Origin: Trichuris trichiura
Lineage: Eukaryota > Nematoda > Enoplea > Trichinellida > Trichuridae
Direction: 5' to 3'
Assembly (NCBI GenBank): GCA_037903355.1
Contig: JBAJFE010000026.1
Location: forward strand, 2,790,001-2,854,000
DNA: 64,000 bases
The stretch's first letter is position 1, and each line of letters begins with the position of its first letter. The position numbers and the translations under genes were made by a program. The notes beneath the pieces are model-generated. The model did no database searches. It saw only the letters and a list, made by a program, of their open reading frames with translations, and was not told the origin of the DNA. Shown here in pieces: positions 1-64,000 of this stretch.

Positions 1-585
1 AAAAATAGGGTTTTACACTACGGTTCGGAACAGAAGGTTAGAGGGGTACCCAGCTGCTGCATACTGCATGTCCTGGGGATCACTAAAGTACCATGCTCTT
101 GGATCGAAAATAAATGCGACCCATCGTCCACTCGTTAGAAAAGCACTTTTAATAATGGCACACAGACAGCGCCATTCGCGGCTTTTTAAACAGTTGCGAT
201 TTCAGCTCAATTTCCTAAGCATATGTTTCAAAACAGTCGCAACAGCTGCGCTTTCAACTTGATAATAATCGCCTAGATTACAGTTTTTCATCCTTTCTAG
301 CGCCAGCGCTCCCCACTTCCACAGACGTCGCAAGAGCCGTTTAACCGCCGCTGTCTGGTTGTGGGTATTCCAATGTCGGTTGGAGAACCCAAAGAAGTGC
401 TTCGACCACGAGCTCCTTTTATTTCAGGTTCACTGGCCTTTTTCCGCTAACTGATGCTGAACCAACCATAGTTAAACATTTATGGTGAAGTGCAACTCTC
501 TGCCGTCCAAACGCCTTGGGGGGGGGGTGGGGTAGCATCTCCTCACTGCTCTCTGGTTTCCAACGCCTACATGAGAATAACTAAA
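1..585. other. No recognisable feature
   Basis: I see no gene, RNA or element boundary here. There is a short G-run near 519-531. The small open frames have no family resemblance. Confidence 0.5.
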
Positions 586-696
586 CTAGATTGTCTTGAA
601 GATATGATGTCTTGGTGAGGGACTACAAGTTTTCATAATGAAGTGCCTTTATTAGGGAGCGAGTGTCCCGTTAAATGGAAAATAACTTTAATCTCC

Positions 697-731
697 GGAG
701 CTTTCGGGTCAGTCGTGACCCGTTTTCAGCG
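697..731 (-). ncRNA. Decayed hammerhead ribozyme motif
   Basis: The reverse complement has a five-pair helix II (GGGTC/GACCC) followed by GAAA and GCTCCGG. The first core box reads CTGAAAA instead of CTGANGA, so core G8 is lost. Self-cleavage is probably dead. It is the left-arm partner of the motif at 2341. Confidence 0.6.
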
Positions 732-1109
732 GTTATAAGATGAATGTAATTTGCGAAGCGGGGTCAACCTTCAATCATTTTTAACGGTTTAAAACGAGAG
801 TTTTAAAGTTTTCTGTTGGAGGTTTCTGCTGTGTCTATCAGCTGCCAGTTCCCTTGTTCCATATATCCCTTGTAGAATTTTTTGTGCGTACATATAGATT
901 TATTTTTCAATTTTTTTCTATCGTCAATTCACGTTTTTTATTCATTTTTTATCCATTTTTGTGTTACATATTCGTGAATGTGTTTCTCGTCTGTTCCAAG
1001 TAAAGTGTAGTCTTATCCATTTTTTCATATTTGTTAACGACCTGTTTCTTAATTTTTTCCAGGTGCTCTTGTATGTCATCCATTTAGCGAGCAGCAATTG
1101 TGGCATGTG

Positions 1110-1470
1110 ATAATATTTGTCTATAGATCACTTATATTTGCCCTTGATCACGGTTGTAAGTCACGTTGTGCTTAACGTAGAGGGCCTCTTTAAGTTTTCG
1201 TAAGCGTAAATTACTTTCATAGCATAAGAGCTTGGGTTGGAGGGGCCGTTTGCAGTCCGCCGCGTGCTCCACTACAGCGGAAGCTTGTATCGCTTTTCCA
1301 TGGTGACTTTTGGATTCAATATAGGTCTTCCACTATGAGTAATTGGAGCGCCATTATTGTGGAGGTTGTTTTTTGCGTTGTTATAACTGTTGAGCTTCTT
1401 TGTGTGTTCGTTGAATCTGTGTTCTAAAGTATTGCCTGTTTCTCCAATGTAAATTCCCTATATGGTAGGA
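1110..1470 (-). pseudogene. PLE GIY-YIG endonuclease C-terminus (left arm)
   Basis: This is the inverted copy of the frame at 1520-1940. Read on minus it shows the YIGETG-type motif and the downstream LRKLKEALYVKHSVTYNRD-like block typical of PLE ends. It is broken by stops and frameshifts and has no reverse transcriptase part. Confidence 0.65.
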
Positions 1471-1519
1471 CTAGGCGAAAAGATTGTCCAGTTAAGAAGA
1501 AAATTAGGTTTTGAAGTCT

Positions 1520-1940
1520 TTTTCAAAAATTTCGCCAATCTCAGATCAATTCTTCGTACGGACAAGAGAAAACTTCCTACGAAAGAAAAAAAGGCCTAGT
1601 GTACGCGATCGAATGTACGTGTTCAGAAGTTTACATTGGAGAAACAGGCAGTACTTTAGAACACATATTCAACGAACACACAAAAAAGCTCAACAGTTAT
1701 AACAACGCAAAAAACAATCTCCACAATAATGGCGCTCCAACTGCTCATAGTGGAAGACCGATATTGAATCCAAAAGTCACCATGGAAAAGCGATACAAGC
1801 TTCCGCTGTAGTGGAACACGCGGCGGACTGCAAACAGCCCCTCCAACCCAAGCTCTTATGCTATGAAAGTAATTTACGCTTACGAAAACTTAAAGAGGCC
1901 CTCTACGTTAAGCACAGCGTGACTTACAACCGTGATTAAG
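1520..1940 (+). pseudogene. PLE GIY-YIG endonuclease C-terminus (right arm)
   Basis: The plus-strand translation contains a linker with an ILRTDKRK-type segment, then the start of the GIY-YIG fold: LVYAIECTCSEVYIGETG, with VY standing for the GIY strand and YIG conserved. An ESNLRLRKLKEALYVKHS block follows. In autonomous PLEs this domain sits after the reverse transcriptase and nicks DNA for target-primed reverse transcription. Stops and a frameshift break the frame, and the RT is missing. The hammerhead motif lies about 400 bp downstream on the same strand. Confidence 0.8.
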
Positions 1941-2340
1941 GGCAAATATAAGTGATCTATAGACAAATATTATCACATGCCACAATTGCTGCTCGCTAAA
2001 TGGATGACATACAAGAACACCTGGAAAAAATTAAGAAACAGGTCGTTAACAAATATGAAAAAATGGATAAAACTAAACTTTACTTGGAACAGACGAGAAA
2101 CACATTCACGAATATGTAACACAAAAAATGGATAAAAAACGTGAATTGACGATAGAAAAAAATGAAAAATAAATCTATATGTACACACAAAAAATTCCAC
2201 AAGGGATATATGGAGCAAGGGAACTGGCAGCTGATAGACACAGCAGAAACCTCGAACAGAAAACTTTAAAACTCTCGTTTTAAACCGCTGAAAACGATTG
2301 AAGGTTGACTTCGCTTCGCAAATTACAATCATCTTATAAC

Positions 2341-2376
2341 CGCTGAAGACGGGCCACGACTGACCCGAAAGCTCCG
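2341..2376 (+). ncRNA. Hammerhead ribozyme motif, intact core
   Basis: CTGAAGA at 2343-2349 and GAAA at 2367-2370 are joined by a helix II of GGGCC and GACCC with one mismatch. As in nearly all copies here, an extra C stands between the core A9 and helix II. The motif follows a PLE endonuclease frame on the same strand, the expected place for a PLE hammerhead. Confidence 0.75.
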
Positions 2377-2455
2377 GAGATTAAAGTTATTTTCCATGTA
2401 ACGGGACACTCGCTCCCTAATAGAGGCAGTTCATTAAGAAATCTAAATTGTCTGC

Positions 2456-2955
2456 TTATTTTTGAATCGAGTCGTCTTGAAAAGTCAATTACTAAATTAA
2501 AAGCGAATCTGCCCTTATCGTAAAAAGCAAGCAAGAGCAGGTTTCAGGGACGCGCTGAAAAACATCGCGTACGTGGGCCTCACCCAAGAGTGTCCACTAA
2601 AGACTGTTTCATGTAGAGCTGTCCTTCTAGCTTAGCTGGAGAACTAAGGCCTTTACGGCGAAGGCGCGCGGCATTCGCGTTTTTAAACAAATGAAACACC
2701 TTAACGCGTTATCGTTAAAGACGACAGTGTATTTCCGCCACAAAATAGTTTTATCTAGGGACCTCATTGAAATGGACAGAACAGATAATGCTTAAACACT
2801 GTCACAAAGGGTTTGACTGGAGATTAACCATCATGAAAATGAACTATAATGAAAGGCTGCAATCTGCAATATCAGGCAAAGCTAATATCTGAAAGCACAA
2901 GCGAAAATTACGACGGGTGGTCGCGTGGAATGCGCTTGGTAGGCACTCGGCCCTT
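2456..2955. other. No recognisable feature
   Basis: I see nothing assignable between the inverted PLE pair and the small foldback that follows. Confidence 0.4.
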
Positions 2956-3117
2956 ATTCCATTTCTTGAATACGGGATGCTTCGTAATGAGATTGTGTTT
3001 CATGCCTTTCTAAATCTTCTACGGCTTTTCCCGCTGGCTGTTTCGTTTAATTACAGATACTAACACGGAAAAAATGGGAAAAGTCGTAGAAAATCTACAA
3101 AAACATTCCATATCTTT
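2956..3117. mobile_element. Short foldback PLE-tail insertion with 13-bp flanking repeat
   Basis: The insert (2969-3104) begins with the terminal block seen in other copies (TTGAATACGGGATGCTTCG) and contains an inverted pair around TCTTCTACGGCTTTTCCCG. It carries tail sequence only and no ribozyme core. Flanks 2956-2968 and 3105-3117 match at 11 of 13 positions, starting ATTCCAT. Confidence 0.6.
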
Positions 3118-6100
3118 GGGTAAGTTGACTAGTCGAAACGGAGTACACAAGGACTAACAGCCTGCGTGCTTGACATACTGTAGAAGATGTTCTCTTGTAA
3201 CGTTTTAGACAATGCAAAGTCGTGCTGCCATAAGTGGCCAAGGTTAGAAAGCGCACTTGGCAAACCCTTCGAATGGCCACCGCCATAATAGAAGCTAGGG
3301 CGTAAAATGTTTTACAAAGGTCGACGATGCTAAAGAACATTATTGCGACGACGAAGCGAGCGCGGATGATGACCAGTTTGCACGCGACTTGCTAGCGTTG
3401 AACTATGCGGCGGGGCAATCGGACTACCACTTGTCGTCAAAGCGCAGCAATAAAGAAAATCGCGTCAATTGGGGTTCATAAAGTCCGTCGAGATAAGAGA
3501 AAGACGTCAACTTACACCGTTTGCCGGCGATCCAGCAAAAGAGAAGGTCGACCAATTGAGATAGGCAAGCTGTGTAGTGTCCAGGAGAAAGGCTGAAAAA
3601 GCAAAAATAGAACTGCACTTAAAAATGCGTTGACGCCGCGGCCGAGTAAGGCTTCGCCATAAAAAGCTAAAACTAAACATGTGCCTGTGCAGTCACCATC
3701 ATCATTTCGATCAATGCCAAACGATTAATAAAATAATGCAAGGAAATGAGCCGCTAATTGACAATCAACATATCGGGGCTTGCATAGTGGGATGCAGTGA
3801 AAGGAATCGATGGTTCAATGAAGGTGAGTCGATGCGAATATGGCAATATGCGTTCCAGCAGTGTTAATGAAATATATCCAACGTACTTCGCTTGGATGTA
3901 GTCACCAGGCAAAGGAGCAGCGCAATAATTGTCCGAAGATGGCAACGGCTGAACGGCAACAACCCGCCACGATAAAATAATCCGACGGAAGCCATCGGCT
4001 CAGTGGAAAACGACAGTGCCACTCCGCGGCCAGACAGAAACTGGCATAATGCTGACGCCCTAAACGAGAAGTGAACGTGAACGGATAAGAGCTATTGCCG
4101 ATAAGAAAAGCGTTGAGGCGCCAATCAGCCAATCGTGCACGAAAGGCACAAGGATGCGTTTGACCTCGGTGATCACTGGGCACGCGACGTTCCCTAGCCG
4201 TAGCGGAGAACAATAGTAGCACAAGCTTAATCGCTTGACACAACCTACAGCGACGACGTGTCACTAGTTCGCATGCTATTGAAAATAGAAGAGCAACAAC
4301 GTTGATTTGCATGCACCACCGGCGGTAATGCAAAGCTACGAAGAGGAAGAGTCGGCCGATGGCAAGACCGATGGAAGCGAACTAAGAAGTCTGATGGCAA
4401 TGTTGATGTCACTTCCAATGGCGATGCATTCGCATTTGTTGAAGCTAGTCAGCGGGCTCTGGTCCGCAGAAGACGATAAACCCGATGCATGAGTAAACAT
4501 CGCTGCAAAAGTAGCACGAAGCGCTAGCAAGGCGCACAATTGGCAACTGTTTATCCGGTCAGCTCTGGTGATCCAGCATTGTCTGCCGCTCGCTATTTAG
4601 GCTCGTAGAGGAGTCCAATATAACGCTGCTTTTTGCAGTCGGTCAGTAGTAAGAGATGAATAGGGCTAAGTGTGGAATTACGCAAGCGACCGACCTGTTC
4701 AAAAAGCCGATTACCAGCAGAAAAATAGCCTGAGCAAACTGTCGTTAGGCAAACATACATACAGGTCTCTGGTATAGCACCATTCCATTAATGACTGCCG
4801 ACTGTCGCTGGTGCTTAGTGCTCGTCATGCGCGAAGGCGAGCAAATGGCGTAATTATGAAAGCATGTCAATCCTGCTCGAAATGGCATCACCTGATCTTT
4901 CAAACAGTTATCACGTTTGTGCAACCATATTTATCTTGAAGGAACAGGACTACGAAAATAACGCCCTAGTCGTTTAAGAAGCGTAATCGACCGGCAACCA
5001 GGCTGCTGGCGTTTGTGCATCCAGAAATTGGGTATTCACGCAATATGGAAAGATCGATGGCAGCCAGCGGCGGAGTAGCAATTTCCATCTAAACTTTGGC
5101 AGTGGTGGCATTGACGCACAATATTTGGTTGTAAGCAAGCTGTCACCTTTATTTTTGAGCTGTCAGGTGCTTCGGGCAAGTGGCTTTTCTTTCAGCTTAC
5201 TCCCACAAAACCTGACAGGAAATTTACTAACGACAGCCTGGTAAGCTTCCGGCAGTCTCTCGCCGACTATTTCTCTTTCTCGACGTGACCGCGTCCGCGG
5301 TAATCCCTAAGGAGCGGGCTAACAAAGCCTCGGAACGCAGACGGCCTTTTCTGATTGCTGACGCTTTCTATTTGTTGTTATTGTAATGTGCGCAATGTAC
5401 GCCTATACTGCCGTACCAGTTGATCTATTCTGGGTGAATTCGCGTACTTTCATAATATATTTTTCCTGGCCAGCTGCTTAACTCTAGCTTTTCTTGTTAA
5501 TAATATGCTCTCTGACAGCATGACTGAACGGTCTTCTTCAAGGTCGTCACACTCTCAGGGTAACGGTGGCATCAATTTCGACGGCCACAAACACAAAGTT
5601 GCACAAAGAAGGTCGAACTGTAATATGCAAGCAGGAAATTCCAATCTGACAGTTGACAGAAGTTAGCACGCTGCCAGAAACCCAATGAAATGCTGAACTG
5701 TAGAAGAATGCCTCGTATAATTTAGTTTGTTTCATAAGTCCACTGTAGCTTCCAGCGCCTGCGAGAATTGAGCTTCGTTGCGCTGACGTCATCAGTAATC
5801 ACGCTGGCCGATAACCGCCTACTTGGTTCACTCAAGATAATTTTTCAGTGCCTACTGCTGTGAGTCCAAAGGGCTGTCTGCGTCCGCCAGTGCCACGATC
5901 ACCGGAACGTCCATGTTGAGAACTCTTTGAAATAACCACTTGCAGCACTATTTCAGCTGAGCAAATTCCGTATCGAGGAACCAGGAAGCCTTCTGTGCGA
6001 AAGCTGAGCGCTTAATCAGTTTAGCATCTTCTCTCTTCGCAGAGCGTCCAAGCAGGACATTTGCGTTTGCTTTGCTCGACTGGTTATTCCATTCGTGAGG

Positions 6101-6350
6101 CAGAGGAGCAAACGCTGGCATAACCTGTCATGCAGATACTACTGGATTCCCTGATTTCTAATCTTCAAAATATGGATGGCATTGAAATACCCAGATTAGA
6201 AAATTTGTTGTTCTGTTTTTCGTAAATTTTTTAACCAGGCAGTTAAGTTTCAGGCAGGCCTAAAAGTAAGATTTCCTTTGTCAAAGCAGTTTTTATACTC
6301 ATATAAAATGCATACTTTGCATATATTTTTGTGCTGTAATTCCAATGCGT
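3118..6350. other. Long stretch without supported genes
   Basis: Several overlapping open frames of 60-143 codons occur on both strands (for example minus 3902-4333). None has a recognisable domain, good splice context or family resemblance. I see no element ends. Confidence 0.4.
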
Positions 6351-6351
6351 T

Positions 6352-6480
6352 TTTGAATAACGTTTATTGCAAAAAAGTTGAATGTTTTTGCAATAATAAA
6401 CGTTACTCAAAAACGGGTTGGAAATACCGCAAAAAAACTTTTAGAAGAAAAGATTTTAAAAACACCCGTTAAGAAAAAAA
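6352..6480. repeat. Small inverted repeat with PLE-like tail
   Basis: Arms near 6352-6371 and 6389-6416 share an AATAACGTTTATTGCAAAA-like core. They are followed by ACGGGTT...CCCGTTAAGAAAAAAAG, which resembles the A-rich terminal tail of the ribozyme elements at 34.5 and 61.8 kb. Confidence 0.4.
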
Positions 6481-6485
6481 GAAAA

Positions 6486-6683
6486 TACTTTGCATATATC
6501 ATAGTTGGTCTTGTGGTTCACGGGTTTGGCCTGTTTAATGTATCAGTAAGTAAACTTCAAAGTGCATTTTGAAGTTTACTTACAGGTACACCAAACAGGC
6601 CAAACCGGTGAACCAGAAGATCATCTATGAAACAACCAAAGCCTGTTAAAAGACACCCCGTCTCTCGAAATACTTTGCATATA
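6486..6683. mobile_element. Foldback ribozyme-tail element (no ribozyme core), 13-bp duplication
   Basis: The insert 6499-6670 (172 bp) is a near-perfect hairpin of the PLE tail block: GGCCTGTTTAATGTATC...AAGTAAACTTCAAAGTGC meets its reverse complement. The right end carries the terminal block CTGTTAAAAGAC...CTCGAAA. Identical direct repeats TACTTTGCATATA flank it at 6486-6498 and 6671-6683. This is one of the cleanest examples of the 13-bp duplication in the window. Confidence 0.8.
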
Positions 6684-8820
6684 GTTTATTTTACGAACCC
6701 ACATCTATTGAAGATTCAAAGGATTGAATACATAACATTCAGTAACGGGTTCAGAAATGTTCGTGGTAAAGTTAATTCACGGCTAGACTCGTTTTAAAAA
6801 ATCGATTTTATTCTTCCAAACTTTTAGGTTCACCCTTGGCCCATCCTTAGCGGTAAAAACTAATGGATATCCATTTGCAGTTTTTACCGCCGAGGACGGT
6901 GTAGACCTGGAAGCTTCGAAGAATAAAACGGCTTTGTAAAAACGGGTCCCACCGTAAATTAACTCCATCACGAAGACTAGAAATATGAAATTAATTTTAA
7001 GCTACGGTTGTACACTTAGCTACGAGAGATAATTCTAAAGAAATCCACTCTAGTTCGTTTGAACGCAAATGTAACTATTAATCTTTCTCACTCAAGTGGT
7101 TCTTACGGCAGTCTGGACCTTTGGCGACGGTATACTTATGATGGTGATCAGCTCAGAAAACTAAAATGTGGGAAGAGTTTTTGTAGTAGAGGAAATTCTG
7201 CAAGCAATGATGAATTCAAGTAAAAGCGAATGTAAAGATTAAAGCCTTTCGGGAAGCAGTGGAGCATTAGCGTTGCATCAGCAATGAAATTAACCTAGTA
7301 CAAGCTGCGAAGTTAAACATCTCTTACCTCATTTTTTAAACGTTTTTTATCTTATGAGTAAACTTATCCTAGCTCACAACAAGAACAAAATTTGAGCAGT
7401 TGTGTCAAAAGAGACTTCGAGAAAACAGCTACGAGAGAGCACTTAGTAACATTTACTGAATATTTAATTCCTTAAAGTAGTAGCACTTTTCCAGTGCAGA
7501 ATATCTTTCCACGCCTATCTTCATAGCCCGCTCAGCATGGAATTTAGGGAGAATGAATAGGCCTATTCAACCAAGCTGAAGATTGGATGCTTGGTAACTC
7601 AATGATGGATTTTCATTTTTGGTCTTTCTACGACTTCTTCCGTTCTCTGTAAGTATACCTACAAGAATCCGAATTAAGCGCCTTATTGACGAATGAGTGA
7701 GCAAATTGTTAAGAAAACCACAGAAAAACAATATCCGCAGCTTTCGGAACATTAGCTCGTTTCATGGTAGCTTAGGAGAGATCATTCCTCTTCTGTACCA
7801 TGGTAAAGATGCGATTACAGTGTCCCGAAAGTCGCGTTTATTTTCCCGCGATGTCCCTAACTAACTGCCCATTTATTCGTTGATAGAGAGCTAGTTTTGG
7901 TTTTTTACAGATATACTTACAAAGAACGGAAAAAGCTGTGGAAAGATCGAAAATGAGAAAGGTTTAACCAGCTATACTAACTAGATCATGACAAGAGTTT
8001 ACTATGCTTGTTCGTATCCGAAAATGTAGTGAATGCGTAAGGTTCTCGCGAGAAGTCAGAAATCCCAGGATTTACTTTGTAGTTAGCAGAGTTCGTCTAT
8101 TCGCTCGAAGAAAACGCCCCGCAACTGACACAGTTGTACAACGGGTGAACTATTCTATCGGAAAAGTTGAAATTTTCGATGATAAGAGCTTCCACTTCAA
8201 AGATATTGCGATCATCAACAACAAATGAGCACGATTAGTTCAACGAAGATAGAATTAAATTCTTCCATGAAAACGGCTGATCTGATTGATTATTCATTAT
8301 CATTTCTCAAATATGAACGCCACCATATGGTATATAGCAAAAGTGATTTTTGGACATTTAGTCACCAGTGAGAATTTATACTTCAGTATAAGACAGGAAC
8401 ACTGCAAGGCAGCTGCGAACAAAATACCAGGAAATCAACTTTCAGGTGGCAAGTATAACGCCTGGATGAAGTTTGCATTCACAGTGAAACACGCTGTGTA
8501 CAAAGCTTGCAAGGTGGGTGAGTGACCGACTCCAGAATCAAAGAGAGGTAACAGCTGCGCAATTTAGTGTCATCCTCTAGGCATCTGACAATCGTTAGTT
8601 TATTGGACGGCATAAATCAGGCAACGGCGAACACGCGCAACATAGGCTATTCTTGAGGAAAGCGATTGTAATGCACTTTACCCTATTATTAGCATTAATA
8701 TTATTGTTTTTATTTTCTTCCTTTTTTTTGAGGGATGCTTTTAAAACGTTTCTCGCAAAAATTTTTTGTGGCTTTTTTCAATTTGTTTTTTAAAAATAAT
8801 TTTTATCGCATAAACGTTAA
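6684..8820. other. No recognisable feature
   Basis: The region is AT-rich with scattered short frames. An imperfect inverted repeat around 6838-6895 (GTAAAAAC...GTTTTTAC type) is visible. No gene is supported. Confidence 0.4.
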
Positions 8821-9110
8821 GTACGGAGCTTTCGGGTCATTCCGGGACCAGCCAACAGCGCAGTGTGACCTGATGAACGGCACTGACTTTCAGTGCCGCT
8901 GAGGACGGGTCACGGGCGGTCTGAAAGCTACGGACTCTCATTAAAAGCTTTTGTAGTCTCAAGGCGACAAACTCCGTAAGAAACATTTAAAACATGAAAA
9001 CCTATAATTCCGTAGCAAAAAGCTATATCTTCAAAAGTAAACGTTATTTTCAAAAACAGGTTGAAAAAAAACCGCATAAATTTTTATAAGAAATTGTTAT
9101 AACAACAACA
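8821..9110. mobile_element. Degraded foldback PLE tail with two hammerhead motifs
   Basis: A minus-oriented ruined hammerhead (about 8824-8860, core CTGTTGG) faces a plus-oriented one at 8897-8932. The plus tail, with its AAAAGCTTTTGTAG...CCGTAGCAAAAAGCTATAT blocks, matches the tail at 25.02-25.12 kb, so both belong to one subfamily. Confidence 0.6.
8897..8932 (+). ncRNA. Hammerhead ribozyme motif, intact core
   Basis: CTGAGGA at 8899-8905 and GAAA at 8923-8926. Helix II pairs GGGTC with GGTCT through wobble pairs, so it is weaker than in other copies. GCTACGG follows. Confidence 0.6.
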
Positions 9111-9114
9111 ACAA

Positions 9115-9482
9115 CATTGAAAACAGGGTGCTTCGTAACGGGCTGTAGTTTCATGGCTGTAAGGTCTTCTACGGCTTTTCCCGTTTATTTTGTCTGTGCT
9201 GGTATCTGTAATTGAACGAAACAACTGCTCTACCAACGGATAGATGAGCCGTTATTAAGAAAATTGTACAGATATCAATGCACTCAACTTTTAATTTCAA
9301 AGCTTTCAGAACGCTCTAGTTCCGAAAGCTTTGAAGTTAAAAGTTGAGTGCATTGATACCTGTAGAATTTTTCTTAATAACGGCTCATCTATCCGTTGGT
9401 AGAGCAGTTGTTTCGTTCAATTACAGATACCAGCACAGACAAAATAAACGGGAAAAGCCGTAGAAGACCTTACAACCATAAA
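9115..9482. repeat. Large near-perfect palindrome of PLE tail sequence
   Basis: The sequence 9152-9310 is repeated in reverse complement at about 9322-9480. Each arm contains the block CCAACGGATAGATGAGCCG and a GGTAGAGCAGTTG segment. The centre has a GTTCCGAAAGCTTTG half of a hammerhead, but the CUGANGA half is lost. The flanks are CAA-rich, so a target duplication cannot be read clearly. Confidence 0.7.
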
Positions 9483-9502
9483 ACAACAAGGGCAACAACA
9501 AC

Positions 9503-9503
9503 A

Positions 9504-9596
<93 letters not shown>

Positions 9597-9606
9597 GTTA
9601 TTATTA
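9503..9606. repeat. (TTA)n microsatellite
   Basis: An almost uninterrupted TTA/ATT trinucleotide run of about 100 bp directly abuts the palindrome. Open frames of poly-isoleucine across it are artefacts. Confidence 0.95.
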
Positions 9607-9609
9607 AGG

Positions 9610-9800
9610 GGTTAGAGCTCTTACTATCAGGCTGACAGCGGGACAAGGCCAATCCCCAAAAGCTCCGTTTATTAAAAGGTGTGCGATTAAAAGTTTTTCT
9701 AGTTTTCCTTCCCACTGACCAAATAACAGGAAAAGCCGTAACTAACATCCCGAAATCCAGTTCCTCATACCAAAGAAGTTCAATCTTCAAGCATATTATC
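9610..9800 (+). repeat. Decayed ribozyme-tail copy
   Basis: CTGACAG at 9632 and CAAAAGCTCC are a hammerhead with both core boxes mutated. The following TTTTTCTAGTTTTCCTTCCC and AACAGGAAAAGCCGTAAC blocks match the tail at 11.1 kb. Confidence 0.5.
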
Positions 9801-9889
9801 AAAGTTAAAAAATAAATTCACGTAATAGATGTAGATATCCACGTAACGTTTAATTATGAAAGTAACACGTTTGTTAAAACAAACAAAAG

Positions 9890-10030
9890 ATTTTACTTTA
9901 GTAGCTTTTGAGGCTGATCTTTTCTCGTCGTCAGCGAAACAGCGTCTCGTAGCAGAAAAAAGAGACTAGGCTAGTGGCCAAAGGCTATGGCTGACGACGG
10001 GAAAAGATTAGTGCTTCACGCCTTTCTTTT
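9890..10030. repeat. Decayed foldback with paired CTGACGACG motifs
   Basis: CGTCGTCAGCG (minus motif, near 9926) and GGCTGACGACGGGAAAAGAT (plus, near 9990) face each other. The GAAA boxes are mutated, so neither is a plausible ribozyme now. Confidence 0.45.
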
Positions 10031-10670
10031 ATTTTAAGAAACCGTTATTTTAATAAACAAACTTACATATTTTTCAAAATTATTTTGGCGACTTTGGATT
10101 GTTCTAAACTTAGTTTTGTCCACAAGTTTCACGACTACTACTGAGTTGTCACAGGCGGAGACGGACGGAAGTTGGATCGTGCAACAGGGGAAGACTTTAG
10201 TGTCTGAGACAGTCGGCATTGAGAAATTGAATAGTGTTAAAGTATTTTGTCACTGTACCTTCGTTTCCCACTCCGTGTGTGTACCTGAAGTGACCGTGTT
10301 GTTCCCTTTTAGGCATTACAACGAACAACCTCCAAAATTATTGATCGCGCTTTTCCAAATCTCTTTAACAGCTACTGCTACGTCACGACTCATGGAACGG
10401 TTATGCCGCAAAAAAATGCATCGTTGACCTTAAGTAGAGCAAAAGGTGATTCACAGCATAGTAGCCTAGGGTGTACGGCAGTGGAACACTGCGTGGCATT
10501 TTCCAGAACTGAAGATGTCCTATTCACTTTATCCATCAATGTAGCAGGCTCGATTCATTGGTCTCTTCTGCATCTCAGCTAAGCCTTTCGGTTTAGCTTT
10601 TGTTCTCTTATAGCAGTGATTCCCAACAGGAGCCTTGCGGGTCCCGGTTATACATGCAAACCTCTTCACT
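10031..10670. other. No recognisable feature
   Basis: An open frame of about 103 codons (plus 10116-10427) has no family resemblance. CAGTGATTCCCAACAGG near 10614 resembles a hAT end but has no partner. Confidence 0.35.
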
Positions 10671-10765
10671 CATGTTAACTTTTCTGATGTTACGACTTTT
10701 CCTGTTGTTAGGTCGGTGCGAAATAAAAGTAAAAATCATTTTAATCGTACATGCATGAAATGAAA

Positions 10766-10802
10766 GGAGCTTTCGGGACTGACCTTGTCCCATCGTCAGC
10801 GC
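10766..10802 (-). ncRNA. Hammerhead ribozyme motif, intact core
   Basis: Read on minus: CTGACGA (10793-10799), then T, helix II GGGAC/GTCCC with five perfect pairs, loop AAGGTCA, then GAAA (10771-10774). It is the only intact copy where the usual extra C before helix II is T. Confidence 0.8.
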
Positions 10803-10994
10803 GGTAATAATGGCGTCGCGATTTGCTTACAACGTATGACCCAAGCATCAACTGAGACGAAAGGTCCGAGGTCAGCGAAGCGTGGATGTTTTACTGTCAC
10901 GAACTGACCCATACGCTTGCACACTCGAGCGGCTCTGTAGAGACCTTACAGTCAACAACCTGACGTGCCAGACAGTACCACGACGTCCCCTGGT

Positions 10995-11002
10995 TATATA
11001 AA
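10995..11002 (+). promoter_or_regulatory. Possible TATA box upstream of ribozyme copy
   Basis: TATATAAA lies about 48 bp 5' of the decayed hammerhead at 11050. A similar box stands about 36 bp 5' of the hammerhead at 63.4 kb. The repeated placement suggests an element promoter that starts RNA near the ribozyme. Confidence 0.35.
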
Positions 11003-11356
11003 CGCAAGGGAGCACGTTGCAAGCAGATCGAAACGCCGTTACCACCGCTTTGACAGCAGGACAGGGGGTCAGTCCTGAAAGCTTCGATTATTTCATCCAT
11101 TTGCGGTCAAAGCGATTTTTACTTTTACTTCACACTGACGAAACCACAGGAAAAACCGCAAGTAATGTCCTTGAACTTTACTCCTGTTACAAAGAGGCGC
11201 GATCTTCAAACACGTAAGTTTTCTCACGATAACAGATAGCAATTCTTTGATAGCACGGGGCGTAGACAGAGGAACTAGTCATCAGTGCAGCGTGGCACTC
11301 CTGAATCAATAGTGGCTTGCTGCATTTTCGCCAAGTCACTGACAATTCACAGATAT

Positions 11357-11570
11357 ACAGAAGTTCTTGAAGACAGGGTGCTTCACTACCACCATCGCTG
11401 ACGACGGGACAAGGTTAGTCCTGAAAGCTAAGAAATCTGTTAAATGATTGTTCTGAATTTTTCCTTAATAATTGCTCATCCATCCGTTGGTAGGGTATTT
11501 GCTTTGGTTTAATTCCAGACTCCATCAACGGACAAGTGAACATACCGTATAAAGAAATACACAGAAGTTC
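11357..11570 (+). mobile_element. Ribozyme-tail insertion with partial inverted end
   Basis: The insert starts with the inverted terminal block GAAGACAGGGTGCTTC, then the hammerhead, then tail with CTCATCCATCCGTTGGTAGGG. ACAGAAGTTC at 11357-11366 and 11561-11570 gives about 10-11 bp of direct repeat with the same placement as the 13-bp duplications elsewhere. Confidence 0.6.
11396..11432 (+). ncRNA. Hammerhead ribozyme motif, intact core
   Basis: CTGACGA at 11398-11404, extra C, helix II GGGAC/GTCCT (one G-U), loop AAGGTTA, GAAA at 11423-11426, then GCTAAG. Confidence 0.8.
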
Positions 11571-11639
11571 ATTGAATACTGAATAAGGCTGCACAGTTCC
11601 TCTTTTGGGCAGGAACTCGAAGTCGTTCAGAAACACCTA

Positions 11640-12617
11640 ACAATTTCTGCATTCGGTAGCTGGCGGGACGCTTGACATCGTGTCTTTAGGGGACTCTGCG
11701 AGCAGGGAAACGTGAATATCACAAGGAACTCTTTCTTTGACATCAAGCAACGCGATTCTTTATTTTTCCTTGTGCATTTTCTGTTTTAGGTTCGCTGAGT
11801 CTTAAATCTTTACTGTTGTTGCTTTTGCACTATTACAATTGTCCAAAGTCGCTTGATTCAAAAACTCAACATTAGATATTCATAGGCTTTCGTGAACCTC
11901 TTCAAATGTATAATCTTTATGGGAAGGAGATTTATCTGTTACGTAATTTCTGTTTGATCTGGCATTTCATCAGTAACTTGTTACCATCCGTAAACTAAAA
12001 TGGCTTATAATAGGTCGTAAGGAAATTTATGAAATGAAATAGCCATGTTTCATTTGAATTACGGCAGAACTGGGCTGCTCAGGGATAAGGGCAGTATCTT
12101 ACGGCTGTTCAATAGAGAGAGGAGAGACAAGGAGAGAGCAAAGAGCCACGTAAATCATAGTACTTGTCAGGAAGCAGACTGGACCAGGAATCTCTTTCCC
12201 TAGTCGTTTTTCCGGCAAAATTTCCAGTGGTCAGTACAGTCGCGAAGAGTAATTAACTCATCAACGATCCTTCTGCACAGATCAGTTATTCTCAAAGGTC
12301 AATATCAGCCCAGGGGAAATGAAGGCCAAGAAAGTACAGCTCGCTTCAGGGGAACTGCTAAACGCCATGAGAGCAAGGAGGAAACTCAAGTAAGGTGAAT
12401 GATGAGAAAAGAAACAGGAAGACTATTAGTCTCGACTGCACTTAACCTCCTTTCTCCTCCAATTTGCGGCGGAAAACAGTTCAGGGGATACATGCCAATC
12501 ATATCAGGGGTGATGAAAAACCTGACCCTGAGAAACACAGACTTAAAATTCTTGCCTTTCGGCTGATTAATTCAGATAATCACGGTTCTATTTTAGTGAA
12601 AACTGAAGTTCTTATAA
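11640..12617. other. No recognisable feature
   Basis: I see no gene or complete repeat in this interval. Confidence 0.4.
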
Positions 12618-12824
12618 CGGACTAACCCGTAAGTAAACTTCAAAAAGCCCTACCAGAAACTGGATGAACAAACTGTTAGAGAAAATACAGAACAATTCAA
12701 TACCCTAAGTTTTGGAACTGCTCTTGTTCCACCATTAGCGGTGTAAGGAAGATGTTTATTCAGTAAGGTGGTTAAATGGGCATATGGAAACAATGGGCGC
12801 GAATCAGCTCAGTGGGGCGCATCA

Positions 12825-13000
12825 TTGGAATTTATTCATTAGCGCACTCCACACCTCGCTAACCGCCACCCCGTGGTCGCGGTTGATGGTGAAATTGTTT
12901 TTAATGCAAAGCATCTCTTTTATACGCCTTAGGTAAAAAAATATGTTGACGTACAAGAACGCCGAAAGGAGATTCAATGGAGAACCGGCAGCCGGCCCTG
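12825..13000 (-). pseudogene. PLE reading-frame C-terminal end (left arm)
   Basis: The minus translation ends with a YLRRIKEMLCIKNN-type block, INRDHG and SEVWSALMNKF, the same ending as the copy at 63.5 kb. Only the last 50-60 residues remain, with no GIY-YIG core. Confidence 0.7.
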
Positions 13001-13104
13001 CGCGTCCACTGAAAACAGACCCTCGAAAGGCCATGTAGACGGCGATAAAAGCCTCCGTAATCGCGGAGCACCTTTCTTAGTGCGCGTTCGACCAGCGACC
13101 GAAA

Positions 13105-13245
13105 TTAATCTGCCAAGAGAGCTTTTGCTCGCCTAAGGCGTATAAAGGAGGCAATTTACATCAAAAGCAATTCCATCATCAATCGCGACAATGGGGCTGC
13201 GGTTAGCGAGATATGAAGTGCGCTAATTAATGAATTCCAATGCTG
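13105..13245 (+). pseudogene. PLE reading-frame C-terminal end (right arm)
   Basis: The plus translation shows LRRIKEAIYIKSNSIINRDNG and, after a stop, SALINEF. It is the mirror partner of 12825-13000. Confidence 0.65.
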
Positions 13246-13327
13246 CGCCATACCGAGCTAATTCGCACTGATTGCTCCCATGTACCTATTTAACCACCTT
13301 ACCGAATAAACACTTACACCGTTACAC

Positions 13328-13362
13328 AGCTGACAACGGAACAAGATCAGTTCGAAAACATG
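13328..13362 (+). ncRNA. Decayed hammerhead ribozyme motif
   Basis: The core reads CTGACAA (G8 lost) at 13330, helix II is GGAAC with GTTC, and GAAA is at 13354. The opposite arm holds an even more decayed partner near 12712-12745. Confidence 0.55.
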
Positions 13363-13539
13363 TGGTATTGAATTTTTCTGTATTTTCTGTAACAATTTGC
13401 TCATCCATTCGCTGGTAGGGCATTTTAAAGTTTACTTACAGATACACCAAAACAGGCTGAAATCATGAACCGAAGATCAACTATGAAACGGCCAAAGTTT
13501 GTTAAAAGACATCCAGTTCGTCGAACAGACTAATCCATT

Positions 13540-14720
13540 GAAATAAAACGAAGAAAGTTTGAAGGAGTGAAGTTTTTAGCATCACATCCCGTAAACACAT
13601 GCTTATATTGTAGCATTCATTGTGCGAAACTAACATATGACGCAGTCATGTGTTAACTTTGTGGAATGCGCAGCATGTGCCCTTACTCAACTGTGTGAAC
13701 ATAATTCACGCAACAGACAAAGCGCTACGCTTTGCGGTCGGTAGTTTCACCTAGCAAATAGTAGTTTACCACAGGTGGCGGGAAGTTGTTAACCATTTTC
13801 AAGGCAGGGCAAATAACCCAGAACTGTCCTCATCGGATTATCGCGTTCCATTCTGCACGCAATCAGTGAGACAGATCGCTGAGGTTCTGGTTAAACTGCA
13901 CTCGTATTGAAAAGATAATTTAACTAGAGCCAACACAGCATTGTATTGACGTCCATAGAGGGAAAAGTTCGCCTATTAGCAAAAAATTTGAAGGAGAGAA
14001 GGAACGATTTTGACAAAAGAATAATTTCTAAGGCATTTCTTAGCCAATTTTATACAGCTGGAACAGATCATCAACTTTCAGCTGTAACCTAAAAATGCCT
14101 TAGTATAGATTACTTTTCCAGGTGAGTGCTGTTAAGTTCGCTTCACAACAAAAGCGAGCTGATTTCAGGCACATATAAACACACGTAACGCGAACGGCTT
14201 CTGTTTAGTGCTTAAGGAATATCGACAAAAAAACGTCCACGGTCTTGTGGTGTTCGCGCCCAGAATGTGGAGGCATGCGGAAGGATTACTTAATGTTGTG
14301 TAGTCGACGTCAGGCTGCGTAACAGCATTAGCAATGATCCCATTACGGATGTCCCGCCTTAGTAGACCAAAAAAGGCTTAGTATAGCTTTTAGCGAGACA
14401 TTTGCGATCTTGCACACCTGCGATCGCTACCTGATCAGCGAAGTTGCGGAACAAAAAGCGTAACTCAGAACCATTCAGTCTGATTTTTCTCATGCCTTGT
14501 TAATCTCACCGTACGCCTGTATGTTAAACTGCCTTTTACTGTTACTTCTTGTTCGCTCTGAATTTCCTAACAGTTCTTCTATGCCACTTAAGCCAAGTGA
14601 ACATTATGACTTCGCCTCCATCACTGTTGCTGTCACCGAGTTAGCGAAGCTATTTAATCGACAAGATCTGAGGGCTCAAGCGGACCAAATTATGGGACAC
14701 TCTTTCTTGTTTCTTTCATA
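13540..14720. other. No recognisable feature
   Basis: No gene or element ends are visible. The frame at 14497-14781 runs into the Tigger terminus and is not credible. Confidence 0.4.
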
Positions 14721-14722
14721 TA

Positions 14723-15747
14723 CAGTTGACCCTCATTATCCGTGGGGTTCTTTACAATGCGGTTCGTCCGGCGTGAAATAGTGCCGTCATCTTTTGCACG
14801 GCGGTATACGAAATAAAGCATAGAACAGTCAGTGGTTGCTGGTTTGTGGGGAGACGCAGTCAGTGAAAGCGAGGAGTTAGGTGCCATCGATGAGGAAGTC
14901 ATGTCATGTCGTGAAGACGTTATAGAAGATAGAGAAGCTCAGACACCCTCAGGTTGGACGCTGCAAAAGCTTGCCAGTATTTTCCAGCAAGCGCAGGTCA
15001 TAAAGGATATGATTGCTGACTACGATCCATTCACGGACGTGGCATCATGGTTATACGAGGAATAACGGTTTCGTTGAAACCGCTGCAAGATTTATTCGAT
15101 GAAGCGAACAAAAGGGAGAGGCAGCTCCATATCACAATGTTTCCATATAAAGCTCCGGCAGTTGCGGAGCCTAACATTTTAAGGCGAGAAGTTTTGCTAC
15201 CAACAAGTTCAAGAAGCCCTAGAACTGGCCGTTCTCCAAGAGATCTGCGCCCACCTACAGAAAGTGGGTAAATTGATTCATGTTGCCCCAAACGTTTTTG
15301 CCGTAGACGTTTTGCTCTGCGTGGATGTGTTCTGTGTGACGTTCACTATTTCTGCTTAAATGCGCCTATGTATTTTACATTTCCCCTGCTCTGTACCCAT
15401 TCCGCGCACCAGTTCATCGTTTAGCTCATTAAAGCAAGGTGATTCCTAGGCTTTTAGAGAAAGAACATCTTACTTTCATTCTTTCTAGTATCTAATGGCC
15501 TGGATTCTGATGGCTGGCCCCATTGAACAAGCGCAGTCTCACTGATGTCATTTTCTCGTAGCTAGATTCTGTAGTACCAAGCTTCGAAAGATCACTAAGC
15601 ATGCTAACCGTTGCGGAAGGAATTCAGGGGGGGGACGAAATACACGGCTAGAATATAAGCTATTTAGCCTTTTTCATAGGGTAGCCTATAAAACGTGAAA
15701 CGCTCAAAATTCTCGACGAATTAAACGCGGATAACGATGGCCGACTG
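14723..15747 (+). mobile_element. Tigger/pogo deletion derivative, copy 1
   Basis: Starts CAGTTGACCCTCATTATCCG and ends CGGATAACGATGGCCGACTG, with TA on both sides (14721-14722 and 15748-15749), the classic pogo/Tigger target duplication. At 1025 bp it is too short for a full element. It keeps the 3' end of the transposase gene and has lost the DNA-binding and catalytic parts. Copies at 56.2 and 60.1 kb have the same structure in opposite orientation. Confidence 0.85.
14832..15271 (+). pseudogene. Tigger transposase C-terminal acidic region
   Basis: Two overlapping frames give VAGLWGDAVSE, EELGAIDEEV, WTLQKLASIFQQAQ, a SLKPLQDLFDEA block and RSPRDLRPPTESG. This resembles the variable acidic tail of Tigger transposases. 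A frameshift near 15047 and a deletion after EEV separate the blocks. No DDE residues are present. Confidence 0.7.
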
Positions 15748-15752
15748 TATAC

Positions 15753-15963
15753 TAAAGATGAAATAAACCTCACTGACGACGGAACTAGAGCGTTCCGAAA
15801 GCTTTGAACATTAAAAAAGTTGAGTGTATTGATATCTGTACATTTTCTTAATAACGGCTCATCCATCCGTTGGTAGAGCAGTTGTTTTAGATTAATTACA
15901 GATAACAGCACAACGAAAAACGGGAAAAGCCGTAGAAGACCTTGCAACCATGAAGATGAAATC
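15753..15963 (+). mobile_element. Single-arm ribozyme-tail insertion
   Basis: The insert 15766-15950 (185 bp) begins only eight bases before the hammerhead core and ends after the tail (CGGGAAAAGCCGTAGAAGACC). Flanks TAAAGATGAAATA and TGAAGATGAAATC match at 11 of 13. It landed a few bases outside the end of the Tigger derivative. Confidence 0.7.
15771..15806 (+). ncRNA. Hammerhead ribozyme motif, intact core
   Basis: CTGACGA at 15773-15779, extra C, helix II GGAAC/GTTCC with five perfect pairs, loop TAGAGC, GAAA at 15797-15800, then GCTTTG. Confidence 0.85.
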
Positions 15964-15964
15964 T

Positions 15965-16590
15965 AAAGCGATGAACAGAAATCTGTATTTGCCAATTTCA
16001 GATTTATAATTAGGTAGGTAATTGTAATGTATTTCCCTGTTGTTTTTAATACCCAAAATGCATTATGTAATATGCAGCTTACATATGGAGGTATGGTAGT
16101 TTCGACAGTAAAAAGACAGACTTACCTCTTAGACGGATATCACAGCAGTCACTTGGATTTAACTGTTGAATGGGTGGCATTAGTTTATTCACACCTTCGC
16201 AGAAACCAATCGGTTCACTTCTCACCAAGATTGCTGCTTATTAACGAAGCCTTTGGGGAAGACAGCCCACCATCAGCGTTTAATGATAAGGCCGATTGGT
16301 AATCACTCGAACTGGTTTGGAGCATAGCAGCAAATGTAATGGCATAAGCCAGTAGTGGTTCAGCAATGAGACGTTGGTCAAATTTCAAGATCAACCAGGC
16401 GCTGGAAACTAAATATTTATGGGCGAAAAATTTTCATTTTGTCCTCCTAAACTCTGAAGAGTGCTAGTCTCAGGTGACCATCAGCTGCTAATATAAAGGT
16501 GAATAAAATCTACGCGCGAAAGCAGAAGCTCATGTTTCAGTCACTCATTACGAAGGCTACGTTTGGACAATGATATAAAATAAACAGGAA
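15965..16590. other. No recognisable feature
   Basis: A 91-codon frame (16027-16302) lacks any family resemblance. Nothing else is assignable. Confidence 0.35.
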
Positions 16591-16599
16591 ACTTAAAGA

Positions 16600-16965
16600 T
16601 GAGATGCTTCTTAACGGGTCAGTGGCTCTTAAAATGAAATCTTCGTACAATATTACCACCGTTTTTTGTTGATTGTTTGCTGTAATCAAACTGAAAGAAT
16701 GCCTCATAAGCGAACCGATGACCAGTTATTAGGAAAAACAGAGTGCATTGACTTATTCACCTTAGGCTTCAGGGCGAACTTGTCCCTTCTTCGGCAGCAG
16801 ACGATATAAGTTAGTACCGAAAGTTGCGAAACAAAATTCATTACTCCCTGTTTTTCCTAACTTCTGCTTATTTATTCGCTTATACGGCATCTGTTTCATG
16901 CAGTTACACAAATAAAACGAGCAAAAAATTGCATGAGGATTAGATTTAAAAAAACAAACGAAGCG
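16600..16965. repeat. Old foldback PLE-tail copy
   Basis: GATGCTTCTTAACGGG and GCCTCATAAGCGAACCGATGA on the left face GTTTTTCCTAACTTCTGCTTATTTATTCGC on the right. Remnants of a minus hammerhead (CTTCGGCAGCAG, GGCTTCAGGG) lie between. Strongly diverged. Confidence 0.45.
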
Positions 16966-16969
16966 AATA

Positions 16970-19488
16970 AGAAGTTGAAACATGTAAATGTATAATAGCT
17001 AACATGCGTGATGAACATTTTTACTGCCTGTGACTGGTTCACCTAGATGTAGTCAGTCTGTTTGAATATCTCCGACGAGCTGACACACTTGAACGATATT
17101 TAAGCAACTCTTACGCACTGGAGGCTTCATATAATCAACTCACCGCCAGAGTCACAGAACATTTGGGTAGGAGTATGATACCGACTTATAGTGCAACAGG
17201 ACGTATACTCACCTCTTCATTGTGGTTAAAAAGTAAAATTGGAGTGTTCATTAGAATATTCGATTGTGTGATTCTCTGCGTAAGCACGAAAATAACGAGG
17301 GCATTCTGTCAAAGACCAGCAGCAATCAAGCAGTTTCCATAGCAGTTCCTAACAGATTTACAGCGAGTTTGGTTGAAGCGACTCATGCGGACCATACGTG
17401 TCCAATAAGCAGTAGTCACAGTATTAAGCGGCCAGGCGTGCATTAACAATTGAATTCCACTACGTAAGCAATGCTGGTTAACGGTTTCATCGTAAAAGTA
17501 GAAAAACAAGGAAAAACTGTGATCTAGGAAAGCAGTGCCTGCCTGAACAAATAACTGAATCCACTTTGCTAATCAATGTACCTGGCAACAAATCTACTGA
17601 ACGTTCAGGCAGCAGCAACTGATCAGTCTTGTTTCCCAAGGCAAACTACCTGCTCAGAGCAGCGGTGCGGCCTGGCGTGCTGGCCACTGGCGCATTGGTA
17701 AGCGAACGAGCTGAAGTGACCAACCGTGTCCGCCTCTGGCAAGGACACATATGGAACGATCGTCAACTGTCCAACCGCAAGAACGACGTTTGGCGAGCGA
17801 CGTCTATTGTGCGTCTCTGGAGAGCAGCACCAATTAGGCTGATCTTGGCAACTGGGCATCGACGCGCGTACCGGAGCCAAGAAGGTAAAGACGCCAGGGT
17901 GCAACACGGAGCCAGCAGCAGATCGCACCTGTCAACGTCCCGCTGTTGCAGGTCAATCGGCCGCGACACCTGCTGAACCAACAGTCCAAGTGACAGTCAA
18001 CGAGCACCTAAGTGGCAACCATTCACCTGCTTCCACCTAGCCGTCTGTGGAACAACGATCCAAGCACCATGCGGACTGGACACCATATGTTGCTGGCTCT
18101 AGTCAACCTTGGAAAAAACTCAGATACCCAACGTACAATTAAGTTGCACGAAATAGCAGAGGGCTGACGTGGGTACAGCTCTGCCTGCATAGCAGTAAGA
18201 CCACAGGGGTTTGTTTAACTACTTGTGAAAAAGTTTGCTTTATAGTAACTTTCCGATTAAAAACAACATACGAACACAGATTTTGCGACGGCTATTTTTC
18301 GTGTCGCGAACTGTCAGGTTTGCCATCGATTAGGTGACATTACCCCGATTGATTCGACCGGATTACTTTTGTCATATCTGAGTTAATTCGCATATAGGGG
18401 TTTGTCGTTATGCCCTCAGCTAAGCACCAGTAATCTGCCATTCTACGCATATTAAAGGTTCTGATGGTCACTTGACGCCACTCTTCACTGTTGCCTTCTT
18501 ATTGGCTCTTATGCGACGTTCCTTTCAAGTCCAGCAATGTTCACTGAATATCACAAAAAAGGGAATTACATGAAATTCTTGCTTTCTGCAGTGCATGTGA
18601 AAGTCATAGAGCAGAAATTCCTTATATCGAATGCCCTATATAGCATTCATACAAATGTTATTTGTTATAGCAATATTGTAGCGGTATCCTGCACATTAGT
18701 TATGCATACAGTGAAGTAATGTTGCGGTAGGAAAAAAATGTCATGACGTTTCCCCAGCGACATTTTATCGACGACGTGCGGCAGGCAGCTTACCAGTAGG
18801 ATTATGCTCGTGCAGGCAGCCGTTTTCACACCAACAGGTCACTCCTTCGGCAAGGTCCAGTGCAGTTAGTTCGTCCCCATTAGTTCGATAGCGTCGGTTT
18901 GCCACCTGTTAGTGCTTCACTGCCGCTAGTTTGGCAGCTTTCGTTCACACCCGCTCTTTGGCTGTCTGCGGGCTCATCACCGTTGGTTCATTTTTATACG
19001 GAATGAACCAACAACTAATGAGGTAGACCAGTAATAGACAAAATGGGATGAACTAGCAACATTAAGCAACTTGTCAATAACAGCGAACCAGAGGGAATGA
19101 ACCAACGAATACCAACCTGCGGCCCTAAACGAACAAGATTACATGAACGGCGAAGCCAAATGTCATACCAGCAGTTCTGCTAACAGTAGCAGCAATAGCA
19201 AACCAAGCTAATACGGTGGCAAGCTAATACGGTCGAATCAATGACGATGAACCGTGCTGACTTATAGATTTTTTGTAGTGGAAACAGCTGCCCGCAACAG
19301 CGTCGTCCCAATATCACGCAGCCGGCAGAATGCTGTTGGCGAAACGTCGTGCTTCATAAAAAAGAAATCTTGTTTTTCACCCCCACAAACCTGAAGGTGT
19401 CAACAATAGTAAACAACGGAATATAGGTGTGCATTTCTGGAAAATTACGGCCATCCCCGTTATACCTTTACTGGTCATGTTTTGCCTT
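16970..19488. other. Long stretch without supported genes
   Basis: Overlapping frames at 17623-17981 on both strands look like chance openings in GC-richer sequence. No RNA gene or complete element is seen. Confidence 0.4.
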
Positions 19489-19843
19489 TACCTGAGGATA
19501 ATTTCGGAAGACTGGGCGTCTTTTAACAGGCTTTGGTTGTTTCATGGTTGATTTTCGCCTCACGGCTTTGGTCTGTTTGGTGTATCTGTGTGTAAACTTC
19601 GAAATGCCCTATCAGCGAATGGATGACCACAATGTTAGACAAAATACAGAACAATTCAATACCATAATAATAATAACAATAATATTCAATACCCAATTCA
19701 ATATGATATTGAATTGCTCTGTATTTTCTCCAACAATTTGCTCATTTATTCGCTGGTAGAATATTTTGAAGTTCATTTACAGATAAATCAAACAGGCCAA
19801 AACCGTGAACCGAAGATCAATCAACCATGATACCTGAGGATAA
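19489..19843. mobile_element. Foldback ribozyme-tail element (no core), exact 13-bp duplication
   Basis: The 329-bp insert 19502-19830 is an inverted pair of the PLE tail. The left arm starts with the terminal block TTTCGGAAGAC...GTCTTTTAACAGG; both arms contain the AATGGATGA/TCATTTATTCG and TTACAGATA...CAAACAGGCC blocks. An ATAATAATAACAATAAT run sits at the centre. TACCTGAGGATAA is repeated exactly at 19489-19501 and 19831-19843. Confidence 0.85.
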
Positions 19844-20734
19844 ATTGAGGTACATTCCTCAGGTCTGGGTTTTCTTTAAATCAAGGTAGGACGGTATGGC
19901 CAGCAACGAAAAGTTACCCTAACCTTCCACCGTCCTACTGCATGTTTGCTGGCTGTACTGTACTGCTCTTACCAATGCTAAATCCAAACCCGAAGACTGA
20001 ACTTTGTCTTAGCATTAGGTAAGGGGAGCGTTTCGCTCTGTTGGAGATTGGTCACACTGCCGCATGCCGTTCGATGAGTAGTGAACCCTTCGTTGTTTGA
20101 CCGGCGACTATGGCTAATAATAAACAATGACTTGGTCCTCTCGTATCTACCTTGACCTTGACTCGGCATTGTTCCTCTGCTGCTGACGGTTGATTGGCTT
20201 CAATTACTTTTCTACCGTTCAACCTCTTCATTCTTGTTCAACCCTCATGATCCATCTCTGTCGGTGCGTTGCCCTTCGTTTGCGACTACACGTCCAGCTC
20301 CCTCCCCCCAACTTAACGCTACAGATTATTACCGTTGCTCTACCCTTTGTATGTTTACGCTATCCATGCAAACCTTGGCGATTCATTTTCATTGGTTCTC
20401 TAGCCAAACCCTGCCGCAGGTGGTTTATTGCGCATGACCCAGGCCATCCGCTTTGCTGCTATTATTTTTCTGCCGTTCGTCTAACTACCTGGCTTTTTTT
20501 GCTCTTTGCTCTGCTTGATTTGGTTTCCCATCATTGGTTCACAATGCCGTACTCAATGTTAGGATTTCACTTCCGTTGATTCTAATAATTTGTTTTATTA
20601 GTCTTTGGTTAGATGACCTTAGTTTGCCATTTTTTGACCTAATACTTACATGCAAATGACAGAGGAAGGAGAACTCTGGTATTTTCAACAAGTAATGCTT
20701 TGCGCGAGTTTAACGGCAGTTTTAATGGGTCTAC
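19844..20734. other. No supported gene
   Basis: The 129-codon frame at 20190-20579 is rich in Leu, Cys, Phe and His with no domain. I treat it as a chance frame. Confidence 0.35.
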
Positions 20735-20975
20735 CACAAAATCCTAAAACTCAAGACCGTCAATTCGAAATCGACATAACCGAAAACGTTCCGAGGTTAC
20801 GGTTACAAGTCTATGAGTCTCTTCTCCCGAACTGCTAAAGAAGGAGCACATTTGAATCGTAATGTATTTCTGTATTACTGTTTTACGATAGCTGCTTAAC
20901 TTCCTATTTTTCTTCTCCTTTTCCTCTTTTAGCTTTTGATAACCGTCCGATGACTTTGCACAAGATATCGCTTCT
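20735..20975 (+). repeat. Dispersed repeat shared with 53.68-53.99 kb
   Basis: CACAAAATCCTAAAACTCAAGA, a degenerate middle, GAGGTTACGGTTACA, then a long shared stretch with ACTGCTAAAGAAGGAGCACATTTGAA and GTATTTCTGTATTACTG. The second copy lies just downstream of the last recognised exon of the EGF gene. I recognise no coding content. Confidence 0.6.
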
Positions 20976-20979
20976 TGAT

Positions 20980-21745
20980 ATGCCGTTTGTTTACGCTTAA
21001 CGATTGTGCCGCAATGGTGTAAAGACCCATGAATCATCAAAGTTTGTAAATAAACAGAACAATTAACAAGTTTTGGAAATGGGATTCCTTGTAACGATGG
21101 AGACAAGAGCTGGTTTCTACAGGTTAATGATGCACGGTAAGAACAAAAGTGAATTAATCTGCTACTTTCCGTGGCGCGTCCAGATCTGGAATAATCGCAA
21201 CTAAAGTTGATTGCTGCGTGCTAAACTGACATTTTTAGGATGACTTATCAAGAATCAAAAATGCACATAGATGTATGAACAGTGCAGTCCTTGATAACTG
21301 TACCTCAAAATTGCGTCTTCTATCCCTCCGCATGTCCCACAGCTGAAGAATGATACTTCTGAAAGAGTTTATTTGGCCGGATGCGTACTACACAAACGAT
21401 CCCAGGAGAAGCGCCCAAAATACACGAAGTACGTGCGATCGTTCGTGAGTAATCCATACGATTCAATCGGCTTTCACGATTTCTGATTACATTTCGCACT
21501 CTGCTCGTGACGGTTATCCTCTTTCTTTCCCTGAGAACAGAGCTCTCGTCAGAGTAGTCGCTCATATTCGATCTTTACATGACGCTGTGTTGTAAATTTA
21601 TATCCACAGCACTCAGAATTCGGTTAGGAGTTTTATATTAATGCCAACGCAGGCCTAACAATCAAGCACGGGAATTCAGCAAAATGGTAACCTAACCGGC
21701 TGAGACAGAAGCGAGAACCGATCGGTAAAAAGATGTAACCGCTGA
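20980..21745. other. No recognisable feature
   Basis: Nothing assignable is seen. Confidence 0.35.
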
Positions 21746-21749
21746 ACAC

Positions 21750-22175
21750 TCGTATTGCGTTACAGCCGGCAAGATTCATCCGCAGACTCATAGCTGATCC
21801 TTTTCTATCACGCTGTTCCTTTCAGAACTTTTCTATGATTTCGTAAACATCGACTTGAGCTTTCAGGAGCAAGCCTTTCCACCTTTAATGTCAGCCTTCG
21901 ATATTTTTTTTGTTCGAGGGAAGCCGCTTTTCGCGCACTACTGACCACAGGATAAGAAGGAACAAAGGTGGCGACGGTACCATAACGCCGTTCCATAGGC
22001 GCCCCTATTTTCCTACGCACGTATTTGACTTCAAACCATTCAGCTTCCTCGTGCGTCTCTTCTGGTAAGCACATCTTTAGCTGTTCAAATGCTTCCAGGA
22101 TTATGTCGAATCGCACATATCTCGTTGTCATACTAAAATTCTTATCGTCAGCGTACGCTGAAGCCAAACTACCTG
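21750..22175 (-). pseudogene. MULE transposase fragment
   Basis: The minus translation gives TTRYVRFDIILEAFEQLKM, CLPEETHEEAEWFEVKYVRRK and, after a frameshift, LWSVV..AKSGFPRTKK. An FPRTNN-type motif after such a block is characteristic of the C-terminal part of Mutator-like (MULE) transposases of animals. The catalytic core is absent and the frame is broken at least once. Similarity recognised by eye only. Confidence 0.6.
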
Positions 22176-22302
22176 ACTAAACTTTCACCACACTCATGGT
22201 GACGAATAGGAAAAGCAGGCTTCGTTCATAGCGTCTAGTGATTAAATTGTTTCTTCTTACGGATTGTCCCATTTGAAATACAAAAAGCTTTTAATGCGGT
22301 CC

Positions 22303-22340
22303 GTAGCTTTCGGGCCTGGCGTGGCCCGTCCTCAATGGTA
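22303..22340 (-). ncRNA. Near-intact hammerhead motif (C3 changed)
   Basis: Read on minus: TTGAGGA in place of CTGAGGA, perfect helix II GGGCC/GGCCC with loop ACGCCA, then GAAA (22308-22311) and GCTACGG. C3 is essential in known hammerheads, so activity is unlikely. Its mirror partner at 24991 is intact. Confidence 0.7.
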
Positions 22341-22723
22341 TTAAAATTAATGTAATTAGCAAGTGCGAAGTCGCCATTCAATCGGTTTTAAGGGTCTAAA
22401 ACGAGTCTTGTTTGAAGTTTTCTCTGTCTGTCAGCAGACTGCGTCTCTTGTTGCGTATACATTGTATCATCTTACTATGTACCTAATAATTTATTTTTCA
22501 AATTTTTCTTCATTGTCATCTCACGTGTTATATCCGTTTGCAATTTTGTGTTGTTTGTTATATCCATATATGTTAATCCGTTTCATGTTGTCTCCATTTA
22601 CCACGTAAATTTATCCATTTTTCATTTTGTTCCATATGTGTTAATCCGTTTCATGTTTACTCCTTGTTATGTCAAGTTTCTTTTATGGAAAGTTTGTCCC
22701 GTTGATAATGTTTTTATTATTCC

Positions 22724-22760
22724 GGAGCTTTCGGGTCAAACGAGACCCGCCTTCAGCGGT
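22724..22760 (-). ncRNA. Near-intact hammerhead motif (A9 changed)
   Basis: Read on minus: CTGAAGG, C, helix II GGGTC/GACCC perfect, loop TCGTTT, GAAA (22729-22732), then GCTCCGGAAT. It sits in the loop of a nested hairpin whose arms share GGAAAGTTTGTCCCGTTGAT. Confidence 0.7.
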
Positions 22761-23057
22761 ATTTAAAAAAAGCAATGACGTAACGAATTTTCACGGTGTC
22801 CGGAATAATGAAAATGTTATCAACGGGACAAACTTTCCGTAAAAGAACCTCGACATGAAACTCCTTGTTATATGTACATTTATCTACTTTTTCTCTCATA
22901 TGTCCATATATGATGGTCTGCGTGTGCAATTCTATCGTTTTATATATATGATACTCTATTTCTTCACTTGTTCCAAGCTTTCGTGTATGAAATCTGTTTA
23001 GTGAGCAACAATTGGAGCGCGTAACAATGTTTGTCCATAGTTCACTTATTTCTGCTC

Positions 23058-23560
23058 CTTAAACGCGGCTGCATGTCACATTGTGTCTAGTGTGCAGGGC
23101 TACTTTAATTCTTCGTAAGCGTAAGTTACTTTCGCAGCATAAGACTTGGTTGGTGAGGCTGGTCACAATGTGCTGCGTGTTCCGCCAAGGCGGAGGATTG
23201 TATAGCTTTTTCCATGGTAGCTCTTGGATTCAGCATCAGTCTGCCCGCGTTCCGCGATTGGGATACTACTATTGTTAGGAATGACTTTTGCATTATTGTA
23301 ACTAGTGAATTTTTTATATGTTCGTTGAATCTATGTTCCAGATTACTGCCTGTTTCCCCAATGTAGACCCCTGAGCAAGCTCATTTGACTGAGCAGACTA
23401 ACCCTGTTTCTTTTGTTTGCTGGGATTTTCGGTTTGTTCTTGCGAAGAATTGACCTGAGATTAGGAAAACTCTTGAAAAAGATTCGGAAACTTAACTGTC
23501 TTCTTAGCTGGACAACTACCCGAAATCTTTTATTGACCATATGTTCCAATGCAGGCTTCG
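23058..23560 (-). pseudogene. PLE GIY-YIG endonuclease region (left arm)
   Basis: The minus translation shows FKSFPNLRSILRKNKPKIPANK and, across frameshifts, the endonuclease start near 23360 and the end block near 23100. It mirrors the plus copy. It has the RT-to-endonuclease linker but no RT core. Confidence 0.7.
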
Positions 23561-23689
23561 CAACCGTGAATTACCCAAACTAAATTTTTTGCACAATCCA
23601 TGTTTAGTTATTCCTTGTGTTGTAGGAGTAGGCGAAAAGATTGTTCGGCCAGGCAGACAATTAGCTTTCCGAGTCTTCTTCAAGAGTTC

Positions 23690-24160
23690 CCCCAATCTTG
23701 TCAATTCTTCGCAAGGATAAAACAAAAATCCCAGCAAACAAAAAAGCAGGGTTTGTCTACTCAGTCAAATGTGCTTGCTCAGGAGTCTACATTGGGGAAA
23801 CAGGCAATACTCTGGAACATAGATTCAACGAACATATAAAAAACTCACTAGTTACAGTGATGCAAAAACCATTCCTAACAATAGTAGTATCCCAATCGCG
23901 AAGCGTGGCAGACTGATGCTGGGTCCAAGAGCTACCGTGGAAAAGGCTATACAATCCTCTGCTGTGGCGGAACACGCTGCACATTGTTACCAGCCTCCAA
24001 CCAAAGGCTTTTGCTATGAAAGTAACTTACGCTTACGAAGAATTAAAGAAGCCCGGCATATTAGACACAGTGTGACAAACAACCGCGACCAAGGAGCGGA
24101 AATAAGTGAACCGTGGACAATTATTGTTACGCACTCCAACTGCTGCTCACTAAACTGATT
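23690..24160 (+). pseudogene. PLE GIY-YIG endonuclease region (right arm)
   Basis: The plus translation gives the SILRKDKTKIPANK linker, then GFVYSVKCACSGVYIGETG (paired VY and YIG strands plus a CxC zinc-type pair), a HRFNEHIKN helix, and after a frameshift AVAEHAAHCYQPP and ESNLRLRRIKEARHIRHS. These are the standard blocks of the PLE C-terminal nuclease domain. One frameshift near 23890 and the missing RT make it defective. Confidence 0.85.
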
Positions 24161-24534
24161 GCATACACAAACGCTTGGAACGAGTGAAGAAATAGAGTAT
24201 CATATATGTGAAACGATAGAACTACACACGCAGACTACTATATATGGAAATATAAGAGAAGAATGGATAAATTTTTCATAGAACAAGGAGTAAACATGAA
24301 ATGGACAAATTTACGTGGTACATGGAAACAACATGAAACGAATTAATATATACGGGACACAAAATTGCAAATGGATATAACACGCACGAAGTAACAATGG
24401 AGAAAAATTCGAAAAATAAATTAATAGGTACATAGTAAGATGATACAATGTGTACGCAACAAGAGATGCAGTCGGCTGACAGACAGAAAAAACTTCAAAC
24501 GAGACTCGTTTTAAACCGTTAAAACCGATTAAAC

Positions 24535-24945
24535 GATATGGTTTGCCAGACCGTGAAGACTTGCGTATAACAACGGTTTGTTGCGGAGTAAAAGCGATAG
24601 ATCAAACGCACAACTGATGGCGATAGCCTGAACTGTCTGGGCTCAGACTTGACGCGTATACATAGCTTTCCACGACTTCTGCCCTGCGTATTCCCATGGA
24701 CCTCAGGTTCTTCAGCCATCGCCTAATCCGTTTACTGGGAGGCAAGCGGCGGGACCGGCGCTAATCCTGACGCTGGCCACCTTTGTGCTAGTTCGTCGAT
24801 GTCAGATTCTCACGCCGATCCAGAGGTCGTGTTCTCTCGTCGCTATCGAGTCCGAGACCTCATGTCGTTCTTTGGGCTGCGATCCCACGGACGGATTTCA
24901 CCCCGCGCTCACTGGGGGGGGGGGGGCTGATGCTACCATCTCTGC
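24535..24945. other. Unidentified insertion in the right PLE arm
   Basis: The left arm continues without a break from CAATCGGTTTT to the GCAAGTGCGAAGTCG block, but the right arm has about 410 extra bases here, including an 11-base G run near 24914. I see no reading frame, terminal repeat or clear target duplication. Confidence 0.5.
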
Positions 24946-24990
24946 CACAAATAGTGACTTTGCACCTGCTAATTACATTAATTTTAGTAC

Positions 24991-25027
24991 CGCTGAGGAC
25001 GGGCCACTCGCAGCCCGAAAGCTACGG
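24991..25027 (+). ncRNA. Hammerhead ribozyme motif, intact core
   Basis: CTGAGGA at 24993-24999, extra C, helix II GGGC/GCCC, loop CACTCGCA, GAAA at 25017-25020, then GCTACGGAAC. Confidence 0.8.
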
Positions 25028-25129
25028 AACTTCATCAAAAGTTTTGTATTTTCAACAGAACATACTGCGTATGAGAAAACAATTCAAACATGAAAACCTA
25101 TGGTCCCGTACCAAAAAGTTATATGCTCA

Positions 25130-25531
25130 AGACCTGCTATAGTCTTTTACTGGCAGTCTGTGAGACGCGCAAGAATGGTTTTTTTCGATATCGCTTCTTT
25201 GTCATATGTAGGCGAGCTGACTAATGTGTCTCGCACCTCGGCGGCGACGCTAAGTCCGAGCCCAGCAACAACGTTTATAAACTTCGATTCATCAGAAACA
25301 AATTGGGAACGTGGAAATCGAACTCAGATACGCGCAAACCATAGCTGAGCATCTCTCTCTCCCAGGGTTCTGGCAATTTAATAGGGATGCTGGCTACAAT
25401 TTCGGAATCTTCTGACGAAGGAAGGCTAGTCTTGTTGGTGCTTCGTACAGTCTTCATAATGTGAGTTAGCAGGTCACTAATATTCGGCCGACGGATAACG
25501 TTTATTAGTGCTTAACGTCACGGCTTTGAAT
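25130..25531. other. No recognisable feature
   Basis: A 60-codon minus frame (25275-25457) has ordinary protein-like composition, but I cannot assign it. Confidence 0.35.
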
Positions 25532-25533
25532 TA

Positions 25534-26249
25534 CAGTAAAAGCTCCTTAATCCGGACGGGTTGGAGCATAGGGTAATTTGGATTACGGAAAAATCCGGAT
25601 TATGGAAGAGGCTTACAGTAGGTCACAGAAAAGCAGGTAATGCAATTTTAGATGTAGGTTCCTGGCATCCACTGCACGATGTCAGTCTCTGCAACTAGGG
25701 AGTTAGCTTGCGAAGGCAGCGAGGTCCGTCTGATTAAGGAAGACGATTGACCAGCGGAAACAAGTTTCTTAAATGGCGTGGACGCTGCACCGCGAAGCGA
25801 CATGGGAAATAGTTCCTGTGAACTTATTTTTCCATATTCGCATATGCCGGCCGACTCTGTTGGTTCGAAAAAAATTGAGTCAACGGCCGATCATTGCGTT
25901 AAATGAAAACAGATTGTAGTTTTATACGACTGAAAAACACCAGGTCTTTGGTCTACATTTCTGTTCGTTTGGGAAAACCTAGGTCTCTAGGTGCCTTGCT
26001 GCAGTCAACTTGTCGGTCGAGATTGGCTCGGCAGAGCCGTAGCTGGTCAGCGCCAATGCTAACGTATACCGAAAGGACCGTTGGCTTGTTGTTTGCTGCC
26101 CTTATAGCCGTTGCCGCCAAGTGACTGTCCGTTTCGCACAGATAGCCTAATTATCTTTAATGTGTACGGTCACTCTATTGTTCTCTTCTAAGAGTCCAGA
26201 TTAGAGAGGGATTCGAATTATTGAGGTTTGGATTAGGGACATTTCACTG
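25534..26249. mobile_element. Pogo-like MITE
   Basis: Begins CAGTAAAAGCTCCTTAATCC and ends GGATTAGGGACATTTCACTG, with TA immediately outside both ends (25532-25533 and 26250-26251). The inverted ends are imperfect, but the CAGT(A/G)AAA...TAATCC pattern is typical of pogo. At 716 bp it encodes no transposase. Confidence 0.75.
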
Positions 26250-26251
26250 TA

Positions 26252-26900
26252 CTAACAAACAACTAGTATCATCAGACGCCCACCCCTACTGTAGCTTTCA
26301 AAAGACATTTTGAGATGTGCGGCCAACTACAGAAAACTGGAAGCCTAAATCAGCTTGCCAGCTACGGACTAAGGAAGTTTGTTAGGTTTGTACAGAAAAC
26401 GTTAGATTAAGAATATGTTAGCTTAGAGTTAAGCTTATGCAGGAAACGAGAACAGGCAAGCTACCCATCTGTCAGGATCACTTGGATGGACACTCCGCAA
26501 GAATCACAAGCTCAGGCATTACTTCGCCGCCCGATTAGATTCAGGCTATTTTTGGTTTACCGCTGCTGACAACAAAAATTAATTGCTGAAATTCGCTGGC
26601 ATAGTCAATGTCTACAAACACAGGATCCTGAACGCAACGCCTCGAACTACTGCTTCATGATGCCATTCCTAAGGTAATATGCTTGTACCAGCTGCTAGAC
26701 GAGGCCCCCGCTGATGACAACAACACGAGGTCGTTGGCCCCACATGGCCTTAACTTAAGATTACCCATGAGGCGACGTGACTGTGGTCCCCTCCTGTTAC
26801 AGAGCCGTGCCCAGGTTTGCAGAAGGTCACCCTGCTTGAGCTCCCTGTCACTGTGCATCATTGCTTCCTTTGACTATTGTCTTTCATAGGTCACTGTCTT
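26252..26900. other. No supported gene; possible upstream LTR sequence
   Basis: No gene is seen. The gypsy LTR that ends at 27094 probably begins somewhere here, but its left end cannot be fixed because the second LTR copy is truncated. Confidence 0.35.
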
Positions 26901-26914
26901 TCCTCAGTTGTTCG

Positions 26915-27094
26915 CCATAATGGGGAGCAGCGACGGTCTACATAAACCGCTGAGGCTGGAATGGTTCAGGTCGCCGAATTAGTCGTGTTCCTATCATACT
27001 ACTACCGCTGCTCTGTACCCTCCATACGAAGTTGACCAGATTGCAATAAAAGGCATATCTGTCGTATATCGTCGCAAGGAGCTCTGCTTCTTCA
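26915..27094 (+). repeat. Ty3/gypsy 5' LTR (3' part)
   Basis: It shares about 165 bp with 29379-29545: TCTACATAAACCGCTGAGGC, CTGCTCTGTAC, CTCCATACGAAGTT, AATAAAA and GTCGCAAGGAGCTCTGCT. It ends in CA about 16 bp before the gag start. The TATA-like and AATAAA signals are where an LTR promoter and poly(A) signal would be. Confidence 0.65.
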
Positions 27095-27110
27095 AGCTAT
27101 CAAGGCCATA

Positions 27111-28470
27111 ATGGATGGAACCAGGGGATCTAAGTTTCCTGACTTGCAGCTGATCCCAGAATTCGATGGTGCAATGAGACAGTCAGTGTCAGAGTAGCTG
27201 GAAAAGGTTGAGTTGATGTGCAAGTTGCGTGGGATCACCAGCATTGCCGATGTAGTACCTTTGCATCTATCGGGCAGCGTCTTCGTCTACCTGGAGTTGA
27301 TGAATGAAGAGAAGAAGGGCGCTGAAGAAATGAAGCGGGCTCTTCTTGCAGCTTTCGCAGTAGACTCATTCGTGGCGTACGGGCAATTCGTTACCAGAAG
27401 ACTGGGCGGTGATGAGTCACCAGATGTCTTCTTGGCTGAACTGTGGAGGCTGGCATCCTTGCTCAGAGACGTGTCAGACAAGGCAATGAAGTGTGCCTTT
27501 GTTGCAGGGTTGCCAGATCACGTGCCACAGCTGTTAGGAGGTGGCTCGCTGCTAGAATACCTGAGCCTCAACCATGTTCCCGCAAGGACATTGGGCAATT
27601 CTTACAGATGGCCGTCCTGGACATGCCAGAGAAGCCTACCTCAGCGTTATGGAAGCGAATTCCAGTCCGCGAGTGGCTATCTCAGCTCAGTGATGCTATG
27701 CCTGCAGTGGGCCGAACCATTTCGCCGGAAGCTGTACTGCGCAGCGGCAGCAGTCGGCTAAGAAAAAGGACACTTCGGGTTCCTGTACTCAAACACGGAA
27801 GTATGACCGATGGAGCCGTGGCGGTAAGTGTGGCAGTAAGGCCTTGCTTCTGGAAAACCGAGCAAGGGAGGCGGCGTGAACTCCAGCGTCCTCCCCCCAG
27901 AGAAAATGATGAATGTGTTACTGGTTACCTGAGTGTCAGTGAATGGGGTGCAGCGCAACGTGCTTGTGGACATGGCCAGCTCGAAATGCATTGTCCACAG
28001 TTGGCGTTGCAAGGGCTGGAAGAAAAGAAGATCAGAATAACAGCAGTGGACAGCAACGAGATGCGGTGTTAGGGTGAAGGTGTCATTCACTTGAAGCCGC
28101 TTGGAGGCTCCGTGGTTCAAGTCGAAGCCATTGTCGTCAACACAAGGCCACTTGGGTTTGGCTTTATACTTGCTATGAATGGAGTAGTAACCTAAGGTGG
28201 CGTGGCCATAGACGATCGCCGCCGTGTAAAGTTTAGAGTACAAACTGAAGTAGCCTGCGCTGTTGCCGATTATGATATCAAAATTGAAGAGCCTGACTTT
28301 ACGGTGACATTTAGTCCGCCGGCACATGGACCGCTCGATGAAAATGGAAGAATGGGGTGGGACCAGAAGCTCTGCAGAACACCGTGGAAGATTACCCTCC
28401 GGCGACTGAAGCAAAGATGAGGATGAGTTCGATGAGGAACTAAATAATTGGATCCAACACGCCTCTGAGC
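27111..28470 (+). pseudogene. Ty3/gypsy gag-protease-pol start remnant
   Basis: The frame opens at ATG 27111. Capsid-like blocks follow: CKLRGITSIADVVPLHLSG, a KRALLAAFAVDSFVAYGQF stretch and FVAGLPDHVPQLL. A stop near 27198 and frameshifts after 27570 break it. The aspartic protease region reads VLVDMAS near 27960-27985 where D-T/S-G is expected, so the catalytic motif is lost. A VVTLGGVAIDD block and an EEL(N)NWI segment that precedes the RT in this family follow, then sequence jumps into a hAT. RT, RNase H and integrase are absent. Confidence 0.75.
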
Positions 28471-29183
28471 AAGGCTTAGCTTCGCCGAGCGAGGACTTGC
28501 GTAATCGGGAAGCGGACATCGCGTACGTTGCAGACTTGTATTTTAAATTTAGTGAGATGAATAAGCAGCTCCAGGAGGGCGACCTGAACTTGATTAAGAC
28601 AAAATTTGTTATCTCTGCGTTCATGTCAAGCCTGCTTTCCTTCAAGCGCAACTTTGCAAGGGGCGAGTTGTCCCAGTTTCAAAGCCTCACCCAAGTGGGA
28701 AACGAAGGTGGGATCTCTGAAGCGGATGTAGAATTGTACTGTGAGCATCTCCAAGCGCTGCACAACGATTTCACACGTCGTTTTCATGACATTCTGTCTA
28801 TGGTGATCCCAGATTGGGCGATCAATCAGCTAACAAATTTAGACGACGAAGAGATCTTGTTTCAAGAAGAGCTGCTGGAGTTGCAGTTGAACGTGGAGTT
28901 GAAGGCCAGGTTGTCACAGGGTTATCAGCAGTTCTGGCTACAGAAAGAAATCCCGGAGTTCTACCCTGGCGTATGGAGTGTGGTAAAAACGTTACTGGTT
29001 TATCTTCCCTCATGGAGTCTAGTGAAGCGCGCGTTTAGTATCGTTACGGATCTACTGACGAAGAAACGCAGTCAGCTGCAAATAGTCAGACACGGCGATC
29101 TGCGTCTGCGAGTTACCTCGATCGAGGCCAACATCGACAGGCTAGTTCAATCGCATCTGGGCGAGCCAAGCAGCTTTCGTTGA
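28466..29183 (+). pseudogene. hAT transposase C-terminal half (ZBED5/SCAND3-like)
   Basis: The open frame shows LRNREADIAYVADLYFKFSE, an MNKQLQ segment, IPEFYPGVW and the C-terminal hAT dimerisation block SWSLVKRAFSIVTDLLTKKR followed by LQIVRHGDLRLRVT. It ends in a natural stop with no internal stops for about 230 codons. The BED finger and first catalytic Asp region are missing. The frame is fused in phase to the end of the gypsy remnant (DEFDEELNNWIQ at 28425-28460), almost certainly by deletion. Confidence 0.8.
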
Positions 29184-29378
29184 TTCCTCGAAAAACGGTT
29201 TGCAGAAATAAATCTGTGCAGATGTAGTTGACGTTCTAGCGTTGCAACCATTTCAGTCAATCAGCGCATTGAAATTGGCCAATCATTGCGCTCGATGTTA
29301 GCCAATCAGAATAGGGGGCCCGGACGCTCGGAAACGTTCTCTGGGGGGCCCAAACGGCCTTCCGCTTGAGAAACACTG
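29184..29378 (+). mobile_element. hAT 3' non-coding end and terminal repeat
   Basis: The sequence from the stop codon to CTTGAGAAACACTG includes two CCAATCA blocks and CGGAAACGTTC. The same segment forms the right end of the MITE at 55052-55497, which identifies this as the family's 3' end. The element end abuts GTCTATAT of the LTR, so insertion was at the LTR's TATA region. Confidence 0.75.
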
Positions 29379-29545
29379 GTCTATATAAACGGCTGAGGCG
29401 GGAATGAGTTGGGTCACCGAGTTGGTAGTGTTCCCGCCGTACCACTGTTGCTGCTCTGTACTCTCCATACGAAGTTAACCAGATTATTTTTTCAATAAAA
29501 GTCATATATCTATCGTATATTGTCGCAAGGGGCTCTGCTGCTACA
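29379..29545 (+). repeat. Ty3/gypsy LTR fragment
   Basis: Matches 26929-27094 from the TATA-like TCTATATAAAC to the terminal CTGCTGCTACA. Its left part is missing where the hAT end abuts. An AATAAAAG signal is at about 29493. Confidence 0.65.
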
Positions 29546-29960
29546 GGTAACTTAAACATTTCACTGGTTGCAAGCAACCAAAAACTTTTGGTACAATCAG
29601 TAACCAACCGTACCAACCAACCAACTAGTGCAGTAACCAACCTTACCCTGATGGCACATCCTGGACCTCAGGCTCTTTGTTGCCTTTTTACAAACGTGAC
29701 AGACATAGCAGTCAAAGCTGGGTCAAACTAGCTTGGAAATGTAGCATGGTAGCCTCTGAATTTTTTTAAAAATTGTAACATGCCCAAATCAAATGTAGTG
29801 CATATGACAAAGAGCTTCTGTCAGTTAAGCGTTTCATCGCCAGCTCGAAGGCCGTAAGTTCACGATTTTTTTAGATCAGGAGCTACTGTCATTTGCTTTT
29901 AATCGAAAACCTGACAGCTGCTCGCTCAGCTGTTTATGCCAGTTGAAGTTCGTGCCCAAT
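29546..29960. other. No recognisable feature
   Basis: CAACCAA-rich imperfect short repeats occur near 29570-29640. No gene is seen. Confidence 0.35.
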
Positions 29961-29964
29961 TTAG

Positions 29965-31226
29965 TACTGACACGAGATGTATTACTGGTGCTGTGAGCAG
30001 TGTGGCCGACGCACTGTCACGGATTCAGGAAGTTCAGATATTCGGCGATGTCCATTGCAGAAGCTCAAGAGCAAGCTGAAGAACTCAAACAATTTACTCT
30101 TTGTATGACATCATTACAACTGCAGATGGTTCCAATATTTCATTCCGGCAGGTAAATCTGGGTTGACGCCTCAGCTGAACAGTCGCGACTGTGCCCTATA
30201 CGCTGCGACGAGAAATCATGGACAGGATTCACCAGCTTTCTTGCTCAAGTGTCCAAGCAACTACTGCGTATTTCACGACCCGCTACTTTTGCCTTTCCAT
30301 TAGAAAAGACTATTATACTTGGACTAGACTGTGCATTGAATGTCAACGTTTCAAAGTTCTCGCCATACGAAGACGTTCCCTGGTACATTTTCGATGCCTG
30401 ATCAGCGCTTCTCGCACATGCATTTTGAAATTATCCAGTTCAATTCATCCGTCCATTCATGTTGGCTAACGATAGTTGGCTAGTTTACCAGATGGCCAGA
30501 AGCAACATCTGTTGCTGACATGTTAGCTGAGACCGTAGAAGAACCTTTCTATTACTTTTGGATCGCACCTTTCGGATGCCCTGAAACAATCACATCTGAT
30601 CAGGGCAAACAATTCGCATGGTCCCTCTTTCAAAAGCTCACGCAACTGTTTGGTATAAAGCTCGCACCATGGCTTTTCGCCCGCACATTAATGGACTTAT
30701 AAAACGTTTTCATCGCCCACTGAAAGCGTCTCTTAGAGGACACCGGAATTTAATATTCACGGAAGTTTTGCACACGGCATGGCCTCAAAGCATCATCAGC
30801 TGATGCTAGTATATACGACAGAACACTACGCTTACCCGCGCAATTCTTCGATCAGAGAAATTATGAGGAAGACCGTGTAAACCTTTTTAGTCACTCCGTT
30901 AGCACAATGCATGACGTCTATCCAATTCCAAATTCGACCCATCTTTCTAATGTGCGCGTTTTCATCAAGCCAGAACTCTTAACTTGTTCACACGTGTTCC
31001 TATGGAATGACATCGTCCGACGACCATTGGACCCTGTCTATGACGGTCCATTCCGCGTCAAATCAGGGCAATTCAAAATTTTTGTCATCGACACAGCTAA
31101 ACGAAACACCTCTGTCAGTAGTGATCAGCTGATATCATCCCACATCGATGACGTTTTAACTCGTGACGCACAGGTTGACACCACCTTGGAGCGTCACCAT
31201 AATGAACATGTCAGAAAGCAGTATCT
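29965..31226 (+). pseudogene. Second Ty3/gypsy pol remnant: RNase H end and integrase
   Basis: SSVADALSRIQ near 30000 is the end of the RNase H region. After frameshifts come an integrase zinc-binding region near 30190-30350 (LCIECQRFK), core blocks PFGCPETITSDQGKQFA (DDE second Asp) and PHINGLIKRFHRPLK (with the catalytic Glu position changed), and a C-terminal YDGPFRV block near 31035. At least three frameshifts break it. This is a different family from the 27-28 kb gag. It ends where a ribozyme foldback begins. Confidence 0.8.
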
Positions 31227-31413
31227 TTTGTTTTCTTTAGTTGTGGACAAGGTCCCGTCAGTCAAGCATGGGTATACCGAAGCTTTCGGGTGTTTGACCG
31301 TCACCTGTCATCAGGGGTTCAACTGACTAACATAGACGGTTAAACACCTGAAGGCTTCTGTAAACCTATCTTTGATTGACGGGACCTTGTCCTTAAATAA
31401 AGGAAACAAAACT
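31227..31413. mobile_element. Hammerhead-bearing foldback at the gypsy remnant's end
   Basis: Arms share TTTTGTTTTCTTTA...GACAAGGTCCCGTCA and its reverse complement. The left arm carries an intact-core hammerhead on minus; the right arm has only the CACCTGAAGGCTTC half. Target duplication not resolved. Confidence 0.65.
31279..31317 (-). ncRNA. Hammerhead ribozyme motif, intact core
   Basis: Read on minus: CTGATGA (31308-31314), extra C, helix II AGGTG/CACCC with four clean pairs and an A-C at the base, a nine-base loop, GAAA (31284-31287), GCTTCGG. The helix II sequence differs completely from most copies yet still pairs. Confidence 0.7.
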
Positions 31414-31728
31414 TGTACTCGTGAGTCTATGGTCCTGTGAAGAAAAACTAAGCGTGTTAAATCTTTTAAACCACTAGCTGACTACGTCTACTATTAGCGT
31501 GGACAATGATGAGGGGATAATGTAGCCAACAGGCTGAATTACGGAGCCAGTTCTCTCTAGCGGCTTGCACACCTAAAGCGCCTTTTGAACGATACAGTAG
31601 ACGCGTGCGCGTCCAGTAATATTAGCTGTTTGTTGGTAATTGAGAGTCGTGATGTTAGTCACTAATAAATGTTTTCCGTCGGTTACAAGCCTATCCGCAC
31701 ACGGTCGCTCTGCATAAATGAAAGCGAA
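31414..31728. other. No recognisable feature
   Basis: No gene or repeat is assignable here. Confidence 0.35.
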
Positions 31729-31730
31729 TA

Positions 31731-32070
31731 CAGTTGAACCTCCAAAGCTGACCACCTCTCTAATTTGACCGAATTTCGACCAGTTGGTTTGTCCGCACGT
31801 TAACAAGCGTAAGGACAACCTCCGTAAATGGGAAGTTGACCACGTTCGTAAGTAGGAAGTTGATCACTTTAGTTGTGACGTGGTATATGGACGCAATGCT
31901 CGTTTATTCTCTGTAAGCTGACCGGTCTGTTGAGTGGACAACTTACTGTCGTTCAACCGCAATTTATTTAGGTGAGCCACTTATACCCACAGCCTTCCTA
32001 TGCTGATCACCTCCTATGTTGACCAGGTTACCCCAGTCTGTTAGGTGGTCAACTTACGGAGGTTCAACTG
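31731..32070. mobile_element. MITE family 'CAGTTGAACCTCC', copy 1
   Basis: Starts CAGTTGAACCTCCAAAGCTG and ends CAACTTACGGAGGTTCAACTG. TA lies on the left; the right flank has CA, probably mutated. Internally it repeats variants of CCTCCGTAAGTTGACC. Related copies are at 43.0 and 61.6 kb. Ends and TA preference suggest a pogo/Tc1-mariner relative. Confidence 0.8.
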
Positions 32071-32159
32071 CAGTACATTCTGTTCCGCAAGATGCCTGCA
32101 CACTTCCTAGGTGTAAAGCAAAAATTGGCAATAATTATTTCCTAAGATATTACAAGAAA

Positions 32160-32785
32160 TGGTTGGCCATGCACTGACAACATGTGTTCTGGACTACCTA
32201 TGATCAGAACTTGAGGATATCCGGAGGACATTTAAAATTAGTGCTTGTCTCGTCTATTTTGTCGAATGAGTCATTCAGCAAAATGTGAACGCAAAACTAG
32301 GAAAAGTGCCTGCCCCGAGACTGTAACTCATCATCTTCTACTATGCAGGTTTTGGGGAACAAGCTAGACGTCTTGGAAATAGGCTGGTTTTCAGCGTTTG
32401 CTTCGAAAGATTCTTGAACCTCCGCGCCATACTCTGTAATGACGATGAAAAAGTACTGTTGGCCGAATGCACTTAGGTAGTTCACAAAATCAAATGTGAT
32501 TGCTCAGCCACACACATTGGGAAAACAGGAAACACCTTAGCACATAGGTACCGGAAGCACTCGAAGTCCCTAATTCAGTACAACAGTGCTGTTAATCAGT
32601 TAAATGACGGGCAATCTGTTATATTACGTGGTCAATCCCTGACGGTGGAACTGTAGGAATCAATGGAATGGGCAGGTCAGGTTTCACTAGTAGCACAACA
32701 TACAGCTGATTGTACATAACAACTACATGCAAAAATCCTCTACAGAGAGGGGTAGTCTATGATTAGAATGATAAAGGGACGCCCT
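32160..32785 (+). pseudogene. PLE RT-end and GIY-YIG fragment
   Basis: KIKCDCSATHIGKTGNTLAH near 32485-32545 is a decayed endonuclease start (YIGETG has become HIGKTG), followed by LRGQSLTVEL. Upstream and downstream sequence matches the better copy at 54.2-54.9 kb. Stops and frameshifts are present. Confidence 0.75.
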
Positions 32786-33012
32786 TTACATAAAATATAA
32801 TTCAAATATTGGCAGAGACAATGGTATAGCAGTGAGTCCTGGATAAACATCACGCAAGCTGCTACCTTTTAAATTAACCACTTACTGCTGGGCAGTGGTT
32901 GTGTACAGCGGACCTTTGGGGACTTAATCACAGCCCCTTCCCACTTTCTTGAATGTTTTGTATTTTTTCGATACTTCACTTTTCCCTCCAAAGAAAAGTT
33001 TTATTATCCTTA
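32786..33012. repeat. PLE 3' flank shared with 54.95-55.05 kb
   Basis: AATATTGGCAGAGACAATGG and neighbouring sequence match 54950-55030. No hammerhead is visible at this end. Confidence 0.5.
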
Positions 33013-33014
33013 TA

Positions 33015-33208
33015 CAACGACCTATAAGAACACCACCTTGTGATAATGACTGGCCCAGTTACACACTTAGTGAGTCTAACTGAGGCAAACGAATTGCTGT
33101 TCAGTTCATATGACTATTAAGTCGAATGCGAGCCTAAGAAGTACCAACTGGGCCAATCATTACCACCCATTATTTAGGTAGGGGGTGTTCTTAAAGGCCG
33201 TTTATTTA
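33015..33208. mobile_element. Short inverted-repeat element (MITE-like)
   Basis: Left end ACGACCTATAAGAACACCAC and right end reverse complement ACGGCCTTTAAGAACACC form terminal inverted repeats. A second paired block (TGGCCCAGTT and AACTGGGCCA) lies inside. No coding content; superfamily unknown. Confidence 0.55.
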
Positions 33209-34470
33209 ATTTTATTTTTATTTCTTTTGCTTATTCTCTTATTTCTTGTGCTATTGTGTTACCCCATTGTTGCTTCCATTGACTTTCTTTCTATGCTCCC
33301 CTTCGGTCTCTCCTTTTTTTTATTTTAATACTATTCCCTATTTTTAAACCTCCCAGGAACTCCGTCATTTAAAGTAATTACAGCGCCTGGTGGACTGCAG
33401 CATCTGCGCTCTGCATTTACTCTTGCACTGAAAACGGGAACGGAAGCTTCTCAAAAGCTTTGCATAACAAAAAAATTTTGGCGGGTCGAATTTCTCCGTA
33501 TTTTCAATATGCATTTTCGTGCATCCATTAAGAAAAGTTTTATTTCCAACGATTACTCCTACGTAACCTGACAGCAAGGCAGCGATTTTTACATAACCAC
33601 TAAAATTATTCATTTAGTTCAGAAAATCTTATCAGCAAAATTTTATAACTGTTGTGAGCTGCTTAATTCGCGTATCTAAATCGTCAGAAGCCGCTTTCAG
33701 TGTGAATTGTGTTTCTATGTATATTTGCAGGTTCAGTTTAGACTGCGCTAATCACTGGAACAAACAGCATTCTAAATTTTAAAGCTAATTAATTGAAAAT
33801 AACTTTCTAAGGTTAAATATACGTTTAACAATGCTTTAAACACAAGTTTTACAGTCTACTTGCTCAGCTATTAATAGTAACGCAGGGCGCTTCATTGCTA
33901 TGCGCAGAGCCGTTTTTGAGATTATCACCTGACAGCCTTTATTCTTGTTCGCATAATAGCCAAGTATAATCTTTTCAGAAGTCTGCCAAGTTCAATTTGT
34001 TTCTAGCCACTCAATGAAAACTCTAATTGAATGCTTCAGTAAGTGAAATCAGCTCTTGTATTCTTTGCGCTTTGCAGTTTATCGCTGTGAATTACCACGT
34101 CATAAGCTAAATAAACTGAAAATTATACCAGCAGTCTGTTAACATTAACAGTTCAGAAAGCACATGAAATGTAACAAAGCCGTTTAGTGCTCATGCTAGA
34201 GTCACAAAAGTTTGCAACCGCCTCATAAGTCTTCATCTCTTTGCACGGACAGAAATGAACACTAGGCACAAATTTGAGTGCACACTAGCGCTAAAGAAAG
34301 CATGATACACTCCAAAAGTTAGGTGGCAACATTAAATGAAAGTGATTGGCTCCGGATAAAAGATAATGGCTTATTGATGATATAACTGCATATGCTTTGA
34401 TTATTTAACCTTCAGCAATAAGAAACTGTTTCGTAATTTAGCGTTTTATTAATAGATGATTAAAAATCAC
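33209..34470. other. AT-rich stretch without supported gene
   Basis: Apart from a pyrimidine-rich start (33210-33350) nothing is assignable. First exons of the downstream EGF gene, such as a signal-peptide exon, could lie here but I cannot pick one out. Confidence 0.35.
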
Positions 34471-34597
34471 AAGTATACGAAATTCTTTTTTCTTTTTTTC
34501 CCTCTTCGTAACGGGTATTGTAAATTTTTATTCTGAATTTTTCGCGGAATTTTGGAACCCGTTCTTCTAAAAGTTTATTTTATTTTAAAAAACTAAC

Positions 34598-34634
34598 GGA
34601 GCTTTCGGGCCTCTCCGTGGCCCGTCATCAGCGT
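34598..34634 (-). ncRNA. Hammerhead ribozyme motif, intact core (left arm)
   Basis: Read on minus: CTGATGA (34625-34631), extra C, helix II GGGCC/GGCCC, loop ACGGAGA, GAAA (34603-34606), GCTCCG. Identical to its mirror partner. Confidence 0.85.
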
Positions 34635-34925
34635 AATTGTACCGCCAGTCGGGTCGGTCTTTATGGTTGCAAGCCGCCCCATCCGACCAACTTTGCAGAG
34701 AGACCTACCGCCAGTCAAAGCATGTTTAAAATCTGAAACAAAAATTGGAGGTTCGCATGCCGCCGTCGTGGGAGGTCGGTTGGAAGCTCGCTGCGCCGTC
34801 TGACTGACTAGGCGGGACCGAAACCTGACGGCTCAAGGTACAGCTGACGGCGGTAGGTCTCTGCCAAAGTTGGTCGGATGGGGCGGCTTGCAACCATAAA
34901 GACCGACCCGACTGGCGGTACAATT

Positions 34926-34963
34926 ACGCTGATGACGGGCCACGGAGAGGCCCGAAAGCTCCG
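34926..34963 (+). ncRNA. Hammerhead ribozyme motif, intact core (right arm)
   Basis: CTGATGA at 34929-34935, extra C, perfect five-pair helix II, GAAA at 34954-34957. A transcript through the whole element would contain this one and the antisense of the other. Confidence 0.85.
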
Positions 34964-35056
34964 TTAGTTTTTTAAAATAAAATAAACTTTTAGAAGAACG
35001 GGTTCCAAAATTCCGCGAAAAATTCAGAATAAAAAGTATACGAAATGTGCTAAATA

Positions 35057-35420
35057 CAGTGGAACCTCAGTCGCAACGAACTCGAAGTTAGCGACTCTTA
35101 ATAACACTCCAATAAGAGAAACAACGGGTTAGAGTACGGTAGAATGATGTGGAAGTCGTGAGCGCTCGACCTCTGAGGATATTTTTCATTCAGGAACAAA
35201 CACGAATCACAGAATTTTTGAAAAAGATTAAATTTTTGTTCGCGCTATGATAGCTAATTTAAATTCAGCAGTCGTGCAGCCAACTTTCTTTGAAGAATGA
35301 AGCTTAAAATACATGGAAAACAGGGCAACGTGATAGGGTAGGCACTCTCGAAGGTAACAAAAATTCTGAGTTAGCAACCACCCTCTGCGATGTACCATTG
35401 TTATCATCGACGTTCTACTG
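35057..35420. mobile_element. Pogo-like MITE
   Basis: Begins CAGTGGAACCTCAGTCGCAACG and ends CGACGTTCTACTG, flanked by TA at 35055-35056 and 35421-35422. At 364 bp with no coding content, it sits 10 bp from the foldback hammerhead element. Confidence 0.75.
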
Positions 35421-35422
35421 TA

Positions 35423-35801
35423 TTAATTGTCACCGTAGCAGTCAGTGAGTCTAAAGACATCATTACAGAGATCAACCGTGATTGTTTTAATTCTGATGTC
35501 TGAACAGTCAGGCAATCTGCATTTTGTACAGTTTGCTTTAGAAATCCTGACTCAGACTAGAACAAATCTACTTATTTCAAAGGAGGACACTGTAACATGT
35601 ACAAACTTCAGTGAAATTATGTTTTCATAATCAGAATCATTAGTGATGCTTTATATTAATATATGAAGTGCTAAAACAAGAGCTTTCTGATTGTCTAATA
35701 CGTTTTCCTCTGATAACAGGTAACCAACCATTCACTATAAGCTTCAGCATACTGTTCTTCATATATAATATTAAGCGGGTCAGTCAAGCTGTTATTTATA
35801 A
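35423..35801. other. No recognisable feature
   Basis: A 61-codon frame (35445-35630) is not assignable. An upstream exon of the EGF gene is possible but not supported. Confidence 0.3.
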
Positions 35802-36023
35802 AATCAGTTGAACTCGAAAGACAGGATGTCTTTTAACAGGCTGAGTTGTTTCATAGTTGATCTTCTGATTCACGGGTTTGGCCTTTTGGATGTATTTGTA
35901 AGTAAACTTCAAAGTGCCCTACCAACGAATGGATGAGCAAATTGTAATTTTGAAGTTTACTTACAGATACATCCAAAAGGCCAAACCCGTGAATCAGAAG
36001 ATCAACTATGAATCAATTGAACT
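35802..36023. mobile_element. Foldback ribozyme-tail element (no core), 13-bp duplication
   Basis: The 196-bp insert 35815-36010 is a near-perfect hairpin of the tail block GATTCACGGGTTTGGCC...TTGTAAGTAAACTTC. The left end carries the terminal block CGAAAGAC...GTCTTTTAACAGG. Flanks AATCAGTTGAACT and AATCAATTGAACT match at 12 of 13. It lies 165 bp upstream of the first recognised exon of the EGF gene. Confidence 0.8.
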
Positions 36024-36187
36024 ATTACTGAAAATATTAGTATTCATGCAAATATATATTGCACTTAGGAGCGTATTGGTGGACAGTTGAAAGACAATTA
36101 CCATGTTGCGATTGTAAATAGATACAGTGATATATAGAACACTTGCACTTTAGGGCTGATCCTTTTGTCATGCACTTTGTTTACTAG

Positions 36188-37290
36188 TTCCATGAGTGGT
36201 TACGTTTGCCCTGGTTTTGGCAATATGGACATTTTCAGCCAGACGTTTACTGATCCATTAGGAGTCTACCAATGCGTCACACCTGTGCTAAAGGAAACAT
36301 ATCTGAAAACTCTGGACTTAGATGAGGATGAAAGCATTTTTTCAATGGGAGACTACTGCACCAAAATATACAAAAATGGGGACCTGGAATTTTTAATCTT
36401 TGATGAATGGCGTGAATTTTATTTGCTTCTCCAAGAAGAGTGGTTCAGTAATGGAGGATTCCATAGGAATATGACTTTTGATGAACGAACACTAAGAATT
36501 CACGCAGGATTTGAAATTCAAAAACCACCAACAGCAATAAATAATTTGCCTGGAGAAAGCTCAAGGCAGAACTCTGCTGCGACATATAGTGTCCAAACTT
36601 ATAAAAGCGGAATCAGACACTCGTATAATATCACTAACGGGCACGTAAATTTGGGTGATTTACATACGTTATGTTTACTGAATAAAGAAACGTTCAGTGC
36701 GGGTATTCATGATTATCCGCAGTGTGTTGCGCTACAACTGAAGAAAGGCGCAAAACATTTTGAGTTTAGCCAACCTTTTAAATGCAAGAATAACACCGGT
36801 TGGGATCTTTTCCTCTGCCGTCATGAAGCCTATCGTTCTTGTGGAGCAAAAGCGGGCAAACTTTTAGGGCAATATTTTTATGATGATTCAGGCAACTGCT
36901 CAAGAAAGTACAGCGTCAGTACTTTAAATTGGGAAGACCTTCCCTATAGACAATCTTGCCAAAGCAATTATGTAAATGAAAGCGCTAAATGCATTAACTG
37001 TACAGGAAATTGGGGTGTGTGGACTCAGTGGTCATCTGTGTGTGGTTGGGCGTATCGTATTCGTTCCAGACATTCGGTAAAACATCCTCATGCTGACTGT
37101 TCTCAACCAGAAGCTCCCTGTTGCCGTCAGTGGAGTGAAACGAATAAAGAGCCGTGCAAAAATTTTGTTCGTGGTACTTCAATAAATCTCGCAAAAGACA
37201 GCTGCACCACTGGAACAAAGCGGATTGACACTTCAGGGCACTATTACTGTCGCTGTATGTATGGTTCAACTGGTCCACTGTGTCAGATCA
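36188..37290 (+). CDS. EGF gene exon 1: N-terminal region, TSP1-like segment, first EGF
   Basis: The open frame covers about 1.1 kb with no stops. A pyrimidine-rich acceptor (GTTTACTAG) precedes 36188. The first in-frame ATG is 36192, but no hydrophobic leader follows, so it is probably an internal exon (entering phase 2). The first 200 residues are unassigned. A cysteine-bearing stretch (CKNNTGWDLFLCRH...CGAKAGKLLGQYFYDDSG) comes next. WGVWTQWSSVCGWAYRIRSR near 37010-37070 matches the W-x-x-W start of thrombospondin type 1 repeats. An EGF-like end (YYCRCMYGSTGPLC) closes the exon before a consensus donor AGTAAGT. Several N-X-S/T sequons (NMT, NIT, NES, NCT) support an extracellular location. 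Confidence 0.85.
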
Positions 37291-40200
37291 GTAAGTATAG
37301 CAAACATTTGCTTTACAACTGTACTTATAGATGTTTAGAAATAAAGTGTCCACTATTTCCTTGCATTTACGGGAAGTGTAAAAGTGAAAAGTGTCACTGT
37401 ACAAGCGGGTACACTGGAATATTATGCGAAAAATGTACAACTTTATTTTATTCATTCCATTTTTAGAAAGTACCTAAAAGATTAATTTTGAGTTGCACGG
37501 CGAAGAGCAGGAGTAGAAAAAAATATCAGCAGTGATGTCAGAGACATTTTTCTATTATACTGTTGGAGTGACTTTTTCAATCATCCTCTGGCTTCAGCAG
37601 AGTTAACCTTTGCATAGTTCACTTCATGTCACTGTATTTAAAGCTCTGCTCATAGTTTAACAGAAAACTAACAAAATTAAACGGTGCCTAAATGAGGTGA
37701 CTGTTAAAAATATCAGAAATGTAATGTTTTCCACTACTGTGATGAATGCCTTAGCGTATTCAACAATGAATAGCAAAGTTAAGGCTCGCAGGTTCTGCAT
37801 GAAACATTCAAAGAGTTCCAACAAGCACCGTGTACGTCGGTCAAGTTTCGTACGGAGCTAAAAAAATTTATGCTTAAGTGGCCGCATCATGTATGAATTT
37901 GACCTGTGATCAAAACAATGACTGTGTAATAGTAAGAGGTGTGCCAAACTGCTACTGTCGATGGCATCCTGGTGCATATGAAATGAATAAAAACTGCGTA
38001 ATAGGTATCTCTTTATCTTGCCTACACTTGCTGCTTTACTATTAGTTGCAGTTGCTAATGCTTGCTTCAACAACCCGTGTAAGCATGAGTCAACTTGCAC
38101 GCCTAACAGTTTTGGCTACTCGTGTGCATGCAGTGGAGGATTTACCGGAAAACGTTGTTCAGTTGGTAAGAAAGTCCACGACCGATGGACGTTATTTCAA
38201 TACTAACGAATGTTGCAAGGGTTTGTTGGCTAGTTTAAAAAATGTTACTGTAGTTTCTGAGTCTGACTTAAACTTTTTCTAAATAGTGTAGATTTTCAGT
38301 GAATCTGATTTAAAAGTGTACTTCATTTTCAGCTTTTTCTCTTCTACACAGAAGTAAAGAGGTCCAGACAGGGCATCTAAGATTTAGGAATTTTTTACAT
38401 AGCTTTTTCCAGAATATAAGAATTGTGAAGAACAGCCTTGCAGAAACGGTGCATCATGCCAAATGAGAAATAACACCTACGTTTGCACTTGCAAGTGGCC
38501 ATTCATTGGAAGAACTTGTGAAATAGGTAAGTCAAACTTAGATACAGAGGCGTTAGTCTATGTCATAGGTTTTCAAACTTTTTCGTTCCATCGCCCTCCC
38601 CCTCCGTGAGAAACCTTTTGCAATACCACTATTCGTGGGAAAATTTTGTAGAAAAGACTTCCATACCGATCATCTTTGATGGCCTCTCTGCCCTCCTTGA
38701 AACATCTTATCCATTCATAGACAACTGATTTAGATGATGCACTACTTCCGTAAACCTGCTGCAAAAATTGAATAACCTTCTTCGGCTGCCAACCAAGTTT
38801 AGACAGAAATTTAATGTTAGCTCTGACCTCAAAATGAAGATTTTCCATATCATGAGAAAAAAGATTACTTTAGGAGCAGCTTGTACAGCTTGTACTGGGG
38901 CAGCGTCGGATAAGGCTACTTCTCCATACAAGTCTGAAGATAATGGAGATAAGATTAAACATATTTTGGCCCATCGGTTGGCGTCCTTTTGACACTGCAC
39001 CATCTTAACGAGAACTTTTCGAACATTCTTCGTATTTAGTCAAGAAACAGATCAGCCAACCACTGAGCTAACCACGCTTGCTTATGACCATAGTGAGTAA
39101 CAAAACCAAGAGGGAATCTGCCTGTTCTGATGATTCCACAGCATCAGAAGGCTTTTCAATCATTAGACATACTTTCGCTGAGGAAAATTGAAAAAGCGTA
39201 GACAAGGAAAACTTAGCTGCGAATTGGAAATTCAAAATGTAAGTTCGCTAATTCACAATACGAAGATTGGACTCCCAGGGAATGAAATCTTCAGAACATG
39301 ACTTTGGTAATTTGCAAGCTAATTCAACCATTCCAAGACCAATAGCGCTTTGCTTCACCGGTATTTTTTCAGCTTGAGCAGCAAAGTAAAGGTGTGCCGT
39401 CGCTTGTGTGAACAGTGGGCACTCTTACGCCGGTGTCTCTGATAGCCCTCCTGCACTAGGGACAATTCTGCCAGAGTTCCTCTTATGTGATTCCCAATGG
39501 CCCTGCAGGGCGTTCCTATCGCCCCCCTGTGCTCTCTCATCGCCCACTTTAAGAACCTATGACCTAGAACATAGGTTCTCAAACTTTTCGCTCCGTCGCC
39601 CCCTTGTGAACGCTCCCGAACGCTAGTGCCTCCCAATTCTGATTGGTCAATTTTGGGTCCGCTGATTAGCTGAAAGGTAGGACGTGGCGTAGCCGGAGAG
39701 GTCATTAGGTTCTCAAACTTTTCCCTCCGTCAACCCCGGGTGGGAAAATTTTTGCAATACCACTACTCAAGAGAACATTTTGCAGAAAAGGCTTTTACCC
39801 TTCGTCACGTAGTAGACGTACTACACCACTCTAGCTTTTCCACCAACCATTTTATGATGGTAAAATTTCTGCTTGCCTTTTATATTACCTCTCACATTTT
39901 TCAGAACATAAAGTCACATAAGCAAAAAGCATTCATTAGCCTTTCCGGAGAAAAAGCAATCAATGTGCGTCTATTTGTTTTTTTACCCACACCAAACAGA
40001 ATCGTAGTGACAACAAACCAGATTGAAGTGAAAGCGCTTAAGCGAAAAGATACAAAAGAAACTGTAACGCAAGTTTGCGACTGCGCATGAACGGAAACTA
40101 CTCAAACTGATAGGTGTGCTTGATGCAGTACAAGCAAGTTGTCTATGTTTGGAAGGATCTTTGTCACCATCAGTCTAAGGTCGCCTCGATTCACTATGTC

Positions 40201-43200
40201 CAGCCGGTTTCTCTTGCTACTTAACAGCTCCGTAACCACGCTGAATCAGCATTCCGCTAGATAAGATGATGGAAACGCAATAAGGAAGTTTTCTAGAGCA
40301 GCCCATAACTTGCCGCCTCTTGTCCCATAACGCTTTTGAATTTGCCGCCTCCACTTCTGGCGGAGTTGAGCTAAGAAAAACGCCATTGTTCCATTGCGCT
40401 CTCCATCCCCACTTGACCTCCTTTGAAGTTGCCGTCGCCGCTTCTGGTGAGGGCGAGTTAAGAAAGACCCTTCTTACGAAGGTTTCTTTGAGAGCCCTCC
40501 TGCGCTAGGGATAATTCTGCCAAAGTGCCTCTTATGTGATTCCCAACGCCCCCGCACGAAGTTCCCATCGCTCCCCAGGGGACAATATCGCCCACTATGA
40601 GAACCTATGACCTAAAAGAAGAACCATTAATGTAAGGTTAGAAAAATATACAAATAGCTACGTTTATTCGAACACAGTCATGTCATCGTTTTCTAGGACG
40701 TCTTCATATATCTTTAAATTCTGAATTCCGGCCTGAAGTTCTTGCGACTCCATTTCTTGCAGGACCATTGGGCCCAGCCTCTCATGTCTTGCAATAGAGT
40801 TCCCCTCAAACGAGCATTCATTGTACAAATAGTCTGCTCGTAGAGCACTGGCAACACAGCTGTCAGTGATTTTGTCCGATTAGTTCTTCACCCAAGTCAC
40901 AATGCCTTGCAACCTGGGCCTCATAAAGTTTCCACGCTGATTTCTCTCCATTTTATTTTAAATATAGTAATTGATTTCACTGCGCAAATTTTCTTTGAAT
41001 AGCTTGTTTATTCCAATACCAAGAGTCTCGAGGTAAGCAGTCATTCCTGCAGGAATCCTTGCCTGATCTATTCTTCTCTCTGAAAGAAAGTTCTTCATCT
41101 CTTTACAGCAGTAAATGCTGGCTGAATCCTAGACTATCATAACTTTTGCCATCTCGCAAGATAAGTGGCAGCATTAAGTAGACCCACTTGCTTATAACTG
41201 ACTGTGTGCACCAGGCTTTTTCAGTTTGAAGAACATAAATACCTAAAACACACCCGATTTCGTTTTTCTTTCCCTTTGTAATGATTAGAAGGACTTTCTT
41301 TCCGTCCAAACGAATTGCCAAAATGCAGGTGAGGCGAGCACTTTCATAACCAGTAGAAGGAATGTGGATTAACGAGGCTCCCCTACGGTAAACTGTTGTT
41401 TGAAGTCATTAGCTCATAAACACCGCAGTTTCATCCGTAGCAATCATGTGGGACAGTTGCTAGTTAGAAAAATCGATTCTGTCAACAAAGGACTTGAACG
41501 CGAACACACGTTTAATACTTTCATTATCTTCAAGCTTGAACAATGTTGTCGATCTCCTTAGTGACAATTCATGTCGCTAAAGGAAGCTATCCAGCTAGTG
41601 CCGTGACGCTTTAAATCATAGTTTCTCAACCTTTTTGCCCCAGGGCCCACGTTGAGAAACACTGCTTTAAATCTTTCTGAAGATATCTCCAAGCGTGATG
41701 CCATTGCAAGGGCAAATGCCTGAACGTCAGACCTGCGCACAATGAAAGCCTGTGCTCTCCTGTCAGCAATCCATTCACAAATGATGTCCTTAAGCTCAGG
41801 AAAAAATGTTTGCCCACCTGATCTACTCTTACGCTTCTTTGCATTTCCTCCGTCCATCTTTTGACGGAGTTAATCGTAGTGTGCTCGTCACTTTCGAAGC
41901 ATTCGAAGATCGAGCTTCTCTTTGCACAAAGCCATCAGATTCTTGCTCTGAGAGTCCTCCACGATTGCTTTCTTGTACTTGAAACTAGAAATTTTCTTTT
42001 TTGCTGCCATCTTGCCTAAGAGTGGAAATATTATTTCCTTTTGCAGACAGAATTGCACTTTTGCACCAACCTGTTGCATGCAAAATTGCAAAAACACTGG
42101 GAATATTCGTTCGGACGGTCTGCATGAACGATAACTAAAAAACGCTGATGTACTCAAGCACTTTACTCTTTAAATCTACAGTACAGTAATTTAACTACAC
42201 GCAAGCTGTATATTTTAAGATACGATAAGCCCGTCACATTTTCCAATGAACTTGCTCGTCCTCCTGGAGCAGCTTATTCATTTCATTAAATTTAAAACAC
42301 AAGTCTGTCAAGTATGCAAAGTCCGCTTTCCGATTACGCAGGTTCTCAACCAGCGAAGCGTCCTCGTGTTCAAAAAATTGAAGAACGGATTCGTACAGGT
42401 CGATAAACCTCCACAGGCAGGCACCTTTTGACATCCATCTGACTTCTGTGTGCAGAAGTAGACGATTGAAATTGTCCTCGTTATTTTCATCACATAGTCG
42501 TCGAAAAACTTTGTCACTGAATGCATTACTTTTGATTTTGTTTACCGCGTTGATGACATACCGTTGGAAGATTGCGTCTTCGAAGTCAAGCATAATCAAA
42601 GTAACTTTATTGGTTATACGGTGCAATTGGAATAGAAGAATGAACACTCATAAATAAGCAGAGCGACGTGGAGGTAGGAAAGATGGAAGGGAGAGAGGGA
42701 ACGAGGTCAGTGAGAGGGTTTTAAATAGAGAGTGTCTAGACAGCTCCCAGACGTTGTTGCTCCCACGGCCTCGGATTAACGATATTAAACGGGTCACAGA
42801 GTGGCCATCAATGGACACCATCCATCATCATTAATCCTGCCTTTGTTGGGGTTCCGACGTCCATTAACACCTCTGCTCTTTTCCTTGAGACAGGTGTCTG
42901 GCGCAGCAACCTCAACACATACCGAAGGGATTCATTCAAACGCGAGCTCAAACGACGGGCTACGAGATGCTGCCGATGCAACGCACAATGGATCCGCAGC
43001 ACGTTGGGAACTGCAGTTGAACCTCTAAAGTTAACCACCTCTATATGGTGACCATCTCGTAAGTTGACCGAATTTTGATCAGTTGGTTTGTCTGCACGTT
43101 AATAAGCGCAAGGACAACCTCCGTAAGTGGGAAGTCGACCGCTTTAGCCGTGAAGTGGTATATGGACGCGATGCTAGTTTGCTCTCTGTAAGTTGACCAG

Positions 43201-46200
43201 TCTGTTGAGTGGACAACTTAAGGCAATTCAACCGCAATATATTTAGCCGAGCCACTTATATCCACAGCCTCCCTATGCTGACCAGTTTTCCCCAGTCTGT
43301 TGGGTGGTCAACTTACGGAAGTTCAACTGTATGTATTTTAGATATAGTATGAATCTCCGCTGACAGCCGAGCACAGCTGGTGCACTATCTGTTGCCACGG
43401 CTATTATGTTCTGAAGGGGAATTACTTTTTCCATGAAGACTCACCCCTTCTATCTCTATTCAGTTCCTTCGGAAACAATAAATCTTCTACAAACCGTTCT
43501 TCTTTTGTGAGCGGGACGTAGGCCAGTAAAAGCGATTCATTTCCAGGCAATGTGGATCTATCCAATTGCAACGAGAATTTCCTCTCTCTGAGCATGCAGC
43601 AGCGTCTCTTCGGTGACCTCAGCCATTGCACCGATTCGTCTCTGAACAGTATCATTGCTCAGTGGTATTTTCCTGGTAATATCGTGTGCGTTTTGGGGAA
43701 TTACGGTTTCCAGAACTTCGGCTATGGCGGGCACTACCAATTTCTCGCCGATCGTATGAAGCTTACCCGCTTTCGCAATTAACAGTGAAATTCCATATGA
43801 CGCTGCAAGTCCGTCACGATCTGGTTTTGAAAGCGATGGTATCATACTGTTCAGTGTTCTCTTCTTGATTATCTTCTCCCTCAGGGCCCGGTAGTAGGAC
43901 AGGTCCTTATTACTCATGTTCGGGTGCCGCCTCGTTAAATGGCGTTTCATCCTCGACAGCTTCATAGTCTCGTTTGAGAAAACTCTTTCACACAACAACC
44001 ATACTGGTAGTTGTTATGTACCAGGCGTAGCAGCGAAAGCAAAGCGCAGATATTTGCTACTATCATGCCGACATTTCTTGCTCGCCTGAGCCTTGTAGGC
44101 GAATTTGGGGCCATTCTGGGGTGAACGACTCGTTGATCGGTAACCTGAAGTGGGGTCGCGCATCATCGAGGAAGTGACCTCACCCGCCAGACGCGGCATC
44201 GATAGAGTTGCATCCCTCCCACCACAGGGAGGACAACGTCGACGCCAGGCAGTGCGAGGCATCATCCCCCTGCGCCCTGATGGGGTCCGGCTCACTGGCC
44301 AGTACTTGCCACAGCCATGACTGAGCCTCTGCAAAGTCACTTCTCGAAATCAACTAGACAAGTATATCATAGACTTACAGCGACGACATTCTGTTGTGGT
44401 ATTCAGAGCTGACTTTAGAACTGTAGCAACTGGAAGAACCACAACAGTAACATCCTTCTACTAAGCGCACTGAATAGCGAACGAAATGAAACACAACCAC
44501 TTACAGCGAACGACAGCAAAGAGAGAGAGCAAGCGAGCAGCTAGCTAGGCAGCGACCGGCGTGTCACACAGTTGGCAATCCGCCAAACGTGAGTCATCCT
44601 GACACGCGTAGTTGATACGCTCATATTGACGTGCCAGTTTGCATTCCTCAACAAATTCGACGCACCATACGGCTTACTGAATTTCCGCTGAATAAACCGG
44701 AGCGAACGTAGGAGAAAAGGAACCGTACAGACAAAGTGTTCCCAGAAAATGTGTGAGCAGCACACGCAATTTCCTGTCGCTAACGCGTATACTTGCATTG
44801 TAGCTGCGTGGACAATAGACGCGAAGAAAGAAAAGGAAAAAAAGGGAGTCGACTTTTCACAGAGCTACGGCAAGAGATAGTAATCGTTGACAAAATTCTA
44901 AAGCAGAGTCATTGCTACGCCAACGCGCTAATTGCTGGTTGAATCGTAAATCAGGTGCAAATATATCGCAAAAACTATGGTGCATTCTGATAACGCGGGC
45001 AACTATTCTCTGGCGTGAATCATGTGCTCTGCGCTCGGTGCTTCTCAGCAGAAAGCTTTTCTTACTCAACCCAACGCCGGAAGGTCACGGTGACAAATAT
45101 GCCATCCCTTCTGCCGCGTGTTCTGAATGGTCATTTTCACGAGCAGTGATTGGTTCATGTGGTGGATTGTGGGGTAGCATCACGCATAGCATGAAACGTT
45201 ATCTTAACCAGTACGCACAATACCTGACCCTCGGACCCCACCTTCCGATCCACTTCCACACGACGGCCCGGGTGGGGCATGAGTCCAACACAGCTCAAAC
45301 AGGCCCCTCAGTGGTTCTCTGTCGTTTTGGTCCCCCTGATGGGTCACCTGCCCCACCGTGAGAATCACTGCTCTAGAGTAACGGCAAGCTTCAGTGGACG
45401 ATTTTTACTAAGTTCTGTCAGGTCGGCGCGTATGCTGACATACCCGTCTTTCTTCTGTAGTACCACCGTCACAGTCAGTAGGCTCTGTCAACGGAGATCA
45501 CACCGTCTGAGCACGTTTGCTTCAACTGGTTCTGAGCCATTTCTCGGTAACAGTGAGGCACCCGATGGGAAAACGTCAGCGCACAGGACTACCTGCTCGC
45601 TTTGAGCTGCATGTAGTATTCACATGTAGTATAAATTATCAAGGTGACATAGTCAAACAGCTAAGAGGACTTGTACTTTATCTCCGTAAAATACGGATCT
45701 TTACTACAAACGCTTCTGCTCTGGACAATGTTTGTGTTTATGTGTGCCTCTAAGCACGCCGAGCAGGTTGCTGGTCCAATGTCAAAATATCATTTAGTCT
45801 TTAGATGAATTGAAGTTGCGCTGACGCAAAATGGCTCAACATAGCTTGAGCTAGACCGCGAACGACGTAGCAATCTCTTGTTCGTTTGAAGTCGCCATGC
45901 TTTAAAACAATATGGAATAAGCCAATGACTTGTAACGCACAACCAGGAAGGCCAATCAGTTTAAGAACTCTTGTAAGTCGAAATCAAACTGGAATCCTGA
46001 ACCGTCCTTCAGGATGCCCACCAGATCGACGCCCGCATCAGTTTTGAAATAGGAAAGGAAGCTGATCCCCGGAAACTTGACTGTTAATGGCTTATGCTGT
46101 GCGGTCTGAGTACGGCATGTGAACCCAGGCCAGTGGTTTTCAACGTGGGGGTCACTGCCTCTGGGTGACGCTAGCATGATTTTAGGAGCCCTGAAAGATT

Positions 46201-49200
46201 TTAGGGGGCATTAGAGATGCCGAGAAAGCAGCCGCACAGTTGCGCCGGAGATTTAGGAATGCTGAGAAGAAAGCGGCAAGACGGAGTTTTCGGGGGATGT
46301 GTTCAGCAAACAGATTTTATGAATCGACAGGCTAGTTTGATATGCAAATGCGTTATATGAGCACTGCTGTCAGCCCTTTAGCAGAAAGTGTCGTGTCGTC
46401 CCTAATTAGCCGGCTATATGATTTTTGTCAACATTACATTAGGCTGGCTATTTACGTCTGTTTTTCAATTTGAGTCAGAGAAAAGAAGCGTCATCTTGCT
46501 CCTTTCAGTCTACACTTCTCCATCGATTCTCTGTAGATAAGCCCTGTTGTTCTGCCTTTGCGATAGACACGAACTGTCGCGACCATAGTCGTATCTGTCT
46601 TAAGAATAAAGCATTGGCGGCTGTCCTGCAGAGAAGGGCACGAACCGCTAGCTGAAGCTGATAATCGAGAACCAGCAGGATGGTCAACTGCAGAAAACTG
46701 CGAGGAAGAACTTCGTGTTTGTGTGCAGTCGATCTAAAGTCAAATGGAAACATAAGATCACTGGACTCAAACTCAACAGGCACTGTTCACTAAATCAGCG
46801 TGTTACTCGATATTGAGACAGCCACAACCAAAAAGCGGCGACCAAACGGCACGCACCATCTCGAAGCACTGGAGCGAAAAAAGTTGAGAAGCTGTGCTCT
46901 AAGTCATTTAACGTTCCAAGAAAACGCTTTCGGCAAGAACCAGCACGGCCAGAACAGTTGTGGTCAACGTTTGAGTCGGCTACTTTGCAACTTCGCAAAG
47001 TGTCCCATTCTTCTGCATCTGTTACAGCATATGTGTAATTGCGGCGCTTTCTTCCATGCTTCCTTACAAAAAAAAGTTTATTCGATATTCCCAACGGTAC
47101 ACAACAATACGAACACCGCCAACGACAGAGAGAGAGAAAACAAACGCCGCCGCACGCCCCAAACGCTCTAGCCAACTCCTTTTCACGCCCTCCCGATTCT
47201 TGTCGCTGCAGCAGCCCACGCTCTCGGCACACCCTCCTGTCACCCCAAGCGGAAGCGCTCCCCCACGCTGCGCTTGTCAGTTCTTTCTCAGTAGAAGAAT
47301 GACAGATTCACGGCCACCCGGTGACCTGCCTCGCGACCCCCGTGGTCACACGACCACCCACCTGTTTATTACAATATGCCTGCACCAAATTACTTTTGGC
47401 CTTTTGGTTGGATGCGGAGACCACACTTACGTCCCAATCATCTGGTTAAATTGCTTGCTACTTCTTTGAGATTTCGATGTGCTTTGTGCTACCGTTTGAC
47501 ACAGCACTGTAGCCATTTGGCTGCCTAGCCCTGTCTGTGAATTGGTAACTGTTTCCGCCAATAGTCCGGGCGATTGCTGTCTGCTGACTGGCAACGGCTG
47601 CGTCACGTTACAAGCATTGGAAAAGCGTTAACGTTGTGTCCTCTGAAATTGTGCAGCTAGCTCTCTGTTTCCCATTCCTGGAATAAACTGACCCTGGATT
47701 AACAGCTTCTTCAGCTGCATGTTCGGTTATCGAGATTGCACTTTCCTGCCTGAGTGAGCACGTCAGAAATAAACGAAACAATCGATGTACGGTCAAGACA
47801 GTATGCAAAGGAACTGATTCCTGCACTTCGTTACGCGTGCCCGTGAAGTAGCGGCAAAACGTTCCTGCTACTGCATCGAACGGGAACGTATCAACTGCTA
47901 TAGGTGTAGAACGCACCATAATTGCGTCAGCTTTAAGCATATGCACAAATGAGGTTGTCGTTATCCGTTAAGCTCGCTGGCATGAAGAAATGCTTGAAGT
48001 CCATCTTATCAGTATAGAATGGCTGCCTGTCAAGCCGGTATCGACCTATGCCATAAGGGAGTGCACAAGCTCTGCTGTGCAATTTCGGTATAGGAACTGG
48101 CGAACTTGATTGCGCCCGCGTTATGACCTGTTGTCACGAAACCAAACTCTGGTTTTACTCAAGTTAAAAGGAAACTAGCAACTGATGAAAACAGTTAAAG
48201 AAACGGAACACAGCAGAAGTGCGTTAGCTCGACAGTAAAGAATGATTACAGTCAGAGGGCGTGGCAACGCTCTGTTTCGCAACGATTTACTCAAGAATGA
48301 TTTCGCAATGACAACGATCGACTACTTGTTCGATACCACGAACTATGCACTCCTCACCTCAGCTTGTCATGGTTCTTATATACTCTCAAGGTCAACACGG
48401 GGATGATAACAACAACAGGAGGGCACCCAGCTTTGGAAAGGAAAACACCTAGTCGCATGATAACAACAGCTCCGGAATCCTGCCCAGTGACCCTTAATTA
48501 CCCGATGCCAGACTTGTTACTCGACGCAGAGGGTAGCAGGTACGGTGAGCAATAAGAGACGCTGAAACGGTAGCCTGCATAGTACACCTGTTCCGCTGCT
48601 TCTCGCCATCTTCCTTATCATTACGGGACAAGATTTAACTCAGAACGCAAACGAACATGCGCTGTCTATGTCAACGGGATCACTATGTCGCGGCGTCCGC
48701 CCTATGTAACTTACTACTGATATGCCCAGATTCCGTGCAACTGGCAATGGCGGTGACATTCAGGTGCGAAATACGACGAAACACTACAATAGGGAGGGTG
48801 CGCTGTGCCTTGTTCCACATGGTTCAACGCACGAGCTACTATTAATACTAGTCTAGTCCGATGCCTGACATATGATAATCGCCAATTGACAACCTCCCTT
48901 TGGTTCAGATTACGTCTATGTTTCGATAGCTTTGTTTCCATTGCTAAAGGTGTCCAAGTGCGATCTTGCTGTTGTTAGCAATGATGTTAGTGAGAGTGCT
49001 GTTTGGGTAATAAATGGGTTTAAGGAGCTGTTCGGGCTAAGTCGTTAACGTTCTGAACCGTTAACATTTCTTTTTCATATAGTATGTTTCCAAGAAGCAT
49101 ACTTCCATCGTTTTGCGTCTTCAAATTTTATCGGATGACTGGAGAACTTTCTTTTGGCTTGTCTGACAGTGCACAATCCCGACGAGCATATCTACAAGAA

Positions 49201-52200
49201 TTTCCTTCATGTTATCATGTTTTATGACTGTTTCCTTGCTATGTGATCTACGCGATATGTTTGCACGAGTTACCTGTCCATTGGCCTGTTGCCACACTTT
49301 CTGGCGAATCTTCCTTTTCGTTCGTGCGTCTTTGCGTAGAGCCACGTACAAGGTTTTTTATTGAAGTGAAATCATTCGCTCTGCCGAGTCTGGAATGCTG
49401 CAGCCGAGTTCGCAAAAACGCTTGGCCAGCACAAGGTAGGTCTGCATCTTTACGGACGTCCGTTTTTTCCTTTTACCGTTCAGATGAAACTAGGGAAGCA
49501 CAATTCGGTGAGCTCCGGTTTTCATTAGGCTTTGTTTATGAAGTGCTTCCTTCTGACGCGGTAGATCTCTACACCTACATTAATCTAAGTTTCTACGAAG
49601 TATGTTTCCGTTTTCTATTATCCCACAATAGCTTTGAAAACTGCTTGTTTTGTAAGGGGGTATACTTCATCTTTTTACTCAAAATCATGCCACTCTTCAG
49701 CGTCAGGAAGGCCTGCAGATGTCGAAAGTACAGTTTCCTCACTAGTTTGAGAGTTGGTAAGCGTCTTTTAGCCTAAAGTAAACAACATGGAACAAGGTTT
49801 GAAAACAGCAGAGCTTTCAGAACCATCGCGTCCCGTCGTCAGTGCGCAAGGGAGAACACACATGGTCGACACTGGTGGGTTAAACATTGAGTAGCTTCGT
49901 TGAATGTTCAGTGAGCGCTGTGTGATTCACCACTTGCGAGACCGGGATGAGAAGATAGTAAGGCAGCAAGTTGAGTTGATTCTTCAGGTCCATATCCGCT
50001 GATGTCAATCCCCCTTATCTCTACTTATGATGGACTGGTTGTGTCGTATGGGTGTCTCGATTAAGGTAACTCCTAGGTTGTAGTTGACCACGAAGAAACA
50101 CAAGCGTTACTCTGTCACCATTCCAAAGCACCGGCTAAAAAGACACCTATTTCGTAGACATTACCGCATGTTCCAGTAAAGCGGCTGTAGCGGACTATGA
50201 GAAAAACCCAAACAGACCGCGAGAAGGAAAAGAATCCGAGGAAAACCGTAACGAACATTATTAAAGACTCAGCTGTGGCAGGAATTTCCTTTCAATTTTC
50301 GCTTGACTTGTGACAGAAGATCATGTCACAAAATCCTGCTTTCCCTTCGAAAGAATGAATATGTGTCCTACTGCTGCCATGACCTTTCCGATAACAAAGA
50401 TAAAAGCGTATACATTAACTTAACGTAGGCTGATACGATCAATCAAGTCAGGGTCTGTGCATTAGTGATTCTACCCACTCCCATCTTGAAAACCGGGTGT
50501 TTCTTAACGGGACGATGGATTTTCATATCTTCAGTACGGTTTCTACTCCGCCCGTTGATGAAGTCTGAAATCAAACCGAAGCAAATGCCCTACCAAGGGA
50601 TGGATGAGCAATTATTAAGGAAAAATTCAGAACAAGCACTTGGCAGAATCATAGCTTTCGGGACCAACCTTGTCTCCCCGTCAGCGATGATGTTAATGTA
50701 AGTTTCACTGCGATAGTAGGGTATTTATACGTCTACCCACTCCGTTATTTAAGATCATCACGGGCAGGTAAACCCTGCCATTGCCATATGATCTTGCGCT
50801 AATCACAGAACCTTTAGTGCTGTGAAAGCTTTGAGATAAGCAACTATCATGCGTTAAAAAACAGCAATAAATTGTCTTCGCTGAAAAGCAATGTCACGGA
50901 AAAATGAATTTTAACTGCACTGCCAAGCCTTCCAAGCGCAATAGATAAACTCCTTTTGTTGCTGTATTAATCTTATTCCAGTATTCTGGAATTCTGCCGG
51001 AATAAATGGGAATTCGGAAATGGATATCTAGCTATCACCTAGCCTGTGGCTGAGCCAACGGCGTCTGTGAATTTGAAAATGGCAAACTGAGGAGTACTTC
51101 CAAGCGTAGCCTTGTTGACTTGCAAAAGACTGCGAAGACGCGCCGTTTGAGCGTGTTATATCAAAATCATGAATTAAGGAATACTGATCTTGTCTCCTAA
51201 GCGTCTCACCATCATACTGTAAGTTTACCGGCCGTCTTGTCCTGCCCTTACTTAAGCCTAAGCCAAAACATAAAGTTTATGTCTTGGCTTAGACTTGGGT
51301 ATGGGCAAAAAGGGTGATTGGTATGCTCTGCAGTAAAGGCATAACAAAGTAAGGGCATGCTTACCAGAAAGGAACCTACATTTCTCAGGCGGTGAAGCGG
51401 TTAAGAGACAAGATGCAGGCTCATGATGATACGTAGTCAGTCTTTTGGTACACGGGTTTCGCCTGTTTGATGTATCTACCAAACCTCAGCCTCAATAAAC
51501 CTCAAAGTGTCTTACCAACGAATGGATGAGCAAATTGTTAGAGAAAATACAGAACAATTCTATACCAAACGTGTGGTAAACAAGTTGGCTCCCTACCTGC
51601 TAATTGGGTAGGTTGGCTTGCTCTCCCCTAATCTGGCCATTGAAGAAACGCCATGTCCGCCGGTGCCGCTTAATCTGCGCATTTAATAAATGCCATGGCA
51701 TGGCAATTGCAACTGCGGATGCAGGTGGGTGGTAGTAATTCGTGGTCCACCCAACGATTGCCCGTGCTACATAAGCATGCACGCTCCAGGCTAATCCGCC
51801 TATTAACAGGATGCCACATGCAGTGTGGGGATACAGGTGCCTGGGCATAATCCTTGTAGGTCAACTGCTTCAAGCCGTGACAGAAGCAGATTAATGCCCA
51901 TAATCCCTCTGCAAAACAACTGCATAAGGGTATAAAACCATGCATGCTGACGGGCTGAGGACAGACGGAAAAGAGGGTCTGACGAGTTCCGTACTACCGT
52001 ATTGCTGACCATTACCTGTATCGTTGTAAACTCTGCGTTATGCCACACACTTCTGCCGTAAACTCTTCCGCGCAAGCTCAAAGAATCGCTCAAGCAGCAA
52101 CGCCCCCCCCCCCCCGCGGCAATTCTGCTACAGTACATTTCAGAACTGCTCTTGTTCTGTCGTCAGCAGTGTAAGCGGATAACAAAGCGCAAAAGCGAAT

Positions 52201-53654
52201 CTGTCGACTGCGACTTGGTATTAAGCTTGAACGGAGGACAGTAAGACAACCTAGCTAGGGTACAATCAACTTGTCAACCCAAATGACAAAGCGCAAAGCT
52301 CAAGTTGTCAACCGGAACAAAGCACAAAGGTTAACCTGTCAACCGGAGTAGAAAAAGATCTTTGCGCTTCAACGGTCCGCTAAAGCTTAAAGGTCTGCTA
52401 TTTCCTAAGTATAGGTACACGTAAATAACAAAACAAATTTCAAAGCGATTGAGTTCCCCTATTGAACCCATCAGAAATCAGGGGCATTCTGTGCTTAAGT
52501 ACTCATCTTTTAGAATGAGGACACTTTGAATTGTTCACCGTTTTTAGTCTCTGTATGAACTGAATTTTTTCTCATTGGAAACCCAACGTTATTGAGGGCA
52601 TGAACACGGGAAAGGGTTAAAAATACAGCTGAGCCATTAAGAACCCTATGCCTGCAGTCGGACTGCAAATACATTGGGCATTTCATCGCCGTTGTAATTA
52701 ACCTTAGGAATGGAATGGTTTGAAGTTGCTAAGATATGGATACTGCTACACGTCGTATTAGTTGCCATTATGCCTCTAAGGTGACCAGTCGCCTTTCAAT
52801 GACTGGCACTGCTAATTTCCGCTAATTTTCGTCAAACGAACCCTGATTACAAGTGCAGTTATGTGTTTAGATGTGAACCTCGGCAGCAGACCTTTTTTAT
52901 GCCAAAATGGAGGAAAACGTGTCACTAATATGTCTGGATATCATTGTATGTGTTCACTGGGATATACTGGGGTATTTTGTGAAGAAAGTGAGCAGAAAGC
53001 TTTAAGAATTAATTATCATTATAACGTATTCGACGTTTGGAGCACTTGACATATGCGATAGTCAGAACCCATGCTTAAATGACGGCGTCTGTCATCGCAG
53101 TGAATTGGGAAGCAAATGCGTATGCCTGCATGACTACGGTGGAAAGCTATGTGACCGTAGTAAGTCATGCGCTGCTCCGCTAGTAATAGTTATGTCTTTA
53201 ATTTTTGATCATGTTTCATGAGTTTAGCGTATTAAAAGCCCTCTGTGTTTCATTTTCTAAAAGACGTTACTGTAATTTAAAGCTGAATTAGAAAACGATT
53301 GCTATAAACAGTTATACATACGTGCCCATGTAGCTATGAAATCAGTGAGGTGTAAGAGCTTGCCAACAAGTCACCTTGTGGGCCAAGTTGTCATCTTCCC
53401 TTTTGCAGAAGAGTTACTGAAGCAGAAGGCGGTTAATCAGGTTTTAAGCTCTCGAGTGAATAGTCGTGCATGGAAAATTGTAATAGTTGCACTGGCATTC
53501 GTAGCTGCATGTTTTCTCATTTGGTGGCTCTCTCAACAGGTAAGAATTCTTATATAAACAGGTTTATTCCGCTTTACCGCTTTATTCCTGTCGAATAAAA
53601 CAGGTGGAACCACAGCCAGATTCAGAATGGAGCGGGAGTTCCAAGTCATCAAAG
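36188..53654 (+). CDS. Multi-exon gene: TSP1/EGF single-pass surface protein
   Basis: Nine exons can be joined by eye: 36188-37290, 37339-37434, 37879-38004, 38052-38165, 38413-38526, 52859-52987, 53043-53159, 53334-53539, 53604-53654. The first seven introns would all be phase 1, as expected for shuffled EGF modules; the last is phase 0. Order: a large N-terminal region, a thrombospondin type 1-like segment, at least seven EGF-like modules, one hydrophobic membrane segment, a short cytoplasmic tail. This is typical of receptors or adhesion proteins at the animal cell surface. No signal peptide is seen, so an upstream exon is missing; the 3' end is also open. It resembles Delta/Jagged or EGF-TSP proteins only in general plan; no orthologue is claimed. 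Confidence 0.8.
37339..37434 (+). CDS. EGF gene exon 2: EGF-like module
   Basis: CPLFPCIYGKC, then CHC and GYTGILC: six cysteines with a short EGF spacing. It reads in the same open frame as exon 1 for a while, so the 48-bp intron (37291-37338) could be retained or absent in some transcripts. Acceptor TTTAG, phase 1. The donor is the weaker T|GTACAA. Confidence 0.6.
37879..38004 (+). CDS. EGF gene exon 3: EGF-like module
   Basis: Six cysteines in EGF order: C-MNLT-C-DQNND-C, then NCYCRWHPGAYE, last C before the donor ATAG|GTATCT. Acceptor CTTAAG|TGG in phase 1. All spacings are normal for EGF. Confidence 0.75.
38052..38165 (+). CDS. EGF gene exon 4: EGF-like module
   Basis: CFNNPCKHESTC, then YSCACSGGFTGKRC: a canonical EGF. 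The acceptor is preceded by a long pyrimidine-rich tract; TTAG (38045) or GCAG (38051) could be used, both phase 1, giving two alternative residues. Donor GTTG|GTAAG. The hydrophobic translation of the tract (LAALLLVAVANA) could imitate a signal peptide but has no ATG. Confidence 0.85.
38413..38526 (+). CDS. EGF gene exon 5: EGF-like module
   Basis: CEEQPCRNGASC, then YVCTCKWPFIGRTC. Acceptor TTTTTCCAG|AA and donor ATAG|GTAAGT are both strong and phase 1. The following intron runs about 14.3 kb to 52858 and is full of transposon debris. Confidence 0.9.
38567..39573. mobile_element. hAT-like non-autonomous element A
   Basis: Starts CATAGGTTTTCAAACTTTTTCG and ends CTTTAAGAACCTATG, giving short inverted ends. 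A second copy at 39706-40612 has the same start (including TTTTGCAATACCACTA) and the same end (CCTCTTATGTGATTCCCAA...GAACCTATGAC). I could not find a clean 8-bp duplication, so the boundaries are approximate. Confidence 0.55.
38660..38848 (-). pseudogene. Mariner/SETMAR-type HTH fragment
   Basis: The minus translation KFLSKLGWQPKKVIQFLQQV and YEWIRCFKEGREAIKDD matches the N-terminal helix-turn-helix found in mariner-type transposases and FLJ37770-like proteins. Only about 60 residues are present and no DDE region follows. Confidence 0.6.
39579..39705. repeat. Short piece between the two hAT-like copies
   Basis: It begins with another ATAGGTTCTCAAACTTTTCGC end and contains CCAATTCTGATTGGTCAATTTTGG. 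Probably a third, mostly deleted copy of the same terminal repeat family. Confidence 0.45.
39706..40612. mobile_element. hAT-like non-autonomous element B
   Basis: Start TAGGTTCTCAAACTTTTCCC and end GAGAACCTATGACC match element A. Internal GCCGCCTCCACTTCTGG and TTGCCGTCGCCGCTTCTGG blocks repeat imperfectly. No intact coding frame. Confidence 0.55.
40640..42012 (-). pseudogene. Tigger/pogo DDE transposase, degraded
   Basis: Read on minus: an N-terminal psq-like HTH region (KKKISSFKYKKAIVEDSQSK), a CENP-B-type HTH (FFPELKDIICEWIADRRAQA), the first catalytic Asp block (IATDETAVFMS), IRLDGKKVLLIITKGKK, an IPAGMTAYLETLGIGINK segment and a C-terminal ARHERLGPMVLQE block. The order matches a full Tigger/pogo transposase. 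Numerous stops and frameshifts make it a pseudogene. It lies antisense inside the EGF gene's long intron and is itself split by a 48-bp hAT insert. Confidence 0.75.
41609..41672. mobile_element. 48-bp hAT micro-element with perfect 8-bp duplication
   Basis: The insert 41617-41664 begins CATAGTTTCTCAACC and ends GTTGAGAAACACTG. CTTTAAAT flanks it exactly at 41609-41616 and 41665-41672. Removing it restores the CENP-B domain sequence of the host Tigger pseudogene. This is an extreme internal deletion of the window's CAGTG-ended hAT family. Confidence 0.85.
42660..43013. other. Unidentified part of the interruption in the hAT gene
   Basis: This sequence plus the adjoining MITE splits the hAT frame. 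I see no terminal repeats of its own. Confidence 0.35.
43014..43329. mobile_element. MITE family 'CAGTTGAACCTCC', copy 2
   Basis: Begins CAGTTGAACCTCTAAAGTT and ends CAACTTACGGAAGTTCAACTG with TA on the right. Highly similar to 31731-32070, including TGGTATATGGACGCGATGCT. Confidence 0.8.
44350..45199. other. No recognisable feature
   Basis: Overlapping frames on both strands have no family resemblance. Confidence 0.35.
45200..45374. mobile_element. Fragment of the 55-kb hAT MITE, inverted
   Basis: CCAGTACGCACAATACCTGACC...GGGGCATG...CCACCGTGAGAATCACTG is the reverse complement of the left half of 55052-55497. The other half is missing. Confidence 0.65.
45405..45560 (-). pseudogene. Possible gypsy RT scrap
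   Basis: The minus translation includes VTVVLQKKDGYVSIRADLTE, which resembles the PVV.V.KKDGS.R.C.D block at the start of gypsy reverse transcriptases. Too short for more. Confidence 0.4.
45630..49795. other. Long intronic stretch without supported genes
   Basis: Several frames of 60-177 codons on both strands (for example plus 49243-49776) lack domains. A hAT-like end (CCAGTGGTTTTCAACGTGGG) lies at about 46130 with no partner found. The interval lies inside the long intron of the EGF gene. Confidence 0.35.
49810..49846 (-). ncRNA. Hammerhead ribozyme motif, intact core
   Basis: Read on minus: CTGACGA (49836-49842), extra C, helix II GGGAC/GTTCT (pairs with wobbles), loop GCGATG, GAAA (49815-49818), GCTCTG. 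The tail is short and diverged. Confidence 0.7.
50470..50743 (-). mobile_element. Ribozyme-tail insertion, 12-13-bp duplication
   Basis: The insert 50482-50731 reads on minus as decayed hammerhead, then tail with GCTCATCCATCCCTTGGTAGGGC, then the terminal block CCCGTTAAGAAACACCCGG. TCTACCCACTCC flanks it exactly at 50470-50481 and 50732-50743. The ribozyme (50654-50690) has CTGACGG, so A9 is lost. Confidence 0.75.
50745..51480. other. No recognisable feature
   Basis: A small inverted pair around 51255-51300 (AGCCTAAGCC...GGCTTAGACTT) is present. No gene is seen. Confidence 0.35.
51490..51570 (-). repeat. PLE tail fragment
   Basis: CTTACCAACGAATGGATGAGCAAATTG, then AAAATACAGAACAATTCTATACC, is the family tail on minus. 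It is separated from the ribozyme at 52.15 kb by about 550 unrelated bases (51571-52115). Confidence 0.65.
52133..52170 (-). ncRNA. Hammerhead ribozyme motif, intact core with compensatory helix
   Basis: Read on minus: CTGACGA (52160-52166), extra C, helix II AGAAC/GTTCT, loop AAGAGCA, GAAA (52138-52141). Compared with GGAAC/GTTCC in sister copies, both sides of the first pair have changed (G-C to A-U). Confidence 0.8.
52175..52858. other. Intronic sequence before EGF exon 6
   Basis: An AAAGCGCAAAGNTNAACTTGTCAACC-like unit recurs loosely at 52260-52360. A pyrimidine-rich tract leads into the acceptor at 52858. Confidence 0.4.
52859..52987 (+). CDS. EGF gene exon 6: EGF-like module lacking its third cysteine
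   Basis: Acceptor GTGCAG|TT, phase 1; donor GAAA|GTGAG, phase 1. Residues read CLDVNLGSRPFLCQNGGKRV, then YHCMCSLGYTGVFC. The position of cysteine 3 (usually NGGxC) is Arg, codon CGT; one base change from TGT explains it. The C1-C2 spacing is also long. The rest of the exon is open and well spliced. Confidence 0.8.
53043..53159 (+). CDS. EGF gene exon 7: EGF-like module
   Basis: CDSQNPCLNDGVC, then KCVCLHDYGGKLC: complete EGF. Acceptor TTTGGAG|CA and strong donor CGTA|GTAAGT, both phase 1. The intron before it is only 55 bp. Confidence 0.88.
53334..53539 (+). CDS. EGF gene exon 8: membrane-spanning segment
   Basis: Acceptor GTAG|CT at 53333 keeps phase 1 (an alternative at 53345 does too). 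A juxtamembrane stretch leads to WKIVIVALAFVAACFLIWWL, about 20 hydrophobic residues, near 53468-53528. The exon ends SQQ before CAG|GTAAG, phase 0. One clear helix after the EGF modules indicates a type I membrane protein. Confidence 0.8.
53604..53654 (+). CDS. EGF gene exon 9: short cytoplasmic segment
   Basis: Acceptor AAACAG|GTGG, 17 acidic and serine-rich codons (VEPQPDSEWSGSSKSSK), strong donor AAG|GTAAGT. If the donor is not used the frame stops eight codons later after KTIWV. I could not identify the following exon. Confidence 0.65.
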
Positions 53655-53683
53655 GTAAGTGTAAAAACCATCTGGGTATAGCA

Positions 53684-53825
53684 CAAAGTCCTGAAACAAA
53701 GGTCCTGACACAAAATTTTGACAGACGAAATCCTGAAGCTCAAAATCTTGTAACACCAAAGCCTGAATTACTGAACTTGTTGACTCAAAATTGTGAATCG
53801 CAAAATCTAAAACAATCTGAGGTTA
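53684..53825 (+). repeat. Degenerate 15-bp tandem repeat
   Basis: About nine units of 15 bp with an AATCCTGAAGCTCAA-like consensus follow one another. In one frame (not that of exon 9) they encode a loose pentapeptide (PEAQN, PELLN, LLTQN). It forms the left part of the repeat shared with 20.7 kb. Confidence 0.7.
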
Positions 53826-53990
53826 CAGTCACCATTTTGAAGTCTTCTATCCTGAGCTGCTAAACAAGGGGTACATTTGAACTGTAATGCATTTCTGTAT
53901 TACAGTCTTAACAGCTGCTGCTTAACTTCCCCTTTCTCTTCTCCATTTTCTGTTTCGTCTTTTGATATCTGTCCAATGACTGTATGCACT
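53690..53990 (+). repeat. Dispersed repeat shared with 20.735-20.975 kb
   Basis: GAGGTTACAGTCACCATTTTG, GCTGCTAAACAAGG and GCATTTCTGTATTACAG match the earlier copy in order. Function unknown. Confidence 0.6.
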
Positions 53991-54107
53991 ATGTCAGGTA
54001 GTGCTGTTCTGTGGAGGAAACTATTATATTCTCTACTGACTAACGCTTAGCTTCTTTCAATATTCAAAAAGCGACGGCAGTGCGAAATGCAATGTTACGA
54101 TCTTTTA

Positions 54108-54155
54108 TAGTACGAAGCTTTTGGGAAGCTTGTGTTCCCGTCTTCAACGCAACGG
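54108..54155 (-). ncRNA. Ruined hammerhead motif
   Basis: Read on minus: TTGAAGACGGGAAC...GTTCCC-like stem, then AAAAGC. Both core boxes are mutated. Confidence 0.4.
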
Positions 54156-54214
54156 CAATGGAAGACAGCGGGTGTTGTGGCCCAGTGAGCACCGTAACTA
54201 AGTTAAAGGACAGA

Positions 54215-54905
54215 GTTCCAAGGAAATTTAAAAGCAGGGAACAAACAGGGACAAATACATTGCTTTCAGATCACATCATCCGCTGCACTTCATAATTGGA
54301 ATACTTCAAGGCACAGTTGACCGCGCACTGGCCATATGTGATCAGGAGTATTTAAGACCAAAACCTGAGCACATCCAGAGGACATTTAAAAATAATGGTT
54401 GTCTCGCCCATCTTATCGACTCAACCAATCGACAGAATTGGAAAGCAGTGCTATGAAGATCACCTGCCACGAGACCTCGACTCATCATATCTTACTCCGC
54501 AGGTCTAAGGGAACAGGTTAAACGTTCCGAAATAGGTTAGGCTTCGGCGTTTGGTTCAAAGGAAACCTGAATCTCTATACCACGCTGCATAATGACAAAG
54601 AAAAAGTACCATTTGGCGAATGCTCAGGGTTGATTTACAAAATCAGATGTGATAGTTTAGCTGCATACATTGGGGAAACAGGAAACATCTTGGCACGTGG
54701 ATACCAGAAACACTTGAAGTCTTTAATCCGGTACAGGAATGCTGATAATCAGTTAAACGGAGGGAAATTCCTTACATCACGAGGTCAATCACTGACGCTG
54801 GAACTACAGAAGTCAATGGAACGGGCAGGTCAGGTTTCACCAGTTACACAACAAACAGCGGGTTGTTCATACCAACTACATGCAAAAATCCTCTACAGAG
54901 AGAGG
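54215..54905 (+). pseudogene. PLE: RT C-terminal end plus GIY-YIG endonuclease
   Basis: GTVDRALAICDQEYL near 54310 is the conserved end of PLE reverse transcriptases, preceded by a TNTLLSDHIIRC remnant. After a stop and frameshifts comes the endonuclease: LIYKIRCDSLAAYIGETGN at about 54632-54690, with LTLELQKSMERAGQ downstream. It is the best copy of this PLE subfamily here (relative of 32.2-32.8 kb). No intact RT palm motif is present. Confidence 0.8.
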
Positions 54906-55043
54906 TAGTCGATGATTAGAATGATAAAGGGAGGCCCTTTACATAAAATATAATTCAAATATTGGCAGAGACAATGGTATAGCAGTGTCCTGGACAAACA
55001 TCATACAAGCTACAAGCTGGTGCCTTTTAAATGTGACACTTGC

Positions 55044-55505
55044 TTCTAGACCAGTGATTCTCACGGTGGCGCACGTCCCCCATTGGGGGGCCTTCTTGAA
55101 GTCCAGGGGAACCCAAATCGCCAAGGGAACCCTTGGGGGGCACATGCCCCACCTGCGCCATCGTGATGAAGTGCATAGGAAGGTGGGGTTAGCGGGTCAG
55201 GTATTGTGCGTATTGGTTTACAGAAAGTTGCATGCTGTTACACCCCGCAATTCTGATTGCCTGGAAGTGAGGACAGGGGAGGGGAGGTAAGAACGTAAGA
55301 TTATTCCTACAGCCTATGTCGGAAAGGTTTTCCCAACATAACTTTGTGCAGCAACTACATTATGCTGTCCCGATTACTCCTGGTCCTCTCTTCCAGCCAA
55401 TCAGCGCGATTGAAATTAGCCAATCAGAATTGGGGACCCAAAAACTCGGAAACGTTCACAGGGGGGGCCCTGGCAACCCGGACCTTGAGAAACACTGCTC
55501 TAGAC
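55044..55505. mobile_element. hAT MITE derived from the 29-kb hAT family
   Basis: The insert 55052-55497 starts CAGTGATTCTCACGGTGG and ends CCTTGAGAAACACTG. Flanks TTCTAGAC and CTCTAGAC are a 7-of-8 hAT-type duplication. The right 110 bp match 29.27-29.378 kb, the 3' end of the hAT whose transposase half is at 28.5-29.2 kb. Confidence 0.8.
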
Positions 55506-55729
55506 TGTAGTTGTGTACAGCAGATTCCTGGGGACTTAGCCACAACTCGTTCCCCATTTTTTGAATGTTTGTTTGGATGTTTTTAACGCTTGCTCTAACC
55601 CCGGAATTAAAGAGGCAGGACGGATAACCAACGGCTCGAGATTGCAGTTGACATTTGATGTCCCTGCTGAAGTTGCTCAGGTGGAAGAGCTTGCGAGCAG
55701 CAAGGCTTGCCTAATCAGTGACAGCGTGG

Positions 55730-55766
55730 CCCTGATGACGGGACATGGTTAGGCTCGAAAGCTTCA
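55730..55766 (+). ncRNA. Hammerhead motif, intact core but weak helix II
   Basis: CTGATGA at 55732-55738 and GAAA at 55757-55760. GGGAC and GGCTC pair only in part, so folding is doubtful. GCTTCATC follows. Confidence 0.55.
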
Positions 55767-55769
55767 TCG

Positions 55770-56215
55770 GTAATTAAATTTTTTAGACATAGAACGTTGC
55801 TTTGTGGATGGCTTGTTCACTACAAAACAAGAAAATTTACCCAACACTCGCTATGAACAGAAAAATGAAAATTACAACCAAAGAAAACTTTGATTAACGG
55901 AAGTTTTCGTTAAAGGAACTGCCTGTTGCAATAGTCGCTTCCGATGATCAGGTTTCTACTGCATGCAGAGGAATAAGGAAGAATGTAGAAACTAAATTTG
56001 ATGCTTTCTTAAAGCTACCTACAGTTGGTACATCATCAATTATCACAGGAATGCCTTCTTCCAGTTACCGATAAGTCGACCAGGGAAAGAAATTCATTGG
56101 AATGTCACTGCATCATTACAGTCTTCTTGGAACACTAGTTCATTGCATCGATAATTGTTACGGATGCATGCATTCTCACATGTCTGTGTACATTAATAAT
56201 TACCATATACGGATA
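55770..56215. other. No recognisable feature
   Basis: Nothing assignable is seen. Confidence 0.35.
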
Positions 56216-56217
56216 TA

Positions 56218-57420
56218 CAGTCGGCCCTCGTTATCCGCGGTTAATTCGTCCAAAATTATGAGCGTTTTACCGCATTAAGCTGGATCCGTGTTATATAGGA
56301 TACCCTGTGAAAAAGGTTAAATAGCTTATATTCTAGCCGCGTACCTCATTTCCCCTTGAATTCCTTCCGGAACGGTTATCATACCCAGTGATCCTTCAAA
56401 GCTTGGTAGTACAGAATCTAGCTACGCGATAAAGACATCAATGAGATTGCGCTTGTCCAATGAGGCCAACCATCAGAGTTCTGGCCGTTAGATGCAAGAA
56501 AGGATGAAAATAAGATTCTCTTTCTCTGAACGCCTGGGAAACGCTTTGCTTTAATGAGCTAAGCAGTGTACTAGTGCGCCGAATGGGTACAGAGCAGGGG
56601 AAATATAAAATACATAGGCGCACTTAAGCAAAAATAGTGAACATCACACAGAACACATCCACACAGAGCGAAACGTTTACAGTCCATTTTGTCAACATTT
56701 TTTCGTTTCGCTTGGCGCATCAGGAATCAGTTTACCCACTTTCTGTAGGTGGGCGCAGATCCCCTGGAGACCGGCCAGTCTTACGGTTTGTTAAACTTGT
56801 TGGTAGCGAAACTTCTCGCCTTAAAATGTTAGGCTCCGCAGCTGCTGGAGCTTTATTTAAAAACATTATGGAATTCTCTCCTTTTTTTCTCTTCATCGAA
56901 TAAATCTTGTAGCGGCTTCAACGAAGCCGTTATTCCTCGTATAACCATGTTGCCATGTTCCATGGATGGACCGTAGTCAGCAATCGTGTCCTTTAGGACC
57001 TGCGCTTGCAGAAAAATACTGGCAAGCTTTTGCAGCGTCCAATCTGAGGGTGTCTGAGCTTCTCTATCTTCTATAACGTCATCGTCGTCGTCGTCACTGC
57101 CCTTAGGTGATTGCATCAGTACCTCGAGTTCCTCGTTAGGGAACGGTTTTCCAAAATCTTCTATGTGCTCCCCGATATCGTCTTCTATCATGCCGGAGAA
57201 ACCCTTACCTCCCAACTCCTTGGCAATATTCACTACGTCCATGATCTCTTCATTGATGGCACCTAACTCCTCACATTCACTGACTGCGTCTCCCCACAAG
57301 CCAGCAACCACTGACTGTTCTATGCTTTATCTCGTGTACCGCCGTGCAAAAGATGACGGCACTATTTCACGTCGGACGAACCGCACTGTATAGATCCCAG
57401 CGCATAACGAGGGCCGACTG
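56218..57420 (-). mobile_element. Tigger/pogo deletion derivative, copy 2
   Basis: Starts CAGTCGGCCCTCGTTATCCG and ends CATAACGAGGGCCGACTG, with TA outside both ends (56216-56217, 57421-57422). It keeps the transposase C-terminus on minus and lacks the catalytic region. 1203 bp. Confidence 0.88.
56853..57311 (-). pseudogene. Tigger transposase C-terminal acidic region
   Basis: An open frame of 152 codons: VAGLWGDAVSECEELGAINE, VVNIAKELGG, EDDIGEHIEDFGKPFPNEEL, an Asp run, DWTLQKLASIFLQAQ and ITASLKPLQDLFDE. The NEEL block recalls Tigger/CENP-B family tails. It is the longest surviving frame of the three copies. The upstream junction is the internal deletion, so it has no catalytic part and is not an autonomous gene. 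Confidence 0.75.
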
Positions 57421-57422
57421 TA

Positions 57423-57895
57423 TTTTATCAACTCCAAAACAGAACTGTTGTATTATAAGTTAGGCTTGTGTGACCTGATTTCTTTTAGCTGTAAGCTAAT
57501 TCAAGAGCTTAGCCTTGATAAAAAAAGGCTGCACAGACCACTGGCATTCAATCGATTCTAACATTTAGCGCGGCTCCATTACAGTTAGTCGTATCCATTC
57601 CGCTGCGAAAGACTTCCTACTGTGAGAGTTCACTATGCCTGCGCTGTAACCGGTTTAATGCCTTCCAGCCCCACTTCATCTTAAGCATAAGCTTAAACCA
57701 GAACATGTATCAGTGATGGCATTGAAATAATGTGTGGTCAATGGATAGCGATGGCGGAACTCCAACTAGCAAACCAATGCCGCCGCGTCCGGTTTGGCAT
57801 TAAGTGCACTGACTGCTCGTTTCGACTTACGAACATCGTGAGTCGTAGACCCAGTATGTTGTCTGCAACTTTAATTATAGGATTCACGTACTGAT
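57423..57895. other. No recognisable feature
   Basis: Nothing assignable is seen. Confidence 0.35.
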
Positions 57896-57899
57896 TTAG

Positions 57900-58560
57900 G
57901 TACAAATCACAATCAATACGAAGGCAGTGCTTCTAAGAAGTTAAAAGGTTGTATTAAGTACAAAGAGGCTCCTCCGTAGAAGCACTGCTTGTTGACCTGT
58001 TAAAATGCTCCTTTTAAAGTTATTTGACAAATTAGCAACAGTCTTTGCTGTAAAAAGTTTTTCTTGCTTTTATGAAACGGCATGCCACCTTGCTCTGCAA
58101 CGAACGCCCGCTGCTTTAGTGCTTTGATAAGCCTGTCGCACATTTTCTCTGAATTCCCTTAGGAAACCTTTTCTACAGTGTTAACAATATTGCCTTCGTC
58201 GTTACAGTGATCATGATTACCTTCATTGGGTACTATTTCAGGTCTTTCACCATCGGCCAAATAATAAGCAGTCAGAGCTCGTTATCAATGCTAGTAACCT
58301 CTTCAAAGTTCGCAGTCCACTCACAGATTCGAGGGTAGACTTCTTGCATACGTAAAGAGGCTAGATATTTTCTTCTCTAGTGGCACGCGATAGTTTTCCA
58401 AATCATCGTTTTATTCACCTTCATCAAAGCGCGTAGCTGCGGGACGCAGATTGCGCCACGCAAGCACAATTGCACATTTAGTCACTGTGTTCCAAACGGT
58501 GGCGATATCTTCCAGGATTTTTTTGATAGCGCCAACATGGGATGCCAACGGTTTTTTTCA
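57900..58560 (-). pseudogene. Degraded transposase end, Tigger-like
   Basis: The minus translation near 58540-58440 reads ILEDIATVWNTVTKCAIVLA then WRNLRP, resembling the W..V...T..N.W+KL.P block after the Tigger catalytic core. Further fragments (SLQSKVACRFIKARKTF) follow with many stops. Identification by eye only. Confidence 0.45.
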
Positions 58561-59231
58561 CGTGAAACTGCAGTGATCAGCATTATCACTCTCGCCTCAA
58601 ACTGAACCGTACTTAATAGCCGTTTGACATTCATTGCTACCGAAAGTCACGCTATCTGAGTTAAAATTTTACGCTCACTAACTTTGATTAATAATTTTCA
58701 ATTAGTCAGTGACGCGCCAGAAACTGAGCGTTCATTTATCACCCCCTGGCATTATGCTCTCCTCATCTTTAATCGTACTGAGCACCCATCGAGCATTCAT
58801 CACTATCAAAATGAGAGTTGACGTTCAGTAAGTTTGACTGAGAGGTTTCTACTCACGGTCACTGAGAGGGGAGGACCAAGAAGTGAGAGTGTCATTACTT
58901 CTCTTATTAAAACCGACAGGACACTAAATCGAAATTACAGCGAGACAAATAAACAAGGCTGAATAATATTAGGTATACCTATACTTCGTTTTGATAATTA
59001 CAGCATTTTTCGATATCTCCTTTTCAATGTCAAGGTTTTACAGCTGAGCTACTGTGCTAAATAATTTTTCTATTCTTTCTGTCATTAGCTGCAATAATGA
59101 AACTGTTTATAGCGTATGGGCAAAATGTTGATATTAATACTGCACAGGTAACAGAAACAGCCTGATTCAGAGCAGATTACACAGGACAGCACTTATTAAG
59201 TCTGCGATGCAGAACGGGCTATTGTTTAGCT
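58561..59231. other. No recognisable feature
   Basis: Nothing assignable is seen. Confidence 0.35.
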
Positions 59232-59340
59232 AGTAATCAATATAATGTTTTTGTGCGGGACTATATGTTTTCATATTGAAATGTCTTTATTACGGATCAT
59301 GTGTCCCTTTGGCATGTACACTAAACGTAAAAATTCCCCG

Positions 59341-59375
59341 GAGCTTTCAGGTCTTTCGCGGCCCGTCTTCAGCGG
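59341..59375 (-). ncRNA. Hammerhead ribozyme motif, intact core (left arm)
   Basis: Read on minus: CTGAAGA (59366-59372), extra C, helix II GGGCC/GACCT with one mismatch, GAAA (59345-59348), GCTCCGGGG. Confidence 0.75.
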
Positions 59376-59390
59376 TCAAAGGATCTTTGA

Positions 59391-59428
59391 CCGCTAAAGA
59401 CGGGTCGCGACAGACCCGAAAGCTCCGG
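59391..59428 (+). ncRNA. Near-intact hammerhead motif (right arm)
   Basis: CTAAAGA (core G5 changed to A), extra C, perfect helix II GGGTC/GACCC, GAAA at 59418-59421, GCTCCGGGG. Confidence 0.7.
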
Positions 59429-59508
59429 GGAATTTTTACGTTTAGTGAACATGCCAAAGGGACACATGATCCGTAATGAAGACATTTCAATATGAAGTAA
59501 TCAATATA

Positions 59509-60118
59509 GGCACCACCGCTGATTACATGGGTAATCATGAATCTGATAACTGGGCGGCTATTTCATCGAGCTTTTCGAACTAGACCAATAGAATCAAACA
59601 ATTCAAATTCAAAACGTGTCAAAAATTTAAGGTCATGATTTCGCAATTTCATTCTGTAATTTGTGATTCCAATTTAGACGAGGGAGAGAGCAAAGAAATA
59701 CCAGCGCAAGAAGTCTTATTTTTCTTTCGCGCAAATGGGAACGTTGACTTCGGTAGGTTCATGTGTCTACTTTACCACCGACAGGATGCTTCTTATCTAA
59801 TCTACAATTTAGGCCATAGCTAGACGTTTATCACAGCATTCACCCGGCCGTACCGCTCAGTCTGCTAAGGCTGACTCGAGCAAAACAAGACAGAAACCTA
59901 ATGGAATTTTGTCAACATTTTTTCGTGAAAAACTTTAGTTTAAACTTACTTTAGCAAAGAAAAAGAAATCTATACTCTGTTTCAATAAACCATACGCATG
60001 CATTAAGAGAAAAACATGCAAGAAATGGCACTTTAGGATCAGCCACATTTAGAATCTATCAAGTCTGCATCTACAGCTCTGCATTGAACATATGACACGC
60101 CGTTTGAAATTTACGCAG
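59509..60118. other. No recognisable feature
   Basis: A 62-codon frame (59635-59823) is unassigned. Confidence 0.35.
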
Positions 60119-60120
60119 TA

Positions 60121-61307
60121 CAGTTGGCCCTCGTTGTCCGCGGTTATTTCGTCCGAAGTTTCGAGCGTTTCACTGCGTTAAGTTGAATCCGCGTTATATA
60201 GGATACCCTATGAAAAGACCAAGCTTATATTCTAGCTCCGTATTTCGTCCTGCCCCTTGAATTCCTTCCGGAACGGTTATCATACCCAGTGATCCTTCGA
60301 AGCTTGGAACTACAGAATCTAGCTACGAGATAAAGACATCAACGAGACTGCGCTTTTCCCTGGCGCCAGCCATCAGAGTCCAGGCCGTTAGATACAAAAA
60401 AGGATGAAAGTGAGATGCTCTTTCTTTAAACGCCTGGGGATCACCTTGCTTTAATGAGCTAAGCGATGTACCGGTGCGCGGAATGGGTACAGAGCAGGGG
60501 AAATATAAAACGCATGGGCACATTTATGCAGAAATAGTAAGCATCACACAGAACACATCCACATAGTGCAAAATGTCTACAGCAAAAGCGTTTGGAGCAT
60601 TAGGAAACAATTTACCCACTTTCTGTAGGTGGGCGCGGATCCCCTGGAGACCGGCCTGTCTTAGGGTTTGTTGAACTTGTTGGTAGCAAAACTTCTTGCC
60701 CTAAAATGTTAAGCTCCGCAGCCGCTGGAGCTTCATTTAAAAACGTTGTTATAGGGAACTATCTCTCCCTTTTCTTCGCTTCATCGAATAAATCTTGCAG
60801 TGCCTTTAACGAAGCCGTTATTTCTCGTGTAACCGTGATGCTACGTTCCATGGATGGATCATTGTCAGCAGTCATATCCTTTAGGGCCTGCGCTTGCTGG
60901 AAAATACTGGCAAGCTTTTGCAGCGTCCAATCCGAGGGTGTTTAAACTCCTGTATCTTCCGTAACGTCGTCGTCGCTGCTCGTAGGTGATTGCATCAGTT
61001 CCTCGAGTTCCTCGTTGGTGAACGGTTCTCCACGATCTTCTATGTGCTCCCTGACATCGTCTTCTGTCATGTCGGAGAAACGCTCACCTCCCAACTCCTT
61101 GGCAATATTCACTATGTCCGTGACCTCCTCATCGATGGCACCCACCTAAGTCTTCGCATTCACTGACTGCGTCTCTGCCCAAACGCTTCCAGCAACTACT
61201 GACCGTTCTAGAATTTATCTCGTGTACTGCCGTGTAAAAGATGACGTCGCTATTTCACGCCAGACAAACCGCGTTGTATAGAACCCGTGGTTAAGGAGGA
61301 CCGACTG
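60121..61307 (-). mobile_element. Tigger/pogo deletion derivative, copy 3
   Basis: Starts CAGTTGGCCCTCGTTGTCCG and ends GGTTAAGGAGGACCGACTG, flanked by TA (60119-60120, 61308-61309). Same internal structure as copy 2, more diverged, 1187 bp. Confidence 0.85.
60610..61200 (-). pseudogene. Tigger transposase C-terminal acidic region
   Basis: Read on minus: GAIDEEVTDIVNIAKELGGE, EDDVREHIEDRGEPFTNEEL, then after a stop SDWTLQKLASIFQQAQ and a SLKALQDLFDEA block. Stops and frameshifts break it more than copy 2. Confidence 0.7.
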
Positions 61308-61309
61308 TA

Positions 61310-61582
61310 TGTATGGCGCCTATAGCAGAAACGTGGTATATATTTGTTGTATAGAGCTAATAACCCGCAGACATATTGGATACTGTACTCTGTCTTCTGT
61401 GCAGTTGCCACGTATCGTTACTCCGTGCTGCTTTCTTTGTGTACTTATTAAACGTTGTGCTTACAAGATACCACAATATTGCTTATAAAGAAGATGCTTG
61501 TAATATTCAGTGCCTCTACAGTACACATGCAGTATACCATATCCATACCATATATCGCATAAACATGTCCTGTGAACAAATA
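61310..61582. other. No recognisable feature
   Basis: Nothing assignable is seen. Confidence 0.3.
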
Positions 61583-61742
61583 CAGTGGAAACTCCAAAGT
61601 TGACCACCTATCTATGTCGATCACTTCCGTAAGTTGACCGAATTTTGACTAGTTGTTTGGCCCGCACGTTAATGAGCGCAAGAAGGACAACCTCTATACG
61701 CTGACCACCTCCGTAAGTGGGAAGTTGACCGCTTCAGTTTTC
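61583..61742. mobile_element. MITE family 'CAGTTGAACCTCC', copy 3, truncated
   Basis: Starts CAGTGGAAACTCCAAAGTTG after TA and follows copies 1 and 2 (CCGCACGTTAATGAGCGCAAG) until about 61742, then breaks off. Right end missing. Confidence 0.7.
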
Positions 61743-61800
61743 TCTGCGTAGTCGCTAGGAGCTGTTAACAGTCAGTGCCTGAATGTGCTATTACTCAACA

Positions 61801-61994
61801 TAGCGAAGCTTTTCTTTTTTTTCTTCGTAACAGGTTTTTTAAAATTTTTATTCTAAAATGTTCGCGGGATTTCTAACCCGTTGTTCAGTAAACGTTTATT
61901 CAGAAAAAACGTTTTACGGAGCTTTCGGGCCTCTCCGTGGCCCGTCATCAGCGTAATTGTACCGCCCGTCGGGTCGGTCTTTAGCGAAGCTTTT
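61801..61994 (-). mobile_element. Single-arm hammerhead element, exact 13-bp duplication
   Basis: The 168-bp insert 61814-61981 reads on minus as a short leader (GACCGACCCGACGGGCGG), hammerhead, the same tail as the 34.5-kb foldback, then CCTGTTACGAAG and an A-rich end. TAGCGAAGCTTTT flanks it at 61801-61813 and 61982-61994. It shows that a single ribozyme-tail unit also moves with a 13-bp duplication. Confidence 0.88.
61918..61955 (-). ncRNA. Hammerhead ribozyme motif, intact core
   Basis: Read on minus: CTGATGA (61945-61951), extra C, helix II GGGCC/GGCCC, loop ACGGAGA, GAAA (61923-61926), GCTCCG. Core and helix identical to the 34.6 and 34.9 kb copies. Confidence 0.85.
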
Positions 61995-63165
61995 CATTAC
62001 CGTGCACTGGAGTTTCCCGATAACAGAACCGGTTCCGTCGCTTTGACGATGCTTTTTTAATGCTTGCCGGCGCAGCTTACGCGTTTCTTCTTTTGCATAA
62101 CTTCTCACCTAGGCGCTGGCAGCATTCTCCCATGGAGCGAAATATGACGAATCGGGCCTACTTGTATTCATTCGCGTCGAGCTCAATTCTATTCATTTGC
62201 ATTTCTGTACCCGTGCGGGAGGTGGCCTTAACGTGTCTTCGCGAGTAAAGATATTCCAGCTTACGTAGTAATAAGCTGCCACGCTGGTTACAGTTTGCAC
62301 TATGGCTGAACGGAAATAATCAAGAGTTGACACTGAAGAAAGAAGTGGGAGTTATCCACCTTCTCGAAACCAACAGTCAAAGAAAGACAGTAGACCGGTT
62401 CCATGTCAGCAAGACTATCGCTAGCAACATCCAGGGACGTAAACGTGAGCAGTCAAAATGATATGATATGGAAAGCGGAGATGCGCAGTCAAAAAGGAGC
62501 AGAACCTTCTTCGACCAAGTCAATGAAGCAGGATTAAATTGGTTTAAGCCAGGGGTGTGAAAAGTTTTTGCTGCCGCGGGCCGTTCTGACGTTTGTAAGA
62601 CAGTTCACAGGCCGTACAGAATACTCAACCGAAAAACATAGCCCGCTTTGTTTGCACATATGTTCAGTAAAGTCACCCCTCTAACAAAGCCATGAGTCGA
62701 GATAAAAATAATACTTCCCGTCGGTAGGCGGCCAGTGGTCCACGCTACTCATGCGCGCACTAGTGCCGCCTACTGCTTGCCTCCGAACATTAACAACGTC
62801 GGTTTGTCGACAGAGAGCCGACAGCAAGGCAGTCTTCCTAGTCAGCCGGATGCTCCCTGCTTGTTACGCAAAATTTATGTTCCTACTAAGATTCACATAC
62901 AACACGTTTATCGCATTTTCAAAAAATAAGCTCCCACAGTCACATTTCGCTGAATCTCACATGCATGTGCGGCTGCCTCAGCGGGTGGAAAGGAATGCTT
63001 CACGGGCCGGATAGAATGGTCTCGCGCACCGGACATTCCCCACCGCCTGGTTTAGGGTCAGAACGTGCTTATGTATACGTATGGCAAGCTGAGGGTAATC
63101 ATTTGCTGCAATAGCTGGTTGACAGAAGTTCGTTGCTGTTTTTTGCTTATGAGAATGTTTTCTTT
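61995..63165. other. No supported gene; possible hAT-like end near 62550
   Basis: CAGGGGTGTGAAAAGTTTTTGC followed by CCGCGGGCCG resembles a hAT-type end, and CACGGGCCGGATAGAATGG near 63002 could be the partner region. Boundaries and target duplication are not visible. Confidence 0.35.
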
Positions 63166-63382
63166 TTTTTCTGTCTCTCTTCTTCATGACGGGTTCATTT
63201 AATTTTTTGAAAAATATTTTACGGTATTAACCCGTTCTTTATGTAACGTTTATTGATTTCATAGTAGATCTTCAGATTCACGGGTTTGGCCTGTTAGATG
63301 TATCTGTAAGTAAACTTCAAAGTGCCCTACCAACGGATGGATGAGCAAATTGTAAGAGAAAATACAGAACAATTTGTATACC

Positions 63383-63420
63383 GTACGTTTCGGAACTGCT
63401 CGTGTTCCGTCCTCAGCAGT
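63383..63420 (-). ncRNA. Hammerhead ribozyme motif, intact core
   Basis: Read on minus: CTGAGGA (63410-63416), extra C, helix II GGAAC/GTTCC, loop ACGAGCA, GAAA (63388-63391), CGTACGGTATAC. Helix III could only be two or three pairs, while CGTACG is self-complementary, so pairing between two RNAs is possible. Confidence 0.85.
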
Positions 63421-63451
63421 GTTGGGGAGAAGGTGTTTATTCGGTAAGGGG

Positions 63452-63459
63452 TTTATATA
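63452..63459 (-). promoter_or_regulatory. Possible TATA box of the PLE terminal repeat
   Basis: TATATAAA on minus lies about 36 bp 5' of the hammerhead core and 3' of the ORF. Transcription starting near the ribozyme would give short ribozyme-tail RNAs. Confidence 0.4.
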
Positions 63460-63505
63460 GCGCATGGGAACAATGGGTGTTTGATTAGTTGGGTAGGGCG
63501 CAGCA

Positions 63506-63974
63506 TTAGAATTTATTAATCGGCGCAGCCCATACTTCACTAACCTCCACGCCATTGTCGCGATTGATAGTGGAGTTGCTCTGGATGTACAGAGCCTCCT
63601 TAATACGCCTAAGATGTAATAAGTTTTCGTGGCATATGATCTTCGGGTGCGGGTCGAGTGTGCACCGAGATGCGTGCTCAACGATCACTGAGGCACTTAT
63701 CGCGTTCTCCATGGCTTTTCGAGGTCCGATGTCGGTGGACGCCCTCAGCCAGTGGCCTGTACCCATTGAGTCTTCGTTCGGCGTTCTTGTATGTCAACAC
63801 ATTCTTCATGTGTTGGCCGAATCTTTTAAGTAAAGTGTTGCCCGTTTCTCCTATGTAGGAGGGGTTGCAACCACACTTTATTTGGTAAATGACACCGGGT
63901 CTGCTGTCAAAAGGAACCTTGATCTTGTCATTTCTCACAATCGAACGAAGATTACATGAACTTTTAAATCTCAC
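63506..63974 (-). pseudogene. PLE GIY-YIG endonuclease domain and C-terminus
   Basis: The minus frame runs FKSSCNLRSIVRNDKIKVPF, then GVIYQIKCGCNPSYIGETGN (VIY for GIY, then YIG), a KRFGQHMKNVLTY helix and SKSHGERDKC. After a frameshift near 63690 it continues EHASRCT, a CHENLLHLRRIKEALYIQSN block, INRDNG and SEVWAAPINKF to a stop at 63506. CxC and later Cys/His residues suggest the zinc-linked linker usual in PLEs. The RT lies outside the window. Confidence 0.85.
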
Positions 63975-64000
63975 ATTGAAATTTAAGGAGCGCCCCAGTC

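What the first reader, a model, noticed from the sequence alone, without database searches (positions are those of the whole stretch)
6486..61994. Uniform 13-bp direct repeats flank ribozyme-tail insertions
Exact 13-bp flanking repeats are visible at 6.5 kb (TACTTTGCATATA), 19.5 kb (TACCTGAGGATAA), 34.5 kb (AAGTATACGAAAT), 59.2 kb (AGTAATCAATATA) and 61.8 kb (TAGCGAAGCTTTT). Near matches occur at 35.8 (12/13), 50.5 (12), 15.8 and 3.0 (11/13), 12.6 and 0.6 kb (10/13). A constant length over different subfamilies and architectures suggests one integration machine making a fixed 13-nt staggered cut.
Basis: seen in the sequence. Interest (0 to 1): 0.88.

Follow-up and report, generated by a model that had tools for sequence, protein, structure and literature searches.

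The report
Penelope retroelements with 13-bp target duplications
A whipworm-like genome carries many copies of Penelope-type retrotransposons that are usually flanked by a duplicated stretch of about 13 bases of the target, and the target shows a mirror-image signal on both sides, which points to a paired cutting enzyme that opens DNA with a fixed offset and copies RNA onto the broken ends.

Summary
All five exact 13-mers are where stated. The inserts are 3' ends of Penelope-like elements (PLEs): head-to-head inverted 'pLTR' arms with a hammerhead-like core; one C-type copy in the same genome has an 854-codon open frame with reverse transcriptase and GIY-YIG domains. Of 63 paired-arm inserts, 47 carry a flanking direct repeat versus 1.55% of 2000 mismatched flank pairings. 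Of 32 unmutated duplications, 14 are exactly 13 and 26 are 12-14. For 3 of 22 targets, uninterrupted copies exist elsewhere; the eight read align without gap. Independently, the target is two-fold symmetric: T at the cut, A at +6/+7 outside the duplication (29 insertions), repeated in 11 others. In 56 of 63 pairs one arm ends 22-45 nt beyond the other. Best reading: a dimeric PLE endonuclease makes a 13-nt 3' stagger and both 3' ends prime reverse transcription. PLEs, inverted pLTRs and tails are known; a 13-bp duplication with a symmetric target was not in the open papers I could search. Length is 13 give or take 1, not strictly constant.

The parts
6313..6325 (+). target duplication TACTTTGCATATA, first of three copies
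6326..6485 (.). insert with B-like tail at its right end, between copies 1 and 2 of the 13-mer
   Evidence: read; similarity to the B tail judged by eye
6486..6498 (+). target duplication TACTTTGCATATA, second copy (shared by two inserts)
6499..6670 (.). A-family foldback: left arm untailed, right arm with about 40-nt tail
6671..6683 (+). target duplication TACTTTGCATATA, third copy
19489..19501 (+). target duplication TACCTGAGGATAA, left copy (exactly 13; neither edge can be confused with element sequence, judged by eye)
19502..19830 (.). A-family foldback, tail on the left
19831..19843 (+). target duplication TACCTGAGGATAA, right copy
34471..34483 (+). target duplication AAGTATACGAAAT, left copy
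34484..35033 (.). B-family foldback; arms 34525-34695 and 34865-35035 100% complementary; about 41-nt tail 34484-34524 on the left only
35034..35046 (+). target duplication AAGTATACGAAAT, right copy
35802..36023 (.). A-family foldback with imperfect duplication AATCAGTTGAACT / AATCAATTGAACT (12/13)
59232..59244 (+). target duplication AGTAATCAATATA, left copy
59245..59495 (.). C-family foldback, about 25-nt tail on the left; arms 95% complementary
59496..59508 (+). target duplication AGTAATCAATATA, right copy
61801..61813 (+). target duplication TAGCGAAGCTTTT, left copy (exact run is 14 with the next base)
61814..61981 (-). one-armed, 5'-truncated B-family tail (tail on the left)
   Evidence: read; hammerhead-like core at 61951
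61982..61994 (+). target duplication TAGCGAAGCTTTT, right copy
583..2452 (.). older PLE foldback (11/13 flanking repeat 583/2440) whose arms encode GIY-YIG remains (YIGETGNTLEHRFNEH)

Best explanation
The inserts are copies, mostly truncated, of canonical Penelope-like retroelements in a Trichuris-like nematode genome. A symmetric dimer of the PLE protein (RT + GIY-YIG endonuclease) binds an AT-flanked target and cuts both strands 13 nt apart, leaving 3' overhangs that usually end in T or TT. Each 3' end can prime reverse transcription of PLE RNA at one of two start sites about 22-45 nt apart near the RNA 3' end (with or without 'tail'). When both ends prime, the two 5'-truncated cDNAs meet and give a head-to-head inverted insert; when one primes, a one-armed insert. 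Repair of the overhangs leaves 13-bp direct repeats. Shown: PLE identity, duplication length mode in the sample, uninterrupted target copies, symmetric target, one-tailed/one-untailed rule in the sample. Inferred: dimer, overhang polarity, twin priming, joining.
For: PLE identity: L099, a C-type copy, has an 854-codon open frame (stop to stop) with RVT_1 and GIY-YIG both over Pfam cut-off; 81 GIY-YIG matches at E <= 0.01 in the genome; the best named relatives are Trichuris RT proteins, 48% over 86% of the query to 65% over 39%. Duplication: 47 of 63 pairs vs 1.55% null; 14 of 32 unmutated repeats are exactly 13, 26 of 32 are 12-14. Uninterrupted targets: 3 of 22 sent (17, 23 and 1 matching places), 8 read, all without gap. 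Symmetric target, 29 insertions: T at -1 69% and 79% (p 4e-5, 2e-7); A at +6 59% and 66%, at +7 66% and 48% against 32% (p 3e-3, 2e-4, 2e-4, 0.05); symmetry correlation 0.40 at zero shift, 0.25 at shift -1, at most 0.14 elsewhere. Eleven other insertions: A at +6 in 15 of 22 sides (p 5e-4), at +7 in 14 of 22 (p 2e-3), A/T at +7 in 22 of 22 (p 5e-5). Tails: one tailed and one untailed arm in 56 of 63 pairs and in 29 of 32 pairs of the B and C hit lists. Published biochemistry fits: the purified Anolis PLE cuts and extends both strands, prefers ATT on each, is predicted to dimerise, and has two RT starts that bound the tail (PMC11167929, main text).
Against: 16 of 63 paired inserts show no duplication, and 12 of 20 further regions show none in the stretch fetched. 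Exact lengths range 11-16; only two junction pairs (19.5 kb, L045) seemed free of junction ambiguity, both 13, so a 12-nt stagger with ambiguity is not excluded. T at -1 may partly come from how run ends are chosen; +6/+7 lies outside the run. In one search single sides are not all significant (right +6 p 0.1, left +7 p 0.1). Arms of one insert are more alike than arms of different inserts (A 96.3 vs 92.0, B 95.3 vs 91.7, C 94.5 vs 87.4%), which also fits self-priming on one molecule. 6 of 63 pairs have two tailed arms and 1 has none. The 6.3-kb target used twice does not match the motif well (by eye). The Anolis enzyme showed no difference in RT start between strands. The ORF was shown in one C-type copy; that this protein drives A and B is inferred.
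Confidence: 0.8

Rival explanations
1. The protein makes the 13-nt cut, but only one 3' end primes; the inverted arm arises by self-priming (snap-back), as proposed for rotifer Penelope on antisense templates.
For: Arms within an insert are more alike than between inserts; self-priming was proposed in PMC3846280 (passages).
Against: In most paired inserts both outer ends are RNA 3'-region sequence ending at one of two preferred positions next to the duplication, which snap-back at the centre does not by itself explain; the Anolis enzyme extends both strands in vitro.
Confidence: 0.2
2. They are foldback DNA transposons or MITEs moved by a transposase with a 13-bp stagger.
For: Inverted arms and nearly uniform target duplications.
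Against: The two ends differ by a 22-45-nt tail in 56 of 63 pairs; a one-armed truncated insert (61.8 kb) and inserts with no second arm found (L056, L036, L115) have the same duplication; C-type arms flank an RT + GIY-YIG frame.
Confidence: 0.03
3. The cut offset is loose (about 10-14) and 13 is only the commonest apparent length because short target matches to the element ends lengthen the repeat.
For: Many junctions can be assigned either way by 1-5 bases (by eye); exact lengths 11-16; published rotifer Penelope inserts have 8, 9 or 10 bp, or none.
Against: The outer motif sits at a fixed distance from both repeat ends; the two junction pairs that seemed unambiguous are both 13.
Confidence: 0.15

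Closest known systems
Penelope elements of the rotifer Adineta vaga (PMC3846280, passages)
   Same: RT + GIY-YIG ORF, inverted pLTRs, optional 31-bp tail on one inverted pLTR, target duplications, one empty allele with a single copy
   Different: there 8, 9 and 10 bp, or none; here mode 13 in three subfamilies, and a symmetric target motif
PAc, Poseidon-type PLE of Anolis carolinensis (PMC11167929, main text)
   Same: cuts ATT-rich DNA on both strands, extends both, two RT starts bounding a 30-40-bp tail, hammerhead, predicted dimer
   Different: the words duplication and stagger do not occur in the main text; no difference in RT start between strands was seen there, while here one start per end is the rule
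Metazoan retrozymes (PMC7761336, passages)
   Same: small non-coding elements with type I hammerhead motifs, thought to use PLE machinery
   Different: those occur as tandem repeats; these are head-to-head inverted or single

Membership tests
Penelope-like elements (canonical, endonuclease-bearing) | single ORF with reverse transcriptase and GIY-YIG endonuclease | tested here: met
   L099:664-3225:-, 854 codons; RVT_1 48 bits, GIY-YIG 26 bits, both over cut-off. One copy tested; GIY-YIG fragments in the window and L090
Penelope-like elements (canonical, endonuclease-bearing) | pLTRs in inverted arrangement with an optional short tail at one end | tested here: met
Penelope-like elements (canonical, endonuclease-bearing) | RT groups with telomerase-like RTs in a phylogeny | not tested
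   no tree built; weak PDB matches include telomerase RT (E 0.024) beside other RTs, which is no test
Penelope-like elements (canonical, endonuclease-bearing) | minimal type I hammerhead in the pLTR | tested here: inconclusive
   a CTGANGA-C-stem-GAAAGC core recurs, but no Rfam hammerhead hit in the window, one sub-threshold hit genome-wide, and four cores fold little better than shuffles (z -0.3 to -1.1)
TIR DNA transposon / MITE | symmetric terminal inverted repeats reaching both ends | tested here: not met
   one end has a 22-45-nt extension in 56 of 63 pairs
Metazoan retrozyme | tandem head-to-tail units with hammerheads | tested here: not met
   units are inverted or single; tandem repeat search finds no such array in the window

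The most novel reading that the evidence does not exclude
Penelope-type integration is a symmetric two-ended reaction: a dimer opens a palindrome-like site with a fixed 13-nt 3' stagger and its two RT active sites start on the two neighbouring start sites of the same RNA, one per target end, which is why nearly every insert has one tailed and one untailed arm and why both arms match one template.
Probability: 0.35. Interest if true: 0.8.

Novelty: new variant of a known kind. Interest (0 to 1): 0.58.

Why it matters
How Penelope-like elements integrate is unsettled: the duplications in the rotifer paper I could read in passages are 8-10 bp or absent, and inverted pLTRs were explained there by self-priming. 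A genome with at least dozens of readable inserts, a duplication mode of 13, uninterrupted copies of some targets and a symmetric target motif gives a direct prediction (cut positions, overhang polarity, spacing) that a purified enzyme can test.

Tried and rejected
Rfam hammerhead searches in window and genome found nothing above threshold. DNA-transposon reading rejected on end asymmetry. The Rfam small-subunit rRNA search to name the organism did not complete three times; the organism is inferred from proteins.

Literature: searches for PLE + hammerhead + target site duplication, 13 bp, GIY-YIG + TSD (17), pLTR (19), variable length (66), twin priming (79), stagger (80) and Trichuris + Penelope (69; the 12 of 31 listed are parasite epidemiology). 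Searches listed 20 of 48 and 20 of 81. I saw passages of nine papers and the main text of one; four of the five papers that hold '13 bp' or '13-bp' were checked, and there the phrase concerns other things; PMC2848041, on Sadhu elements, was not opened, nor were most other listed papers. Craig 2021, Cervera 2014 and Pyatkov 2004, the most relevant by recall or citation, are not held. So 'not in print' is not shown.

Rows dropped before counts: one search dropped L040 (same locus as W35), W12, L017 (microsatellite), L050, L051, L069, and used 29 of the remaining 41 for the motif; one search also dropped L081 and L082 (copies of the L118 insertion) and L088, and 13 of its lengths were entered by hand. 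For the second motif set, 8 of 20 new regions showed a repeat; 6 were used (L116 and L119 left out as doubtful) plus 6 earlier loci not in the first motif set; one search removed L118 because it duplicates L082. For the empty sites 22 targets were sent and only the best 40 candidates were scored, so silence on the other 19 says nothing.

Full report
Observation. All five exact 13-mers are present at the stated places; TACTTTGCATATA occurs three times (6313, 6486, 6671), bracketing two adjacent inserts. Thirty shuffled windows have on average one exact direct repeat of this kind, so five around hammerhead-like tails are not chance. A further one (15 bp, 32991/33530) brackets another such tail.

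What the inserts are. Most are head-to-head inverted repeats whose arms carry a recurring core CTGANGA-C-stem-GAAAGC. Window stretches near some tails translate to GIY-YIG motifs. The genome (72.7 Mb, 62 contigs) has 81 GIY-YIG matches at E <= 0.01. One copy, L099, has an 854-codon open frame (stop to stop) with RVT_1 and GIY-YIG between C-type arms, itself inside an A-type foldback. The flanking repeats of both, about 10-13 bases, the A one with mismatches, were read by eye; the script there found no exact run of 7 or more between the outer edges. This is a canonical Penelope-like element. The nearest named proteins are Trichuris muris and T. suis RT proteins, and a window ORF is 73% identical to a T. 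suis protein and 43% (over 55%) to a T. muris one, so the host is inferred to be a whipworm closer to T. suis.

Sampled duplications. Three tail families were used as DNA queries: B (47 hits), A (52), C (55); all are lower bounds and favour copies like the query. Of 63 paired-arm inserts examined (six from the window; one locus counted twice), 47 have a direct repeat scoring 9 or more at their outer edges, against 1.55% of 2000 mismatched pairings; 16 have none (A 17 of 24, A2 1 of 1, B 16 of 21, C 13 of 16, D 0 of 1). Among 51 insertions with a repeat, 32 are unmutated: 11 bp 1, 12 bp 6, 13 bp 14, 14 bp 6, 15 bp 3, 16 bp 2. Junction bases that could belong to either target or element inflate some; the two junction pairs that seemed free of this (19.5 kb and L045) are exactly 13 (by eye). 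Inserts with no second arm found behave alike (L056 13, L036 14, L115 13).

Uninterrupted targets. Of 22 reconstructed targets sent together, three matched copies elsewhere across the whole junction: that of L012 at 17 places, of L031 at 23, of L033 at one (84%). Eight were read; all align without gap. Six carry the exact repeat once, L092 carries it with one mismatch and L097 with three. These are other copies of the host repeat, not alleles.

Symmetric target. Aligning 29 insertions separately at each junction shows T at the last duplicated base (69% on the tailed side, 79% on the untailed side reverse-complemented) and A at +6 and +7 outside the duplication (59 and 66%; 66 and 48%; background 32%); the two half-sites correlate 0.40 at zero shift, 0.25 at shift -1 and at most 0.14 at other shifts. 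Eleven other insertions repeat it: A at +6 in 15 of 22 sides, at +7 in 14 of 22, A/T at +7 in 22 of 22. This is evidence for a two-fold symmetric cutting complex at fixed spacing that does not rest on the length of the repeat alone. The overhang polarity is inferred: if target 3' ends prime, they are the ends of the duplicated stretch, that is 3' overhangs.

Tails. In 56 of 63 pairs one arm starts at the tail end and the other 22-45 nt inside; six have both tailed and one has neither. In the B and C hit lists it is 29 of 32, with two and one (the C16 pair scored as both tailed is probably one of each, by eye). Both samples favour tailed copies, so the rarity of untailed pairs is less sure. Arms within an insert resemble each other more than arms of different inserts, so both probably come from one source locus or one RNA.

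Mechanism. The Anolis PLE cuts and extends both strands, prefers ATT on each, is predicted to dimerise, and starts reverse transcription at two sites that bound the tail, without a difference between strands (PMC11167929). With a 13-nt staggered cut this gives the anatomy here: both ends primed yields an inverted pair, one end primed a one-armed insert, and repair of the overhangs 13-bp repeats. Dimerisation, overhang polarity and twin priming are inferred for this genome.

Known or new. PLEs, inverted pLTRs, tails, duplications of 8-10 bp and one empty allele are published (PMC3846280, passages). A duplication peaking at 13 with a symmetric target was not found in the searches, which cover open-licence papers only and of which I opened few. 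I file it as a new variant of a known kind.

Noticed in passing
window 6313-6683: The same 13-mer occurs three times around two different inserts (B-like, then A), as if the identical target was used twice.
   Followed up: partly
   Followed up: partly
window 39572 / 39706: 18-bp exact direct repeat TAGGTTCTCAAACTTTTC 134 bp apart; nature not examined.
   Followed up: no
L099 1-3430: A C-type PLE with a long open frame sits inside an A-type foldback, so the families insert into each other.
   Followed up: partly
L017: A B-type foldback inserted in a long AAT microsatellite.
   Followed up: no
window 9504-9606: 34 copies of ATT, a long microsatellite.
   Followed up: no
L081, L082, L118: What looks like one insertion present in three places with shared flanks, so the host sequence seems to have been duplicated after the insertion; the unmutated copy (L118) shows 13 bp.
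   Followed up: partly
window 36165-37466: ORF with EGF-like and thrombospondin-like stretches (by eye), 73% identical to a Trichuris suis EGF-like domain protein.
   Followed up: partly
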